Part shown: piece after piece, positions 1 to 64,000 of the stretch
Layout: every line of letters begins with the position of its first letter
Position numbering within the stretch: the first letter of the stretch is position 1
Assembly (NCBI RefSeq): GCF_021917145.1
Contig: NC_061081.1
Location: 9,820,100 to 9,884,099, forward strand
Direction of reading: 5' to 3'
DNA length: 64,000 nt
DNA from: Hypomesus transpacificus
Taxonomy: Eukaryota > Chordata > Actinopteri > Osmeriformes > Osmeridae
Notes under the pieces: model-generated
What the model was told of the DNA's origin: nothing
What the model saw: the letters and a program-made list of their open reading frames with translations, nothing else
The model's database searches: none
Position numbers and translations under genes: made by a program

Positions 1-297
1 AATGGATTGTTTATACTCAAGCAATAGAGCATGAATACATTGAAAGAGCCAACTTAAACATTTAAATTACAGTTACATTTAGTTATTTAGCAAACGCTCT
101 TATCCAATGCGACTTACAGTAAGTACAGGGACATTCTCCCTGAGGCAAGTAAGGTGAAGTGCCTTGCCCAAGGACACAACGTCATTTGTCACGGTCGGGA
201 ATCAAACTGGCAACCTTCTGATAAATAGCCCCACTCCCTAACCGCTCAGCCATCTGACCCCCCTATAAACTTAAATCTCTTGTCACGGATCACTTAC
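1..297 (-). other. SEA-domain intron of mucin copy A (partial)
   Basis: This stretch is intron between the second and third SEA exons of copy A. The donor GTAAGT reads on the minus strand immediately after base 298. The left end of the window corresponds to about base 25,660 in copy B, so the acceptor and third SEA exon of copy A should lie only a few tens of bases beyond the left edge. Most of the intron is filled by one SINE. No gene is seen in it. Confidence 0.75.
59..267 (-). mobile_element. tRNA-derived SINE in SEA intron of copy A
   Basis: On the minus strand the element has a tRNA Leu/Ser-like head with the box A-like TGGCTGAGCGGT, a degenerate box B, a body with CCTTGGGCAAGGCACTTCACC, and a tail ending in CTGTAAGTCGC...GCTAAATAACTAAATG. 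It is flanked by an exact 8-bp direct repeat, AACTTAAA, at 51-58 and 268-275, which I read as the target-site duplication. The same insertion sits at the same place in copy B (25,717-25,920). Copy 3 has an unoccupied site near 50,692. The family name is not certain; the tail type is common in teleosts. Confidence 0.8.
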
Positions 298-560
298 CAA
301 AATCCAAGAATTATGCATCTCAGGAAAGTGAAAGGGTACCGCTTCCTGTATCCCCAATTCAGCTGGAAAATATGATAAAAATTATTGAAAAAATCAATGT
401 CAAATGACTTTCCTATTGAATTGAAATGACGGATTTTAGATGAGAATTACCTCAGCTGTGACATTGGCAGCCAGTTCTTGATATTGCGGTGACTTTGGGT
501 TGTTATATTCAATTACGAAAACCCGCACCAAGCGCATCCTCAGAAAGAGGTAACCCTCAT
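298..560 (-). other. SEA domain, N-terminal and middle parts (copy A)
   Basis: The N-terminal strand is encoded at about 560-451, then an 88-bp intron (450-363) with acceptor TTTTCCAG, then the 65-bp exon 362-298. Landmarks are the basic and hydrophobic RMRLVRVFVIEY, the QYQEL pair typical of the SEA helix, the NVT sequon, and YRKRYPFTFLRCIILGF. Copies B and 3 have Arg where this copy has Trp in the third codon of the middle exon. The strand bearing the G-S bond is in the next exon, outside the window. Confidence 0.8.
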
Positions 561-3500
561 TTTGTTGAGGGGGTTCTGTTGATGCACCTGTGCTAGTGGT
601 GGTAAATCTGGTAGTGCTAGAAGTTTGTGTCGCAGGGATAGCTATTTTGGTTGTGGATGTAGTTGAATGTGGTAGAGAAGTTGGGGCTGTTGCGATACTT
701 GTAAAAGATGCTGTGGTAGTTGTAGGGGCAACTGTGGTACTTGTAGGGGCAGCTGTGGTTGTAGTAGGAGCAGCTGTGGTTGTAGTAGGAGCAGCTGTGG
801 TTGTTGTAGGGGCAACTGTGGTTATAATCGGAGCAGCTCTTGTAGTTGTAGGTGCAGCTGTGGTTGTAGTAGGGGCGACTGTTGTCGTTGTTGGGGCGGC
901 TGTGGTTGTACTGGGAGTAGCTGTGGCTGTTGTTGGAGCCTCTGTGGTAGTTGTTGGGGTGGCTGTGGTAGTAGTGGGAGAAACTGTGGATGTTGTTGGA
1001 GTGTCTGTGGTATTTTTAGGGGCAGCTGTGGTTGTAGTGGGAGAAGTTGCAGATGTTGTTGGAGTGTCTGTGGTAGTTGTAGGGGCAGCTGTGGTCTTAG
1101 TGGGAGAAGCTGTGGTTGTTGTTGGAAACTCTGTTGCTATTAAAGGTGCAGTTGATGTTGTAGTAGGAGCGGCTGTTGTTGTTGGAGCCTCTGAGGTAGT
1201 TGTTGGGGAATTTGTAGGTGCAAATGTGGTTGCAGTGGGAGAAGCTGTGGTTGTGGTTGGACCAGATGTGGTCGTTGTGGGAGAAGCTCTTGTTGCTGTT
1301 GGATTCTCTGTAGTAGTTGTAGGGGTAGCTGTGGTTGTAGTTGGAGCAGCTGTGGTCGTAGTGGGAGAAGCTGTGCTTGTAGTTGGAGCAGCTGTGGTCG
1401 TAGTGGGAGGAGCCGTTGTTGTTGGAGCCTCTGTTGTAATAGTAGGTGCAGCTGTGGTTATATTTGGAGCCTCTGTTGTAGTTGTAGGTGAAGCTGTGGT
1501 TGTTGTTTGATCCTCTCTGGTAGTTGTAGGGGCAGCTGTGGTTGTTGTGGGAGAAGCTTTTGTAGCTGTAGGTGCCACTGTGGTTGTTTTTGGAGCCTCT
1601 GTGATAGTTGTAGGTGCAGCTGTTGTTGTAGTGGGAGCAGCTGTGGTTGTTATTGGATCCTCTGGTGTAATTGTCGGTGCACCTTTGGTTGTAGTGAGAG
1701 AAGCGTTGGTAGTAGTGGGAGAAACTGTGGTTGTTGTTGGAGCTTCTGTTGTAGTTGTAGTTGCAGCTGTGGTTGTTGTTTGATCCTCTGTGGTAGTTGT
1801 AGGGGCTGCTGTGGTTGTTGTGGGAGCAGCTGTTGTAGTTGTAGGTGCAGCTGTGGTTGTAGTGGGGGCACCTGTTGTAGTTGTAGGTGCAGTTGTGGTT
1901 CTTGTCGGAGCCTCTGCTGCAGTTGTAGGTGTAGCTGTGGTCGCAGTGGGAGCAGCCGTTGTTTTACGAGCCTCTGTTGTAGTTGTAGGTGAAGCTGTGG
2001 TCGAAGTGGGAGCAGCCGTTGTTGCTGTTGTTGGAATCTCTGTTGTAATTGTAGGTGCAGCTTTGGTTGTAGTGGGAGCACCTGTTGTAGTTGTAGGTGC
2101 AGCTTTGGTTGTAGCGGTAGAACCTGTTGTAGTTGTAGGTGCAGCTGTTGTTGTAGGTAGAGCGTCTGTGGTAGTTGTTTGGGCGGCTGTTGTTGTAATG
2201 GGAGCAGTTGTGGTAGTTGTAGGTGCAGCTGTGGTCATAGTAGGAGCAGCTGTTGTTGTTGAAGCCTCTAGTGTAGTTGTTGGGTTAGCTGTGGTTGTAT
2301 TGGGAGCAGCTCTGGTTGTTGTTGGAGCCTGTGTTGTAGTTGTAGCTGCAGCTGTGGTTGTTGTTTGATCCTCTGTGGTAGTTGTAGGGGCAGCTGTGAT
2401 TGATGTGGGAGCAGCTGTGGTAGTCGTGGGAGAAGCTGTGGTTTTAGTGGGGGCACCTGTTGTAGTTGTAGGTGCAGCTGTGATTGTAGTAGGGGCGACT
2501 GTTGTCGTTGTTGGGGCGGCTGTGGTTGTACTGAGAGTAGCTGTGGCTGTTGTTGGAGCCTCTGTGGTAGTTGTTGGGGTGGCTGTGGTAGTAGTGGGAG
2601 AAACTGTGGATGTTGTTGGAGTGTCTGTGGTATTTTTAGGGGCAGCTGTGGTTGTAGTGGGAGAAGTTGCAGATGTTGTTGGAGTGTCTGTGGTAGTTGT
2701 AGGGGCAGCTGTGGTCTTAGTGGGAGAAGCTGTGGTTGTTGTTGGAAACTCTGTTGCTATTAAAGGTGCAGTTGATGTTGTAGTAGGAGCGGCTGTTGTT
2801 GTTGGAGCCTCTGAGGTAGTTGTTGGGGAATTTGTAGGTGCAAATGTGGTTGCAGTGGGAGAAGCTGTGGTTGTGGTTGGACCAGATGTGGTCGTTGTGG
2901 GAGAAGCTCTTGTTGCTGTTGGATTCTCTGTAGTAGTTGTAGGGGTAGCTGTGGTTGTAGTTGGAGCAGCTGTGGTCGTAGTGGGAGAAGCTGTGCTTGT
3001 AGTTGGAGCAGCTGTGGTCGTAGTGGGAGGAGCCGTTGTTGTTGGAGCCTCTGTTGTAACAGTAGGTGCAGCTGTGGTTATATTTGGAGCCTCTGTTGTA
3101 GTTGTAGGTGAAGCTGTGGTTGTTGTTTGATCCTCTCTGGTAGTTGTAGGGGCAGCTGTGGTTGTTGTGGGAGAAGCTTTTGTAGCTGTAGGTGCCACTG
3201 TGGTTGTTTTTGGAGCCTCTGTGATAGTTGTAGGTGCAGCTGTTGTTGTAGTGGGAGCAGCTGTGGTTGTTATTGGATCCTCTGGTGTAATTGTCGGTGC
3301 ACCTTTGGTTGTAGTGAGAGAAGCGTTGGTAGTAGTGGGAGAAACTGTGGTTGTTGTTGGAGCTTCTGTTGTAGTTGTAGTTGCAGCTGTGGTTGTTGTT
3401 TGATCCTCTGTGGTAGTTGTAGGGGCTGCTGTGGTTGTTGTGGGAGCAGCTGTTGTAGTTGTAGGTGCAGCTGTGGTTGTAGTGGGGGCACCTGTTGTAG

Positions 3501-6500
3501 TTGTAGGTGCAGTTGTGGTTCTTGTCGGAGCCTCTGCTGCAGTTGTAGGTGTAGCTGTGGTCGCAGTGGGAGCAGCCGTTGTTTTACGAGCCTCTGTTGT
3601 AGTTGTAGGTGCAGCTGTGGTCGAAGTGGGAGCAGCCGTTGTTGCTGTTGTTGGAATCTCTGTTGTAATTGTAGGTGCAGCTTTGGTTGTAGTGGGAGCA
3701 CCTGTTGTAGTTGTAGGTGCAGCTTTGGTTGTAGCGGTAGAACCTGTTGTAGTTGTAGGTGCAGCTGTTGTTGTAGGTAGAGCGTCTGTGGTAGTTGTTT
3801 GGGCGGCTGTTGTTGTAATGGGAGCAGTTGTGGTAGTTGTAGGTGCAGCTGTGGTCATAGTAGGAGCAGCTGTTGTTGTTGAAGCCTCTGTTGTAGTTGT
3901 TGGGTTAGCTGTGGTTGTATTGGGAGCAGCTCTGGTTATTGTTGGAGCCTGTGTTGTAGTTGTAGCTGCAGCTGTGGTTGTTGTTTGATCCTCTGTGGTA
4001 GTTGTAGGGGCAGCTGTGATTGATGTGGGAGCAGCTGTAGTAGTCGTGGGAGAAGCTGTGGTTTTAGTGGGGGCACCTGTTGTAGTTGTAGGTGCAGCTG
4101 TGATTGTTGTTGGAGCCTCTGTGGTAGTTGTAGGTGTAGCTGTGGTCGCAGTGGGAGCAGCCGTTGTTATTGGAGCCTCTGTTGTAGTTGTAGGTGCAGC
4201 TGTGGTCATAATGGGAGCATACGTTGTTGTTGTTGGAGCCTCTGTTGTAGTTGTAGGTGCAGCTGTTGTTGTAGTGGGAGCAGCTGTGGTTGTTGTTGGA
4301 TTCTCTGTTGTAGTTGTAGGTACAGCTGTTGTTGTAGTGTGAGCAGCTGTGGTTGTTGTTGGATCCTCTGGTGTAATTGTGGGTGCACCTTTGGTTGTAG
4401 TGAGAGAAGCGTTGGTAGTGGTGGGAGAAACTGTGGTTGTTGTTGGAGCCTCTGTTGTAGTTGTAGCTGCAGCTCTGGTTGTTGTTGAGTTAGCTGTGGT
4501 TGTTGTTGGAGCCTCTATTGTAGTTGTAGTTGCAGCTGTGGTTGTTGTTTGATCCTCTGTGGTAGTTGTAGGGGCAGCTGTGGTTGTTGTGGGAGCAACT
4601 GTTGTGGTTGTAGGTGCAGCTGTGGTTGTAGTGGGGTTACCTGTTGTAGTTGTAGGTGCAGTTGTGGTTCTTGTCGGAGCCTCTGCTGCAGTTGTAGGTG
4701 TAGCTGTGGTCTTAGTGGGAGCAGCCGTTGTTGTTGTTGGAGCCTCTGTTGTAGTTGTAAGTGCAGCTGTGGTTGTAGTCGGAGCAGACGTTGTTTTACG
4801 AGCCTCTGTTGTAGTTGTAGGTGCAGCTGTGGTCGAAGTGGGAGCAGCCGTTGTTGTTGTTGTTGGAATCTCTGTTGTAATTGTAGGTGCAGCTTTGGTT
4901 GTAGTGGGAGCACCTGTTGTAGTTGTAGGTGCAGCTTTGGTTGTAGTGGGAGAACCTGTTGTAGTTGTAGGTGCAGCTGTTGTTGTAGGTAGAGCGTCTG
5001 TGGTAGTTGTTTGGGCGGCTGTGGTTGTAATGGGAGCAGCTGTGGTAGTTGTAGGTGCAGCTGTGGTCATAGTAGGAGCAGCTGTTGTTGTTGAAGCCTC
5101 TGTTGTAGTTGTTGGGTTAGCTGTGGTTGTATTGGGAGCAGCTGTGGTTGTTGTTGGAGCCTGTGTTGTAGTTGTAGCTGCAGCTGTGGTTGTTGTTTGA
5201 TCCTCTGTGGTAGTTGTAGGGGCAGCTGTGGTTGATGTGGGAGCAGCTGTGGTAGTCGTGGGAGAAGCTGTGGTTTTAGTGGGGGCACCTGTTGTAGTTG
5301 TAGGTGCAGCTGTGATTGTTGTTGGAGCCTCTCTGGTAGTTGTAGGTGTAGCTGTGGTTGTAGTGGGAGAAGTTGCAGATGTTGTTGGAGTGTCTGTGGT
5401 AGTTGTAGGGGCAGCTGTGGTCTTAGTGGGAGAAGCTGTGGTTGTTGTTGGAAACTCTGTTGCTATTAAAGGTGCAGTTGATGTTGTAGTAGGAGCGGCT
5501 GTTGTTGTTGGAGCCTCTGAGGTAGTTGTTGGGGAATTTGTAGGTGCAAATGTGGTTGCAGTGGGAGAAGCTGTGGTTGTGGTTGGACCAGATGTGGTCG
5601 TTGTGGGAGAAGCTCTTGTTGCTGTTGGATTCTCTGTAGTAGTTGTAGGGGTAGCTGTGGTTGTAGTTGGAGCAGCTGTGGTCGTAGTGGGAGAAGCTGT
5701 GCTTGTAGTTGGAGCAGCTGTGGTCGTAGTGGGAGGAGCCGTTGTTGTTGGAGCCTCTGTTGTAATAGTAGGTGCAGCTGTGGTTATATTTGGAGCCTCT
5801 GTTGTAGTTGTAGGTGAAGCTGTGGTTGTTGTTTGATCCTCTCTGGTAGTTGTAGGGGCAGCTGTGGTTGTTGTGGGAGAAGCTTTTGTAGCTGTAGGTG
5901 CCACTGTGGTTGTTTTTGGAGCCTCTGTGATAGTTGTAGGTGCAGCTGTTGTTGTAGTGGGAGCAGCTGTGGTTGTTATTGGATCCTCTGGTGTAATTGT
6001 CGGTGCACCTTTAGTTGTAGTGAGAGAAGCGTTGGTAGTAGTGGGAGAAACTGTGGTTGTTGTTGGAGCTTCTGTTGTAGTTGTAGTTGCAGCTGTGGTT
6101 GTTGTTTGATCCTCTGTGGTAGTTGTAGGGGCTGCTGTGGTTGTTGTGGGAGCAGCTGTTGTAGTTGTAGGTGCAGCTGTGGTTGTAGTGGGGGCACCTG
6201 TTGTAGTTGTAGGTGCAGTTGTGGTTCTTGTCGGAGCCTCTGCTGCAGTTGTAGGTGTAGCTGTGGTCGCAGTGGGAGCAGCCGTTGTTTTACGAGCCTC
6301 TGTTGTAGTTGTAGGTGAAGCTGTGGTCGAAGTGGGAGCAGCCGTTGTTGCTGTTGTTGGAATCTCTGTTGTAATTGTAGGTGCAGCTTTGGTTGTAGTG
6401 GGAGCACCTGTTGTAGTTGTAGGTGCAGCTTTGGTTGTAGCGGTAGAACCTGTTGTAGTTGTAGGTGCAGCTGTTGTTGTAGGTAGAGCGTCTGTGGTAG

Positions 6501-9500
6501 TTGTTTGGGCGGCTGTTGTTGTAATGGGAGCAGTTGTGGTAGTTGTAGGTGCAGCTGTGGTCATAGTAGGAGCAGCTGTTGTTGTTGAAGCCTCTGTTGT
6601 AGTTGTTGGGTTAGCTGTGGTTGTATTGGGAGCAGCTCTGGTTGTTGTTGGAGCCTGTGTTGTAGTTGTAGCTGCAGCTGTGGTTGTTGTTTGATCCTCT
6701 GTGGTAGTTGTAGGGGCAGCTGTGATTGATGTGGGAGCAGCTGTGGTAGTCGTGGGAGAAGCTGTGGTTTTAGTGGGGGCACCTGTTGTAGTTGTAGGTG
6801 CAGCTGTGATTGTAGTAGGGGCGACTGTTGTCGTTGTTGGGGCGGCTGTGGTTGTACTGGGAGTAGCTGTGGCTGTTGTTGGAGCCTCTGTGGTAGTTGT
6901 TGGGGTGGCTGTGGTAGTAGTGGGAGAAACTGTGGATGTTGTTGGAGTGTCTGTGGTATTTTTAGGGGCAGCTGTGGTTGTAGTGGGAGAAGTTGCAGAT
7001 GTTGTTGGAGTGTCTGTGGTAGTTGTAGGGGCAGCTGTGGTCTTAGTGGGAGAAGCTGTGGTTGTTGTTGGAAACTCTGTTGCTATTAAAGGTGCAGTTG
7101 ATGTTGTAGTAGGAGCGGCTGTTGTTGTTGGAGCCTCTGAGGTAGTTGTTGGGGAATTTGTAGGTGCAAATGTGGTTGCAGTGGGAGAAGCTGTGGTTGT
7201 GGTTGGACCAGATGTGGTCGTTGTGGGAGAAGCTCTTGTTGCTGTTGGATTCTCTGTAGTAGTTGTAGGGGTAGCTGTGGTTGTAGTTGGAGCAGCTGTG
7301 GTCGTAGTGGGAGAAGCTGTGCTTGTAGTTGGAGCAGCTGTGGTCGTAGTGGGAGGAGCCGTTGTTGTTGGAGCCTCTGTTGTAATAGTAGGTGCAGCTG
7401 TGGTTATATTTGGAGCCTCTGTTGTAGTTGTAGGTGAAGCTGTGGTTGTTGTTTGATCCTCTCTGGTAGTTGTAGGGGCAGCTGTGGTTGTTGTGGGAGA
7501 AGCTTTTGTAGCTGTAGGTGCCACTGTGGTTGTTTTTGGAGCCTCTGTGATAGTTGTAGGTGCAGCTGTTGTTGTAGTGGGAGCAGCTGTGGTTGTTATT
7601 GGATCCTCTGGTGTAATTGTCGGTGCACCTTTGGTTGTAGTGAGAGAAGCGTTGGTAGTAGTGGGAGAAACTGTGGTTGTTGTTGGAGCTTCTGTTGTAG
7701 TTGTAGTTGCAGCTGTGGTTGTTGTTTGATCCTCTGTGGTAGTTGTAGGGGCTGCTGTGGTTGTTGTGGGAGCAGCTGTTGTAGTTGTAGGTGCAGCTGT
7801 GGTTGTAGTGGGGGCACCTGTTGTAGTTGTAGGTGCAGTTGTGGTTCTTGTCGGAGCCTCTGCTGCAGTTGTAGGTGTAGCTGTGGTCGCAGTGGGAGCA
7901 GCCGTTGTTTTACGAGCCTCTGTTGTAGTTGTAGGTGTAGCTGTGGTCGAAGTGGGAGCAGCCGTTGTTGCTGTTGTTGGAATCTCTGTTGTAATTGTAG
8001 GTGCAGCTTTGGTTGTAGTGGGAGCACCTGTTGTAGTTGTAGGTGCAGCTTTGGTTGTAGCGGTAGAACCTGTTGTAGTTGTAGGTGCAGCTGTTGTTGT
8101 AGGTAGAGCGTCTGTGGTAGTTGTTTGGGCGGCTGTTGTTGTAATGGGAGCAGTTGTGGTAGTTGTAGGTGCAGCTGTGGTCATAGTAGGAGCAGCTGTT
8201 GTTGTTGAAGCCTCTGTTGTAGTTGTTGGGTTAGCTGTGGTTGTATTGGGAGCAGCTCTGGTTATTGTTGGAGCCTGTGTTGTAGTTGTAGCTGCAGCTG
8301 TGGTTGTTGTTTGATCCTCTGTGGTAGTTGTAGGGGCAGCTGTGATTGATGTGGGAGCAGCTGTAGTAGTCGTGGGAGAAGCTGTGGTTTTAGTGGGGGC
8401 ACCTGTTGTAGTTGTAGGTGCAGCTGTGATTGTTGTTGGAGCCTCTGTGGTAGTTGTAGGTGTAGCTGTGGTCGCAGTGGGAGCAGCCGTTGTTATTGGA
8501 GCCTCTGTTGTAGTTGTAGGTGCAGCTGTGGTCATAATGGGAGCATACGTTGTTGTTGTTGGAGCCTCTGTTGTAGTTGTAGGTGCAGCTGTTGTTGTAG
8601 TGGGAGCAGCTGTGGTTGTTGTTGGATTCTCTGTTGTAGTTGTAGGTACAGCTGTTGTTGTAGTGTGAGCAGCTGTGGTTGTTGTTGGATCCTCTGGTGT
8701 AATTGTGGGTGCACCTTTGGTTGTAGTGAGAGAAGCGTTGGTAGTGGTGGGAGAAACTGTGGTTGTTGTTGGAGCCTCTGTTGTAGTTGTAGCTGCAGCT
8801 CTGGTTGTTGTTGAGTTAGCTGTGGTTGTTGTTGGAGCCTCTATTGTAGTTGTAGTTGCAGCTGTGGTTGTTGTTTGATCCTCTGTGGTAGTTGTAGGGG
8901 CAGCTGTGGTTGTTGTGGGAGCAACTGTTGTGGTTGTAGGTGCAGCTGTGGTTGTAGTGGGGTTACCTGTTGTAGTTGTAGGTGCAGTTGTGGTTCTTGT
9001 CGGAGCCTCTGCTGCAGTTGTAGGTGTAGCTGTGGTCTTAGTGGGAGCAGCCGTTGTTGTTGTTGGAGCCTCTGTTGTAGTTGTAAGTGCAGCTGTGGTT
9101 GTAGTCGGAGCAGACGTTGTTTTACGAGCCTCTGTTGTAGTTGTAGGTGCAGCTGTGGTCGAAGTGGGAGCAGCCGTTGTTGTTGGAATCTCTGTTGTAA
9201 TTGTAGGTGCAGCTTTGGTTGTAGTGGGAGCACCTGTTGTAGTTGTAGGTGCAGCTTTGGTTGTAGTGGGAGAACCTGTTGTAGTTGTAGGTGCAGCTGT
9301 TGTTGTAGGTAGAGCGTCTGTGGTAGTTGTTTGGGCGGCTGTGGTTGTAATGGGAGCAGCTGTGGTAGTTGTAGGTGCAGCTGTGGTCATAGTAGGAGCA
9401 GCTGTTGTTGTTGAAGCCTCTGTTGTAGTTGTTGGGTTAGCTGTGGTTGTATTGGGAGCAGCTGTGGTTGTTGTTGGAGCCTGTGTTGTAGTTGTAGCTG

Positions 9501-12500
9501 CAGCTGTGGTTGTTGTTTGATCCTCTGTGGTAGTTGTAGGGGCAGCTGTGGTTGATGTGGGAGCAGCTGTGGTAGTCGTGGGAGAAGCTGTGGTTTTAGT
9601 GGGGGCACCTGTTGTAGTTGTAGGTGCAGCTGTGATTGTTGTTGGAGCCTCTCTGGTAGTTGTAGGTGTAGCTGTGGTTGTAGTGGGAGAAGTTGCAGAT
9701 GTTGTTGGAGTGTCTGTGGTAGTTGTAGGGGCAGCTGTGGTCTTAGTGGGAGAAGCTGTGGTTGTTGTTGGAAACTCTGTTGCTATTAAAGGTGCAGTTG
9801 ATGTTGTAGTAGGAGCGGCTGTTGTTGTTGGAGCCTCTGAGGTAGTTGTTGGGGAATTTGTAGGTGCAAATGTGGTTGCAGTGGGAGAAGCTGTGGTTGT
9901 GGTTGGACCAGATGTGGTCGTTGTGGGAGAAGCTCTTGTTGCTGTTGGATTCTCTGTAGTAGTTGTAGGGGTAGCTGTGGTTGTAGTTGGAGCAGCTGTG
10001 GTCGTAGTGGGAGAAGCTGTGCTTGTAGTTGGAGCAGCTGTGGTCGTAGTGGGAGGAGCCGTTGTTGTTGGAGCCTCTGTTGTAATAGTAGGTGCAGCTG
10101 TGGTTATATTTGGAGCCTCTGTTGTAGTTGTAGGTGAAGCTGTGGTTGTTGTTTGATCCTCTCTGGTAGTTGTAGGGGCAGCTGTGGTTGTTGTGGGAGA
10201 AGCTTTTGTAGCTGTAGGTGCCACTGTGGTTGTTTTTGGAGCCTCTGTGATAGTTGTAGGTGCAGCTGTTGTTGTAGTGGGAGCAGCTGTGGTTGTTATT
10301 GGATCCTCTGGTGTAATTGTCGGTGCACCTTTGGTTGTAGTGAGAGAAGCGTTGGTAGTAGTGGGAGAAACTGTGGTTGTTGTTGGAGCTTCTGTTGTAG
10401 TTGTAGTTGCAGCTGTGGTTGTTGTTTGATCCTCTGTGGTAGTTGTAGGGGCTGCTGTGGTTGTTGTGGGAGCAGCTGTTGTAGTTGTAGGTGCAGCTGT
10501 GGTTGTAGTGGGGGCACCTGTTGTAGTTGTAGGTGCAGTTGTGGTTCTTGTCGGAACCTCTGCTGCAGTTGTAGGTGTAGCTGTGGTCGCAGTGGGAGCA
10601 GCCGTTGTTTTACGAGCCTCTGTTGTAGTTGTAGGTGAAGCTGTGGTCGAAGTGGGAGCAGCCGTTGTTGCTGTTGTTGGAATCTCTGTTGTAATTGTAG
10701 GTGCAGCTTTGGTTGTAGTGGGAGCACCTGTTGTAGTTGTAGGTGCAGCTTTGGTTGTAGCGGTAGAACCTGTTGTAGTTGTAGGTGCAGCTGTTGTTGT
10801 AGGTAGAGCGTCTGTGGTAGTTGTTTGGGCGGCTGTTGTTGTAATGGGAGCAGTTGTGGTAGTTGTAGGTGCAGCTGTGGTCATAGTAGGAGCAGCTGTT
10901 GTTGTTGAAGCCTCTAGTGTAGTTGTTGGGTTAGCTGTGGTTGTATTGGGAGCAGCTCTGGTTGTTGTTGGAGCCTGTGTTGTAGTTGTAGCTGCAGCTG
11001 TGGTTGTTGTTTGATCCTCTGTGGTAGTTGTAGGGGCAGCTGTGATTGATGTGGGAGCAGCTGTGGTAGTCGTGGGAGAAGCTGTGGTTTTAGTGGGGGC
11101 ACCTGTTGTAGTTGTAGGTGCAGCTGTGATTGTAGTAGGGGCGACTGTTGTCGTTGTTGGGGCGGCTGTGGTTGTACTGAGAGTAGCTGTGGCTGTTGTT
11201 GGAGCCTCTGTGGTAGTTGTTGGGGTGGCTGTGGTAGTAGTGGGAGAAACTGTGGATGTTGTTGGAGTGTCTGTGGTATTTTTAGGGGCAGCTGTGGTTG
11301 TAGTGGGAGAAGTTGCAGATGTTGTTGGAGTGTCTGTGGTAGTTGTAGGGGCAGCTGTGGTCTTAGTGGGAGAAGCTGTGGTTGTTGTTGGAAACTCTGT
11401 TGCTATTAAAGGTGCAGTTGATGTTGTAGTAGGAGCGGCTGTTGTTGTTGGAGCCTCTGAGGTAGTTGTTGGGGAATTTGTAGGTGCAAATGTGGTTGCA
11501 GTGGGAGAAGCTGTGGTTGTGGTTGGACCAGATGTGGTTGTTGTGGGAGAAGCTCTTGTTGCTGTTGGATTCTCTGTAGTAGTTGTAGGGGTAGCTGTGG
11601 TTGTAGTTGGAGCAGCTGTGGTCGTAGTGGGAGAAGCTGTGCTTGTAGTTGGAGCAGCTGTGGTCGTAGTGGGAGGAGCCGTTGTTGTTGGAGCCTCTGT
11701 TGTAACAGTAGGTGCAGCTGTGGTTATATTTGGAGCCTCTGTTGTAGTTGTAGGTGAAGCTGTGGTTGTTGTTTGATCCTCTCTGGTAGTTGTAGGGGCA
11801 GCTGTGGTTGTTGTGGGAGAAGCTTTTGTAGCTGTAGGTGCCACTGTGGTTGTTTTTGGAGCCTCTGTGATAGTTGTAGGTGCAGCTGTTGTTGTAGTGG
11901 GAGCAGCTGTGGTTGTTATTGGATCCTCTGGTGTAATTGTCGGTGCACCTTTGGTTGTAGTGAGAGAAGCGTTGGTAGTAGTGGGAGAAACTGTGGTTGT
12001 TGTTGGAGCTTCTGTTGTAGTTGTAGTTGCAGCTGTGGTTGTTGTTTGATCCTCTGTGGTAGTTGTAGGGGCTGCTGTGGTTGTTGTGGGAGCAGCTGTT
12101 GTAGTTGTAGGTGCAGCTGTGGTTGTAGTGGGGGCACCTGTTGTAGTTGTAGGTGCAGTTGTGGTTCTTGTCGGAGCCTCTGCTGCAGTTGTAGGTGTAG
12201 CTGTGGTCGCAGTGGGAGCAGCCGTTGTTTTACGAGCCTCTGTTGTAGTTGTAGGTGCAGCTGTGGTCGAAGTGGGAGCAGCCGTTGTTGCTGTTGTTGG
12301 AATCTCTGTTGTAATTGTAGGTGCAGCTTTGGTTGTAGTGGGAGCACCTGTTGTAGTTGTAGGTGCAGCTTTGGTTGTAGCGGTAGAACCTGTTGTAGTT
12401 GTAGGTGCAGCTGTTGTTGTAGGTAGAGCGTCTGTGGTAGTTGTTTGGGCGGCTGTTGTTGTAATGGGAGCAGTTGTGGTAGTTGTAGGTGCAGCTGTGG

Positions 12501-15500
12501 TCATAGTAGGAGCAGCTGTTGTTGTTGAAGCCTCTGTTGTAGTTGTTGGGTTAGCTGTGGTTGTATTGGGAGCAGCTCTGGTTATTGTTGGAGCCTGTGT
12601 TGTAGTTGTAGCTGCAGCTGTGGTTGTTGTTTGATCCTCTGTGGTAGTTGTAGGGGCAGCTGTGATTGATGTGGGAGCAGCTGTAGTAGTCGTGGGAGAA
12701 GCTGTGGTTTTAGTGGGGGCACCTGTTGTAGTTGTAGGTGCAGCTGTGATTGTTGTTGGAGCCTCTGTGGTAGTTGTAGGTGTAGCTGTGGTCGCAGTGG
12801 GAGCAGCCGTTGTTATTGGAGCCTCTGTTGTAGTTGTAGGTGCAGCTGTGGTCATAATGGGAGCATACGTTGTTGTTGTTGGAGCCTCTGTTGTAGTTGT
12901 AGGTGCAGCTGTTGTTGTAGTGGGAGCAGCTGTGGTTGTTGTTGGATTCTCTGTTGTAGTTGTAGGTACAGCTGTTGTTGTAGTGTGAGCAGCTGTGGTT
13001 GTTGTTGGATCCTCTGGTGTAATTGTGGGTGCACCTTTGGTTGTAGTGAGAGAAGCGTTGGTAGTGGTGGGAGAAACTGTGGTTGTTGTTGGAGCCTCTG
13101 TTGTAGTTGTAGCTGCAGCTCTGGTTGTTGTTGAGTTAGCTGTGGTTGTTGTTGGAGCCTCTATTGTAGTTGTAGTTGCAGCTGTGGTTGTTGTTTGATC
13201 CTCTGTGGTAGTTGTAGGGGCAGCTGTGGTTGTTGTGGGAGCAACTGTTGTGGTTGTAGGTGCAGCTGTGGTTGTAGTGGGGTTACCTGTTGTAGTTGTA
13301 GGTGCAGTTGTGGTTCTTGTCGGAGCCTCTGCTGCAGTTGTAGGTGTAGCTGTGGTCTTAGTGGGAGCAGCCGTTGTTGTTGTTGGAGCCTCTGTTGTAG
13401 TTGTAAGTGCAGCTGTGGTTGTAGTCGGAGCAGACGTTGTTTTACGAGCCTCTGTTGTAGTTGTAGGTGCAGCTGTGGTCGAAGTGGGAGCAGCCGTTGT
13501 TGTTGTTGTTGGAATCTCTGTTGTAATTGTAGGTGCAGCTTTGGTTGTAGTGGGAGCACCTGTTGTAGTTGTAGGTGCAGCTTTGGTTGTAGTGGGAGAA
13601 CCTGTTGTAGTTGTAGGTGCAGCTGTTGTTGTAGGTAGAGCGTCTGTGGTAGTTGTTTGGGCGGCTGTGGTTGTAATGGGAGCAGCTTTGGTAGTTGTAG
13701 GTGCAGCTGTGGTCATAGTAGGAGCAGCTGTTGTTGTTGAAGCCTCTGTTGTAGTTGTTGGGTTAGCTGTGGTTGTATTGGGAGCAGCTGTGGTTGTTGT
13801 TGGAGCCTGTGTTGTAGTTGTAGCTGCAGCTGTGGTTGTTGTTTGATCCTCTGTGGTAGTTGTAGGGGCAGCTGTGGTTGATGTGGGAGCAGCTGTGGTA
13901 GTCGTGGGAGAAGCTGTGGTTTTAGTGGGGGCACCTGTTGTAGTTGTAGGTGCAGCTGTGATTGTTGTTGGAGCCTCTCTGGTAGTTGTAGGTGTAGCTG
14001 TGGTTGTAGTGGGAGAAGTTGCAGATGTTGTTGGAGTGTCTGTGGTAGTTGTAGGGGCAGCTGTGGTCTTAGTGGGAGAAGCTGTGGTTGTTGTTGGAAA
14101 CTCTGTTGCTATTAAAGGTGCAGTTGATGTTGTAGTAGGAGCGGCTGTTGTTGTTGGAGCCTCTGAGGTAGTTGTTGGGGAATTTGTAGGTGCAAATGTG
14201 GTTGCAGTGGGAGAAGCTGTGGTTGTGGTTGGACCAGATGTGGTCGTTGTGGGAGAAGCTCTTGTTGCTGTTGGATTCTCTGTAGTAGTTGTAGGGGTAG
14301 CTGTGGTTGTAGTTGGAGCAGCTGTGGTCGTAGTGGGAGAAGCTGTGCTTGTAGTTGGAGCAGCTGTGGTCGTAGTGGGAGGAGCCGTTGTTGTTGGAGC
14401 CTCTGTTGTAATAGTAGGTGCAGCTGTGGTTATATTTGGAGCCTCTGTTGTAGTTGTAGGTGAAGCTGTGGTTGTTGTTTGATCCTCTCTGGTAGTTGTA
14501 GGGGCAGCTGTGGTTGTTGTGGGAGAAGCTTTTGTAGCTGTAGGTGCCACTGTGGTTGTTTTTGGAGCCTCTGTGATAGTTGTAGGTGCAGCTGTTGTTG
14601 TAGTGGGAGCAGCTGTGGTTGTTATTGGATCCTCTGGTGTAATTGTCGGTGCACCTTTAGTTGTAGTGAGAGAAGCGTTGGTAGTAGTGGGAGAAACTGT
14701 GGTTGTTGTTGGAGCTTCTGTTGTAGTTGTAGTTGCAGCTGTGGTTGTTGTTTGATCCTCTGTGGTAGTTGTAGGGGCTGCTGTGGTTGTTGTGGGAGCA
14801 GCTGTTGTAGTTGTAGGTGCAGCTGTGGTTGTAGTGGGGGCACCTGTTGTAGTTGTAGGTGCAGTTGTGGTTCTTGTCGGAGCCTCTGCTGCAGTTGTAG
14901 GTGTAGCTGTGGTCGCAGTGGGAGCAGCCGTTGTTTTACGAGCCTCTGTTGTAGTTGTAGGTGAAGCTGTGGTCGAAGTGGGAGCAGCCGTTGTTGCTGT
15001 TGTTGGAATCTCTGTTGTAATTGTAGGTGCAGCTTTGGTTGTAGTGGGAGCACCTGTTGTAGTTGTAGGTGCAGCTTTGGTTGTAGCGGTAGAACCTGTT
15101 GTAGTTGTAGGTGCAGCTGTTGTTGTAGGTAGAGCGTCTGTGGTAGTTGTTTGGGCGGCTGTTGTTGTAATGGGAGCAGTTGTGGTAGTTGTAGGTGCAG
15201 CTGTGGTCATAGTAGGAGCAGCTGTTGTTGTTGAAGCCTCTGTTGTAGTTGTTGGGTTAGCTGTGGTTGTATTGGGAGCAGCTCTGGTTGTTGTTGGAGC
15301 CTGTGTTGTAGTTGTAGCTGCAGCTGTGGTTGTTGTTTGATCCTCTGTGGTAGTTGTAGGGGCAGCTGTGATTGATGTGGGAGCAGCTGTGGTAGTCGTG
15401 GGAGAAGCTGTGGTTTTAGTGGGGGCACCTGTTGTAGTTGTAGGTGCAGCTGTGATTGTAGTAGGGGCGACTGTTGTCGTTGTTGGGGCGGCTGTGGTTG

Positions 15501-18500
15501 TACTGGGAGTAGCTGTGGCTGTTGTTGGAGCCTCTGTGGTAGTTGTTGGGGTGGCTGTGGTAGTAGTGGGAGAAACTGTGGATGTTGTTGGAGTGTCTGT
15601 GGTATTTTTAGGGGCAGCTGTGGTTGTAGTGGGAGAAGTTGCAGATGTTGTTGGAGTGTCTGTGGTAGTTGTAGGGGCAGCTGTGGTCTTAGTGGGAGAA
15701 GCTGTGGTTGTTGTTGGAAACTCTGTTGCTATTAAAGGTGCAGTTGATGTTGTAGTAGGAGCGGCTGTTGTTGTTGGAGCCTCTGAGGTAGTTGTTGGGG
15801 AATTTGTAGGTGCAAATGTGGTTGCAGTGGGAGAAGCTGTGGTTGTGGTTGGACCAGATGTGGTCGTTGTGGGAGAAGCTCTTGTTGCTGTTGGATTCTC
15901 TGTAGTAGTTGTAGGGGTAGCTGTGGTTGTAGTTGGAGCAGCTGTGGTCGTAGTGGGAGAAGCTGTGCTTGTAGTTGGAGCAGCTGTGGTCGTAGTGGGA
16001 GGAGCCGTTGTTGTTGGAGCCTCTGTTGTAATAGTAGGTGCAGCTGTGGTTATATTTGGAGCCTCTGTTGTAGTTGTAGGTGAAGCTGTGGTTGTTGTTT
16101 GATCCTCTCTGGTAGTTGTAGGGGCAGCTGTGGTTGTTGTGGGAGAAGCTTTTGTAGCTGTAGGTGCCACTGTGGTTGTTTTTGGAGCCTCTGTGATAGT
16201 TGTAGGTGCAGCTGTTGTTGTAGTGGGAGCAGCTGTGGTTGTTATTGGATCCTCTGGTGTAATTGTCGGTGCACCTTTGGTTGTAGTGAGAGAAGCGTTG
16301 GTAGTAGTGGGAGAAACTGTGGTTGTTGTTGGAGCTTCTGTTGTAGTTGTAGTTGCAGCTGTGGTTGTTGTTTGATCCTCTGTGGTAGTTGTAGGGGCTG
16401 CTGTGGTTGTTGTGGGAGCAGCTGTTGTAGTTGTAGGTGCAGCTGTGGTTGTAGTGGGGGCACCTGTTGTAGTTGTAGGTGCAGTTGTGGTTCTTGTCGG
16501 AGCCTCTGCTGCAGTTGTAGGTGTAGCTGTGGTCGCAGTGGGAGCAGCCGTTGTTTTACGAGCCTCTGTTGTAGTTGTAGGTGTAGCTGTGGTCGAAGTG
16601 GGAGCAGCCGTTGTTGCTGTTGTTGGAATCTCTGTTGTAATTGTAGGTGCAGCTTTGGTTGTAGTGGGAGCACCTGTTGTAGTTGTAGGTGCAGCTTTGG
16701 TTGTAGCGGTAGAACCTGTTGTAGTTGTAGGTGCAGCTGTTGTTGTAGGTAGAGCGTCTGTGGTAGTTGTTTGGGCGGCTGTTGTTGTAATGGGAGCAGT
16801 TGTGGTAGTTGTAGGTGCAGCTGTGGTCATAGTAGGAGCAGCTGTTGTTGTTGAAGCCTCTGTTGTAGTTGTTGGGTTAGCTGTGGTTGTATTGGGAGCA
16901 GCTCTGGTTATTGTTGGAGCCTGTGTTGTAGTTGTAGCTGCAGCTGTGGTTGTTGTTTGATCCTCTGTGGTAGTTGTAGGGGCAGCTGTGATTGATGTGG
17001 GAGCAGCTGTAGTAGTCGTGGGAGAAGCTGTGGTTTTAGTGGGGGCACCTGTTGTAGTTGTAGGTGCAGCTGTGATTGTTGTTGGAGCCTCTGTGGTAGT
17101 TGTAGGTGTAGCTGTGGTCGCAGTGGGAGCAGCCGTTGTTATTGGAGCCTCTGTTGTAGTTGTAGGTGCAGCTGTGGTCATAATGGGAGCATACGTTGTT
17201 GTTGTTGGAGCCTCTGTTGTAGTTGTAGGTGCAGCTGTTGTTGTAGTGGGAGCAGCTGTGGTTGTTGTTGGATTCTCTGTTGTAGTTGTAGGTACAGCTG
17301 TTGTTGTAGTGTGAGCAGCTGTGGTTGTTGTTGGATCCTCTGGTGTAATTGTGGGTGCACCTTTGGTTGTAGTGAGAGAAGCGTTGGTAGTGGTGGGAGA
17401 AACTGTGGTTGTTGTTGGAGCCTCTGTTGTAGTTGTAGCTGCAGCTCTGGTTGTTGTTGAGTTAGCTGTGGTTGTTGTTGGAGCCTCTATTGTAGTTGTA
17501 GTTGCAGCTGTGGTTGTTGTTTGATCCTCTGTGGTAGTTGTAGGGGCAGCTGTGGTTGTTGTGGGAGCAACTGTTGTGGTTGTAGGTGCAGCTGTGGTTG
17601 TAGTGGGGTTACCTGTTGTAGTTGTAGGTGCAGTTGTGGTTCTTGTCGGAGCCTCTGCTGCAGTTGTAGGTGTAGCTGTGGTCTTAGTGGGAGCAGCCGT
17701 TGTTGTTGTTGGAGCCTCTGTTGTAGTTGTAAGTGCAGCTGTGGTTGTAGTCGGAGCAGACGTTGTTTTACGAGCCTCTGTTGTAGTTGTAGGTGCAGCT
17801 GTGGTCGAAGTGGGAGCAGCCGTTGTTGTTGTTGTTGGAATCTCTGTTGTAATTGTAGGTGCAGCTTTGGTTGTAGTGGGAGCACCTGTTGTAGTTGTAG
17901 GTGCAGCTTTGGTTGTAGTGGGAGAACCTGTTGTAGTTGTAGGTGCAGCTGTTGTTGTAGGTAGAGCGTCTGTGGTAGTTGTTTGGGCGGCTGTGGTTGT
18001 AATGGGAGCAGCTGTGGTAGTTGTAGGTGCAGCTGTGGTCATAGTAGGAGCAGCTGTTGTTGTTGAAGCCTCTGTTGTAGTTGTTGGGTTAGCTGTGGTT
18101 GTATTGGGAGCAGCTGTGGTTGTTGTTGGAGCCTGTGTTGTAGTTGTAGCTGCAGCTGTGGTTGTTGTTTGATCCTCTGTGGTAGTTGTAGGGGCAGCTG
18201 TGGTTGATGTGGGAGCAGCTGTGGTAGTCGTGGGAGAAGCTGTGGTTTTAGTGGGGGCACCTGTTGTAGTTGTAGGTGCAGCTGTGATTGTTGTTGGAGC
18301 CTCTCTGGTAGTTGTAGGTGTAGCTGTGGTTGTAGTGGGAGAAGTTGCAGATGTTGTTGGAGTGTCTGTGGTAGTTGTAGGGGCAGCTGTGGTCTTAGTG
18401 GGAGAAGCTGTGGTTGTTGTTGGAAACTCTGTTGCTATTAAAGGTGCAGTTGATGTTGTAGTAGGAGCGGCTGTTGTTGTTGGAGCCTCTGAGGTAGTTG

Positions 18501-21500
18501 TTGGGGAATTTGTAGGTGCAAATGTGGTTGCAGTGGGAGAAGCTGTGGTTGTGGTTGGACCAGATGTGGTCGTTGTGGGAGAAGCTCTTGTTGCTGTTGG
18601 ATTCTCTGTAGTAGTTGTAGGGGTAGCTGTGGTTGTAGTTGGAGCAGCTGTGGTCGTAGTGGGAGAAGCTGTGCTTGTAGTTGGAGCAGCTGTGGTCGTA
18701 GTGGGAGGAGCCGTTGTTGTTGGAGCCTCTGTTGTAATAGTAGGTGCAGCTGTGGTTATATTTGGAGCCTCTGTTGTAGTTGTAGGTGAAGCTGTGGTTG
18801 TTGTTTGATCCTCTCTGGTAGTTGTAGGGGCAGCTGTGGTTGTTGTGGGAGAAGCTTTTGTAGCTGTAGGTGCCACTGTGGTTGTTTTTGGAGCCTCTGT
18901 GATAGTTGTAGGTGCAGCTGTTGTTGTAGTGGGAGCAGCTGTGGTTGTTATTGGATCCTCTGGTGTAATTGTCGGTGCACCTTTGGTTGTAGTGAGAGAA
19001 GCGTTGGTAGTAGTGGGAGAAACTGTGGTTGTTGTTGGAGCTTCTGTTGTAGTTGTAGTTGCAGCTGTGGTTGTTGTTTGATCCTCTGTGGTAGTTGTAG
19101 GGGCTGCTGTGGTTGTTGTGGGAGCAGCTGTTGTAGTTGTAGGTGCAGCTGTGGTTGTAGTGGGGGCACCTGTTGTAGTTGTAGGTGCAGTTGTGGTTCT
19201 TGTCGGAGCCTCTGCTGCAGTTGTAGGTGTAGCTGTGGTCGCAGTGGGAGCAGCCGTTGTTTTACGAGCCTCTGTTGTAGTTGTAGGTGCAGCTGTGGTC
19301 GAAGTGGGAGCAGCCGTTGTTGCTGTTGTTGGAATCTCTGTTGTAATTGTAGGTGCAGCTTTGGTTGTAGTGGGAGCACCTGTTGTAGTTGTAGGTGCAG
19401 CTTTGGTTGTAGCGGTAGAACCTGTTGTAGTTGTAGGTGCAGCTGTTGTTGTAGGTAGAGCGTCTGTGGTAGTTGTTTGGGCGGCTGTTGTTGTAATGGG
19501 AGCAGTTGTGGTAGTTGTAGGTGCAGCTGTGGTCATAGTAGGAGCAGCTGTTGTTGTTGAAGCCTCTGTTGTAGTTGTTGGGTTAGCTGTGGTTGTATTG
19601 GGAGCAGCTCTGGTTGTTGTTGGAGCCTGTGTTGTAGTTGTAGCTGCAGCTGTGGTTGTTGTTTGATCCTCTGTGGTAGTTGTAGGGGCAGCTGTGATTG
19701 ATGTGGGAGCAGCTGTAGTAGTCGTGGGAGAAGCTGTGGTTTTAGTGGGGGCACCTGTTGTAGTTGTAGGTGCAGCTGTGATTGTTGTTGGAGCCTCTGT
19801 GGTAGTTGTAGGTGTAGCTGTGGTCGCAGTGGGAGCAGCCGTTGTTATTGGAGCCTCTGTTGTAGTTGTAGGTGCAGCTGTGGTCATAATGGGAGCATAC
19901 GTTGTTGTTGTTGGAGCCTCTGTTGTAGTTGTAGGTGCAGCTGTTGTTGTAGTGGGAGCAGCTGTGGTTGTTGTTGGATTCTCTGTTGTAGTTGTAGGTA
20001 CAGCTGTTGTTGTAGTGTGAGCAGCTGTGGTTGTTGTTGGATCCTCTGGTGTAATTGTGGGTGCACCTTTGGTTGTAGTGAGAGAAGCGTTGGTAGTGGT
20101 GGGAGAAACTGTGGTTGTTGTTGGAGCCTCTGTTGTAGTTGTAGCTGCAGCTCTGGTTGTTGTTGAGTTAGCTGTGGTTGTTGTTGGAGCCTCTGTTGTA
20201 GTTGTAGTTGCAGCTGTGGTTGTTGTTTGATCCTCTGTGGTAGTTGTAGGGGCAGCTGTGGTTGTTGTGGGAGCAACTGTTGTGGTTGTAGGTGCAGCTG
20301 TGGTTGTAGTGGGGTTACCTGTTGTAGTTGTAGGTGCAGTTGTGGTTCTTGTCGGAGCCTCTGCTGCAGTTGTAGGTGTAGCTGTGGTCTTAGTGGGAGC
20401 AGCCGTTGTTGTTGTTGGAGCCTCTGTTGTAGTTGTAAGTGCAGCTGTGGTTGTAGTCGGAGCAGACGTTGTTTTACGAGCCTCTGTTGTAGTTGTAGGT
20501 GCAGCTGTGGTCGAAGTGGGAGAACCTGTTGTAGTTGTAGGTGCAGCTTTGGTTGTAGTGGGAGAACCTGTTGTAGTTGTAGGTGCAGCTGTTGTTGTAG
20601 GTAGAGCGTCTGTGGTAGTTGTTTGGGCGGCTGTGGTTGTAATGGGAGCAGCTGTGGTAGTTGTAGGTGCAGCTGTGGTCATAGTAGGAGCAGCTGTTGT
20701 TGTTGAAGCCTCTGTTGTAGTTGTTGGGTTAGCTGTGGTTGTATTGGGAGCAGCTGTGGTTGTTGTTGGAGCCTGTGTTGTAGTTGTAGCTGCAGCTGTG
20801 GTTGTTGTTTGATCCTCTGTGGTAGTTGTAGGGGCAGCTGTGGTTGATGTGGGAGCAGCTGTGGTAGTCGTGGGAGAAGCTGTGGTTTTAGTGGGGGCAC
20901 CTGTTGTAGTTGTAGGTGCAGATGTGATTGTTGTTGGAGCCTCTCTGGTAGTTGTAGGTGTAGCTGTGGTCGCAGTGGGAGCAGCCGTTGTTATTGGAGC
21001 CTCTGTTATAGTTGTAGGTGCAGCTGTGGTTGCACTTTGAGGAGCCGTTGTTGTTGTTGGAGCCTCTGTTGTAGTTTTAGGTGCAGCTGTGGTTGCACTT
21101 TGAGGAGCCGTTGTTGTTGTTGGAGCCTCTGTTGTAGTTTTAGGTGCAGCTGTGGTTGTAGTGGGAGCACCCGTTGTAATTGTAGGTGCACCTTTGATGG
21201 TAGTGGGAGAAGCTGTGGTAGTAGAGGGAGAAACTGTGGTTGTTGTTGGAGCCTCTGTTGTAGTTTGAGCTGCAGCTGTTGTTGTAGTGGGAGCAGCTGT
21301 TGTTGTTTGGCCATCAGTTGTAGTTGTAGGCACAGATGTGGTTGTAGTGGGAGCAGCTGTGGTGGTTGTTGGATCCTCTGGTGTAATTGTAGGTGCACCT
21401 TTGGTTGTAGTGGGAGAAGCTGTGGTAGTAGAGGGAGAAACTGTGGTTGTCGTTGAAGCCTCTGGTGTAATTGTAGGTGCAACTGTGGTTGTTGTTTTAT

Positions 21501-23898
21501 CCTCTGTGGTAGTTGTAGAGGGCGCTGTGGTTGCAGAGGGAGAAGCTGTGGTTGTAGTTTGAGCCTCTGTTGCTATTATAGGTGCAGCTGATGTTTTGGT
21601 AGGAGTGGCTGTTGTTGATGGAGCCTCTGTTGTAGTTGTAAGTGCAGCTGTGGTCGTAGTGGGAGCAGCCGTTGTTGATGGAGCCGCTGTTGTAGTTGTA
21701 GGTGCAGCTGTTGTTGTTGGAGTATCTGTTGTAGTTGTAGGCACAGAGGTGGTTGTAGTGGGAGCAGCTGTGGTTGTTGTTGGATCCTCTGGTGTACTTG
21801 TAGGTGCACCTTTGGATGTAGTGGGAGAAGCTGTGGTAGTAGAGGGAGAAACTGTGGTTGTTGTAGGAGCCTCTGTTGTAGTTTTAGCTGCAGCTGTGGT
21901 TGTTGTTGGGTTAGCTGTCGTTGTACTGGGAGCAGCTGTTGCTATTATAGGTGCAGCTGATGTTTTAGTAGGAGTGGCTGTTGTTGATGGAGCCTCTGTT
22001 GTAGTTGTAAGTGCAACTGTGGTCGTAGTGGGAGCAGCCGTTGTTGTTGGAGCCTCTTTTGTAGTTGTAGGCACAGATGTGGTTGTAGTGGGAGCAGCTG
22101 TGGTGGTTGTTGGATCCTCTGGTGTAATTGTAGGTGCACCTTTGGTGGTAGTGGGAGAAGCTGTGGTAGTAGAGGGAGAAACTGTGGTTGTCGTTGAAGC
22201 CTCTGATGTAATTGTAGGTGCACCTTTGGTCGTAGTGGGAGAAGCTGTGGTAGTAGAGGGAGAAGCTGTGGTTGTCGTTGGAGCCTCGGTTGTAGTTGTA
22301 GGTGCAACTGTGGTTGTTGTTTTATTCTCTGTGGTAGTTGTAGAGGGCGCTTTGGTTGCAGAGGGAGAAGCTGTGGTTGTAGTTGGAGCCTCTGGTGTAC
22401 TTGTAGGTGCACCTTTGGATGTAGTGGGAGAAGCTGTGGTAGTAGAGGGAGAAACTGTGGTTGTTGTAGGAGCCTCTGTTGTAGTTTTAGCTGCAGCTGT
22501 GGTTGTTGTTGGGTTAGCTGTCGTTGTACTGGGAGCAGCTGTGGTTGTTGTTGGAGCCTCTGTTGTAGTTGTATGTGCAACTGTGGTTGTTGTTTGATCC
22601 TCTGTGGTAGTTGTAGAGGGCGCTGTGGTTGTAGAGGGAGAAGCTGTGGTTTTAGTTGGAGCCTCTGTTGCTATTATAGGTGCAGCTGATGTTTTAGTAG
22701 GAGCGGCTGTTGTTGTCGGAGCCTCTGTTGTAGTTGTAAGTGCAGCTGTGGTCGTAGTGGGAGCAGCCGTTGTTGTTGGAGCCTCTGTTGTAGTTGTAGG
22801 TGCAGCTGTGGTTTTAGTGGGAGCACCTGTTGTAGTTGTAGGTGCAGCTGTGGTTGTTGTTAGAGCTTCTGTGATAGTTGTAGGTGGAGCTGTGGTTTTA
22901 GTAGGAGCAGCCGTTGTTGTTGTTGGAGCCTCTGTTGTATTTTTAGGTGCGGCTGTGGTTGTAGTGGGAGCACCTGTTTTAGTTGTAGATGCAGCTGTGG
23001 TTGTTCTTGGAGCCTCTGTGCTAGTTGTAGGTGCAGCTGTGGTTGTAGTGGGAGAAGCACTTGTTGCTGTTGGATTCTCTGTGGTAGTTGTAGGGGGCGC
23101 TGTTGTTGTAGGGGGAGAAGCTGTGGTTGTAGTTGGAGCCTCTTTTTTAGTTATAGGGGGAGCAGTGGTTGTAGTTGGAGCAGCTGTGGTTGTAGTGGGA
23201 GAATATGTGCTTGTAGTTGCAGTAGCTGTGGTTGTAGTGAGAGCATCCGTTGTTGTTGGAGACTCTGTTCTAGTTTTAGGTGCAGATGTGGTTGTAGTTG
23301 GAACAGCTTTAGTTGTAGTGGGAGCAGCCGTTGCTGTTGGAGCCTCTATTGTAGTTGTAAGTGCAGCTGTTGTCGTATTGGGAGCAGCCGTTGTTGTTGA
23401 AGCCTCTGTAGTAGTTTTAGGTGCAGCTGTTGTTGTAGTGGGAGCAGCTGTTGTTGTTGGATCATCTGTTGTAGTTGTAGGCACAGAGGTGGTTGTAGTG
23501 GGAGCAGCTGTAGTTGTTGTTGGATCCTGTGGTGTAATTGTAGGTGCACCTTTGGTTGTAGTGGGAGCAGCTGTTGTAGTTGTAGGTGCAGCTGTGGTTG
23601 TTTCAGGGGCAGCTGTTGTTTTAGTGGGAGCAGCTGTGGTTATAGTGGGAGCAGCTGTTGTAGTTGTAGGTGCAGCTGTGGTTGTTGTTGGAGCCTTTGT
23701 TGTAGTTGTAGTTGCAGCTGTGTTTTTGGTTTGATCCTCTGTGGTAGTTGTAGGGGCAGCTGTGGTTGTAGTGGGAGCAGCTGTTGTAGTTGTAGGTGCA
23801 GCCGTGGTTGTTGTTGGAGCCTCTGTTGTAGTTGTAGATGCAATAGTAGCTGTGGAAGCTGCTGTTTGAGCCTGTGTGGTTGTTGTCATAACAGAAAT
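298..23898 (-). CDS. Giant mucin-like SEA protein, copy A (partial)
   Basis: Two exons are in the window. The first, 23,898-451, is 23,448 bp (7,816 codons). It opens after a pyrimidine-rich acceptor (TCTTCTATTTCCTTTCAAG) with I-S-V-M-T-T-T-T and ends at GAG before GTAATT, phase 0. It consists almost wholly of Thr/Pro/Ala heptads close to APTTTTA, with occasional Glu, Ser, Val, Lys or Asp, and contains no cysteine. Only the last ~37 codons (from about 560) differ: they hold the start of a SEA domain (GYLFLRMRLVRVF, then an NVT sequon). The second exon, 362-298, is 65 bp (LNWGYRKRYPFTFLRCIILGF) and ends in phase 2. The remaining SEA and anchor exons are off-window. The predicted role is a very large, O-glycosylated cell-surface mucin. 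No stop or frameshift is seen along 23 kb. The signal-peptide exon was not found. Confidence 0.85.
870..20960 (-). repeat. Higher-order repeat array inside copy A exon
   Basis: The 21-bp unit is organised into a three-part block of 1,620 + 1,149 + 1,557 bp (4,326 bp). A shared landmark segment (plus-strand CTCTGTGGTAGTTGTAGGGG and its flank) recurs at 1,790, 3,410 and 4,559; then 6,116, 7,736 and 8,885; then 10,436, 12,056 and 13,205; then 14,762, 16,382 and 17,531; then 19,088 and 20,237. The second block is 4,320 bp because two codons are missing near 9,180. Alternate blocks share private variants, so the most recent unit of duplication is about 8,646 bp. All periods are multiples of three. 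Confidence 0.85.
20961..23897 (-). repeat. Irregular N-terminal mucin repeats of copy A
   Basis: This is the 5' part of the giant exon. The heptad period is kept but the higher-order block is not. It contains smaller local duplications, for example a 63-bp pair around 21,016-21,140, and related segments built around plus-strand GCTATTATAGGTGCAGCTGA near 21,571, 21,942 and 22,671. The coding frame stays open. It may hold the older, less homogenised part of the array. Confidence 0.65.
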
Positions 23899-24783
23899 CT
23901 TGAAAGGAAATAGAAGAGACATTGTTTTACACTGAATTCATTTGACTATAAAATTAATCAACAAATCCTTCCCGTGCGTATTTTCTGCTGTTTCGCTATA
24001 GCCACAACAAACTGCTGCTCTGACTTACGTCTTTATAGTTTAATTGCGTTCCCAATTGGGACTTATGTGAAAACATAAATATTTATTTTTATACAAATTA
24101 CAGTTGAGTTGACAAAATGTTGCAAACCTCTTCAATGACACTACTACTTTTAAAATAGTGACTTTTATTTTTTGTTTCATTTTTAAATGTGTATAACCGT
24201 TGCCATCAAGATACAACATGTTATGGGTAACCTTATAGTAGCTAATTGGGTTGCTACGTATTGACATTTTAATTAAAAACCCACTGGACCAGCCACCACC
24301 ATTCAGCCTCTTTATACCTTCTTCTACAATCTCACACTTTTTACATCTCTTCACCTTCTTTGTTTGATGGCTTAGGTCTCCCAGATTGCCACCCACAAGC
24401 CATCTCGAGAAGGTACATGAACGTTACATTTTGTCTGAATGAATGCTGTTTTCTAGTTTAATAAAATAAATATTAAAGAAAATAATATGTGATAAATATT
24501 AATTAAGAAAGTTTATGTTGAGAAATTGAATATGCTAAATCATTATTAACGTTTTTTGACAAACATTTCAAACTTTTCAAAAAAGTTCATGCATCAAAAG
24601 CAAGTATAAATACATTATAAATATGAATAATGATAAAGATTATTTAAGAATATTAGCATTAGAGCAATTCTAATGTTTACCTTTGTGTATATAGAATTGT
24701 TCAATAACATATGTTCTTCATTTTTTTTCATGACAATCCATTTTTTATGTCCTACTTGTTTAATGTTTTGTAGCATTGCATTT

Positions 24784-24789
24784 TTTATT
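24784..24789 (-). terminator. Candidate poly(A) signal for copy B
   Basis: AATAAA on the minus strand lies about 370 bases after the stop of copy B (170 without the SINE). The paralogous spot after copy 3 reads AATCAA, so the signal is not shared. Other AATAAA matches shared by both spacers occur at 24,164-24,169 and 49,358-49,363. None can be preferred without transcripts. Confidence 0.3.
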
Positions 24790-24903
24790 TGGTTACACAC
24801 ATTTCTTTAGTTACAGGAATGTCTTTCAAAAGTACGTTATTTTCTTGTCCTAATTCATGAAAATTTTTTCATGTTTTTGCAATTCTGCAATTTGATATGA
24901 AGA

Positions 24904-25095
24904 GTCAGATGGCTGAGCGGTGAGGGAGTCGGGCTAGAAATCAGAAGGTTGCCGGATCGATTCCCCGCCGTGTCAAATGACGCTGTGTCCTTGGGCAAGG
25001 CACTTCACCCTACTTGCCTCGGGGGGAATGTCCCTGTACTTACTGTAAGTCGCTCTGGATAAGAGCGTCTGCTAAATGACTAAATGTAAATGTAA
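24904..25095 (+). mobile_element. tRNA-derived SINE 3' of copy B
   Basis: The head carries TGGCTGAGCGGT; the body carries CCTTGGGCAAGGCACTTCACC; the tail ends in GATAAGAGCGTCTGCTAAATG, followed by TAAATG repeats. An exact 9-bp target-site duplication, ATATGAAGA, lies at 24,895-24,903 and 25,096-25,104. The paralogous spacer after copy 3 (near 50,090) lacks the element, so it inserted after copies B and 3 separated. Confidence 0.85.
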
Positions 25096-25157
25096 ATATG
25101 AAGAAAAGGGCCTGAAAAGTCTAAAAAGATCTACATCAAAATGAACAGAAAGTTGAT

Positions 25158-25360
25158 TCAAGTGATTGGTAGTAGAAAAGTGACCATATCTACAGGTCTG
25201 CTCCTTGCCATTGCACTGCTGGTGGTGAGTTCTGTGGCAGTTTGAGCTGTTTGTGTTGTTGTACTGGTACTTGCAGCTCTACTTGTGGTTGTAGATGCTA
25301 CTGTGGAATTACTTGCCTCCACAGTTGTAGGAGTTACAGTACTGGAGGCAGTTGGTTCAG
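25158..25360 (-). other. Terminal exon of copy B with truncated anchor tail
   Basis: The exon starts in phase 1 (GCT-GAA-CCA across the splice). It encodes ~50 Ser/Thr-rich residues, then SSAMARSRPVDM and VTFLLPIT before TGA at 25,160-25,158. Copy 3 has TTA at this codon and nine further hydrophobic residues. The downstream bases in B still resemble that tail (ATC AAC TTT CTG TTC ATT TTG ATG TAG), so the loss comes from one substitution and looks recent. Confidence 0.8.
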
Positions 25361-28300
25361 CTATTGTGGGAAAGAAGAAAAACATTGTGTCTTGCAAAAC
25401 ATTAAACTGTGTTCGAACACATTTTTTACATTTTTAGTTTTTTTAACATATATGAACATGATGGAATTATTTAGATTATAATCATTACAAACCTGCAACA
25501 ATACTGCCAGTGATAACATTCAGGAAAACCAGGGATTCATTTAAAGCCGTTTTTAATGAGTCTTCTGCACTGGTGATGTTTGGAACTGCACTCTCATTCT
25601 GGAATATTAAATTGGCTGTGACACCCACTGACCCAGGCCTGAAAAGTAGAGATTCATAAATGGATTGTTAATCCTCAAGCAATAGAGCATGAATACATTG
25701 AAAGAGCCAACTAAAACATTTAAATTACATGTAGTTATTTAGCAAACACTCTTATCCAGAGCAACTTACAGTAAGTACAGGGACATTCTCCCTGAGGCAA
25801 GTAGGGTGAAGTGCCTTGCCCAATGACACAACATCATTTGGCACGGTCGGGAATCAAACTGGTAACCCCCCTCATAAATAGCCCAACTCCCTAACCGCTC
25901 AGCCATCTGACCCCCCTATAAACCTAAATCTATTGTCACGGATCACTTACCAAAATCCAAGAATTATGCATCTCAGGAAAGTGAAAGGGTACCGCTTCCT
26001 GTATCCCCGATTCAGCTGGAAAATATGATAAAAAATTATTGAAAAAATCAATGTCAAATGACTTTCCTATTGAATTGAAATGACGGATTTTAGATGAGAA
26101 TTACCTCAGCTGTGACATTGGCAGCCAGTTCTTGATATTGCGACGACTTTGGGTTGTTATATTCAATTACGAAAACCCGCACCAAACGCATCCTCAGAAA
26201 GAGGTAACCCTCATTTTGTTGAGGGGGTTCTGTTGATGCACCTGTGCTACTGGTGGTAAATCTGGTAGTGCTAGAAGTTTGTGTCGCAGGGATAGCTATT
26301 TTGGTTGTGGATGTAGTTGAATGTGATAGAGAGGTTGGGGCTGTTGCGATACTTGTAAAATATGCTGTGGTAGTTGTAGGGGCAGCTGTGGTACTTGTAG
26401 GGTCAGCTATGGTTGTAGGAGGAGCAGCTGTGGTTGTAGTAGGAGCAGCTGTGGTTGTTGTAGGGGCAACTGTGGTTGTAATCGGAGCAGCTTTTGTAGT
26501 TGTTGGTGCAGCTGTGGTTGTTGTTGGTGCCTCTGTGATATTTGTTGGGGCAGCTGTGGTTGTAGTAGGAGCGGCTGTTGTCATTGTTGGAGACTCTGTT
26601 GTACTTGTAGGTGCATCTGTGGTTGTAGTAGGGGCGACTGTTGTCGTTGTTGGGGCGGCTGTGGTTGTAGTGGGAGCAGCTGTGGTAGTAGTTGGAGAAA
26701 CTGTGGTTGTTGGTTTCAAAGCTGTGGTAGTTGTTGGGGTGGCTGTGGTTGTACTGGGAGCAGCTGTGGTTGTTGTTGAAGCCTCTGTTGTGGTTGTAGC
26801 TGCAGCTGCGGTTGTAGTGGGAGCAGCTGTGGTCGTAGTGGGAGCAGCCGCTGTTGTTGTTGGAGCCTCTGTTGTAGTTGTAGGTGCAGCTGTGGTTGTA
26901 GTGGGAGAAGCTGTGGTTGTAGTTGGGGCCTCTGTTGGTATTATAGGTGCAGCTGATGTTGTAATAGGAGCGGCTGTTGTTGTTGGAGCCCTTGTTGCTA
27001 TTATGGGTGCAGCTGATGTTGTAGGAGGAGTGGCTGTTGTTGTTGGAGCCTTTGTGGTAGTTGTTGGGGAAGCTGTAGTTGTAAGTTCAGATGTGGTTGT
27101 AGTAGGAGAAGCTGTGGTTGAAGTAGGAGCACCTGTTGTAGTTGTAGGTGCAGCTGTGGTAGTTGTTAGAGCCTCTGTGGTAATTGTTAAGGCAGCTGTT
27201 GTTGTAGTGGGAGCAGCTGTGGTTGTTGTATGAGCCTCTGTTGTAGTTGCGGGTGCAACTGTTGTTGTGGTAGGAGAAGCTGTGGTTGTTGTTGAAGCCT
27301 CTGTTGTAGTTGTAGCTGCAGCTGTGGTAGTAGTGGGAAAAGCTGTTGTTGTTGGAGCCTCTGTTGTAGTTGTAAGGGCAGCTGTGGTCTTAGTGGGAGC
27401 AGCCGTTGTTGTTGTTGGATTCTCTGTTGTAGTTGTAGATGCAGCTGTGGTTGTAGTGGGAGAAGCTGTGGTTGTAGTTGGGGTCTCTGTTGGTATTATA
27501 GATTCAGCTAATGTTGTAATAGGAGCGGCTGTTGTTGTTGGAGCCTCTTTGGTAGTTGTTGGGGAATTTGGAGGTGCAGCTGTTGTTGTAGTGGGAGAAG
27601 CTGTGGTTGTATTTGGAGCAGCTCTGGTCGTAGTGTGAGAAGCTCTGGTTGCTGTTGGATTCTCTGTGGTAGTTTTACGGGGAGCGGTGGTTGTAGTTGG
27701 AGCAGCTGTGGTTGTAGTTGGGGCCTCTGTAGCTATTAAAGGTGCAGTTGATGTTGTAGTGGGAGCGGCTGTTGTTTTTGGAGCCCTTGTTGCTATTATA
27801 GGTGCAGCTGATATTGTAGTAGGAGCGGCTGTTGTTGTTGGAGCCTCTGTGGTAGTTGTTTGGGAAGCTGTAGTTGTACGTTCAGCTGTGGTTGTAGTGG
27901 GATAAGCTGTGGTTGTTGTAGACGGAACAGCTGTGGGTGTTGTTGGAACCTCTGTGGTAGTTGTAGGGGCAGCTGTGGTCGTAGTGGGAGAAGCACTGGT
28001 TGCTGTTGAATTCTCTGTGGTAGTTTTACGGGTTGCTCTGGTGGTAGTTGGAGCAGCTATGGTCGTAGTGGGAGAAGTTGTGGTTGTAGTTGGAGCAGCA
28101 GTGGTCGTAGTGGGATTAGCCGTTGTTGTTGTTCGAGCCTCATTTGTAGTTGTAGGTGTAGCTCTGGTTGTAGTGGGAGCACCTGTTTTAGTTGTAGATG
28201 CAGCTGTGGTTGTTGTTGGATTCTCTGTTGTAGTTGTAGGTGCAGCTGATGTTGTAGTAGGAGCGGCTGTTGTTTTTGGAGCCCGTGTTGCTATTATAGG

Positions 28301-31300
28301 TGCAGCTGATGTTGTAGTAGGAGCGGCTGTTGTTGTTGGAAACTCTTTGGTAGTTGTTTGGGAAGCCGTAGTTGTAGGTTCAGCTGTGGTTGTAGTGGGA
28401 TAAGCTGTGGTTGTTGTAGACGGAACAGCTGTGGTTGTTGTTGGAACCTCTGTGGTAGTTGTAGGGAAAGCTTTGGTTGTAGTGGGAGCAGCTGTGGTCG
28501 TAGTGGGAGAAGCACTGGTTGCTGTTGGATTCTCTGTGGTAGTTTTACGGGGAGCTGTGGTTGTAGTTGGAGCCGCTATGGTCGTAGTGGGAGAAGTTGT
28601 GGTTGTAGTTGGAGCAGCTGTGGTCGTAGTGGGAGCAGCCGTTGTTGTTGTTGGAGCCTCTTTTGTAGTTGTAGGTGTAGCTCTGGTTGTAGTGGGAGCA
28701 CCTGTTTTAGTTGTAGATGCAGCTGTGGTTGCTGTTGGATTCTCTGTGGTAGTTGTAGGAGGAGCTGTGGTTGTAGTGGGAGAAGCTGTGGTTTTAGTTG
28801 GAGCCTCTGTTGCTATTATAGGTGCAGCTGATGTTGTAGTAGGAGCGGCTGTTGTTTTTGGAGCCCGTGTTAATATTATAGGTGCAGCTGATGTTGTAGT
28901 AGGAGCGGCTGTTGTTGTTGGAAACTCTGTGGTAGTTGTTTGGGAAGCTGTAGTTGTAGGTTCAGCTGTGTTTGTAGTGGGAGAAGCTGTGGTTGAAGTG
29001 GGAGCACCTGTTGTAGTTGTAGGTGCAGCTGTGGTTGTTGTTAGAGCCTCTGTGGTAGTTGTTGCGGCAGCTGTGGTTGTAGTTGGAGCTGCTGTGGTTG
29101 TTGTTTGAGTCTCTGTGATAGTTCTAGGTGCAGCTGTGGTTGTTGTTGGAGCAGCTTTGGTTGTTGTGGGAGAAGCTCTTGTTGCTGTTGGATTTTCTGT
29201 GGTAGTTGTAGGGGGAGCTGTGGTTGTAGTTGGAAAAGCTTTGGTCGTAGTGGGAGAAGTTTTGGTTGTAGTTGGAGCAGCTGTGGTCGTAGCGGGAGCA
29301 GCCGTTGTGGTTGGGTTCTCTGTTGTAGTTGTAGGTGCAGCTGTGGTTGTAGTGGGAGAAGCTGTGGTTGTAGTTGGGGCCTCTGTGGTAGTTGTTTGGG
29401 AAGCTGTAGTTGTAGGTTCAGCTGTGGTTGTAGTGGGATAAGCTGTGGTTGTTGTAGACGGAACAGCTGTGGTTGTTGTTGGAACATCTGTGGTAGTTGT
29501 AGGGGCAGCTGTGGTTGTAGTGGGAGCAGCTGTAGTTGTTGTAGACGGAACAGCTGTGGTTGTTGTAGGAACCTCTGTGGTAGTTGTAGGTTCAGCTGTG
29601 GTTGTAGTGGGATAAGCTGTGGTTGTTGTAGACGGAACAGCTGTGGTTGTTGTTGGAACCTCTGTGGTAGTTGTAGGGGCAGCTGTGGTTGTAGTGGGAT
29701 AAGCTGTGGTTGTTGTAGACGGAACAGCTGTGGTTGTTGTTGGAACCTCTGTGATAGTTGTAGGGGCAGCTGTGGTTGTAGTGGGAGCAGCTGTAGTTGT
29801 TGTAGACGGAACAGCTGTGGTTGTTGTAAGAACCTCTGTGGTAGTTGTAGGGGCAGCTCTGGTGATAGTAGGAGCGGCGTTTTTTGTTGTTGGAGACTCT
29901 GTGGTAGTTATAGGGGCAGCTGTGGTTTTTGTTGGAGCCTGTGTTGTAGTTGGAGCCTCGGTTGTAGTTGTTGGGTTAGCTGTGGTTGTAGTGGAAACGG
30001 CTGTGGTTGTTGTTGAAGCCTCTGTGATAGTTCTAGGTGTAGCTGTGGTTCTTGTAGCAGCAGCTGTGGTTGTAGTGGGAGAAGCGATAGATGTTGTTGG
30101 AGCTTCTTTTGTAGTTGTTGGGTTAACTGTGGTGGTAGTATGAGCGGTTGTTGTCGTTTTTGGAGTCTCTTTTGTAGTTGCGGGGGCAACTGTGGTTGTA
30201 GTAGGAGCAGCTGTTGTTGTTGTTGGAGCCTCAGTTGTTGTTTTAGGTGCAGCTGTGGTTGTAGTGGGAGCTTCTGTTGAAGTTTTAAGTGCAGCTGTGG
30301 TTGTAGTGGGAGAAGCACTTATTGCTGTTGGATTCTCTGTGGTAGTTGAAGGGGGAGCTATGGTTGTTGTTGGAGAAGCTATGGTTGTAGTTGGAGCCTC
30401 TGTTGCTATCATAGGTGCAGCTGATGTTCTAGTAGGAGCGGCTGTTGTTGTTGGAGCCTCTGTGGTAGTTGTTGGGGAATTTATAGGTGCAGCTGTGGTT
30501 GTAGTGGGAGAAGCTGTGGTTGTAGTTGGAGCACGTGTGGTCATAGTGGGAGCAGCCGTTGTAGTTTTAGGTGCAGTTGTGGTTATTGTTGCAGCCTCTG
30601 TTGTAGTTGTAGGTGCAGCTGTGGTTGTAGGTGGAGCCTTTGTGGTAGTTGTTTGGGTGGCTGTGGTTGTAGTGGGAGAAGCTGTGGTTGTATTTGGAGC
30701 AGCTGTGGTCGTAGTGGGAGAAGCACTGGTTGCTGTTGGATTCTCTTTGGTAGTTTTACGAGGAGCTGTGGTTGTAGTTGGAGCAGCTGTGGTCGTAGTG
30801 GGAGAAGTTGTGGTTGTAGTTGGAGCAGCTGTGGTCGTAGTGGGAGCAGCCGTTGTTGGTGGATTCTCTGTTGTAGTTGTAGGTGCAGCTGGGGTTGTAG
30901 TGGGAGCAGCCGTTGTTGTTGGAGCCTCTTTTGTAGTTGTAGGTGCAGCTCTGGTTGTAGTGGGAGCACCTGTTTTAGTTGTAGATGCAGCTGTGGTTGT
31001 AGTGGGAGAAGCATTTGTTGCTGTTGGATTCTCTGTGGTAGTTGTAGGGGGAGCTGTGGTTGTGGTGGGAGAAGCTGTGGTTGTAGTTGGAGCCTCTGTT
31101 GCTATTATAGGTGCAGCTGATGTTCTAGTAGGAGCGGCTGTTGTTTTTGGATTCCTTGTTGCTATTATAGGTGCAGCTGATGTTGTAGTAGGAGCGGCTG
31201 TTGTTGTTGTAGCCTCTGTGGTAATTGTTGCGTTAGCTGTGGTTGTAGGGGGAGCAGCTGTAGTTGTTGTAGTCGGAACAGGTGTGGTTGTTGTCGGAAC

Positions 31301-34300
31301 CTCCGTGGTAGTTTTATGGGCAGCTGTGGTGGTAGTAGGAGCGGCTGTGGTTGTTGTTGGAGACTCTGTGGTAGTTGTAGGGGCAGCTGTGGTTGTTGTA
31401 GGAGCCTCTGTTGTAGTTGCGGATGCAACTGTGGTTGTTATAGGAGAAGCTGGGGTTGTTGTTGGAACCTCTGTGGTAGTTGTAAGCGCAGCTGTGGTTG
31501 TAGTGGGAGAAGCTGTTGTTGTTGGAGCCTCGGTTGTTGTTGTTGGGTTAGCTGTGGTTGTAGTGGGAGCGGCTGTGGTTGTTGTTGGAGCCTCTGTGAT
31601 AGTTCTAGGTGCAGCTGTGTTTGTTGTGGGAGAAGCGTTGGATGTTGTTAGAGCTTCTGTTGTAGTTGTTGGGTTAGGTGTTGTGGTAGTAGGAGCGGCT
31701 GTTGTCGTTGTTGGAGACTCTGTGGTAGTTGTAGGGGCAGCTGTGGTTGTTGTAGGAGCCTCTCTTGTAGTTGCGGATGCAACTTTTGTTGTAGTAGGAG
31801 AAGCTGGGATTGTTGTTGGAACCTCCGTGGTAGTTGTAAGCGCAGCTGTGGTTGTAGTGGGAGAAGCTGTTGTTGTTGGAGCCTCGGTTGTAGTTGTTGG
31901 GTTAGCTGTGGTTGTAGTGGGAGCGGCTGTGGTTGTTGTTAGAGCCTCTGTGATAGTTCTAGGTGCAGCTGTGGTTGTAGTGGGAGAATCGTTGGATGTT
32001 GTTGGAGCTTCTGTTGTAGTTGTTGGGTTAGGTGTGGTGGTAGCAGGAGCGGCTGTTGTCGCTGTTGGAGACTCTGTGGTAGTTGTAGGGTCAGCTGTGG
32101 TTGTTGTTGAAGCCTCTGTTGTAGTTGTAGCTGCAGCTGTGGTAATAATGGGAGCAGCTATGGTGGTAGTGGGAGAAGCTGTTGATGTTGGAGCCTCTGT
32201 TGTAGTTGTAAGTGCAGCTGTGGTCTTAGTAGGAGCAGCCGTTGTTGTTGTCGGATTCTCTGTTGTAGTTGTAGGTGCAGCTGTGGTTGTAGTGGGAGAA
32301 GCTGTGGTTGTAGTTGAGGCCTCTGTTGGTATTATAGATCCAGTTAATGTTGTAATAGGAGCGGCTGTTGTCGTTGGAGCCTCTGTGGTAGTTGTTGGGG
32401 AATTTGTAGGTGCAGCTGTGGTTGTAGTGGGAGAAGCTGTGGTTGTACTTGGAGCAGCTGTGGTCGTAGTGGGAGAAGCACTGATTGCTGTTGGATTCTC
32501 TTTAGTAGTGTTACGGGGAGCTGTGGTTGTAGTTGGAGCAGCAATGGTCGTAGTGGGAGAAGTTGTGGTTGTAGTTGGAGCAGCTGTGGTTGTAGTGGGA
32601 GCAGCCGTTGTTGTTGGATTCTCTGTTGTAGTTGTAGGTGCAGCTGGGGTTGTTGTTGAAGCCTCTGTTGTAGTTGTAGCTGCAGCTGTGGTAGTAATGG
32701 GAGCAGCTATGGTAGTAGTGGGAGAAGCTGTTGTTGTTGAAGCCTCTGTTGTAGTTGAAAGTGCAGCTGTGGTCTTAGCGGGAAAAGCCGTTGTAGTTGT
32801 CGGACTCTCTGTTGTAGTTGTTGGTGCAGCTGTGGTTGTAGTGGGAGAAGATGTTGTTGTTGTTGGAGCGTCTGCTGTAGTTGTAGGTGCCACTGTGGTT
32901 GTTGTAGGTGCAGCTGGGGTTGTTGTTGGAGCCTCAGATGTAGTTGTATGTGCACTTTTGGTTGTTATGTTGTCCTCTGTGGTAGTTGTAGGGGCAGCTG
33001 TGGTTGTTGTGGGAGCAGCTGTTGTAGTTGTAGGTGCCACTGTGGTTGTTGGAGCCTCTGTGATAGTTGTAGGTGCAGAAGTATTTGTAGTGGGAGCAGC
33101 TGTTGTTGTTGGAGCATCTGTTGTAGTTGTAGGTACAGAGGTGGTTGTAGTGGGAGCAGCTGTGGTTATTGTTGGAGCCTCTGTTGTAGTTTTAGCTGCA
33201 GCTGTGGTTGTTGGGTTAGCTGTGGTTGTAGTGGGAGCAGCTGTGGTTGTTGTTGGAGCCTCTGTTGTAGCTCTATGGGTAGCTGTGGTTGTTGTGGGAG
33301 CAGCTGTGGTCGTAGTGGAAGAAACTGTGCTTGTAGTTGGAGCAGCTGTGGTTGTAGTGGGAGCAGCCGTTGTTGTTTGAGCCTTTGTTGTAGTTGTAGG
33401 TGCAGCTGTGGTTGTTGTTGGAGCCTCTGATGTAGCTGTAAGTGCACTCTTGGTTGTTGTTTGATCCTCTTTGGTAGTTTTAGGGACAGCTGTGGTTGTT
33501 GTGGGAGCAGCTGTTGTAGTTGTAGGTGCCACTGTGGTTGTTGGAGCCTCTGTGATAGTTGTAGGCGAAGCTGTTGTTGTAGTGGGAGCAGCTGTTGTTG
33601 TTGGAGCATCTGTTGTAGTTGTAGGTACAGAGGTGGTTGTAGTGGGAGAATCGTTGGATGTTGTTGGAGCTTCTGTTGTAGTTGTTGGGTTAGGTGTGGT
33701 GGTAGTAGGAGCGGCTGTTGTCGCTGTTGGAGACTCTGTGGTAGTTGTAGGGTCAGCTGTGGTTGTTGTTGAAGCCTCTGTTGTAGTTGTAGCTGCAGCT
33801 GTGGTAATAATGGGAGCAGCTATGCTGGTAGTGGGAGAAGCTGTTGATGTTGGAGCCTCTGTTGTAGTTGTAAGTGCAGCTGTGGTCTTAGTAGGAGCAG
33901 CCGTTGTTGTTGTCGGATTCTCTGTTGTAGTTGTAGGTGCAGCTGTGGTTGTAGTGGGAGAAGCTGTGGTTGTAGTTGAGGCCTCTGTTGGTATTATAGA
34001 TCCAGTTAATGTTGTAATAGGAGCGGCTGTTGTCGTTGGAGCCTCTGTGGTAGTTGTTGGGGAATTTGTAGGTGCAGCTGTGGTTGTAGTGGGAGAAGCT
34101 GTGGTTGTACTTGGAGCAGCTGTGGTCGTAGTGGGAGAAGCACTGATTGCTGTTGGATTCTCTTTAGTAGTGTTACGGGGAGCTGTGGTTGTAGTTGGAG
34201 CAGCTATGGTCGTAGTGGGAGAAGTTGTGGTTGTAGTTGGAGCAGCTGTGGTTGTAGTGGGAGCAGCCGTTGTTGTTGGATTCTCTGTTGTAGTTGTAGG

Positions 34301-37300
34301 TGCAGCTGGGGTTGTTGTTGAAGCCTCTGTTGTAGTTGTAGCTGCAGCTGTGGTAGTAATGGGAGCAGCTATGGTAGTAGTGGGAGAAGCTGTTGTTGTT
34401 GAAGCCTCTGTTGTAGTTGAAAGTGCAGCTGTGGTCTTAGTGGGAACAGCCGTTGTAGTTGTCGGATTCTCTGTTGTAGTTGTAGGTGCAGCTGTGGTTG
34501 TAGTGGGAGAAGATGTTGTTGTTGTTGGAGCGTCTGTTGTAGTTGTAGGTGCCACTGTGGTTGTTGTAGGTGCAGCTGGGGTTGTTGTTGGAGCCTCAGA
34601 TGTAGTTGTATGTGCACTTTTGGTTGTTATGTTGTCCTCTGTGGTAGTTGTAGGGGCAGCTGTGGTTGTTGTGGGAGCAGCTGTTGTAGTTGTAGGTGCC
34701 ACTGTGGTTGTTGGAGCCTCTGTGATAGTTGTAGGTGCAGAAGTATTTGTAGTGGGAGCAGCTGTTGTTGTTGGAGCATCTGTTGTAGTTGTAGGTACAG
34801 AGGTGGTTGTAGTGGGAGCAGCTGTGGTTATTGTTGGAGCCTCTGTTGTAGTTTTAGCTGCAGCTGTGGTTGTTGGGTTAGCTGTGGTTGTAGTGGGAGC
34901 AGCTGTGGTTGTTGTTGGAGCCTCTGTTGTAGCTCTATGGGTAGCTGTGGTTGTTGTGGGAGCAGCTGTGGTCGTAGTGGAAGAAACTGTGCTTGTAGTT
35001 GGAGCAGCTGTGGTTGTAGTGGGAGCAGCCGTTGTTGTTTGAGCCTTTGTTGTAGTTGTAGGTGCAGCTGTGGTTGTTGTTGGAGCCTCTGATGTAGCTG
35101 TAAGTGCACTCTTGGTTGTTGTTTGATCCTCTTTGGTAGTTTTAGGGACAGCTGTGGTTGTTGTGGGAGCAGCTGTTGTAGTTGTAGGTGCCACTGTGGT
35201 TGTTGGAGCCTCTGTGATAGTTGTAGGCGAAGCTGTTGTTGTAGTGGGAGCAGCTGTTGTTGTTGGAGCATCTGTTGTAGTTGTAGGTACAGAGGTGGTT
35301 GTAGTGGGAGCAGCTGTGGTTATTGTTGGAGCCTCTGTTGTAGTTTTAGCTGCAGCTGTGGTTGTTGGGTTAGCTGTGGTTGTAGTGGGAGCAGCTGTGG
35401 TTGTTGTTGGAGCCTCTGTTGTAGCTCTATGGGTAGCTGTGGTTGTTGTGGGAGCAGCTGTGGTCGTAGTGGAAGAAACTGTGCTTGTAGTTGGAGCAGC
35501 TGTGGTTGTAGTGGGAGCAGCCGTTGTTGTTTGAGCCTTTGTTGTAGTTGTAGGTGCAGCTGTGGTTGTTGTTGGAGCCTCTGATGTAGCTGTAAGTGCA
35601 CTCTTGGTTGTTGTTTGATCCTCTTTGGTAGTTTTAGGGACAGCTGTGGTTGTTGTGGGAGCAGCTGTTGTAGTTGTAGGTGCCACTGTGGTTGTTGGAG
35701 CCTCTGTGATAGTTGTAGGCGAAGCTGTTGTTGTAGTGGGAGCAGCTGTTGTTGTTGGAGCATCTGTTGTAGTTGTAGGTACAGAGGTGGTTGTAGTGGG
35801 AGCAGCTGTGGTTATTGTTGGAGCCTCTGTTGTAGTTTTAGCTGCAGCTGTGGTTGTTGGGTTAGCTGTGGTTGTAGTGGGAGCAGCTGTGGTTGTTGTT
35901 GGAGCCTCTGTTGTAGCTCTATGGGTAGCTGTGGTTGTTGTGGGAGCAGCTGTGGTCGTAGTGGAAGAAACTGTGCTTGTAGTTGGAGCAGCTATGGTTG
36001 TAGTGGGAGCAGCCGTTGTTGTTTGAGCCTTTGTTGTAGTTGTAGGTGCAGCTGTGGTTGTTGTTGGAGCCTCTGATGTAGCTGTAAGTGCACTCTTGGT
36101 TGTTGTTTGATCCTCTTTGGTAGTTTTAGGGACAGCTGTGGTTGTTGTGGGAGCAGCTGTTGTAGTTGTAGGTGCCACTGTGGTTGTTGGAGCCTCTGTG
36201 ATAGTTGTAGGCGAAGCTGTTGTTGTAGTGGGAGTAGCTGTTGTTGTTGGAGCATCTGTTGTAGTTGTAGGTACAGAGGTGGTTGTAGTGGGAGAATCGT
36301 TGGATGTTGTTGGAGCTTCTGTTGTAGTTGTTGGGTTAGGTGTGGTGGTAGTAGGAGCGGCTGTTGTCTCTGTTGGAGACTCTGTGGTAGTTGTAGGGTC
36401 AGCTGTGGTTGTTGTTGAAGCCTCTGTTGTAGTTGTAGCTGCAGCTGTGGTAATAATGGGAGCAGCTATGCTGGTAGTGGGAGAAGCTGTTGATGTTGGA
36501 GCCTCTGTTGTAGTTGTAAGTGCAGCTGTGGTCTTAGTAGGAGCAGCCGTTGTTGTTGTCGGATTCTCTGTTGTAGTTGTAGGTGCAGCTGTGGTTGTAG
36601 TGGGAGAAGCTGTGGTTGTAGTTGAGGCCTCTGTTGGTATTATAGATCCAGTTAATGTTGTAATAGGAGCGGCTGTTGTCGTTGGAGCCTCTGTGGTAGT
36701 TGTTGGGGAATTTGTAGGTGCAGCTGTGGTTGTAGTGGGAGAAGCTGTGGTTGTACTTGGAGCAGCTGTGGTCGTAGTGGGAGAAGCACTGATTGCTGTT
36801 GGATTCTCTTTAGTAGTGTTACGGGGAGCTGTGGTTGTAGTTGGAGCAGCTATGGTCGTAGTGGGAGAAGTTGTGGTTGTAGTTGGAGCAGCTGTGGTTG
36901 TAGTGGGAGCAGCCGTTGTTGTTGGATTCTCTGTTGTAGTTGTAGGTGCAGCTGGGGTTGTTGTTGAAGCCTCTGTTGTAGTTGTAGCTGCAGCTGTGGT
37001 AGTAATGGGAGCAGCTATGGTAGTAGTGGGAGAAGCTGTTGTTGTTGAAGCCTCTGTTGTAGTTGAAAGTGCAGCTGTGGTCTTAGTGGGAACAGCCGTT
37101 GTAGTTGTCGGATTCTCTGTTGTAGTTGTAGGTGCAGCTGTGGTTGTAGTGGGAGAAGATGTTGTTGTTGTTGGAGCGTCTGTTGTAGTTGTAGGTGCCA
37201 CTGTGGTTGTTGTAGGTGCAGCTGGGGTTGTTGTTGGAGCCTCAGATGTAGTTGTATGTGCGCTTTTGGTTGTTATGTTGTCCTCTGTGGTAGTTGTAGG

Positions 37301-40300
37301 GGCAGCTGTGGTTGTTGTGGGAGCAGCTGTTGTAGTTGTAGGTGCCACTGTGGTTGTTGGAGCCTCTGTGATAGTTGTAGGTGCAGAAGTATTTGTAGTG
37401 GGAGCAGCTGTTGTTGTTGGAGCATCTGTTGTAGTTGTAGGTACAGAGGTGGTTGTAGTGGGAGCAGCTGTGGTTATTGTTGGAGCCTCTGTTGTAGTTT
37501 TAGCTGCAGCTGTGGTTGTTGGGTTAGCTGTGGTTGTAGTGGGAGCAGCTGTGGTTGTTGTTGGAGCCTCTGTTGTAGCTCTATGGGTAGCTGTGGTTGT
37601 TGTGGGAGCAGCTGTGGTCGTAGTGGAAGAAACTGTGCTTGTAGTTGGAGCAGCTGTGGTTGTAGTGGGAGCAGCCGTTGTTGTTTGAGCCTTTGTTGTA
37701 GTTGTAGGTGCAGCTGTGGTTGTTGTTGGAGCCTCTGATGTAGCTGTAAGTGCACTCTTGGTTGTTGTTTGATCCTCTTTGGTAGTTTTAGGGACAGCTG
37801 TGGTTGTTGTGGGAGCAGCTGTTGTAGTTGTAGGTGCCACTGTGGTTGTTGGAGCCTCTGTGATAGTTGTAGGCGAAGCTGTTGTTGTAGTGGGAGCAGC
37901 TGTTGTTGTTGGAGCATCTGTTGTAGTTGTAGGTACAGAGGTGGTTGTAGTGGGAGAATCGTTGGATGTTGTTGGAGCTTCTGTTGTAGTTGTTGGGTTA
38001 GGTGTGGTGGTAGTAGGAGCGGCTGTTGTCGCTGTTGGAGACTCTGTGGTAGTTGTAGGGTCAGCTGTGGTTGTTGTTGAAGCCTCTGTTGTAGTTGTAG
38101 CTGCAGCTGTGGTAATAATGGGAGCAGCTATGCTGGTAGTGGGAGAAGCTGTTGATGTTGGAGCCTCTGTTGTAGTTGTAAGTGCAGCTGTGGTCTTAGT
38201 AGGAGCAGCCGTTGTTGTTGTCGGATTCTCTGTTGTAGTTGTAGGTGCAGCTGTGGTTGTAGTGGGAGAAGCTGTGGTTGTAGTTGAGGCCTCTGTTGGT
38301 ATTATAGATCCAGTTAATGTTGTAATAGGAGCGGCTGTTGTCGTTGGAGCCTCTGTGGTAGTTGTTGGGGAATTTGTAGGTGCAGCTGTGGTTGTAGTGG
38401 GAGAAGCTGTGGTTGTACTTGGAGCAGCTGTGGTCGTAGTGGGAGAAGCACTGATTGCTGTTGGATTCTCTTTAGTAGTGTTACGGGGAGCTGTGGTTGT
38501 AGTTGGAGCAGCTATGGTCGTAGTGGGAGAAGTTGTGGTTGTAGTTGGAGCAGCTGTGGTTGTAGTGGGAGCAGCCGTTGTTGTTGGATTCTCTGTTGTA
38601 GTTGTAGGTGCAGCTGGGGTTGTTGTTGAAGCCTCTGTTGTAGTTGTAGCTGCAGCTGTGGTAGTAATGGGAGCAGCTATGGTAGTAGTGGGAGAAGCTG
38701 TTGTTGTTGAAGCCTCTGTTGTAGTTGAAAGTGCAGCTGTGGTCTTAGTGGGAACAGCCGTTGTAGTTGTCGGATTCTCTGTTGTAGCTGTAGGTGCAGC
38801 TGTGGTTGTAGTGGGAGAAGATGTTGTTGTTGTTGGAGCGTCTGTTGTAGTTGTAGGTGCCACTGTGGTTGTTGTAGGTGCAGCTGGGGTTGTTGTTGGA
38901 GCCTCAGATGTAGTTGTATGTGCACTTTTGGTTGTTATGTTGTCCTCTGTGGTAGTTGTAGGGGCAGCTGTGGTTGTTGTGGGAGCAGCTGTTGTAGTTG
39001 TAGGTGCCACTGTGGTTGTTGGAGCCTCTGTGATAGTTGTAGGTGCAGAAGTATTTGTAGTGGGAGCAGCTGTTGTTGTTGGAGCCTCTGTTGTAGTTTT
39101 AGCTGCAGCTGTGGTTGTTGGGTTAGCTGTGGTTGTAGTGGGAGCAGCTGTGGTTGTTGTTGGAGCCTCTGTTGTAGCTCTATGGGTAGCTGTGGTTGTT
39201 GTGGGAGCAGCTGTGGTCGTAGTGGAAGAAACTGTGCTTGTAGTTGGAGCAGCTGTGGTTGTAGTGGGAGCAGCCGTTGTTGTTTGAGCCTTTGTTGTAG
39301 TTGTAGGTGCAGCTGTGGTTGTTGTTGGAGCCTCTGATGTAGCTGTAAGTGCACTCTTGGTTGTTGTTTGATCCTCTTTGGTAGTTTTAGGGACAGCTGT
39401 GGTTGTTGTGGGAGCAGCTGTTGTAGTTGTAGGTGCCACTGTGGTTGTTGGAGCCTCTGTGATAGTTGTAGGCGAAGCTGTTGTTGTAGTGGGAGCAGCT
39501 GTTGTTGTTGGAGCATCTGTTGTAGTTGTAGGTACAGAGGTGGTTGTAGTGGGAGAATCGTTGGATGTTGTTGGAGCTTCTGTTGTAGTTGTTGGGTTAG
39601 GTGTGGTGGTAGTAGGAGCGGCTGTTGTCGCTGTTGGAGACTCTGTGGTAGTTGTAGGGTCAGCTGTGGTTGTTGTTGAAGCCTCTGTTGTAGTTGTAGC
39701 TGCAGCTGTGGTAATAATGGGAGCAGCTATGCTGGTAGTGGGAGAAGCTGTTGATGTTGGAGCCTCTGTTGTAGTTGTAAGTGCAGCTGTGGTCTTAGTA
39801 GGAGCAGCCGTTGTTGTTGTCGGATTCTCTGTTGTAGTTGTAGGTGCAGCTGTGGTTGTAGTGGGAGAAGCTGTGGTTGTAGTTGAGGCCTCTGTTGGTA
39901 TTATAGATCCAGTTAATGTTGTAATAGGAGCGGCTGTTGTCGTTGGAGCCTCTGTGGTAGTTGTTGGGGAATTTGTAGGTGCAGCTGTGGTTGTAGTGGG
40001 AGAAGCTGTGGTTGTACTTGGAGCAGCTGTGGTCGTAGTGGGAGAAGCACTGATTGCTGTTGGATTCTCTTTAGTAGTGTTACGGGGAGCTGTGGTTGTA
40101 GTTGGAGCAGCTATGGTCGTAGTGGGAGAAGTTGTGGTTGTAGTTGGAGCAGCTGTGGTTGTAGTGGGAGCAGCCGTTGTTGTTGGATTCTCTGTTGTAG
40201 TTGTAGGTGCAGCTGGGGTTGTTGTTGAAGCCTCTGTTGTAGTTGTAGCTGCAGCTGTGGTAGTAATGGGAGCAGCTATGGTAGTAGTGGGAGAAGCTGT

Positions 40301-43300
40301 TGTTGTTGAAGCCTCTGTTGTAGTTGAAAGTGCAGCTGTGGTCTTAGTGGGAACAGCCGTTGTAGTTGTCGGATTCTCTGTTGTAGTTGTAGGTGCAGCT
40401 GTGGTTGTAGTGGGAGAAGATGTTGTTGTTGTTGGAGCGTCTGTTGTAGTTGTAGGTGCCACTGTGGTTGTTGTAGGTGCAGCTGGGGTTGTTGTTGGAG
40501 CCTCAGATGTAGTTGTATGTGCACTTTTGGTTGTTATGTTGTCCTCTGTGGTAGTTGTAGGGGCAGCTGTGGTTGTTGTGGGAGCAGCTGTTGTAGTTGT
40601 AGGTGCCACTGTGGTTGTTGGAGCCTCTGTGATAGTTGTAGGTGCAGAAGTATTTGTAGTGGGAGCAGCTGTTGTTGTTGGAGCATCTGTTGTAGTTGTA
40701 GGTACAGAGGTGGTTGTAGTGGGAGCAGCTGTGGTTATTGTTGGAGCCTCTGTTGTAGTTTTAGCTGCAGCTGTGGTTGTTGGGTTAGCTGTGGTTGTAG
40801 TGGGAGCAGCTGTGGTTGTTGTTGGAGCCTCTGTTGTAGCTCTATGGGTAGCTGTGGTTGTTGTGGGAGCAGCTGTGGTCGTAGTGGAAGAAACTGTGCT
40901 TGTAGTTGGAGCAGCTGTGGTTGTAGTGGGAGCAGCCGTTGTTGTTTGAGCCTTTGTTGTAGTTGTAGGTGCAGCTGTGGTTGTTGTTGGAGCCTCTGAT
41001 GTAGCTGTAAGTGCACTCTTGGTTGTTGTTTGATCCTCTTTGGTAGTTTTAGGGACAGCTGTGGTTGTTGTGGGAGCAGCTGTTGTAGTTGTAGGTGCCA
41101 CTGTGGTTGTTGGAGCCTCTGTGATAGTTGTAGGCGAAGCTGTTGTTGTAGTGGGAGCAGCTGTTGTTGTTGGAGCATCTGTTGTAGTTGTAGGTACAGA
41201 GGTGGTTGTAGTGGGAGCAGCTGTGGTTATTGTTGGAGCCTCTGTTGTAGTTTTAGCTGCAGCTGTGGTTGTTGGGTTAGCTGTGGTTGTAGTGGGAGCA
41301 GCTGTGGTTGTTGTTGGAGCCTCTGTTGTAGCTCTATGGGTAGCTGTGGTTGTTGTGGGAGCAGCTGTGGTCGTAGTGGAAGAAACTGTGCTTGTAGTTG
41401 GAGCAGCTGTGGTTGTAGTGGGAGCAGCCGTTGTTGTTTGAGCCTTTGTTGTAGTTGTAGGTGCAGCTGTGGTTGTTGTTGGAGCCTCTGATGTAGCTGT
41501 AAGTGCACTCTTGGTTGTTGTTTGATCCTCTTTGGTAGTTTTAGGGACAGCTGTGGTTGTTGTGGGAGCAGCTGTTGTAGTTGTAGGTGCCACTGTGGTT
41601 GTTGGAGCCTCTGTGATAGTTGTAGGCGAAGCTGTTGTTGTAGTGGGAGCAGCTGTTGTTGTTGGAGCATCTGTTGTAGTTGTAGGTACAGAGGTGGTTG
41701 TAGTGGGAGCAGCTGTGGTTATTGTTGGAGCCTCTGTTGTAGTTTTAGCTGCAGCTGTGGTTGTTGGGTTAGCTGTGGTTGTAGTGGGAGCAGCTGTGGT
41801 TGTTGTTGGAGCCTCTGTTGTAGCTCTATGGGTAGCTGTGGTTGTTGTGGGAGCAGCTGTGGTCGTAGTGGAAGAAACTGTGCTTGTAGTTGGAGCAGCT
41901 GTGGTTGTAGTGGGAGCAGCCGTTGTTGTTTGAGCCTTTGTTGTAGTTGTAGGTGCAGCTGTGGTTGTTGTTGGAGCCTCTGATGTAGCTGTAAGTGCAC
42001 TCTTGGTTGTTGTTTGATCCTCTTTGGTAGTTTTAGGGACAGCTGTGGTTGTTGTGGGAGCAGCTGTTGTAGTTGTAGGTGCCACTGTGGTTGTTGGAGC
42101 CTCTGTGATAGTTGTAGGCGAAGCTGTTGTTGTAGTGGGAGTAGCTGTTGTTGTTGGAGCATCTGTTGTAGTTGTAGGTACAGAGGTGGTTGTAGTGGGA
42201 GAATCGTTGGATGTTGTTGGAGCTTCTGTTGTAGTTGTTGGGTTAGGTGTGGTGGTAGTAGGAGCGGCTGTTGTCTCTGTTGGAGACTCTGTGGTAGTTG
42301 TAGGGTCAGCTGTGGTTGTTGTTGAAGCCTCTGTTGTAGTTGTAGCTGCAGCTGTGGTAATAATGGGAGCAGCTATGCTGGTAGTGGGAGAAGCTGTTGA
42401 TGTTGGAGCCTCTGTTGTAGTTGTAAGTGCAGCTGTGGTCTTAGTAGGAGCAGCCGTTGTTGTTGTCGGATTCTCTGTTGTAGTTGTAGGTGCAGCTGTG
42501 GTTGTAGTGGGAGAAGCTGTGGTTGTAGTTGAGGCCTCTGTTGGTATTATAGATCCAGTTAATGTTGTAATAGGAGCGGCTGTTGTCGTTGGAGCCTCTG
42601 TGGTAGTTGTTGGGGAATTTGTAGGTGCAGCTGTGGTTGTAGTGGGAGAAGCTGTGGTTGTACTTGGAGCAGCTGTGGTCGTAGTGGGAGAAGCACTGAT
42701 TGCTGTTGGATTCTCTTTAGTAGTGTTACGGGGAGCTGTGGTTGTAGTTGGAGCAGCTATGGTCGTAGTGGGAGAAGTTGTGGTTGTAGTTGGAGCAGCT
42801 GTGGTTGTAGTGGGAGCAGCCGTTGTTGTTGGATTCTCTGTTGTAGTTGTAGGTGCAGCTGGGGTTGTTGTTGAAGCCTCTGTTGTAGTTGTAGCTGCAG
42901 CTGTGGTAGTAATGGGAGCAGCTATGGTAGTAGTGGAAGAAGCTGTTGTTGTTGAAGCCTCTGTTGTAGTTGAAAGTGCAGCTGTGGTCTTAGTGGGAAC
43001 AGCCGTTGTAGTTGTCGGATTCTCTGTTGTAGTTGTAGGTGCAGCTGTGGTTGTAGTGGGAGAAGATGTTGTTGTTGTTGGAGCGTCTGTTGTAGTTGTA
43101 GGTGCCACTGTGGTTGTTGTAGGTGCAGCTGGGGTTGTTGTTGGAGCCTCAGATGTAGTTGTATGTGCGCTTTTGGTTGTTATGTTGTCCTCTGTGGTAG
43201 TTGTAGGGGCAGCTGTGGTTGTTGTGGGAGCAGCTGTTGTAGTTGTAGGTGCCACTGTGGTTGTTGGAGCCTCTGTGATAGTTGTAGGTGCAGAAGTATT

Positions 43301-46300
43301 TGTAGTGGGAGCAGCTGTTGTTGTTGGAGCATCTGTTGTAGTTGTAGGTACAGAGGTGGTTGTAGTGGGAGCAGCTGTGGTTATTGTTGGAGCCTCTGTT
43401 GTAGTTTTAGCTGCAGCTGTGGTTGTTGGGTTAGCTGTGGTTGTAGTGGGAGCAGCTGTGGTTGTTGTTGGAGCCTCTGTTGTAGCTCTATGGGTAGCTG
43501 TGGTTGTTGTGGGAGCAGCTGTGGTCGTAGTGGAAGAAACTGTGCTTGTAGTTGGAGCAGCTGTGGTTGTAGTGGGAGCAGCCGTTGTTGTTTGAGCCTT
43601 TGTTGTAGTTGTAGGTGCAGCTCTGGTTGTTGTTGGAGCCTCTGATGTAGCTGTAAGTGCACTCTTGGTTGTTGTTTGATCCTCTTTGGTAGTTTTAGGG
43701 ACAGCTGTGGTTGTTGTGGGAGCAGCTGTTGTAGTTGTAGGTGCCACTGTGGTTGTTGGAGCCTCTGTGATAGTTGTAGGCGAAGCTGTTGTTGTAGTGG
43801 GAGCAGCTGTTGTTGTTGGAGCATCTGTTGTAGTTGTAGGTACAGAGGTGGTTGTAGTGGGAGAATCGTTGGATGTTGTTGGAGCTTCTGTTGTAGTTGT
43901 TGGGTTAGGTGTGGTGGTAGTAGGAGCGGCTGTTGTCGCTGTTGGAGACTCTGTGGTAGTTGTAGGGTCAGCTGTGGTTGTTGTTGAAGCCTCTGTTGTA
44001 GTTGTAGCTGCAGCTGTGGTAATAATGGGAGCAGCTATGCTGGTAGTGGGAGAAGCTGTTGATGTTGGAGCCTCTGTTGTAGTTGTAAGTGCAGCTGTGG
44101 TCTTAGTAGGAGCAGCCGTTGTTGTTGTCGGATTCTCTGTTGTAGTTGTAGGTGCAGCTGTGGTTGTAGTGGGAGAAGCTGTGGTTGTAGTTGAGGCCTC
44201 TGTTGGTATTATAGATCCAGTTAATGTTGTAATAGGAGCGGCTGTTGTCGTTGGAGCCTCTGTGGTAGTTGTTGGGGAATTTGTAGGTGCAGCTGTGGTT
44301 GTAGCGGGAGAAGCTGTGGTTGTACTTGGAGCAGCTGTGGTCGTAGTGGGAGAAGCACTGATTGCTGTTGGATTCTCTTTAGTAGTGTTACGGGGAGCTG
44401 TGGTTGTAGTTGGAGCAGCTATGGTCGTAGTGGGAGAAGTTGTGGTTGTAGTTGGAGCAGCTGTGGTTGTAGTGGGAGCAGCCGTTGTTGTTGGATTCTC
44501 TGTTGTAGTTGTAGGTGCAGCTGGGGTTGTTGTTGAAGCCTCTGTTGTAGTTGTAGCTGCAGCTGTGGTAGTAATGGGAGCAGCTATGGTAGTAGTGGGA
44601 GAAGCTGTTGTTGTTGAAGCCTCTGTTGTAGTTGAAAGTGCAGCTGTGGTCTTAGTGGGAACAGCCGTTGTAGTTGTCGGATTCTCTGTTGTAGTTGTAG
44701 GTGCAGCTGTGGTTGTAGTGGGAGAAGATGTTGTTGTTGTTGGAGCGTCTGTTGTAGTTGTAGGTGCCACTGTGGTTGTTGTAGGTGCAGCTGGGGTTGT
44801 TGTTGGAGCCTCAGATGTAGTTGTATGTGCACTTTTGGTTGTTATGTTGTCCTCTGTGGTAGTTGTAGGGGCAGCTGTGGTTGTTGTGGGAGCAGCTGTT
44901 GTAGTTGTAGGTGCCACTGTGGTTGTTGGAGCCTCTGTGATAGTTGTAGGTGCAGAAGTATTTGTAGTGGGAGCAGCTGTTGTTGTTGGAGCCTCTGTTG
45001 TAGTTTTAGCTGCAGCTGTGGTTGTTGGGTTAGCTGTGGTTGTAGTGGGAGCAGCTGTGGTTGTTGTTGGAGCCTCTGTTGTAGCTCTATGGGTAGCTGT
45101 GGTTGTTGTGGGAGCAGCTGTGGTCGTAGTGGAAGAAACTGTGCTTGTAGTTGGAGCAGCTGTGGTTGTAGTGGGAGCAGCCGTTGTTGTTTGAGCCTTT
45201 GTTGTAGTTGTAGGTGCAGCTGTGGTTGTTGTTGGAGCCTCTGATGTAGCTGTAAGTGCACTCTTGGTTGTTGTTTGATCCTCTTTGGTAGTTTTAGGGA
45301 CAGCTGTGGTTGTTGTGGGAGCAGCTGTTGTAGTTGTAGGTGCCACTGTGGTTGTTGGAGCCTCTGTGATAGTTGTAGGCGAAGCTGTTGTTGTAGTGGG
45401 AGCAGCTGTTGTTGTTGGAGCATCTGTTGTAGTTGTAGGTGCAGCTGTGGTTGTAGTGGGAGAAGCTGTGGTTGTAGTTGAGGCCTCTGTTGGTATTATA
45501 GATCCAGTTAATGTTGTAATAGGAGCGGCTGTTGTCGTTGGAGCCTCTGTGGTAGTTGTTGGGGAATTTGTAGGTGCAGCTGTGGTTGTAGTGGGAGAAG
45601 CTGTGGTTGTACTTGGAGCAGCTGTGGTCGTAGTGGGAGAAGCACTGATTGCTGTTGGATTCTCTTTAGTAGTGTTACGGGGAGCTATGGTTGTAGTTGG
45701 AGCAGCTATGGTCGTAGTGGGAGAAGTTGTGGTTGTAGTTGGAGCAGCTGTGGTTGTAGTGGGAGCAGCCGTTGTTGTTGGATTCTCTGTTGTAGTTGTA
45801 GGTGCAGCTGGGGTTGTTGTTGAAGCCTCTGTTGTAGTTGTAGCTGCAGCTGTGGTAGTAATGGGAGCAGCTATGGTAGTAGTGGGAGAAGCTGTTGTTG
45901 TTGAAGCCTCTGTTGTAGTTGAAAGTGCAGCTGTGGTCTTAGTGGGAACAGCCGTTGTAGTTGTCGGATTCTCTGTTGTAGTTGTAGGTGCAGCTGTGGT
46001 TGTAGTGGGAGAAGATGTTGTTGTTGTTGGAGCGTCTGTTGTAGTTGTAGGTGCCACTGTGGTTGTTGTAGGTGCAGCTGGGGTTGTTGTTGGAGCCTCA
46101 GATGTAGTTGTATGTGCACTTTTGGTTGTTATGTTGTCCTCTGTGGTAGTTGTAGGGGCAGCTGTGGTTGTTGTGGGAGCAGCTGTTGTAGTTGTAGGTG
46201 CCACTGTGGTTGTTGGAGCCTCTGTGATAGTTGTAGGTGCAGAAGTATTTGTAGTGGGAGCAGCTGTTGTTGTTGGAGCATCTGTTGTAGTTGTAGGTAC

Positions 46301-47128
46301 AGAGGTGGTTGTAGTGGGAGCAGCTGTGGTTATTGTTGGAGCCTCTGTTGTAGTTTTAGCTGCAGCTGTGGTTGTTGGGTTAGCTGTGGTTGTAGTGGGA
46401 GCAGCTGTGGTTGTTGTTGGAGCCTCTGTTGTAGCTCTATGGGTAGCTGTGGTTGTTGTGGGAGCAGCTGTGGTCGTAGTGGAAGAAACTGTGCTTGTAG
46501 TTGGAGCAGCTGTGGTTGTAGTGGGAGCAGCCGTTGTTGTTTGAGCCTTTGTTGTAGTTGTAGGTGCAGCTGTGGTTGTTGTTGGAGCCTCTGATGTAGC
46601 TGTAAGTGCACTCTTGGTTGTTGTTTGATCCTCTTTGGTAGTTTTAGGGACAGCTGTGGTTGTTGTGGGAGCAGCTGTTGTAGTTGTAGGTGCCACTGTG
46701 GTTGTTGGAGCCTCTGTGATAGTTGTAGGCGAAGCTGTTGTTGTAGTGGGAGCAGCTGTTGTTGTTGGAGCATCTGTTGTAGTTGTAGGTACAGAGGTGG
46801 TTGTAGTGGGAGCAGCTCTGGTTGTTGTTGGAGCCTCTGTTGTAGTTGTAGCTGCAGCGGTGGTTGTTGTTGGGTTAGCTGTGGTTGTAGTGGGAGCAGC
46901 TGTGTTTGTTGTTGGAGCCTTTGTTGTAGTTGTAGGTGCAGTAGTGGTTGTTGTTTGATCCTCTGTGGTAGTTGTAGGGTTAGCTGTGGTTGTTGTTGGA
47001 GCAACTTTTGTAGTTGTAGGTGAAGCTGTGGTTGTTGTTGGAGCCTCTGCTGTAGTTGTAGGTGCAGAAGTAGTTGTGGAAGCCGCTGTGGTTGTTTGAG
47101 CCTGTGTGGTTGTTGTCATAACAGAAAT
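25158..47128 (-). CDS. Giant mucin-like SEA protein, copy B
   Basis: Four exons join in frame: 47,128-26,105 (21,024 bp, 7,008 codons), 26,015-25,951 (65 bp), 25,638-25,493 (146 bp) and 25,360-25,158 (203 bp with TGA). They total 21,438 bp, or 7,145 residues. Intron phases are 0, 2 and 1; acceptors read TTTCAAG, TTTTCCAG, TTTTCAG and CACAATAG. The first exon is a Thr/Pro/Ala heptad array ending in the first SEA strand. Exons 2 and 3 complete a ~107-residue SEA domain with a WPGSVGV turn like the self-cleaving turn of MUC1-type SEA domains. Exon 4 is a Ser/Thr stalk that ends early (VTFLLPIT, stop). Compared with copy 3, a TTA codon is TGA here, so the predicted GPI-type tail is shortened. The protein may be secreted, mis-anchored or degraded. 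The leader exon was not identified. Confidence 0.85.
25493..26214 (-). other. SEA domain of copy B (three coding pieces)
   Basis: The pieces are ~26,214-26,105, 26,015-25,951 and 25,638-25,493. The order of landmarks is RMRLVRVFVIEY, QYQEL, NVT sequon, YRKRYPFTFLRCIILGF, WPGSVGV, NESAVPNITSAEDSLKTAL, then FLNVITGSIVAG. In MUC1-type SEA domains self-cleavage occurs between Gly and Ser of a GSVVV-like turn. Here the G-S pair is kept and the third following residue is Gly. Whether it cleaves is not known from sequence. Confidence 0.8.
25717..25920 (-). mobile_element. tRNA-derived SINE in SEA intron of copy B
   Basis: This is the same insertion as the one at 59-267. The flanks are degraded direct repeats, AACTAAAA (25,709-25,716) and AACCTAAA (25,921-25,928). 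The corresponding intron of copy 3 has a single AACCTAAA at 50,692-50,699 and no SINE. Confidence 0.8.
29420..29860 (-). repeat. 87-bp tandem repeat in copy B exon
   Basis: The plus-strand word GTAGACGGAACAGCTG recurs at 29,454, 29,541, 29,628, 29,715 and 29,802, an exact 87-bp (29-codon) spacing. On the coding strand this gives TAVPSTTTTA blocks separated by EVPTTTT and AAPTTTT. The same word occurs once each near 27,921 and 28,419. The array is local and does not belong to the 5.9-kb block. The longer period shows that new unit lengths are still being formed from the 21-bp base unit. Confidence 0.8.
31810..46960 (-). repeat. Higher-order repeat array inside copy B exon
   Basis: The plus-strand landmark CTCTTTGGTAGTTTTAGGGA recurs at 33,468, 35,130, 35,622, 36,114, 37,776, 39,375, 41,037, 41,529, 42,021, 43,683, 45,282 and 46,632. 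The spacings are 1,662-492-492-1,662-1,599, repeated exactly a second time, then 1,350. The large block is thus 5,907 bp (1,969 codons) in two copies. The 1,599-bp form lacks three 21-bp units relative to the 1,662-bp form. A more diverged 1,662-bp unit precedes at about 31,810. The two blocks share private variants at matching positions. Confidence 0.85.
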
Positions 47129-50107
47129 CTTGAAAGGAAATAGAAGAGACATTGTTTTACACTGAATTCCTTTGACTATAAAATGTATCAACAAATACTT
47201 CCCATGCGTAGTTTATCTGTATTTGTAAATCTTTGCTGTTTCGCTATAGCCACAACAAACTGTTCCTCTGACTTATGGGTCAAGGAAAAATAAGGTTTCT
47301 AAAAAAGCTTTTTTAAAGTGTTTTCAAAATGGATTTCATGCATATCTTTACATCTGGATCAGTGTGTCTAAGCAACTTTTGTTATTTAAATAACATTTCA
47401 AAGTGGTTAAATTCATTTTGTTCCTGTTTTTTTTACTTCACTACCCAAAATATGTCAGGTGGCGCAACCAAATATTTGTTAATATATATTTATTTTCCGA
47501 CTATTTATTTTAATTGAATTATTTTCACAAGTATCCATTAGAATGTCGATAGTCCCCCTAACACATTATAATTTTGTTTTGGTGTTTTGTATTTATAACA
47601 ATTTAAGATCATTGCATTCTAGTGGCCGGGTATTTAGTATCTTTAGCATCAGATTTTTACATTTAAAGACCAAAACATATTCTACAAATCTACAAATGAA
47701 TGCATTCAGTACAATAGCTATTCACATCATATATATCAACCATTTGTTCACTTTGACCTATTATTTATTGGTTGAATTTAATATTTTACATGGTCGCACC
47801 ACCTGACGATTATCAGTTGTGCCACCTGACAACATTAGTTATGACAGAAAATATGCTGAATAATATATTTTTTCTTTTTTCAAATACACTATAAGTGTTT
47901 AAGTCAACAGTTTCTATTAAAGTAAAAGTAGTAAATTGATCAAAAACAGGATACATCACTATACAATAGATGCAATAGATTACATCGATACATTGTATTG
48001 GATTGAACAACAAATTCATGTTTTACTTTGATTAACTGGAAAAACGAAACAAAACGTTACGGACGTGACATGGCCATGAAACTCACTGACTCATAAAGGC
48101 TTAATGCATTTAAGGAGTTGCTTTTAACTCAAGCTGAGCATACACAATGCTCTATCATTCCCTTGTCAATCAGGAAAAATGTAACATTTTATTGAAAACT
48201 GGAGTCCATTTACCCCATTCTTGAAACGGTATAAACGTACAAAAGTGCAAAAGTGCACAACTTGTATATTATGTAAAAGAGTACAATTGTCTATACATTT
48301 CGATCAGACTGGTTCCATGCAACAAAATATAGACCTAAGTGAACATTTTAACAACAGTTATATTTGTGGTTTTTCTATGGTAAGGGTGACCTTTGCATGG
48401 AATTGCCCATATGGCATGTGTACCAATATACAGTAAACAAAGCAGCACCTTTTGCCACCTGACGCTGGTTGTGCAACCTGACTTTTGCAACTAATTTCAA
48501 ATTAAACAGGCTTCTACCTGGACGCCTGTTTTATCTTTCACTATTGCTAGCAAATTAATACACATCACTTTTAAATAGAAAAAAGATTTTTATGGAAAAC
48601 TTTTTTTTCCTTGTTATACATTGGTTGTACCACCTGATATGAAAAGTGTACCAGCCTACCTATGAGGTGAAAGTAACTATTTTTATCAATATTTGAGAGA
48701 GCTCTACAAACCTTTTCACTCAATAACTCGGGTCATTAGAGGTCCTCTAGATGATGCAATATCCTGTTTACTGTTTAACCTGTTTACTTCAAAATAAAGG
48801 TCCCATGTTTTCGGTTGTGCCACTCTGACATTTGAGAACATACAAATGACCGGACAAAAGTTCTTCAGTTATCTCAATGGCTTAAAAACTATTGGTATTT
48901 TAAAAATATGGTTCATTAAAAGGTTTCAAACATAAAATCATGCCAAAGTATTTTATTTTGAATTTATTATCATTGAAATATATTTTTTTTATAGTTTTCT
49001 TAGTCCCCTTATTTGCATGGACAGTTGCGCCACCTGACATTCTGGAGGTTTGAGATGCCAAAGCATAAAATCATATGTATTATTTGAATGTACTGAAATG
49101 TATTACAACTAATTAGGTTTTAAAGAGTAAATTGATACATTCATGAATTGATTACATAAAAATAATAATAATAATGCACTCGGACACCAAAATATGCATG
49201 TCATGTCATTGACCCTTATGTCTTTATACTTTCATTGCGTTCCTAATTGGGATTTATGTGAAAACATAATAAATATTATTGTTTTTACAAATTACAGTTG
49301 AGTTGACAAAATGTCGCAAACCTCCTCAATGACACGACTACTTTTAAAATAGTGACTTTTATTTTTTGTTTCATTTTAAAATGTGTACAACCGTTGCCAT
49401 CAAGATACAACATGTTAAGGGTAACCTTATAGTAGCTAATTGGGTAGCTACGTATTGACATTTTAATTAAAAACCCACTGGACCAGCCACCCCCATTCAG
49501 CCTCTTTATACCTTCTTCTACAATCTCACACTTTTTACATCTCTTCACCTTCTTTGTTTGATGACTTTAGGTCTCCCAGATTGCCAGCCACAAGCCATCT
49601 CGTGAAAGTACATTAAAGTTACATTTTGTCTGGCTGAATGCTGTTTTCCAGTTAAATAAAATAAATTTTAAAGAAAATAATACATGATAATGATTAATTA
49701 AGCAGGTTTATGTTGAGAAATTGAATATGCTAAATCATTATTTACGTTTGTTAACAAACATTTCAGACATTTCAAAAAGGTTCATGCATCAAAAGCAAGT
49801 ATAAATACATTATAAATATAAATAATGATAAAGATTATTTAAGAATATTAGCATTACAGCAATTCTAGTGTTTACATTTGTGTATATAGAATTGTTTAAT
49901 CAAATATTGTTTTCATTTTTTTTCATGACAATTTTTTTTTATGTCCTACTTGTTTCATATTTTGTAGCATTGCATTTTTGATTTGGTTACACACATTTCT
50001 TTAGTTACAGGAATGCCTTTCAAAAGTATGTTATTTTCTTTTGCTGATTCATTTGAATGTTTACATGTTTTTGCAGTTCTGCAATTTCCATAAAAGTCTG
50101 AAAAGAT
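47129..50107 (-). other. Spacer between copy 3 and copy B
   Basis: Two parts are duplicated in the B-A spacer: 47,129-47,280 and 49,212-50,107. The 1.93 kb between them (47,281-49,211) is absent there. The whole stretch is AT-rich. It should contain the 3' end of copy 3 and the start of copy B, but no convincing leader exon, TATA box or other gene was found. Short plus-strand open frames (for example 47,543-47,806 and 48,221-48,436) show no family features and are not called. Confidence 0.6.
47453..49039. repeat. Eight dispersed copies of an 18-bp motif
   Basis: The consensus is TGGTTGTGCCACCTGACA. Copies read forward at 47,791, 47,815, 48,449, 48,467, 48,622, 48,812 and 49,022 (starts approximate), and reversed at 47,453-47,470. 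Each matches at most positions around a CACCTGA core; spacing is irregular (about 20 to 630 bp). All fall inside the 1.93-kb segment missing from the paralogous spacer. They could be subterminal repeats of a decayed transposon or a set of binding sites. Confidence 0.7.
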
Positions 50108-51302
50108 CTACATCAAAATGTACAGAAAGTAGATTAAAGTGATTGGTAGTAGAAAAGTGACCATATCTACAGGTCTGCTCCTTGCCATTGCACTGCTGGT
50201 GGTGAGTGCTGTGGCAGTTTGAGTTGTTTGTGTTGTTGTACTGGTACTTGCAGCTGTACTTGTGGTTGTAGATGCTACTGTGTAATCAGTTACCTCCACA
50301 GTTGTAGGAGTTACAGTACTGGAAGTATTTGGTTCAGCTATTGTGGGAAAGAAGAAAAACATTGTTTCTTGCAAACTATTTAACTGAGTTCAATCCAATT
50401 TTTCAAATGTCTAGTTTTTTTTACATATATGAACATAATGGAATTATTTAGATTATAATCATTACAAACCTGCAACAATACTGCCAGTGATAACATTCAG
50501 GAAAACCAGGGAATCATTTAAAACCGTTTTTAATGAGTCTTCTGCACTGGTGATGTTTGGAACTACATTCGCATTCTGAAATATTAAGTTGGCTGTGACA
50601 CCCACTGACCCAGGCCTGAAAAGTAGAGATTCATAAATTGATTGTTTATACTCAAGCAATAGAGCATGAATACATTGAAAGAGCCTACATAAACCTAAAT
50701 CTCTTGTCACGGATCACTTACCAAAATCCAATAATTATGCATCTCAGGAAAGTGAAAGGGTAACGCTTCCTGTATCCCCGATTCAGCTAGAAGATTTGAC
50801 GAAAACAATTGATTGATTATTGCACAGAGAACATATGAAAACATCAAGTATTGAAAAATCAATGTCAAATAATTTTCTTATTGAATTGAAGCGATGGGTT
50901 TTAGATGAGAATTACCTCAGTTGTGACATTGCCAGCCAGTTCTTGATATTGCGACGACTTTGGGTTGTTGTATTCAACAATGAAAACCCGCACCAAACGC
51001 ATCCTCAGAAATAGGTAACCCTCATTTGGCTGAGGGGGGTCTGTCGATGCGACTGTGCTAGTGGTGGTTAATCTGGTAGTGCTAGAAGTTTGTGTCGCAA
51101 GGATAGCTGTTGTGGTTGTGGATGTAGTTGATTGTGGTAGAGAAGTTGGGGCTTTTGTGATACTTGTATTTAGTGTGACATTTGGGGTTGAGATTGCCAT
51201 TGTGGTGTGTGCAGTAGCCATGGTTGATGCCATTGTTAAAGATGTGTCAGTTGTAGATGAAAATGTTGTAGATGCCTGACTGACAGTTGGTGAACTAGTT
51301 AT
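50108..51302 (-). CDS. Compact SEA/GPI mucin-like protein, copy 3
   Basis: Four exons join in frame: 51,302-50,916 (387 bp), 50,786-50,722 (65 bp), 50,615-50,470 (146 bp) and 50,337-50,108 (230 bp with TAG). They total 828 bp, or 275 residues, plus an unseen leader exon. Phases are 0, 2 and 1, as in copy B. The first exon holds ~90 Ser/Thr-rich residues without the regular heptad, then the first SEA strand. Exons 2-3 complete the SEA domain with WPGSVGV and NITS. Exon 4 is a Ser/Thr stalk followed by SSAMARSRPVDM and a hydrophobic tail (VTFLLPITLIYFLYILM) that runs to the stop, as in a GPI-attachment signal: small residues, a spacer, then a greasy end with no cytoplasmic tail. It is probably the unexpanded form of the gene that gave rise to A and B. 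Confidence 0.82.
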
Positions 51303-52480
51303 CTGGAAAAGACAAAAGAAGATTGGATAAATTAGTTGTTGAAAGAACATAATTTGATCACCATATGTTTAACATGTAGGAGTTCAAATCATGTCTTCAT
51401 GTTTAGTTTTGATGCATGCATATCATTCTAACATTGTATATAGAATGTTGTGATTAAGACTGATTACAAGAAAACCTTACAGAGACTAGGCTTTGCCTGT
51501 GTTGAGGGAATAATCTCCTTCAATGCACTGGTTAGGGCACATTAGACTTGGAATAAACATGACATAAACATTGTAATTCATCCTTACATTAAATGTAGAA
51601 TCCTTGAAGCAATAATCTGACTCTTTGAAGACGTTTCACTCAAAGTAGCATTGATGTTGTCAGAGTGGATGAAAAAAAACTGGATGTCCTACTGCATCTG
51701 GTTGCATTTTACAGTATATAAAGCAGCATGCTTTTCTTGCTATTCCGACCCACAGCGCTCTGCCCAGTGTAAGATACGTCACATTAACATAACTACATAC
51801 ACGACAAAGTAACAGCAGCAGCGCTCTGCTGATTGTCCTGGTTAGCTACGCATAGTTTTGTATCAGATGGCTGAGCGGTTAGGGAGTCGGGCTATTAATC
51901 AGAAGGTTGTTGTTTTAATTCCTGGCCGTGCCAAATAACATTGTGTTCTTGGGCAAGGAACTTCGCCCGACTTGCCTTGTGGAGAATGTACTTGTACTTA
52001 CTGTAAGTCGCTCTGGATAAGAGCGTCTGCTAAATGACTAAATGTAAATGTATCTCCAAGTAAAACGTTTTTTTGCCGCCACAATTTTTTCAACATTTTG
52101 CGTAACAAACTTTGAGAGATGTACTATATGAGCAAGTCAGTCAAAGTTCAAGGTGCGATATTATTATAAAGTGTTTTGCCCCAATTGCATGCATACTTAA
52201 TGCAACAGTACATACTTTGTATGGCCAGCAGCAATATACTAAATGTAAAAGAAAAGTGTGCGATTTAAGATACAGGGCCAACTCACTGTAAATTGTAGTT
52301 AACAGGCGAACCGATATTTGTTAGGAAACATTACATCATGGTAAGTGTCTTTAATAATAAGTAACTAATTTTAAATTGAACTATATTTTGTATATTCTGT
52401 TCATATATACATGTACTTTCTGGCTGTATATATACACATACAGTACATATACACACAGTCAGACAAATCATATACATGAA
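51303..52480 (-). other. Spacer between gene C and copy 3
   Basis: This holds the 3' flank of gene C, the upstream side of copy 3, and a SINE at 51,863-52,052. An ATTAAA variant poly(A) signal on the minus strand lies at 52,355-52,350, about 126 bases after the stop of gene C. The first exon of copy 3 should lie here if the copy is an independent gene, but I could not recognise one. No clear match to the spacer upstream of A or B was seen. Confidence 0.5.
51863..52052 (+). mobile_element. tRNA-derived SINE between gene C and copy 3
   Basis: The head reads TCAGATGGCTGAGCGGTTAG. The tail reads CTGTAAGTCGCTCTGGATAA, then GAGCGTCTGCTAAATGAC and TAAATG repeats. The box B-like region is altered (AGGTTGTTGTTTTAATTCC). 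The target-site duplication is unclear, possibly TGTATC. Confidence 0.8.
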
Positions 52481-52677
52481 TTATATTAGGAATTGTAAAC
52501 AAATTATTTGGACTTTAATTATTGGGAGGGAAAACTGAAAGTTCGTGAAAAATAGTAAAGTGACCGCAAGTTTGGGTCTTTCTCTTGCCATAATGCTGTC
52601 AGAAGTGGTTTGAATGGCGGATGATGTCAAACTTGTGATGCTTGTCGAAGAAGCAATTGTGGTAGAAGATGGCAGTT
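52481..52677 (-). other. Terminal anchor exon of gene C
   Basis: Phase 1 entry (G|AA-CTG), a Ser/Thr stalk of ~35 residues, then MARERPKL and about 30 mostly hydrophobic residues to the stop. It is homologous to 25,158-25,360 and 50,108-50,337 by position, phase, stalk type and MAR-x-RP. The tail is longer than in copy 3 and has one internal Lys, so a type I membrane helix with no cytoplasmic part is an alternative to GPI. Confidence 0.7.
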
Positions 52678-55600
52678 CTGTGAAAAAATAATATTTGTTT
52701 GAATACACATTTTAATTCAATGACCAACTTCTTGCAAAGCATCTACATTATATTTCCTTTTTTTGGAAGCTGCAGTACAGTGACAGGAGCTGATGTTTTG
52801 ATTCATATTAATTAACTTCTCATTTTGGTAATACCTGTGGTGGTTGAAATGGTAGGAGAATTTGTAGTTTGAACAGCTGTGATTGTTGTTGAAGACACTG
52901 TAGTTATTATGGGAGAAGCTGTGGTTGTAGTGGGATCAGCTGTTGTAGTTGTTGGTGCAGCTGTGGTTGTTGCTGGAGCTTCTGTGGTGGTTGTAGGGGC
53001 AGGTGTGGCTGTAGTGGGAGCACTTGATTTACTTGTAGGTGCAGTTGTGGATGTTGTTGGAGCGACTGTGGTAGTTGTAGGTGCAGATGTGGTTGTAGTG
53101 GGAGCAGCTGTTACTGTTGTTTGAGCCTCTGTTAAGATCATAGGTGCAGCTGATGTAGATGTAGGGGCAGCTGTGGCTGTAGTGGGAGCAACTGTTGTAG
53201 TTGTAGGTGCAGCTGTGGTTGTTGTTGGAACCTCTGAGGTAGTTGTTGGAGCAGCTGTTGTTATAGTGGGAGCAGCTGTGGTAGTAGTGGGAGAAAATGT
53301 GGTTGTAGTGAGAGCAGCTGTAGTAGTAGTGGGAGGACCTGTGGTTGTAGTAGGAGCAGCTGTTTTAGTTGTAGGTACAGCTGTGGTTGTAGTTGGAGAA
53401 GATGTTGGAGCTGTTGGAGCCTCTGTGGTGGTTGTAAGGGCAGCTGTGGTTGTAGTGGGAGCAGCTGTGGTAGTTGTAGGGGCAGCTGTGGTTGTAGTGG
53501 GAGCAGCATTGGTTGTAGTGGGAGCATATATGGTTGTAGTGGGAGCACCTGTTGTAGTTGTAGTGGGAGCAGCTGTGGTAGTTGTAGGGGGAGCTGTAGT
53601 TGTAATGGGAGCAGCTGTTGTAGTTATAGGGGCAGCTGTGGTTGTAGTGGGAGCAGCTGTGGTTGAAGTGGGAGCATCTGTGGTTGTAGTGGGAGAAGCT
53701 GTTGTGGTTGTAGGGGCAGCTGTGGTTTTAGTGGGAGCAGCTGTGGTAGTTGTAGATGCAGCTGTGGTTGTTGTAGGAGCCTCTGTTGTAGTTGTGGGGG
53801 CAGCTGAGGTTGTAGTGGGAGCAGCTGTGGTTGTAGTGGGAGAAGCTGTTGTGGTTGTAGGGGCAGCTGTGGTTGTAGTGGGAGCAGATGTGGTAGTTGT
53901 AGGGGCAGCTGTGATTGTAGTGGGAGCAGCTGTGGTAGTTGTGGGGGCAGCTGTGGTTGTAGTGGGAGGGGCTGTTGTAGTTGTATGGGCAGCTGAGGTT
54001 GTAGTGGGAGCAGCTGTGGTTGTAGTGGGAGAAGCTGTGGTGGTTGTAGGGGCAGCTGTGCTTGTAGTGGGAGCAGCTGTGGTAGTTGTAGGGGCAGCTG
54101 TGATTGTAGTGGGAGCAGCTGTGGTAGTTGTATGGGGGGCTGCAGTTGTAATCGGACTAGCTGTTGTAGTTGTAGGGGCAGCTGTGGTTGTAGTGGGAGC
54201 TGCTGTGGTTGTAGTAGGAGCATCTGTCGTTGAAGTGGGTGCAGCTGTGGTTGTAGCGGGAGCATCTGTGGTTGTTGTTGAAGCCTTTGTGGTAGTGGTT
54301 GGAGCAGCTGTGGTTGTAGTGGGAGCAGCTGTGGTTGTAGTGGGAGCATCTGTGGTTGTTGTTGGAGCAGCTGTGGTAGTTGTAGGGGCAGCTGTGGTTG
54401 TTGTGGGAGAAGCTGCTGTAGTTGTAGGTGCAGCTGTGGTTGTTGTAGGAGCCCCTGTTGTAGTTGTGGGGGCAGCTGTGGTTGTAGTGGGAGCAGCTGT
54501 GGTAGTTGTAGGGGCAGCCGTGGTTGTAGTGGGAGAAGCTGTTGTAGTTGTAGATGCAGCTGTGGTGGTTGTAGGAGCCTTTGTTGTAGTTGTTGGGGCA
54601 GCTGAGGTTGTATTGGGAGCAGCTTTGGTAGTTGTAGGGGCAGCAGTGGTTGTAGTGGGAGCAGCTGTGGTGGTTGTAGGGGCAGCTGTGGTTGTAGTGG
54701 AAGCAGCTGTGATTGTAGTGGGAGCAGCTGTCGTTGTTGTTGGAGCAGCTGTGGTAGTTGTAGGGGCAGCTTTGGTTGTAGTTGGAGCAGCTGTGGTTGT
54801 AGTGGGAGAAGCTGTGTTGGTTGTAGGGACAGCTGTGGTTGTAATGGGAGCAGCTGTGGTAGTTGTAGGGGCAGCTGTGGTTGTAGTGGGAGAAGCTGTT
54901 GTAGTTGTAGGTGCAGTTGATGTAGTTGTAGGAGCCTCTGTTGTAGTTGTGGGGGCAGCTGTGGTTGTAGTGGGAGCAGCTGTGGTGGTTGTAGGGGCAG
55001 CTGGGGTGGTGGTTGGCGCAGCTGTGGTTGTAGTCGGAGCAGCTGTGGTTGTAGTGGGAGCATCTGTGGTGGTTGTAGGGGCAGCTGTGCTTGTAGTGGG
55101 AGCAGCTGTGATAGTTGTAGGGGCAGCTGTGATTGTAGTGGGAGCAGCTGTGGTAGTTGTATAGGGGGCTGCAGTTGTAATCGGACTAGCTGTTGTGGTT
55201 GTAGTGGGAGCAGTTGTAGTTGGAGGTGCAGCTGTGGTTGTTGTTGGAGCCTCTGTGGTAGTTGTTGGGGCAGCTGTGGTTGTAGTGGGAGCAGCTGTGG
55301 TTGTAGTGAGAGAATATGTGGTTGAAGTGGGAGCAGCAATGGTAGTAGTGGGAAAACCTGTGGTTGTAGTGAGAGCACCTGTGATTGTAGTGGGAGCAGC
55401 TATGGTTGTTGTTGGAGCAGCTGTGGTAGTTGTAGGGGCAGCTGGGGTTGTAGTGGGAGAAGCTGTTGTAGTTGCAGGTGCAGCTGTGGTTGTTGTAGGA
55501 GCCTCTGTTGTAGTTGTGGGGGCAGCTGTGGTTGTAGTGGGAGCAGCTGTGGTTGTAGTGGGAGAAGCTGTTGTGGTTGTAGGGGCGGCTGTGGTTGTAG

Positions 55601-58600
55601 TGGGAGCAGCTGTGGTAGTTGTAGGGGCAGCCGTGGTTGTAGTGGGAGAAGCTGTTGTAGTTATAGATGCAGCTGTGGTTGTTGTAGGAGCCTCTGTTGT
55701 AGTTGTGGGGGCAGCCGTGGTTGTAGTGGGAGCAGCTGTGGTTGTAGTGGAAGCAGCTGTGGTTGTAGTGGGAGCATCTGTGGTTGTAGTGGGAGCAGCT
55801 ATGGTTGTTGTGGGAACAGCTGTGGATGTTGTTGGAGCCTCTGTGGTAGTTGTTATGGAAGCTGTGGTTGTAGTGGGAGAAGCTGTGGTTATAGTGGGAG
55901 CATCTGTCGTTGAAGTGGGTGCAGCTGTGGTTGTAGTGGGAGCAGCTGTGGTTGTAGTGGGAACATCTGTGGTTGTAGTGGAAGCAGCTGTGGTTGTAGT
56001 GGGAGCATCTGTGGTTGTAGTGGGAGAAGCTGTGGTTGTTCTTTGAGCCTCTGTGGTAGTTGTAGGTGCAGCTGATGTTGTTGTTTGAGCCTCTGATGTA
56101 GGTGCAGCTGTGGTTGTAGTGGGAACAGCCGTTGTTGTAGTTGGAGACTCTGTGGTAGTTGTAGGTGCAGATGTGGTTGTAGTGGGAGTAGCCGTTGTTG
56201 TTGTTGGAGCTTCTGTTGTAGTTGTTTGGGCAGCTGTGGTTGCAGTTGGAGAAACTTTGGTTGTTGTTGGAGCCGCTGTTGTAGTTGTAAGTGAAGCTGT
56301 GGTCGTTTTTGGAGCCTCTGTTTTAGTCGTTGGGGTGGCTGTGGTAGTAGTGGGAAAAGCGGTGGTTGTAGTGGGAACAGCTGTGGTTGTTGTTGGTTTA
56401 GCTGTGGTTGTTGTTGAAGCCTCTGTGGTAGTTGTTGGGACAGCTGTGGTTGTAGTGGGAGCAGCGGTTGTAGTTGTAGGTGCAGATGTGGTTGTAGTGG
56501 GAGCAGCTGTGGTTATTGTTGGACCCTCTGTGGTCGTTGTTTGGACAGCTGTGGTTGTAGTGGGAGCAGCTGTGGTTGTTGTTGGACCCTCTTTGGTAGT
56601 TGTTGGGACAGCTGTGGTTGAAATGAGAGCAGCTGTGGTTGTAGTGGGAGCAGCTGTAGTTGTAGTGGGAGCGTATGTGGTTGTAGTGGGAAAAGCTGTG
56701 GTTGTAGTGGGAACAGCTGTGGTTGTTGTTGGTTTAGCTGTGGTTGTTGTTGAAGCCTCTGTGGTAGTTGTTGGGACAGCTGTGGTTGTAGTGGGAGCAG
56801 CGGTTGTAGTTGTAGGTGCAGATGTGGTTGTAGTGGGAGCAGCTGTGGTTATTGTTGGACCCTCTGTGGTCGTTGTTTGGACAGCTGTGGTTGTAGTGGG
56901 AGCAGCTGTGGTTGTTGTTGGACCCTCTTTGGTAGTTGTTGGGACAGCTGTGGTTAAAATGAGAGCAGCTGTGGTTGTAGTGGGAGCAGCTGTAGTTGTA
57001 GTGGGAGCGTATGTGGTTGTAGTGGGAGCAGCTGTGGTTGTAGTGGGAGCAGGTGTAGGATTAGTTGCAGCTGTGGTTGTAGTGAGAGCAGCTGTGGTTG
57101 TTGTTGGGGCTTCTGTGGTAGTAGTTGGAAAAGCTGTGATTTTATTGGGAAAAGCTGTGGTTGTAGAGGGAACAACTGTGGCTATTGTTGGAGCCTCTGT
57201 GGTAGTTGTAGGGGCAGCTGTGGTTGTAATGGAAGCAGCTGTGGTTGTTTGAGCCTCTGTGGTAGTTGTTGGGACAGCTATGGTTGTATTGGGAGCAGCC
57301 GTGGTTGTAGTGGGAGCAGTTGTGGTTGTAGTTGGAGCAGCTGTGGTTGTTGTAGGGGCAGCTGTGGTTATAGGTGGAGCAGCAGTTGTAGTTGTATGTG
57401 CAGCTGTGATTGTTAATGGAGACCTTGTTGTAGCTGTAAGGTCAGCTGTGGTAGTAGTGGGAAATACTGTGGTTGTAGTGGGAACAGCTGTTGTAGTTGT
57501 AGCTGCAGCTGTGGTTGTTGTTGGAGCCTCTGTTGTAGTTGTAGGTGAAGCTGTGGTTGTTGTTGGAGCCTTTGTGGTAGTTGTTGGGGCGGCTGTGGTT
57601 GTAGTGGGAGCAGCGGTTGTAGTTGTAGGTGCAGATGTGGTTGTAGTGGGAGCAGCTGTGGTTATTGTTGGACCCTCTGTGGTCGTTGTTTGGACAGCTG
57701 TGGTTGTAGTGGGAGCAGCTGTGGTTGTTGTTGGACCCTCTTTGGTAGTTGTTGGGACAGCTGTGGTTGAAATGAGAGCAGCTGTGGTTGTAGTGGGAGC
57801 AGCTGTAGTTGTAGTGGGAGCGTATGTGGTTGTAGTGGGAAAAGCTGTGGTTGTAGTGGGAACAGCTGTGGTTGTTGTTGGTTTAGCTGTGGTTGTTGTT
57901 GAAGCCTCTGTGGTAGTTGTTGGGACAGCTGTGGTTGTAGTGGGAGCAGCGGTTGTAGTTGTAGGTGCAGATGTGGTTGTAGTGGGAGCAGCTGTGGTTA
58001 TTGTTGGACCCTCTGTGGTCGTTGTTTGGACAGCTGTGGTTGTAGTGGGAGCAGCTGTGGTTGTTGTTGGACCCTCTTTGGTAGTTGTTGGGACAGCTGT
58101 GGTTAAAATGAGAGCAGCTGTGGTTGTAGTGGGAGCAGCTGTAGTTGTAGTGGGAGCGTATGTGGTTGTAGTGGGAGCAGCTGTGGTTGTAGTGGGAGCA
58201 GGTGTAGGATTAGTTGCAGCTGTGGTTGTAGTGAGAGCAGCTGTGGTTGTTGTTGGGGCTTCTGTGGTAGTAGTTGGAAAAGCTGTGATTTTATTGGGAA
58301 AAGCTGTGGTTGTAGAGGGAACAACTGTGGCTATTGTTGGAGCCTCTGTGGTAGTTGTAGGGGCAGCTGTGGTTGTAATGGAAGCAGCTGTGGTTGTTTG
58401 AGCCTCTGTGGTAGTTGTTGGGACAGCTATGGTTGTATTGGGAGCAGCCGTGGTTGTAGTGGGAGCAGTTGTGGTTGTAGTTGGAGCAGCTGTGGTTGTT
58501 GTAGGGGCAGCTGTGGTTATAGGTGGAGCAGCAGTTGTAGTTGTATGTGCAGCTGTGATTGTTAATGGAGACCTTGTTGTAGCTGTAAGGTCAGCTGTGG

Positions 58601-61600
58601 TAGTAGTGGGAAATACTGTGGTTGTAGTGGGAACAGCTGTTGTAGTTGTAGCTGCAGCTGTGGTTGTTGTTGGAGCCTCTGTTGTAGTTGTAGGTGAAGC
58701 TGTGGTTGTTGTTGGAGCCTTTGTGGTAGTTGTTGGGGCGGCTGTGGTAGTGGTAGAAGCAGTGGTAGTTGTAGGTTCAGCTGTGGTTGTAGTGGGAGCA
58801 TCTGTGGTTGTAGTGGGAGAAGCTGTGGTTGTTCTTTGAGCCTCTGTGGTAGTTGTAGGTGCAGCTGATGTTGTTGTTGGAGCCTCTGATGTAGGTGCAG
58901 CTGTGGTTGTAGTGGGAACAGCCGTGGTAGTTGTATAGGGGGCTGCAGTTGTAATCGGACTAGCTGTTGTGGTTGTAGTGGGAGCAGTTGTAGTTGGAGG
59001 TGCAGCTGTGGTTGTTGTTGGAGCCTCTGTGGTAGTTGTTGGGGCAGCTGTGGTTGTAGTGGGAGCAGCTGTGGTTGTAGTGAGAGAATATGTGGTTGAA
59101 GTGGGAGCAGCAATGGTAGTAGTGGGAAAACCTGTGGTTGTAGTGAGAGCACCTGTGATTGTAGTGGGAGCAGCTATGGTTGTTGTTGGAGCAGCTGTGG
59201 TAGTTGTAGGGGCAGCTGGGGTTGTAGTGGGAGAAGCTGTTGTAGTTGCAGGTGCAGCTGTGGTTGTTGTAGGAGCCTCTGTTGTAGTTGTGGGGGCAGC
59301 TGTGGTTGTAGTGGGAGCAGCTGTGGTTGTAGTGGGAGAAGCTGTTGTGGTTGTAGGGGCGGCTGTGGTTGTAGTGGGAGCAGCTGTGGTAGTTGTAGGG
59401 GCAGCCGTGGTTGTAGTGGGAGAAGCTGTTGTAGTTATAGATGCAGCTGTGGTTGTTGTAGGAGCCTCTGTTGTAGTTGTGGGGGCAGCCGTGGTTGTAG
59501 TGGGAGCAGCTGTGGTTGTAGTGGAAGCAGCTGTGGTTGTAGTGGGAGCATCTGTGGTTGTAGTGGGAGCAGCTATGGTTGTTGTGGGAACAGCTGTGGA
59601 TGTTGTTGGAGCCTCTGTGGTAGTTGTTATGGAAGCTGTGGTTGTAGTGGGAGAAGCTGTGGTTATAGTGGGAGCATCTGTCGTTGAAGTGGGTGCAGCT
59701 GTGGTTGTAGTGGGAGCAGCTGTGGTTGTAGTGGGAACATCTGTGGTTGTAGTGGAAGCAGCTGTGGTTGTAGTGGGAGCATCTGTGGTTGTAGTGGGAG
59801 AAGCTGTGGTTGTTCTTTGAGCCTCTGTGGTAGTTGTAGGTGCAGCTGATGTTGTTGTTGGAGCCTCTGATGTAGGTGCAGCTGTGGTTGTAGTGGGAAC
59901 AGCCGTTGTTGTAGTTGGAGACTCTGTGGTAGTTGTAGGTGCAGATGTGGTTGTAGTGGGAGTAGCCGTTGTTGTTGTTGGAGCTTCTGTTGTAGTTGTT
60001 TGGGCAGCTGTGGTTGCAGTTGGAGAAACTTTGGTTGTTGTTGGAGCCGCTGTTGTAGTTGTAAGTGAAGCTGTGGTCGTTTTTGGAGCCTCTGTTTTAG
60101 TCGTTGGGGTGGCTGTGGTAGTAGTGGGAAAAGCGGTGGTTGTAGTGGGAACAGCTGTGGTTGTTGTTGGTTTAGCTGTGGTTGTTGTTGAAGCCTCTGT
60201 GGTAGTTGTTGGGACAGCTGTGGTTGTAGTGGGAGCAGCGGTTGTAGTTGTAGGTGCAGATGTGGTTGTAGTGGGAGCAGCTGTGGTTATTGTTGGACCC
60301 TCTGTGGTCGTTGTTTGGACAGCTGTGGTTGTAGTGGGAGCAGCTGTGGTTGTTGTTGGACCCTCTTTGGTAGTTGTTGGGACAGCTGTGGTTGAAATGA
60401 GAGCAGCTGTGGTTGTAGTGGGAGCAGCTGTAGTTGTAGTGGGAGCGTATGTGGTTGTAGTGGGAAAAGCTGTGGTTGTAGTGGGAACAGCTGTGGTTGT
60501 TGTTGGTTTAGCTGTGGTTGTTGTTGAAGCCTCTGTGGTAGTTGTTGGGACAGCTGTGGTTGTAGTGGGAGCAGCGGTTGTAGTTGTAGGTGCAGATGTG
60601 GTTGTAGTGGGAGCAGCTGTGGTTATTGTTGGACCCTCTGTGGTCGTTGTTTGGACAGCTGTGGTTGTAGTGGGAGCAGCTGTGGTTGTTGTTGGACCCT
60701 CTTTGGTAGTTGTTGGGACAGCTGTGGTTAAAATGAGAGCAGCTGTGGTTGTAGTGGGAGCAGCTGTAGTTGTAGTGGGAGCGTATGTGGTTGTAGTGGG
60801 AGCAGCTGTGGTTGTAGTGGGAGCAGGTGTAGGATTAGTTGCAGCTGTGGTTGTAGTGAGAGCAGCTGTGGTTGTTGTTGGGGCTTCTGTGGTAGTAGTT
60901 GGAAAAGCTGTGATTTTATTGGGAAAAGCTGTGGTTGTAGAGGGAACAACTGTGGCTATTGTTGGAGCCTCTGTGGTAGTTGTAGGGGCAGCTGTGGTTG
61001 TAATGGAAGCAGCTGTGGTTGTTTGAGCCTCTGTGGTAGTTGTTGGGACAGCTATGGTTGTATTGGGAGCAGCCGTGGTTGTAGTGGGAGCAGTTGTGGT
61101 TGTAGTTGGAGCAGCTGTGGTTGTTGTAGGGGCAGCTGTGGTTATAGGTGGAGCAGCAGTTGTAGTTGTATGTGCAGCTGTGATTGTTAATGGAGACCTT
61201 GTTGTAGCTGTAAGGTCAGCTGTGGTAGTAGTGGGAAATACTGTGGTTGTAGTGGGAACAGCTGTTGTAGTTGTAGCTGCAGCTGTGGTTGTTGTTGGAG
61301 CCTCTGTTGTAGTTGTAGGTGAAGCTGTGGTTGTTGTTGGAGCCTTTGTGGTAGTTGTTGGGGCGGCTGTGGTAGTGGTAGAAGCAGTGGTAGTTGTAGG
61401 TTCAGCTGTGGTTGTAGTGGGAGCATCTGTGGTTGTAGTGGGAGAAGCTGTGGTTGTTCTTTGAGCCTCTGTGGTAGTTGTAGGTGCAGCTGATGTTGTT
61501 GTTGGAGCCTCTGATGTAGGTGCAGCTGTGGTTGTAGTGGGAACAGCCGTGGTAGTTGTATAGGGGGCTGCAGTTGTAATCGGACTAGCTGTTGTGGTTG

Positions 61601-64000
61601 TAGTGGGAGCAGTTGTAGTTGGAGGTGCAGCTGTGGTTGTTGTTGGAGCCTCTGTGGTAGTTGTTGGGGCAGCTGTGGTTGTAGTGGGAGCAGCTGTGGT
61701 TGTAGTGAGAGAATATGTGGTTGAAGTGGGAGCAGCAATGGTAGTAGTGGGAAAACCTGTGGTTGTAGTGAGAGCACCTGTGATTGTAGTGGGAGCAGCT
61801 ATGGTTGTTGTTGGAGCAGCTGTGGTAGTTGTAGGGGCAGCTGGGGTTGTAGTGGGAGAAGCTGTTGTAGTTGCAGGTGCAGCTGTGGTTGTTGTAGGAG
61901 CCTCTGTTGTAGTTGTGGGGGCAGCTGTGGTTGTAGTGGGAGCAGCTGTGGTTGTAGTGGGAGAAGCTGTTGTGGTTGTAGGGGCGGCTGTGGTTGTAGT
62001 GGGAGCAGCTGTGGTAGTTGTAGGGGCAGCCGTGGTTGTAGTGGGAGAAGCTGTTGTAGTTATAGATGCAGCTGTGGTTGTTGTAGGAGCCTCTGTTGTA
62101 GTTGTGGGGGCAGCCGTGGTTGTAGTGGGAGCAGCTGTGGTTGTAGTGGAAGCAGCTGTGGTTGTAGTGGGAGCATCTGTGGTTGTAGTGGGAGCAGCTA
62201 TGGTTGTTGTGGGAACAGCTGTGGATGTTGTTGGAGCCTCTGTGGTAGTTGTTATGGAAGCTGTGGTTGTAGTGGGAGAAGCTGTGGTTATAGTGGGAGC
62301 ATCTGTCGTTGAAGTGGGTGCAGCTGTGGTTGTAGTGGGAGCAGCTGTGGTTGTAGTGGGAACATCTGTGGTTGTAGTGGAAGCAGCTGTGGTTGTAGTG
62401 GGAGCATCTGTGGTTGTAGTGGGAGAAGCTGTGGTTGTTCTTTGAGCCTCTGTGGTAGTTGTAGGTGCAGCTGATGTTGTTGTTGGAGCCTCTGATGTAG
62501 GTGCAGCTGTGGTTGTAGTGGGAACAGCCGTTGTTGTAGTTGGAGACTCTGTGGTAGTTGTAGGTGCAGATGTGGTTGTAGTGGGAGTAGCCGTTTTTGT
62601 TGTTGGAGCTTCTGTTGTAGTTGTTTGGGCAGCTGTGGTTGCAGTTGGAGAAACTTTGGTTGTTGTTGGAGCCGCTGTTGTAGTTGTAAGTGAAGCTGTG
62701 GTCGTTTTTGGAGCCTCTGTTTTAGTCGTTGGGGTGGCTGTGGTAGTAGTGGGAAAAGCGGTGGTTGTAGTGGGAACAGCTGTGGTTGTTGTTGGTTTAG
62801 CTGTGGTTGTTGTTGAAGCCTCTGTGGTAGTTGTTGGGACAGCTGTGGTTGTAGTGGGAGCAGCGGTTGTAGTTGTAGGTGCAGATGTGGTTGTAGTGGG
62901 AGCAGCTGTGGTTATTGTTGGACCCTCTGTGGTCGTTGTTTGGACAGCTGTGGTTGTAGTGGGAGCAGCTGTGGTTGTTGTTGGACCCTCTTTGGTAGTT
63001 GTTGGGACAGCTGTGGTTGAAATGAGAGCAGCTGTGGTTGTAGTGGGAGCAGCTGTAGTTGTAGTGGGAGCGTATGTGGTTGTAGAGGGAAAAGCTGTGG
63101 TTGTAGTGGGAACAGCTGTGGTTGTTGTTGGTTTAGCTGTGGTTGTTGTTGAAGCCTCTGTGGTAGTTGTTGGGACAGCTGTGGTTGTAGTGGGAGCAGC
63201 GGTTGTAGTTGTAGGTGCAGATGTGGTTGTAGTGGGAGCAGCTGTGGTTATTGTTGGACCCTCTGTGGTCGTTGTTTGGACAGCTGTGGTTGTAGTGGGA
63301 GCAGCTGTGGTTGTTGTTGGACCCTCTTTGGTAGTTGTTGGGACAGCTGTGGTTGAAATGAGAGCAGCTGTGGTTGTAGTGGGAGCAGCTGTAGTTGTAG
63401 TGGGAGCGTATGTAGTTGTAGTGGGAGCAGCTGTGGTTGTAGTGGGAGCAGGTGTAGTATTAGTTGCAGCTGTGGTTGTAGTGAGAGCAGCTGTGGTTGT
63501 TGTTGGGGCCTCTGTGGTAGTAGTTGGAAAAGCTGTGATTTTATTGGGAAAAGCTGTGGTTGTAGAGGGAACAACTGTGGCTATTGTTGGAGCCTCTGTG
63601 GTAGTTGTAGGGGCAGCTGTGGTTGTAATGGAAGCAGCTGTGGTTGTTTGAGCCTCTGTGGTAGTTGTTGGGACAGCTATGGTTGTATTGGGAGCAGCCG
63701 TGGTTGTAGTGGGAGCAGTTGTGGTTGTAGTTGGAGCAGCTGTGGTTGTTGTAGGGGCAGCTGTGGTTATAGGTGGAGCAGCAGTTGTAGTTGTATGTGC
63801 AGCTGTGATTGTTAATGGAGACCTTGTTGTAGCTGTAAGGTCAGCTGTGGTAGTAGTGGGAAATACTGTGGTTGTAGTGGGAACAGCTGTTGTAGTTGTA
63901 GCTGCAGCTGTGGTTGTTGTTGGAGCCTCTGTTGTAGTTGTAGGTGAAGCTGTGGTTGTTGTTGGAGCCTTTGTGGTAGTTGTTGGGGCGGCTGTGGTAG
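52481..64000 (-). CDS. Giant mucin-like protein without SEA, gene C (5' partial)
   Basis: One mucin exon spans from beyond 64,000 to 52,835 (at least 11,166 bp, ~3,720 codons). It ends ACC-ACC-ACA-G before GTATTACC (phase 1) and joins a 197-bp exon, 52,677-52,481, after acceptor TTTTTTCACAG; the stop is TAA at 52,483. The heptad frame (APTTTTA type, with Val-Pro, Asp-Ala-Pro and Lys-Pro variants) stays open to the window edge by my reading. The most upstream ATG I see in this frame is at 53,141, so methionine-to-stop scans miss most of it. The last exon encodes [20 protein letters not shown], then [12 protein letters not shown] and a long hydrophobic end ([17 protein letters not shown]...CLQFLI). 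Its MAR-x-RP motif matches the terminal exons of copies B and 3, so the anchor exon is shared while the SEA exons are absent. It may carry a GPI signal or a C-terminal membrane helix. Confidence 0.8.
53150..55151 (-). repeat. Irregular mucin repeats at the 3' end of the gene C exon
   Basis: About 2 kb of the same 21-bp heptad units with strong local homogeneity (plus-strand GGTTGTAGTGGGAGCAGCTGT nearly throughout), but outside the 2,625-bp block. A diverged precursor of the block edge (plus-strand GTATGGGGGGCTGCAGTTG) appears at about 54,130. Confidence 0.7.
55152..64000 (-). repeat. 2,625-bp block array in gene C exon
   Basis: The edge word GTATAGGGGGCTGCAGTTGT recurs at about 55,160, 58,934 and 61,559. 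The second step is 2,625 bp (875 codons); the first is 3,774 bp because it contains one extra 1,149-bp segment. The third block is still running at the right edge, so the exon continues. Block copies are nearly identical, with few substitutions (for example Lys/Glu alternation and GTAGAGGGAAAAGC at about 63,083). Confidence 0.85.
56456..58753 (-). repeat. Local 1,149-bp tandem duplication in gene C
   Basis: The plus-strand word GTGGGAGCAGCGGTTGTAGT at 56,456 recurs 1,149 bp later at 57,605 within the first 2,625-bp block only. A shorter internal copy of the same word lies about 335 bp on, near 56,791. The later blocks lack the extra 1,149 bp, so it was gained or lost after block duplication. 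Confidence 0.75.

Follow-up and report, generated by a model that had tools for sequence, protein, structure and literature searches.

The locus analysed here, in Hypomesus transpacificus, raises the question of how a tandem array of SEA mucins is held at the cell surface. SEA membrane mucins are a known class; a GPI anchor, which we infer here from DNA, would be the new element. The window, that is, the whole 64,000-nucleotide stretch under analysis, corresponds to C22:9820100-9884099 in a 437-Mb genome, and feature coordinates are given below as window positions, all on the minus strand. At least eight SEA copies of one subfamily (group 1, copies A to H) were found, three of them inside the window (A, B and C) and five outside it (D to H), and a second subfamily (group 2) adjoined the array. 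The tandem cluster described in the first-pass annotation was real and larger than had been noted, although several of its details were corrected.

Each copy in the window followed the same exon order: the PTS exon, which carries the first SEA strand at its end, is followed by a pair of SEA exons and then by a stalk/anchor exon, with GT-AG junctions. Exon cuts in phases 0, 2 and 1 were constant in all eight group-1 copies, five of which lie outside the window. These junctions bore out the identical four-exon plan proposed for three copies, but only two of the four exons of copy A (copy 1 of that proposal) lie within the window: a giant PTS exon running from a candidate ATG to the end of the first SEA strand (451..23922; open frame 436-23937, threonine 49%, donor GTAATT) and SEA exon 2 (298..362; phase 0 in, phase 2 out). 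Exons 3 and 4 of this copy lie immediately beyond base 1 on the left, and in the genome their frames are open. Copy B (copy 2) comprises a giant PTS exon that is open from its candidate ATG to the end of the first SEA strand (26105..47152), SEA exon 2 (25951..26015), SEA exon 3 with the GSVGV motif (25493..25638; phase 2 in, phase 1 out) and a stalk/anchor exon (25158..25360). Copy C (copy 3) comprises a short PTS exon with a phase-0 acceptor, ending in the first SEA strand (50916..51302), SEA exon 2 (50722..50786), SEA exon 3 with GSVGV (50470..50615) and a GPI-signal-like stalk/anchor exon ending in TSSAMARSRPVDMVTFLLPITLIYFLYILM before the stop codon (50108..50337). The PTS exon of copy C is 129 codons long and is not giant.

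Tandemly repeated PTS sequence lay N-terminal to the SEA domain, with a 21-bp repeat unit, a composition of 48-49% threonine and 12% proline, and a 7-residue proline spacing that was dominant in copies A and B. Seven of eight giant PTS exons kept a single stop-free frame (all 960 of the 210-base segments in the frame-call test); the eighth had a frame shift and a 500-N assembly gap. Frame selection by gap counts in repeat-to-repeat alignments was abandoned: an intact frame aligned with itself also gave gaps not divisible by three, so the counts were uninterpretable, and no alignment was obtained in four of the eight comparisons. The giant exon 5' of copy C (52835..64000 for its 3' part, the 5' part lying beyond base 64000; 8334-codon frame in all) had a phase-1 donor leading to its own anchor-type exon (52481..52678), with no SEA exon in between. 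The idea that this upstream exon feeds the short SEA gene of copy C was dropped, as no phase-0 donor was evident by eye.

All five of the spliced domains submitted, drawn from both subfamilies, matched the PF01390 SEA family above its cut-off, with E-values of 8.5e-8, 1.4e-7 and 6.6e-8 for group 1 and 1.8e-14 and 1.6e-13 for group 2; one of the five, which joined exons 1-2 of copy A to exon 3 of copy B, scored 32.7 bits, the cut-off being 26.4. The cleavage motif was GSVGV in 8/8 group-1 copies; the three rows aligned from group 2 had GSVVV or GSIVV. Across eight aligned rows the glycine and serine at the cleavage site were invariant and the following valine was replaced by isoleucine in one. 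The sequences carry the G/S(V)xV motif of predicted self-cleavage. The dN/dS ratio of the SEA domain was below 1 in all ten pairs among copies A, B, C, D and G, ranging from 0.32 to 0.89, the highest value being that of C versus D. A single-sequence search of PDB sequences gave no meaningful match. In a profile search the best match was the SEA domain of ADGRF1 (E 0.0064), and TMPRSS11D matched at E 0.035; given such a best match, there appears to be no close solved mucin relative.

In copies G and H the fourth exon was not an anchor: the exon after SEA H continued into the PTS exon of G, and that after SEA G into the next. Taken with the multi-SEA gene P of group 2, in which SEA P1, P2, P3 and the last PTS stretch were linked by phase-compatible exons, this would suit one giant gene that contains many SEA modules and uses its anchor exons alternatively, in place of a tandem family. 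Simple joining of the units is blocked, however, because stop-bearing exons lie between them and phase-1 donors meet phase-0 acceptors, and the single-gene arrangement was judged improbable. A tandem family remains the preferred reading of the array.

The last exons of copies A, C, D, E and F (D, E and F being identical) encoded an 18-residue hydrophobic run up to the stop codon. For copy C (50337-50108), 18 residues with a mean hydropathy of 2.25 followed the last charged residue, the run reached the stop and the end passed the GPI rule, which upheld the earlier description of a GPI-signal-like end with no cytoplasmic tail in its exon. The other four of these copies also passed, making three distinct sequences. 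Copy B failed, its early TGA (25160-25158) shortening the hydrophobic run to nine residues, as did the anchor exon of the SEA-less gene (four identical copies), which ends in 38 residues whose hydrophobic run is interrupted by a lysine with ten residues after it. The rule is crude: when calibrated on known proteins it accepted one of three GPI ends and rejected both transmembrane ends, and about one in 20 arbitrary ends passes. Its background was 137 of 2,535 frame ends of at least 40 residues (5.4%), counted on both strands of the fetched region with the mucin exons included, and when the passing tails were themselves shuffled, 53-90 of 2,000 permutations still passed. Three tail comparisons showed no synonymous and one to five replacement changes, so purifying selection on the tail was not supported.

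A small-residue site, polar spacer and hydrophobic end were present in A, C, D/E/F and all three group-2 terminal exons found. A single transmembrane segment followed by a cytoplasmic tail was not seen in these exons, which stop at the hydrophobic run, or in B, which stops earlier. The run could still be a normal transmembrane helix followed by hardly any cytoplasmic residues, the genes then being tail-less transmembrane mucins, as 18 residues past the last charge could barely span a membrane and Arg/Lys and Asp directly precede the run. This explanation is quite unlikely for A, C, D, E, F and the three group-2 exons, none of which has a charge after the run; it suits the SEA-less exon better, because ten residues follow a lysine there. 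Alternatively, the stop-bearing exon may be an alternative end, and an unseen downstream exon may encode the transmembrane segment and tail, which would make the protein a conventional mucin of the I-Muc or MUC13 type. The evidence here is DNA, and the 3' flanks of A, C, D, E and F do contain hydrophobic open stretches. However, in F, E and D the next giant PTS exon begins only about 1 kb after the stop, the flank of copy B had no candidate, no transmembrane-like open stretch common to the 3' flanks of all copies was found, and group 2 has the same kind of ending; a downstream exon was therefore considered very unlikely.

The GPI-type design, preferred here for these ends, was better supported by the flanking group 2 than by the window itself. 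The SEA domain of group 2 was 41-42% identical to that of group 1 (one row compared with five), phases 0, 2 and 1 recurred in all six group-2 modules checked, and the last intron was in phase 1 in both subfamilies. Two of the three terminal exons ended in SGGPPRHTTFS(I/M)AAMTLILLQVVQMLAGL and one in SASPPRHKNVSMAAIMLSLLLVVQMLATL, each followed by the stop codon; all three passed the GPI rule. They showed the classical order of a small triplet, a polar spacer and a hydrophobic run to the last residue, which also counts against a tail-less transmembrane helix. Since this diverged subfamily shares both the phases and the GPI-type signal ends, such an end probably dates from early in the history of the family. 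The giant GPI-anchored cluster envisaged in the first-pass annotation was partly supported as to its design, mainly through group 2, and was weaker within the window, where the tail signal of B is halved, the SEA-less gene fails the rule and C is not giant.

A signal-peptide exon with matching phase was found for gene P (MHLKILMVVLCFFA), and the first array gene had an in-phase signal exon (MEEKRTRRRMLLLCLA); genes N and Q had candidate signal exons only. The first cut-off of the scan missed a true-looking exon of gene H and was lowered; at 2.2 the background was six phase-0 and eight phase-1 candidates in 56 kb of strand. In each of units C and F the short SEA gene had one phase-0 candidate (MYMICLTVCICT or MICLTVCICT), attainable by chance; that of copy C lies at 52442..52477 (donor GTATGTGT). 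The scan gave no candidate for copies A and B, whose in-exon starts (M-Y/S-LLFPF..) were weak. The window copies may be incomplete or degenerating duplicates, with function confined to the outer genes (the H-G gene and, in group 2, P, N/M and Q). The missing signal exons of A and B, the early stop of B, the giant exons without SEA, the weak starts at best of short SEA genes C to F and the 99.98-100% identity of the D/E/F units across 4.2 kb would all agree with decay. The single frame kept in seven of eight giant exons and the intact SEA frames and three splice junctions of all eight copies argue against it. Decay was considered rather unlikely, though less so than the alternatives above, and the family-level claim would survive it.

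The explanation we favour, with moderate confidence, is that the locus is a tandem SEA membrane mucin family in which the C-terminal exon encodes a GPI-attachment signal that replaces the transmembrane segment and cytoplasmic tail. Expression, SEA cleavage, lipid attachment, glycosylation, a barrier role and signal peptides beyond gene P and the first array gene are predictions. A signal peptide would bring the chain into the ER, where the SEA domain may fold and cut itself at G/SVGV or G/SVVV, leaving a giant, threonine-rich, heavily O-glycosylated N-terminal chain non-covalently bound to a small C-terminal piece. GPI transamidase would then cut off the hydrophobic end and join the C-terminal piece to an outer-leaflet lipid. 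The product would be a tall, brush-like glycocalyx that lacks an inner tail and could be shed by separating the SEA halves or by cutting the lipid. The wider proposal, of a vertebrate multigene SEA mucin family with two diverged subfamilies, single- and multi-SEA members and PTS exons of up to 25 kb, GPI-anchored throughout and forming a giant, self-cleaved, lipid-tethered glycocalyx, is offered tentatively and could fall either way. If true, the family would be self-cleaved and lipid-tethered without a signalling tail, and would therefore have two independent release cuts.

Among the matches listed, no vertebrate GPI-anchored SEA mucin was present in the literature. The 63-kDa protein of sea urchin sperm, one of those from which the SEA name was drawn, is GPI-anchored and has a SEA domain; it is not known to be a mucin encoded by giant PTS exons. 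The GPI-anchored mucins of trypanosomes resemble the proposed family as a GPI-anchored, mucin-like surface coat, but are unrelated protist proteins and are not known to have a SEA domain. MUC1 undergoes SEA self-cleavage, MUC13 has EGF domains and MUC16 is transmembrane. MUC1 and MUC13 place PTS before SEA, as here, but have a single SEA domain, a transmembrane segment and a tail (in part from an excerpt of PMC1552070). The same excerpt describes multiple SEA modules in MUC16, which is like the H-G gene and gene P in having several that alternate with PTS in one gene; a 1991 report of CA125 as GPI-anchored is mentioned in a passage of PMC3431878. The excerpt of PMC3680472 gives gilthead sea bream I-Muc a SEA domain beside the membrane, a transmembrane domain and a cytoplasmic tail, with tails of 26-52 residues for I-Muc, Muc13 and Muc18. 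That of PMC11035888 lists repeats, EGF and a transmembrane domain without naming SEA, and places large PTS stretches upstream in the genome; the two accounts of I-Muc differ, since only the former gives SEA. As a fish membrane mucin without a clear mammalian orthologue, I-Muc is like the present genes in its SEA domain (PMC3680472) and large upstream PTS (PMC11035888), but in the cited parts of both papers it has a transmembrane domain, whereas the genes described here terminate with the hydrophobic run. The MUC3 cluster (MUC3A, MUC3B, MUC12 and MUC17), as outlined in the excerpt of PMC9578598, likewise consists of SEA membrane mucins in tandem, with the PTS in a single giant exon that is 39 kb long in MUC3B. 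Its members have a transmembrane domain and a cytoplasmic tail with a PDZ motif, in contrast to the GPI-type ends here, and its neighbours are ACHE, TRIM56 and SERPINE1 (PMC9578598). None of these three was seen among the six of ten flank pieces tested (five of them from a left-hand stretch of about 24 kb and one from between the subfamilies), of which an aspartoacylase-type and a glycosyl hydrolase 35 piece were above cut-off, a claudin-like and a short-chain dehydrogenase-like piece were below it and two had no family.

In a common account, SEA mucins are sensors that act through the cytoplasmic tail once the SEA halves separate. The SEA domain is described in the cited part of PMC9578598 as a mechanosensor whose ultimate function is unclear. 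If the present reading is true, the lipid anchor sets these proteins apart from the well-known human SEA mucins, which span the membrane and have an inner tail, and inventories that demand a transmembrane segment after SEA can overlook fish membrane mucins. A family with the SEA cut and no tail would set a barrier or shedding role apart from signalling, and would provide a natural test of the purpose of the SEA cut.

The genome (437,198,280 bases, 376 contigs), probably that of a ray-finned fish to judge by interspersed repeats and gene content, was searched with one SEA domain as query, and the match counts are lower bounds. At least 30 SEA exon matches were found genome-wide. Of these, at least 24 came from an array of eight close copies, A to H (group 1), with three exons each, at 9.8199-9.9434 Mb of C22, the contig that carries the window (C22:9820100-9884099); at least five belonged to a diverged second subfamily beside the array (group 2, 9.969-9.986 Mb), and at least one lay on contig C186. 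The mucin genes of the window are carried on the minus strand. The first-pass annotation had placed three four-exon copies here (A, B and C); B and C were present with all four exons inside the window, but A contributed exons 1 and 2 only. When exons were rebuilt from the DNA of 9790001-10014000 and part of C186, the previously assigned intron phases 0, 2, 1 were recovered in 8/8 group-1 copies, with all three introns GT-AG and interrupting the SEA domain. By eye, a tRNA-like short interspersed repeat was seen several times in introns and flanks of mucin copies (window 1-250, 24900-25110, 25750-25930 and 51880-52060).

Against a Pfam cut-off of 26.4 bits, the SEA domain scored 32-33 bits in group 1 (three domains scanned, including an A/B composite) and 51-54 bits in group 2 (two domains scanned). 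SEA dN/dS values ranged from 0.32 to 0.89 in the 10 pairwise comparisons of A, B, C, D and G; the highest, C vs D, was near neutral.

In A and B, the Pro/Thr/Ser (PTS) stretch ahead of the SEA domain lay in a giant exon, the open frame being 7833 codons in A and 7040 codons in B. The PTS of these two copies was 48-49% Thr and 12% Pro, with a seven-residue main unit, TTTTAAP. Seven of the eight giant PTS exons of the array were open in one frame, with no stop in 960/960 windows of 210 bases; since the repeat composition makes stop codons rare, the argument for coding is the single frame and not the missing stops. The eighth, in unit D, contained a frame shift, stops and a 500-N gap, a break that may be an assembly fault. 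Units D, E and F were 99.976-100% identical across 4.2 kb (C22:9897411-9901611, 9909005-9913205 and 9925500-9929700), a near-identity that reflects either a tandem duplication of very recent date or a duplication in the assembly.

The C-termini of A, C, D, E and F read S-(G/S)-A-MARS-(K/R)-PVD-MVTFLLP..FLYILM and then stop, 18 residues beyond the last charged residue. These five tails represent three distinct sequences, because D, E and F are identical. In B, a TGA cut the tail after nine of the 18 residues. The giant PTS genes without SEA, one of which lies at window 52481-64000, had their own terminal exon, MARERP plus a hydrophobic stretch interrupted by Lys (4/4 copies alike). A simple GPI rule was applied, namely a small-residue triplet, a spacer and an uncharged hydrophobic run up to the end: the tails of A, C and D/E/F passed, while B failed and the MARERP exon failed as a clean signal. 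The background was 137 of 2,535 frame ends (at least 40 residues, fetched DNA) and 53-90 passes when each passing tail was shuffled 2,000 times. The rule is poorly calibrated, passing one of three GPI proteins and neither of two transmembrane mucins. Three tail pairs showed 0 synonymous and 1-5 replacement changes, numbers that do not suffice to argue for selection. When 3' flanks were scanned for transmembrane-like open stretches (six SEA copies plus one SEA-less gene), no candidate was common to all: the flanks of F, E, D, C and A and that of the SEA-less gene had some, that of B had none. A distant downstream exon, beyond the flanks scanned, could still supply an alternative end.

At 9951227 the first gene of the array had a clear signal exon in phase 1, MEEKRTRRRMLLLCLA, followed by PTS-SEA(H)-PTS-SEA(G)-PTS; the gene closes with the MARERP exon and is thus a two-SEA mucin without a clean GPI-type end. 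An upstream scan of A and B gave no signal exon, and the in-exon starts, MSLLFPFKISVMTTTTQA in A and B and MYLLFPFTIPVMTTTTQA in the giant exons of units C-F, were weak. The short SEA genes in units C and F open with a phase-0 acceptor, and in both units a hydrophobic phase-0 candidate, (M)YMICLTVCICT, lay upstream. The scan found six phase-0 candidates in mucin-free strand totalling 56 kb, which puts the chance expectation for the 1.2 kb searched at about 0.13; assignment as a signal exon is suggestive, not proof. Given these weak or missing starts, some copies in the window may be incomplete duplicates. By eye, a 1.94-kb insert absent from A was found upstream of B (window 47278-49214, minus strand), parting a TATA-like stretch from the B start. 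It is probably a mobile element, since it ends in GGTCAA/TTGACC and has CATAAG on either side.

Group-2 genes occupied 9.9625-10.0065 Mb on both strands. Their SEA domain was 41-42% identical to that of group 1 (first group-2 row vs five group-1 rows), with the motif GSVVV or GSIVV, and phases 0, 2, 1 were also present in 6/6 modules checked. Three terminal exons were found, each behind a phase-1 intron, and all passed the GPI rule; two end ..TSGGPPRHTTFS(I/M)AAMTLILLQVVQMLAGL and one ..FSASPPRHKNVSMAAIMLSLLLVVQMLATL. Gene P starts with MHLKILMVVLCFFA and then a phase-1 intron; its SEA modules P1, P2 and P3 and last PTS stretch connect in compatible phase, in a model covering P1 onward. Genes N and Q had hydrophobic start candidates only (putative signal exons). 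An additional module, whose first SEA intron is enlarged, was located at C186:27161-28552; no terminal exon was found for it in the part of C186 fetched.

No vertebrate GPI-anchored SEA mucin was among the matches listed in the open PubMed Central literature, judged by title and abstract opening; the GPI-anchored mucin matches listed mainly concerned trypanosomes, at the level of these openings. In published accounts, Fugu has only Muc13 and one MUC1-like gene (PMC1552070), SEA, a transmembrane domain and a tail are described for both I-Muc and Muc13 of sea bream (PMC3680472), and the mammalian MUC3 cluster has a transmembrane domain and PDZ tail (PMC9578598). The I-Muc passages of PMC11035888 name EGF and transmembrane domains, and not SEA; PMC3431878 quotes an old report that described CA125 as carrying a GPI anchor.

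The SEA domain, PTS and cleavage motif of SEA mucins were all found, and the transmembrane segment and tail usual in them were sought and not found in the exons seen; on these grounds, the locus probably consists of SEA mucins using a GPI anchor. For this mode of attachment, confidence is moderate for the family as a whole and lower for the individual window copies. The strongest evidence is that both subfamilies, with only about 40% of SEA residues in common, end in a GPI-type exon at the same gene position.
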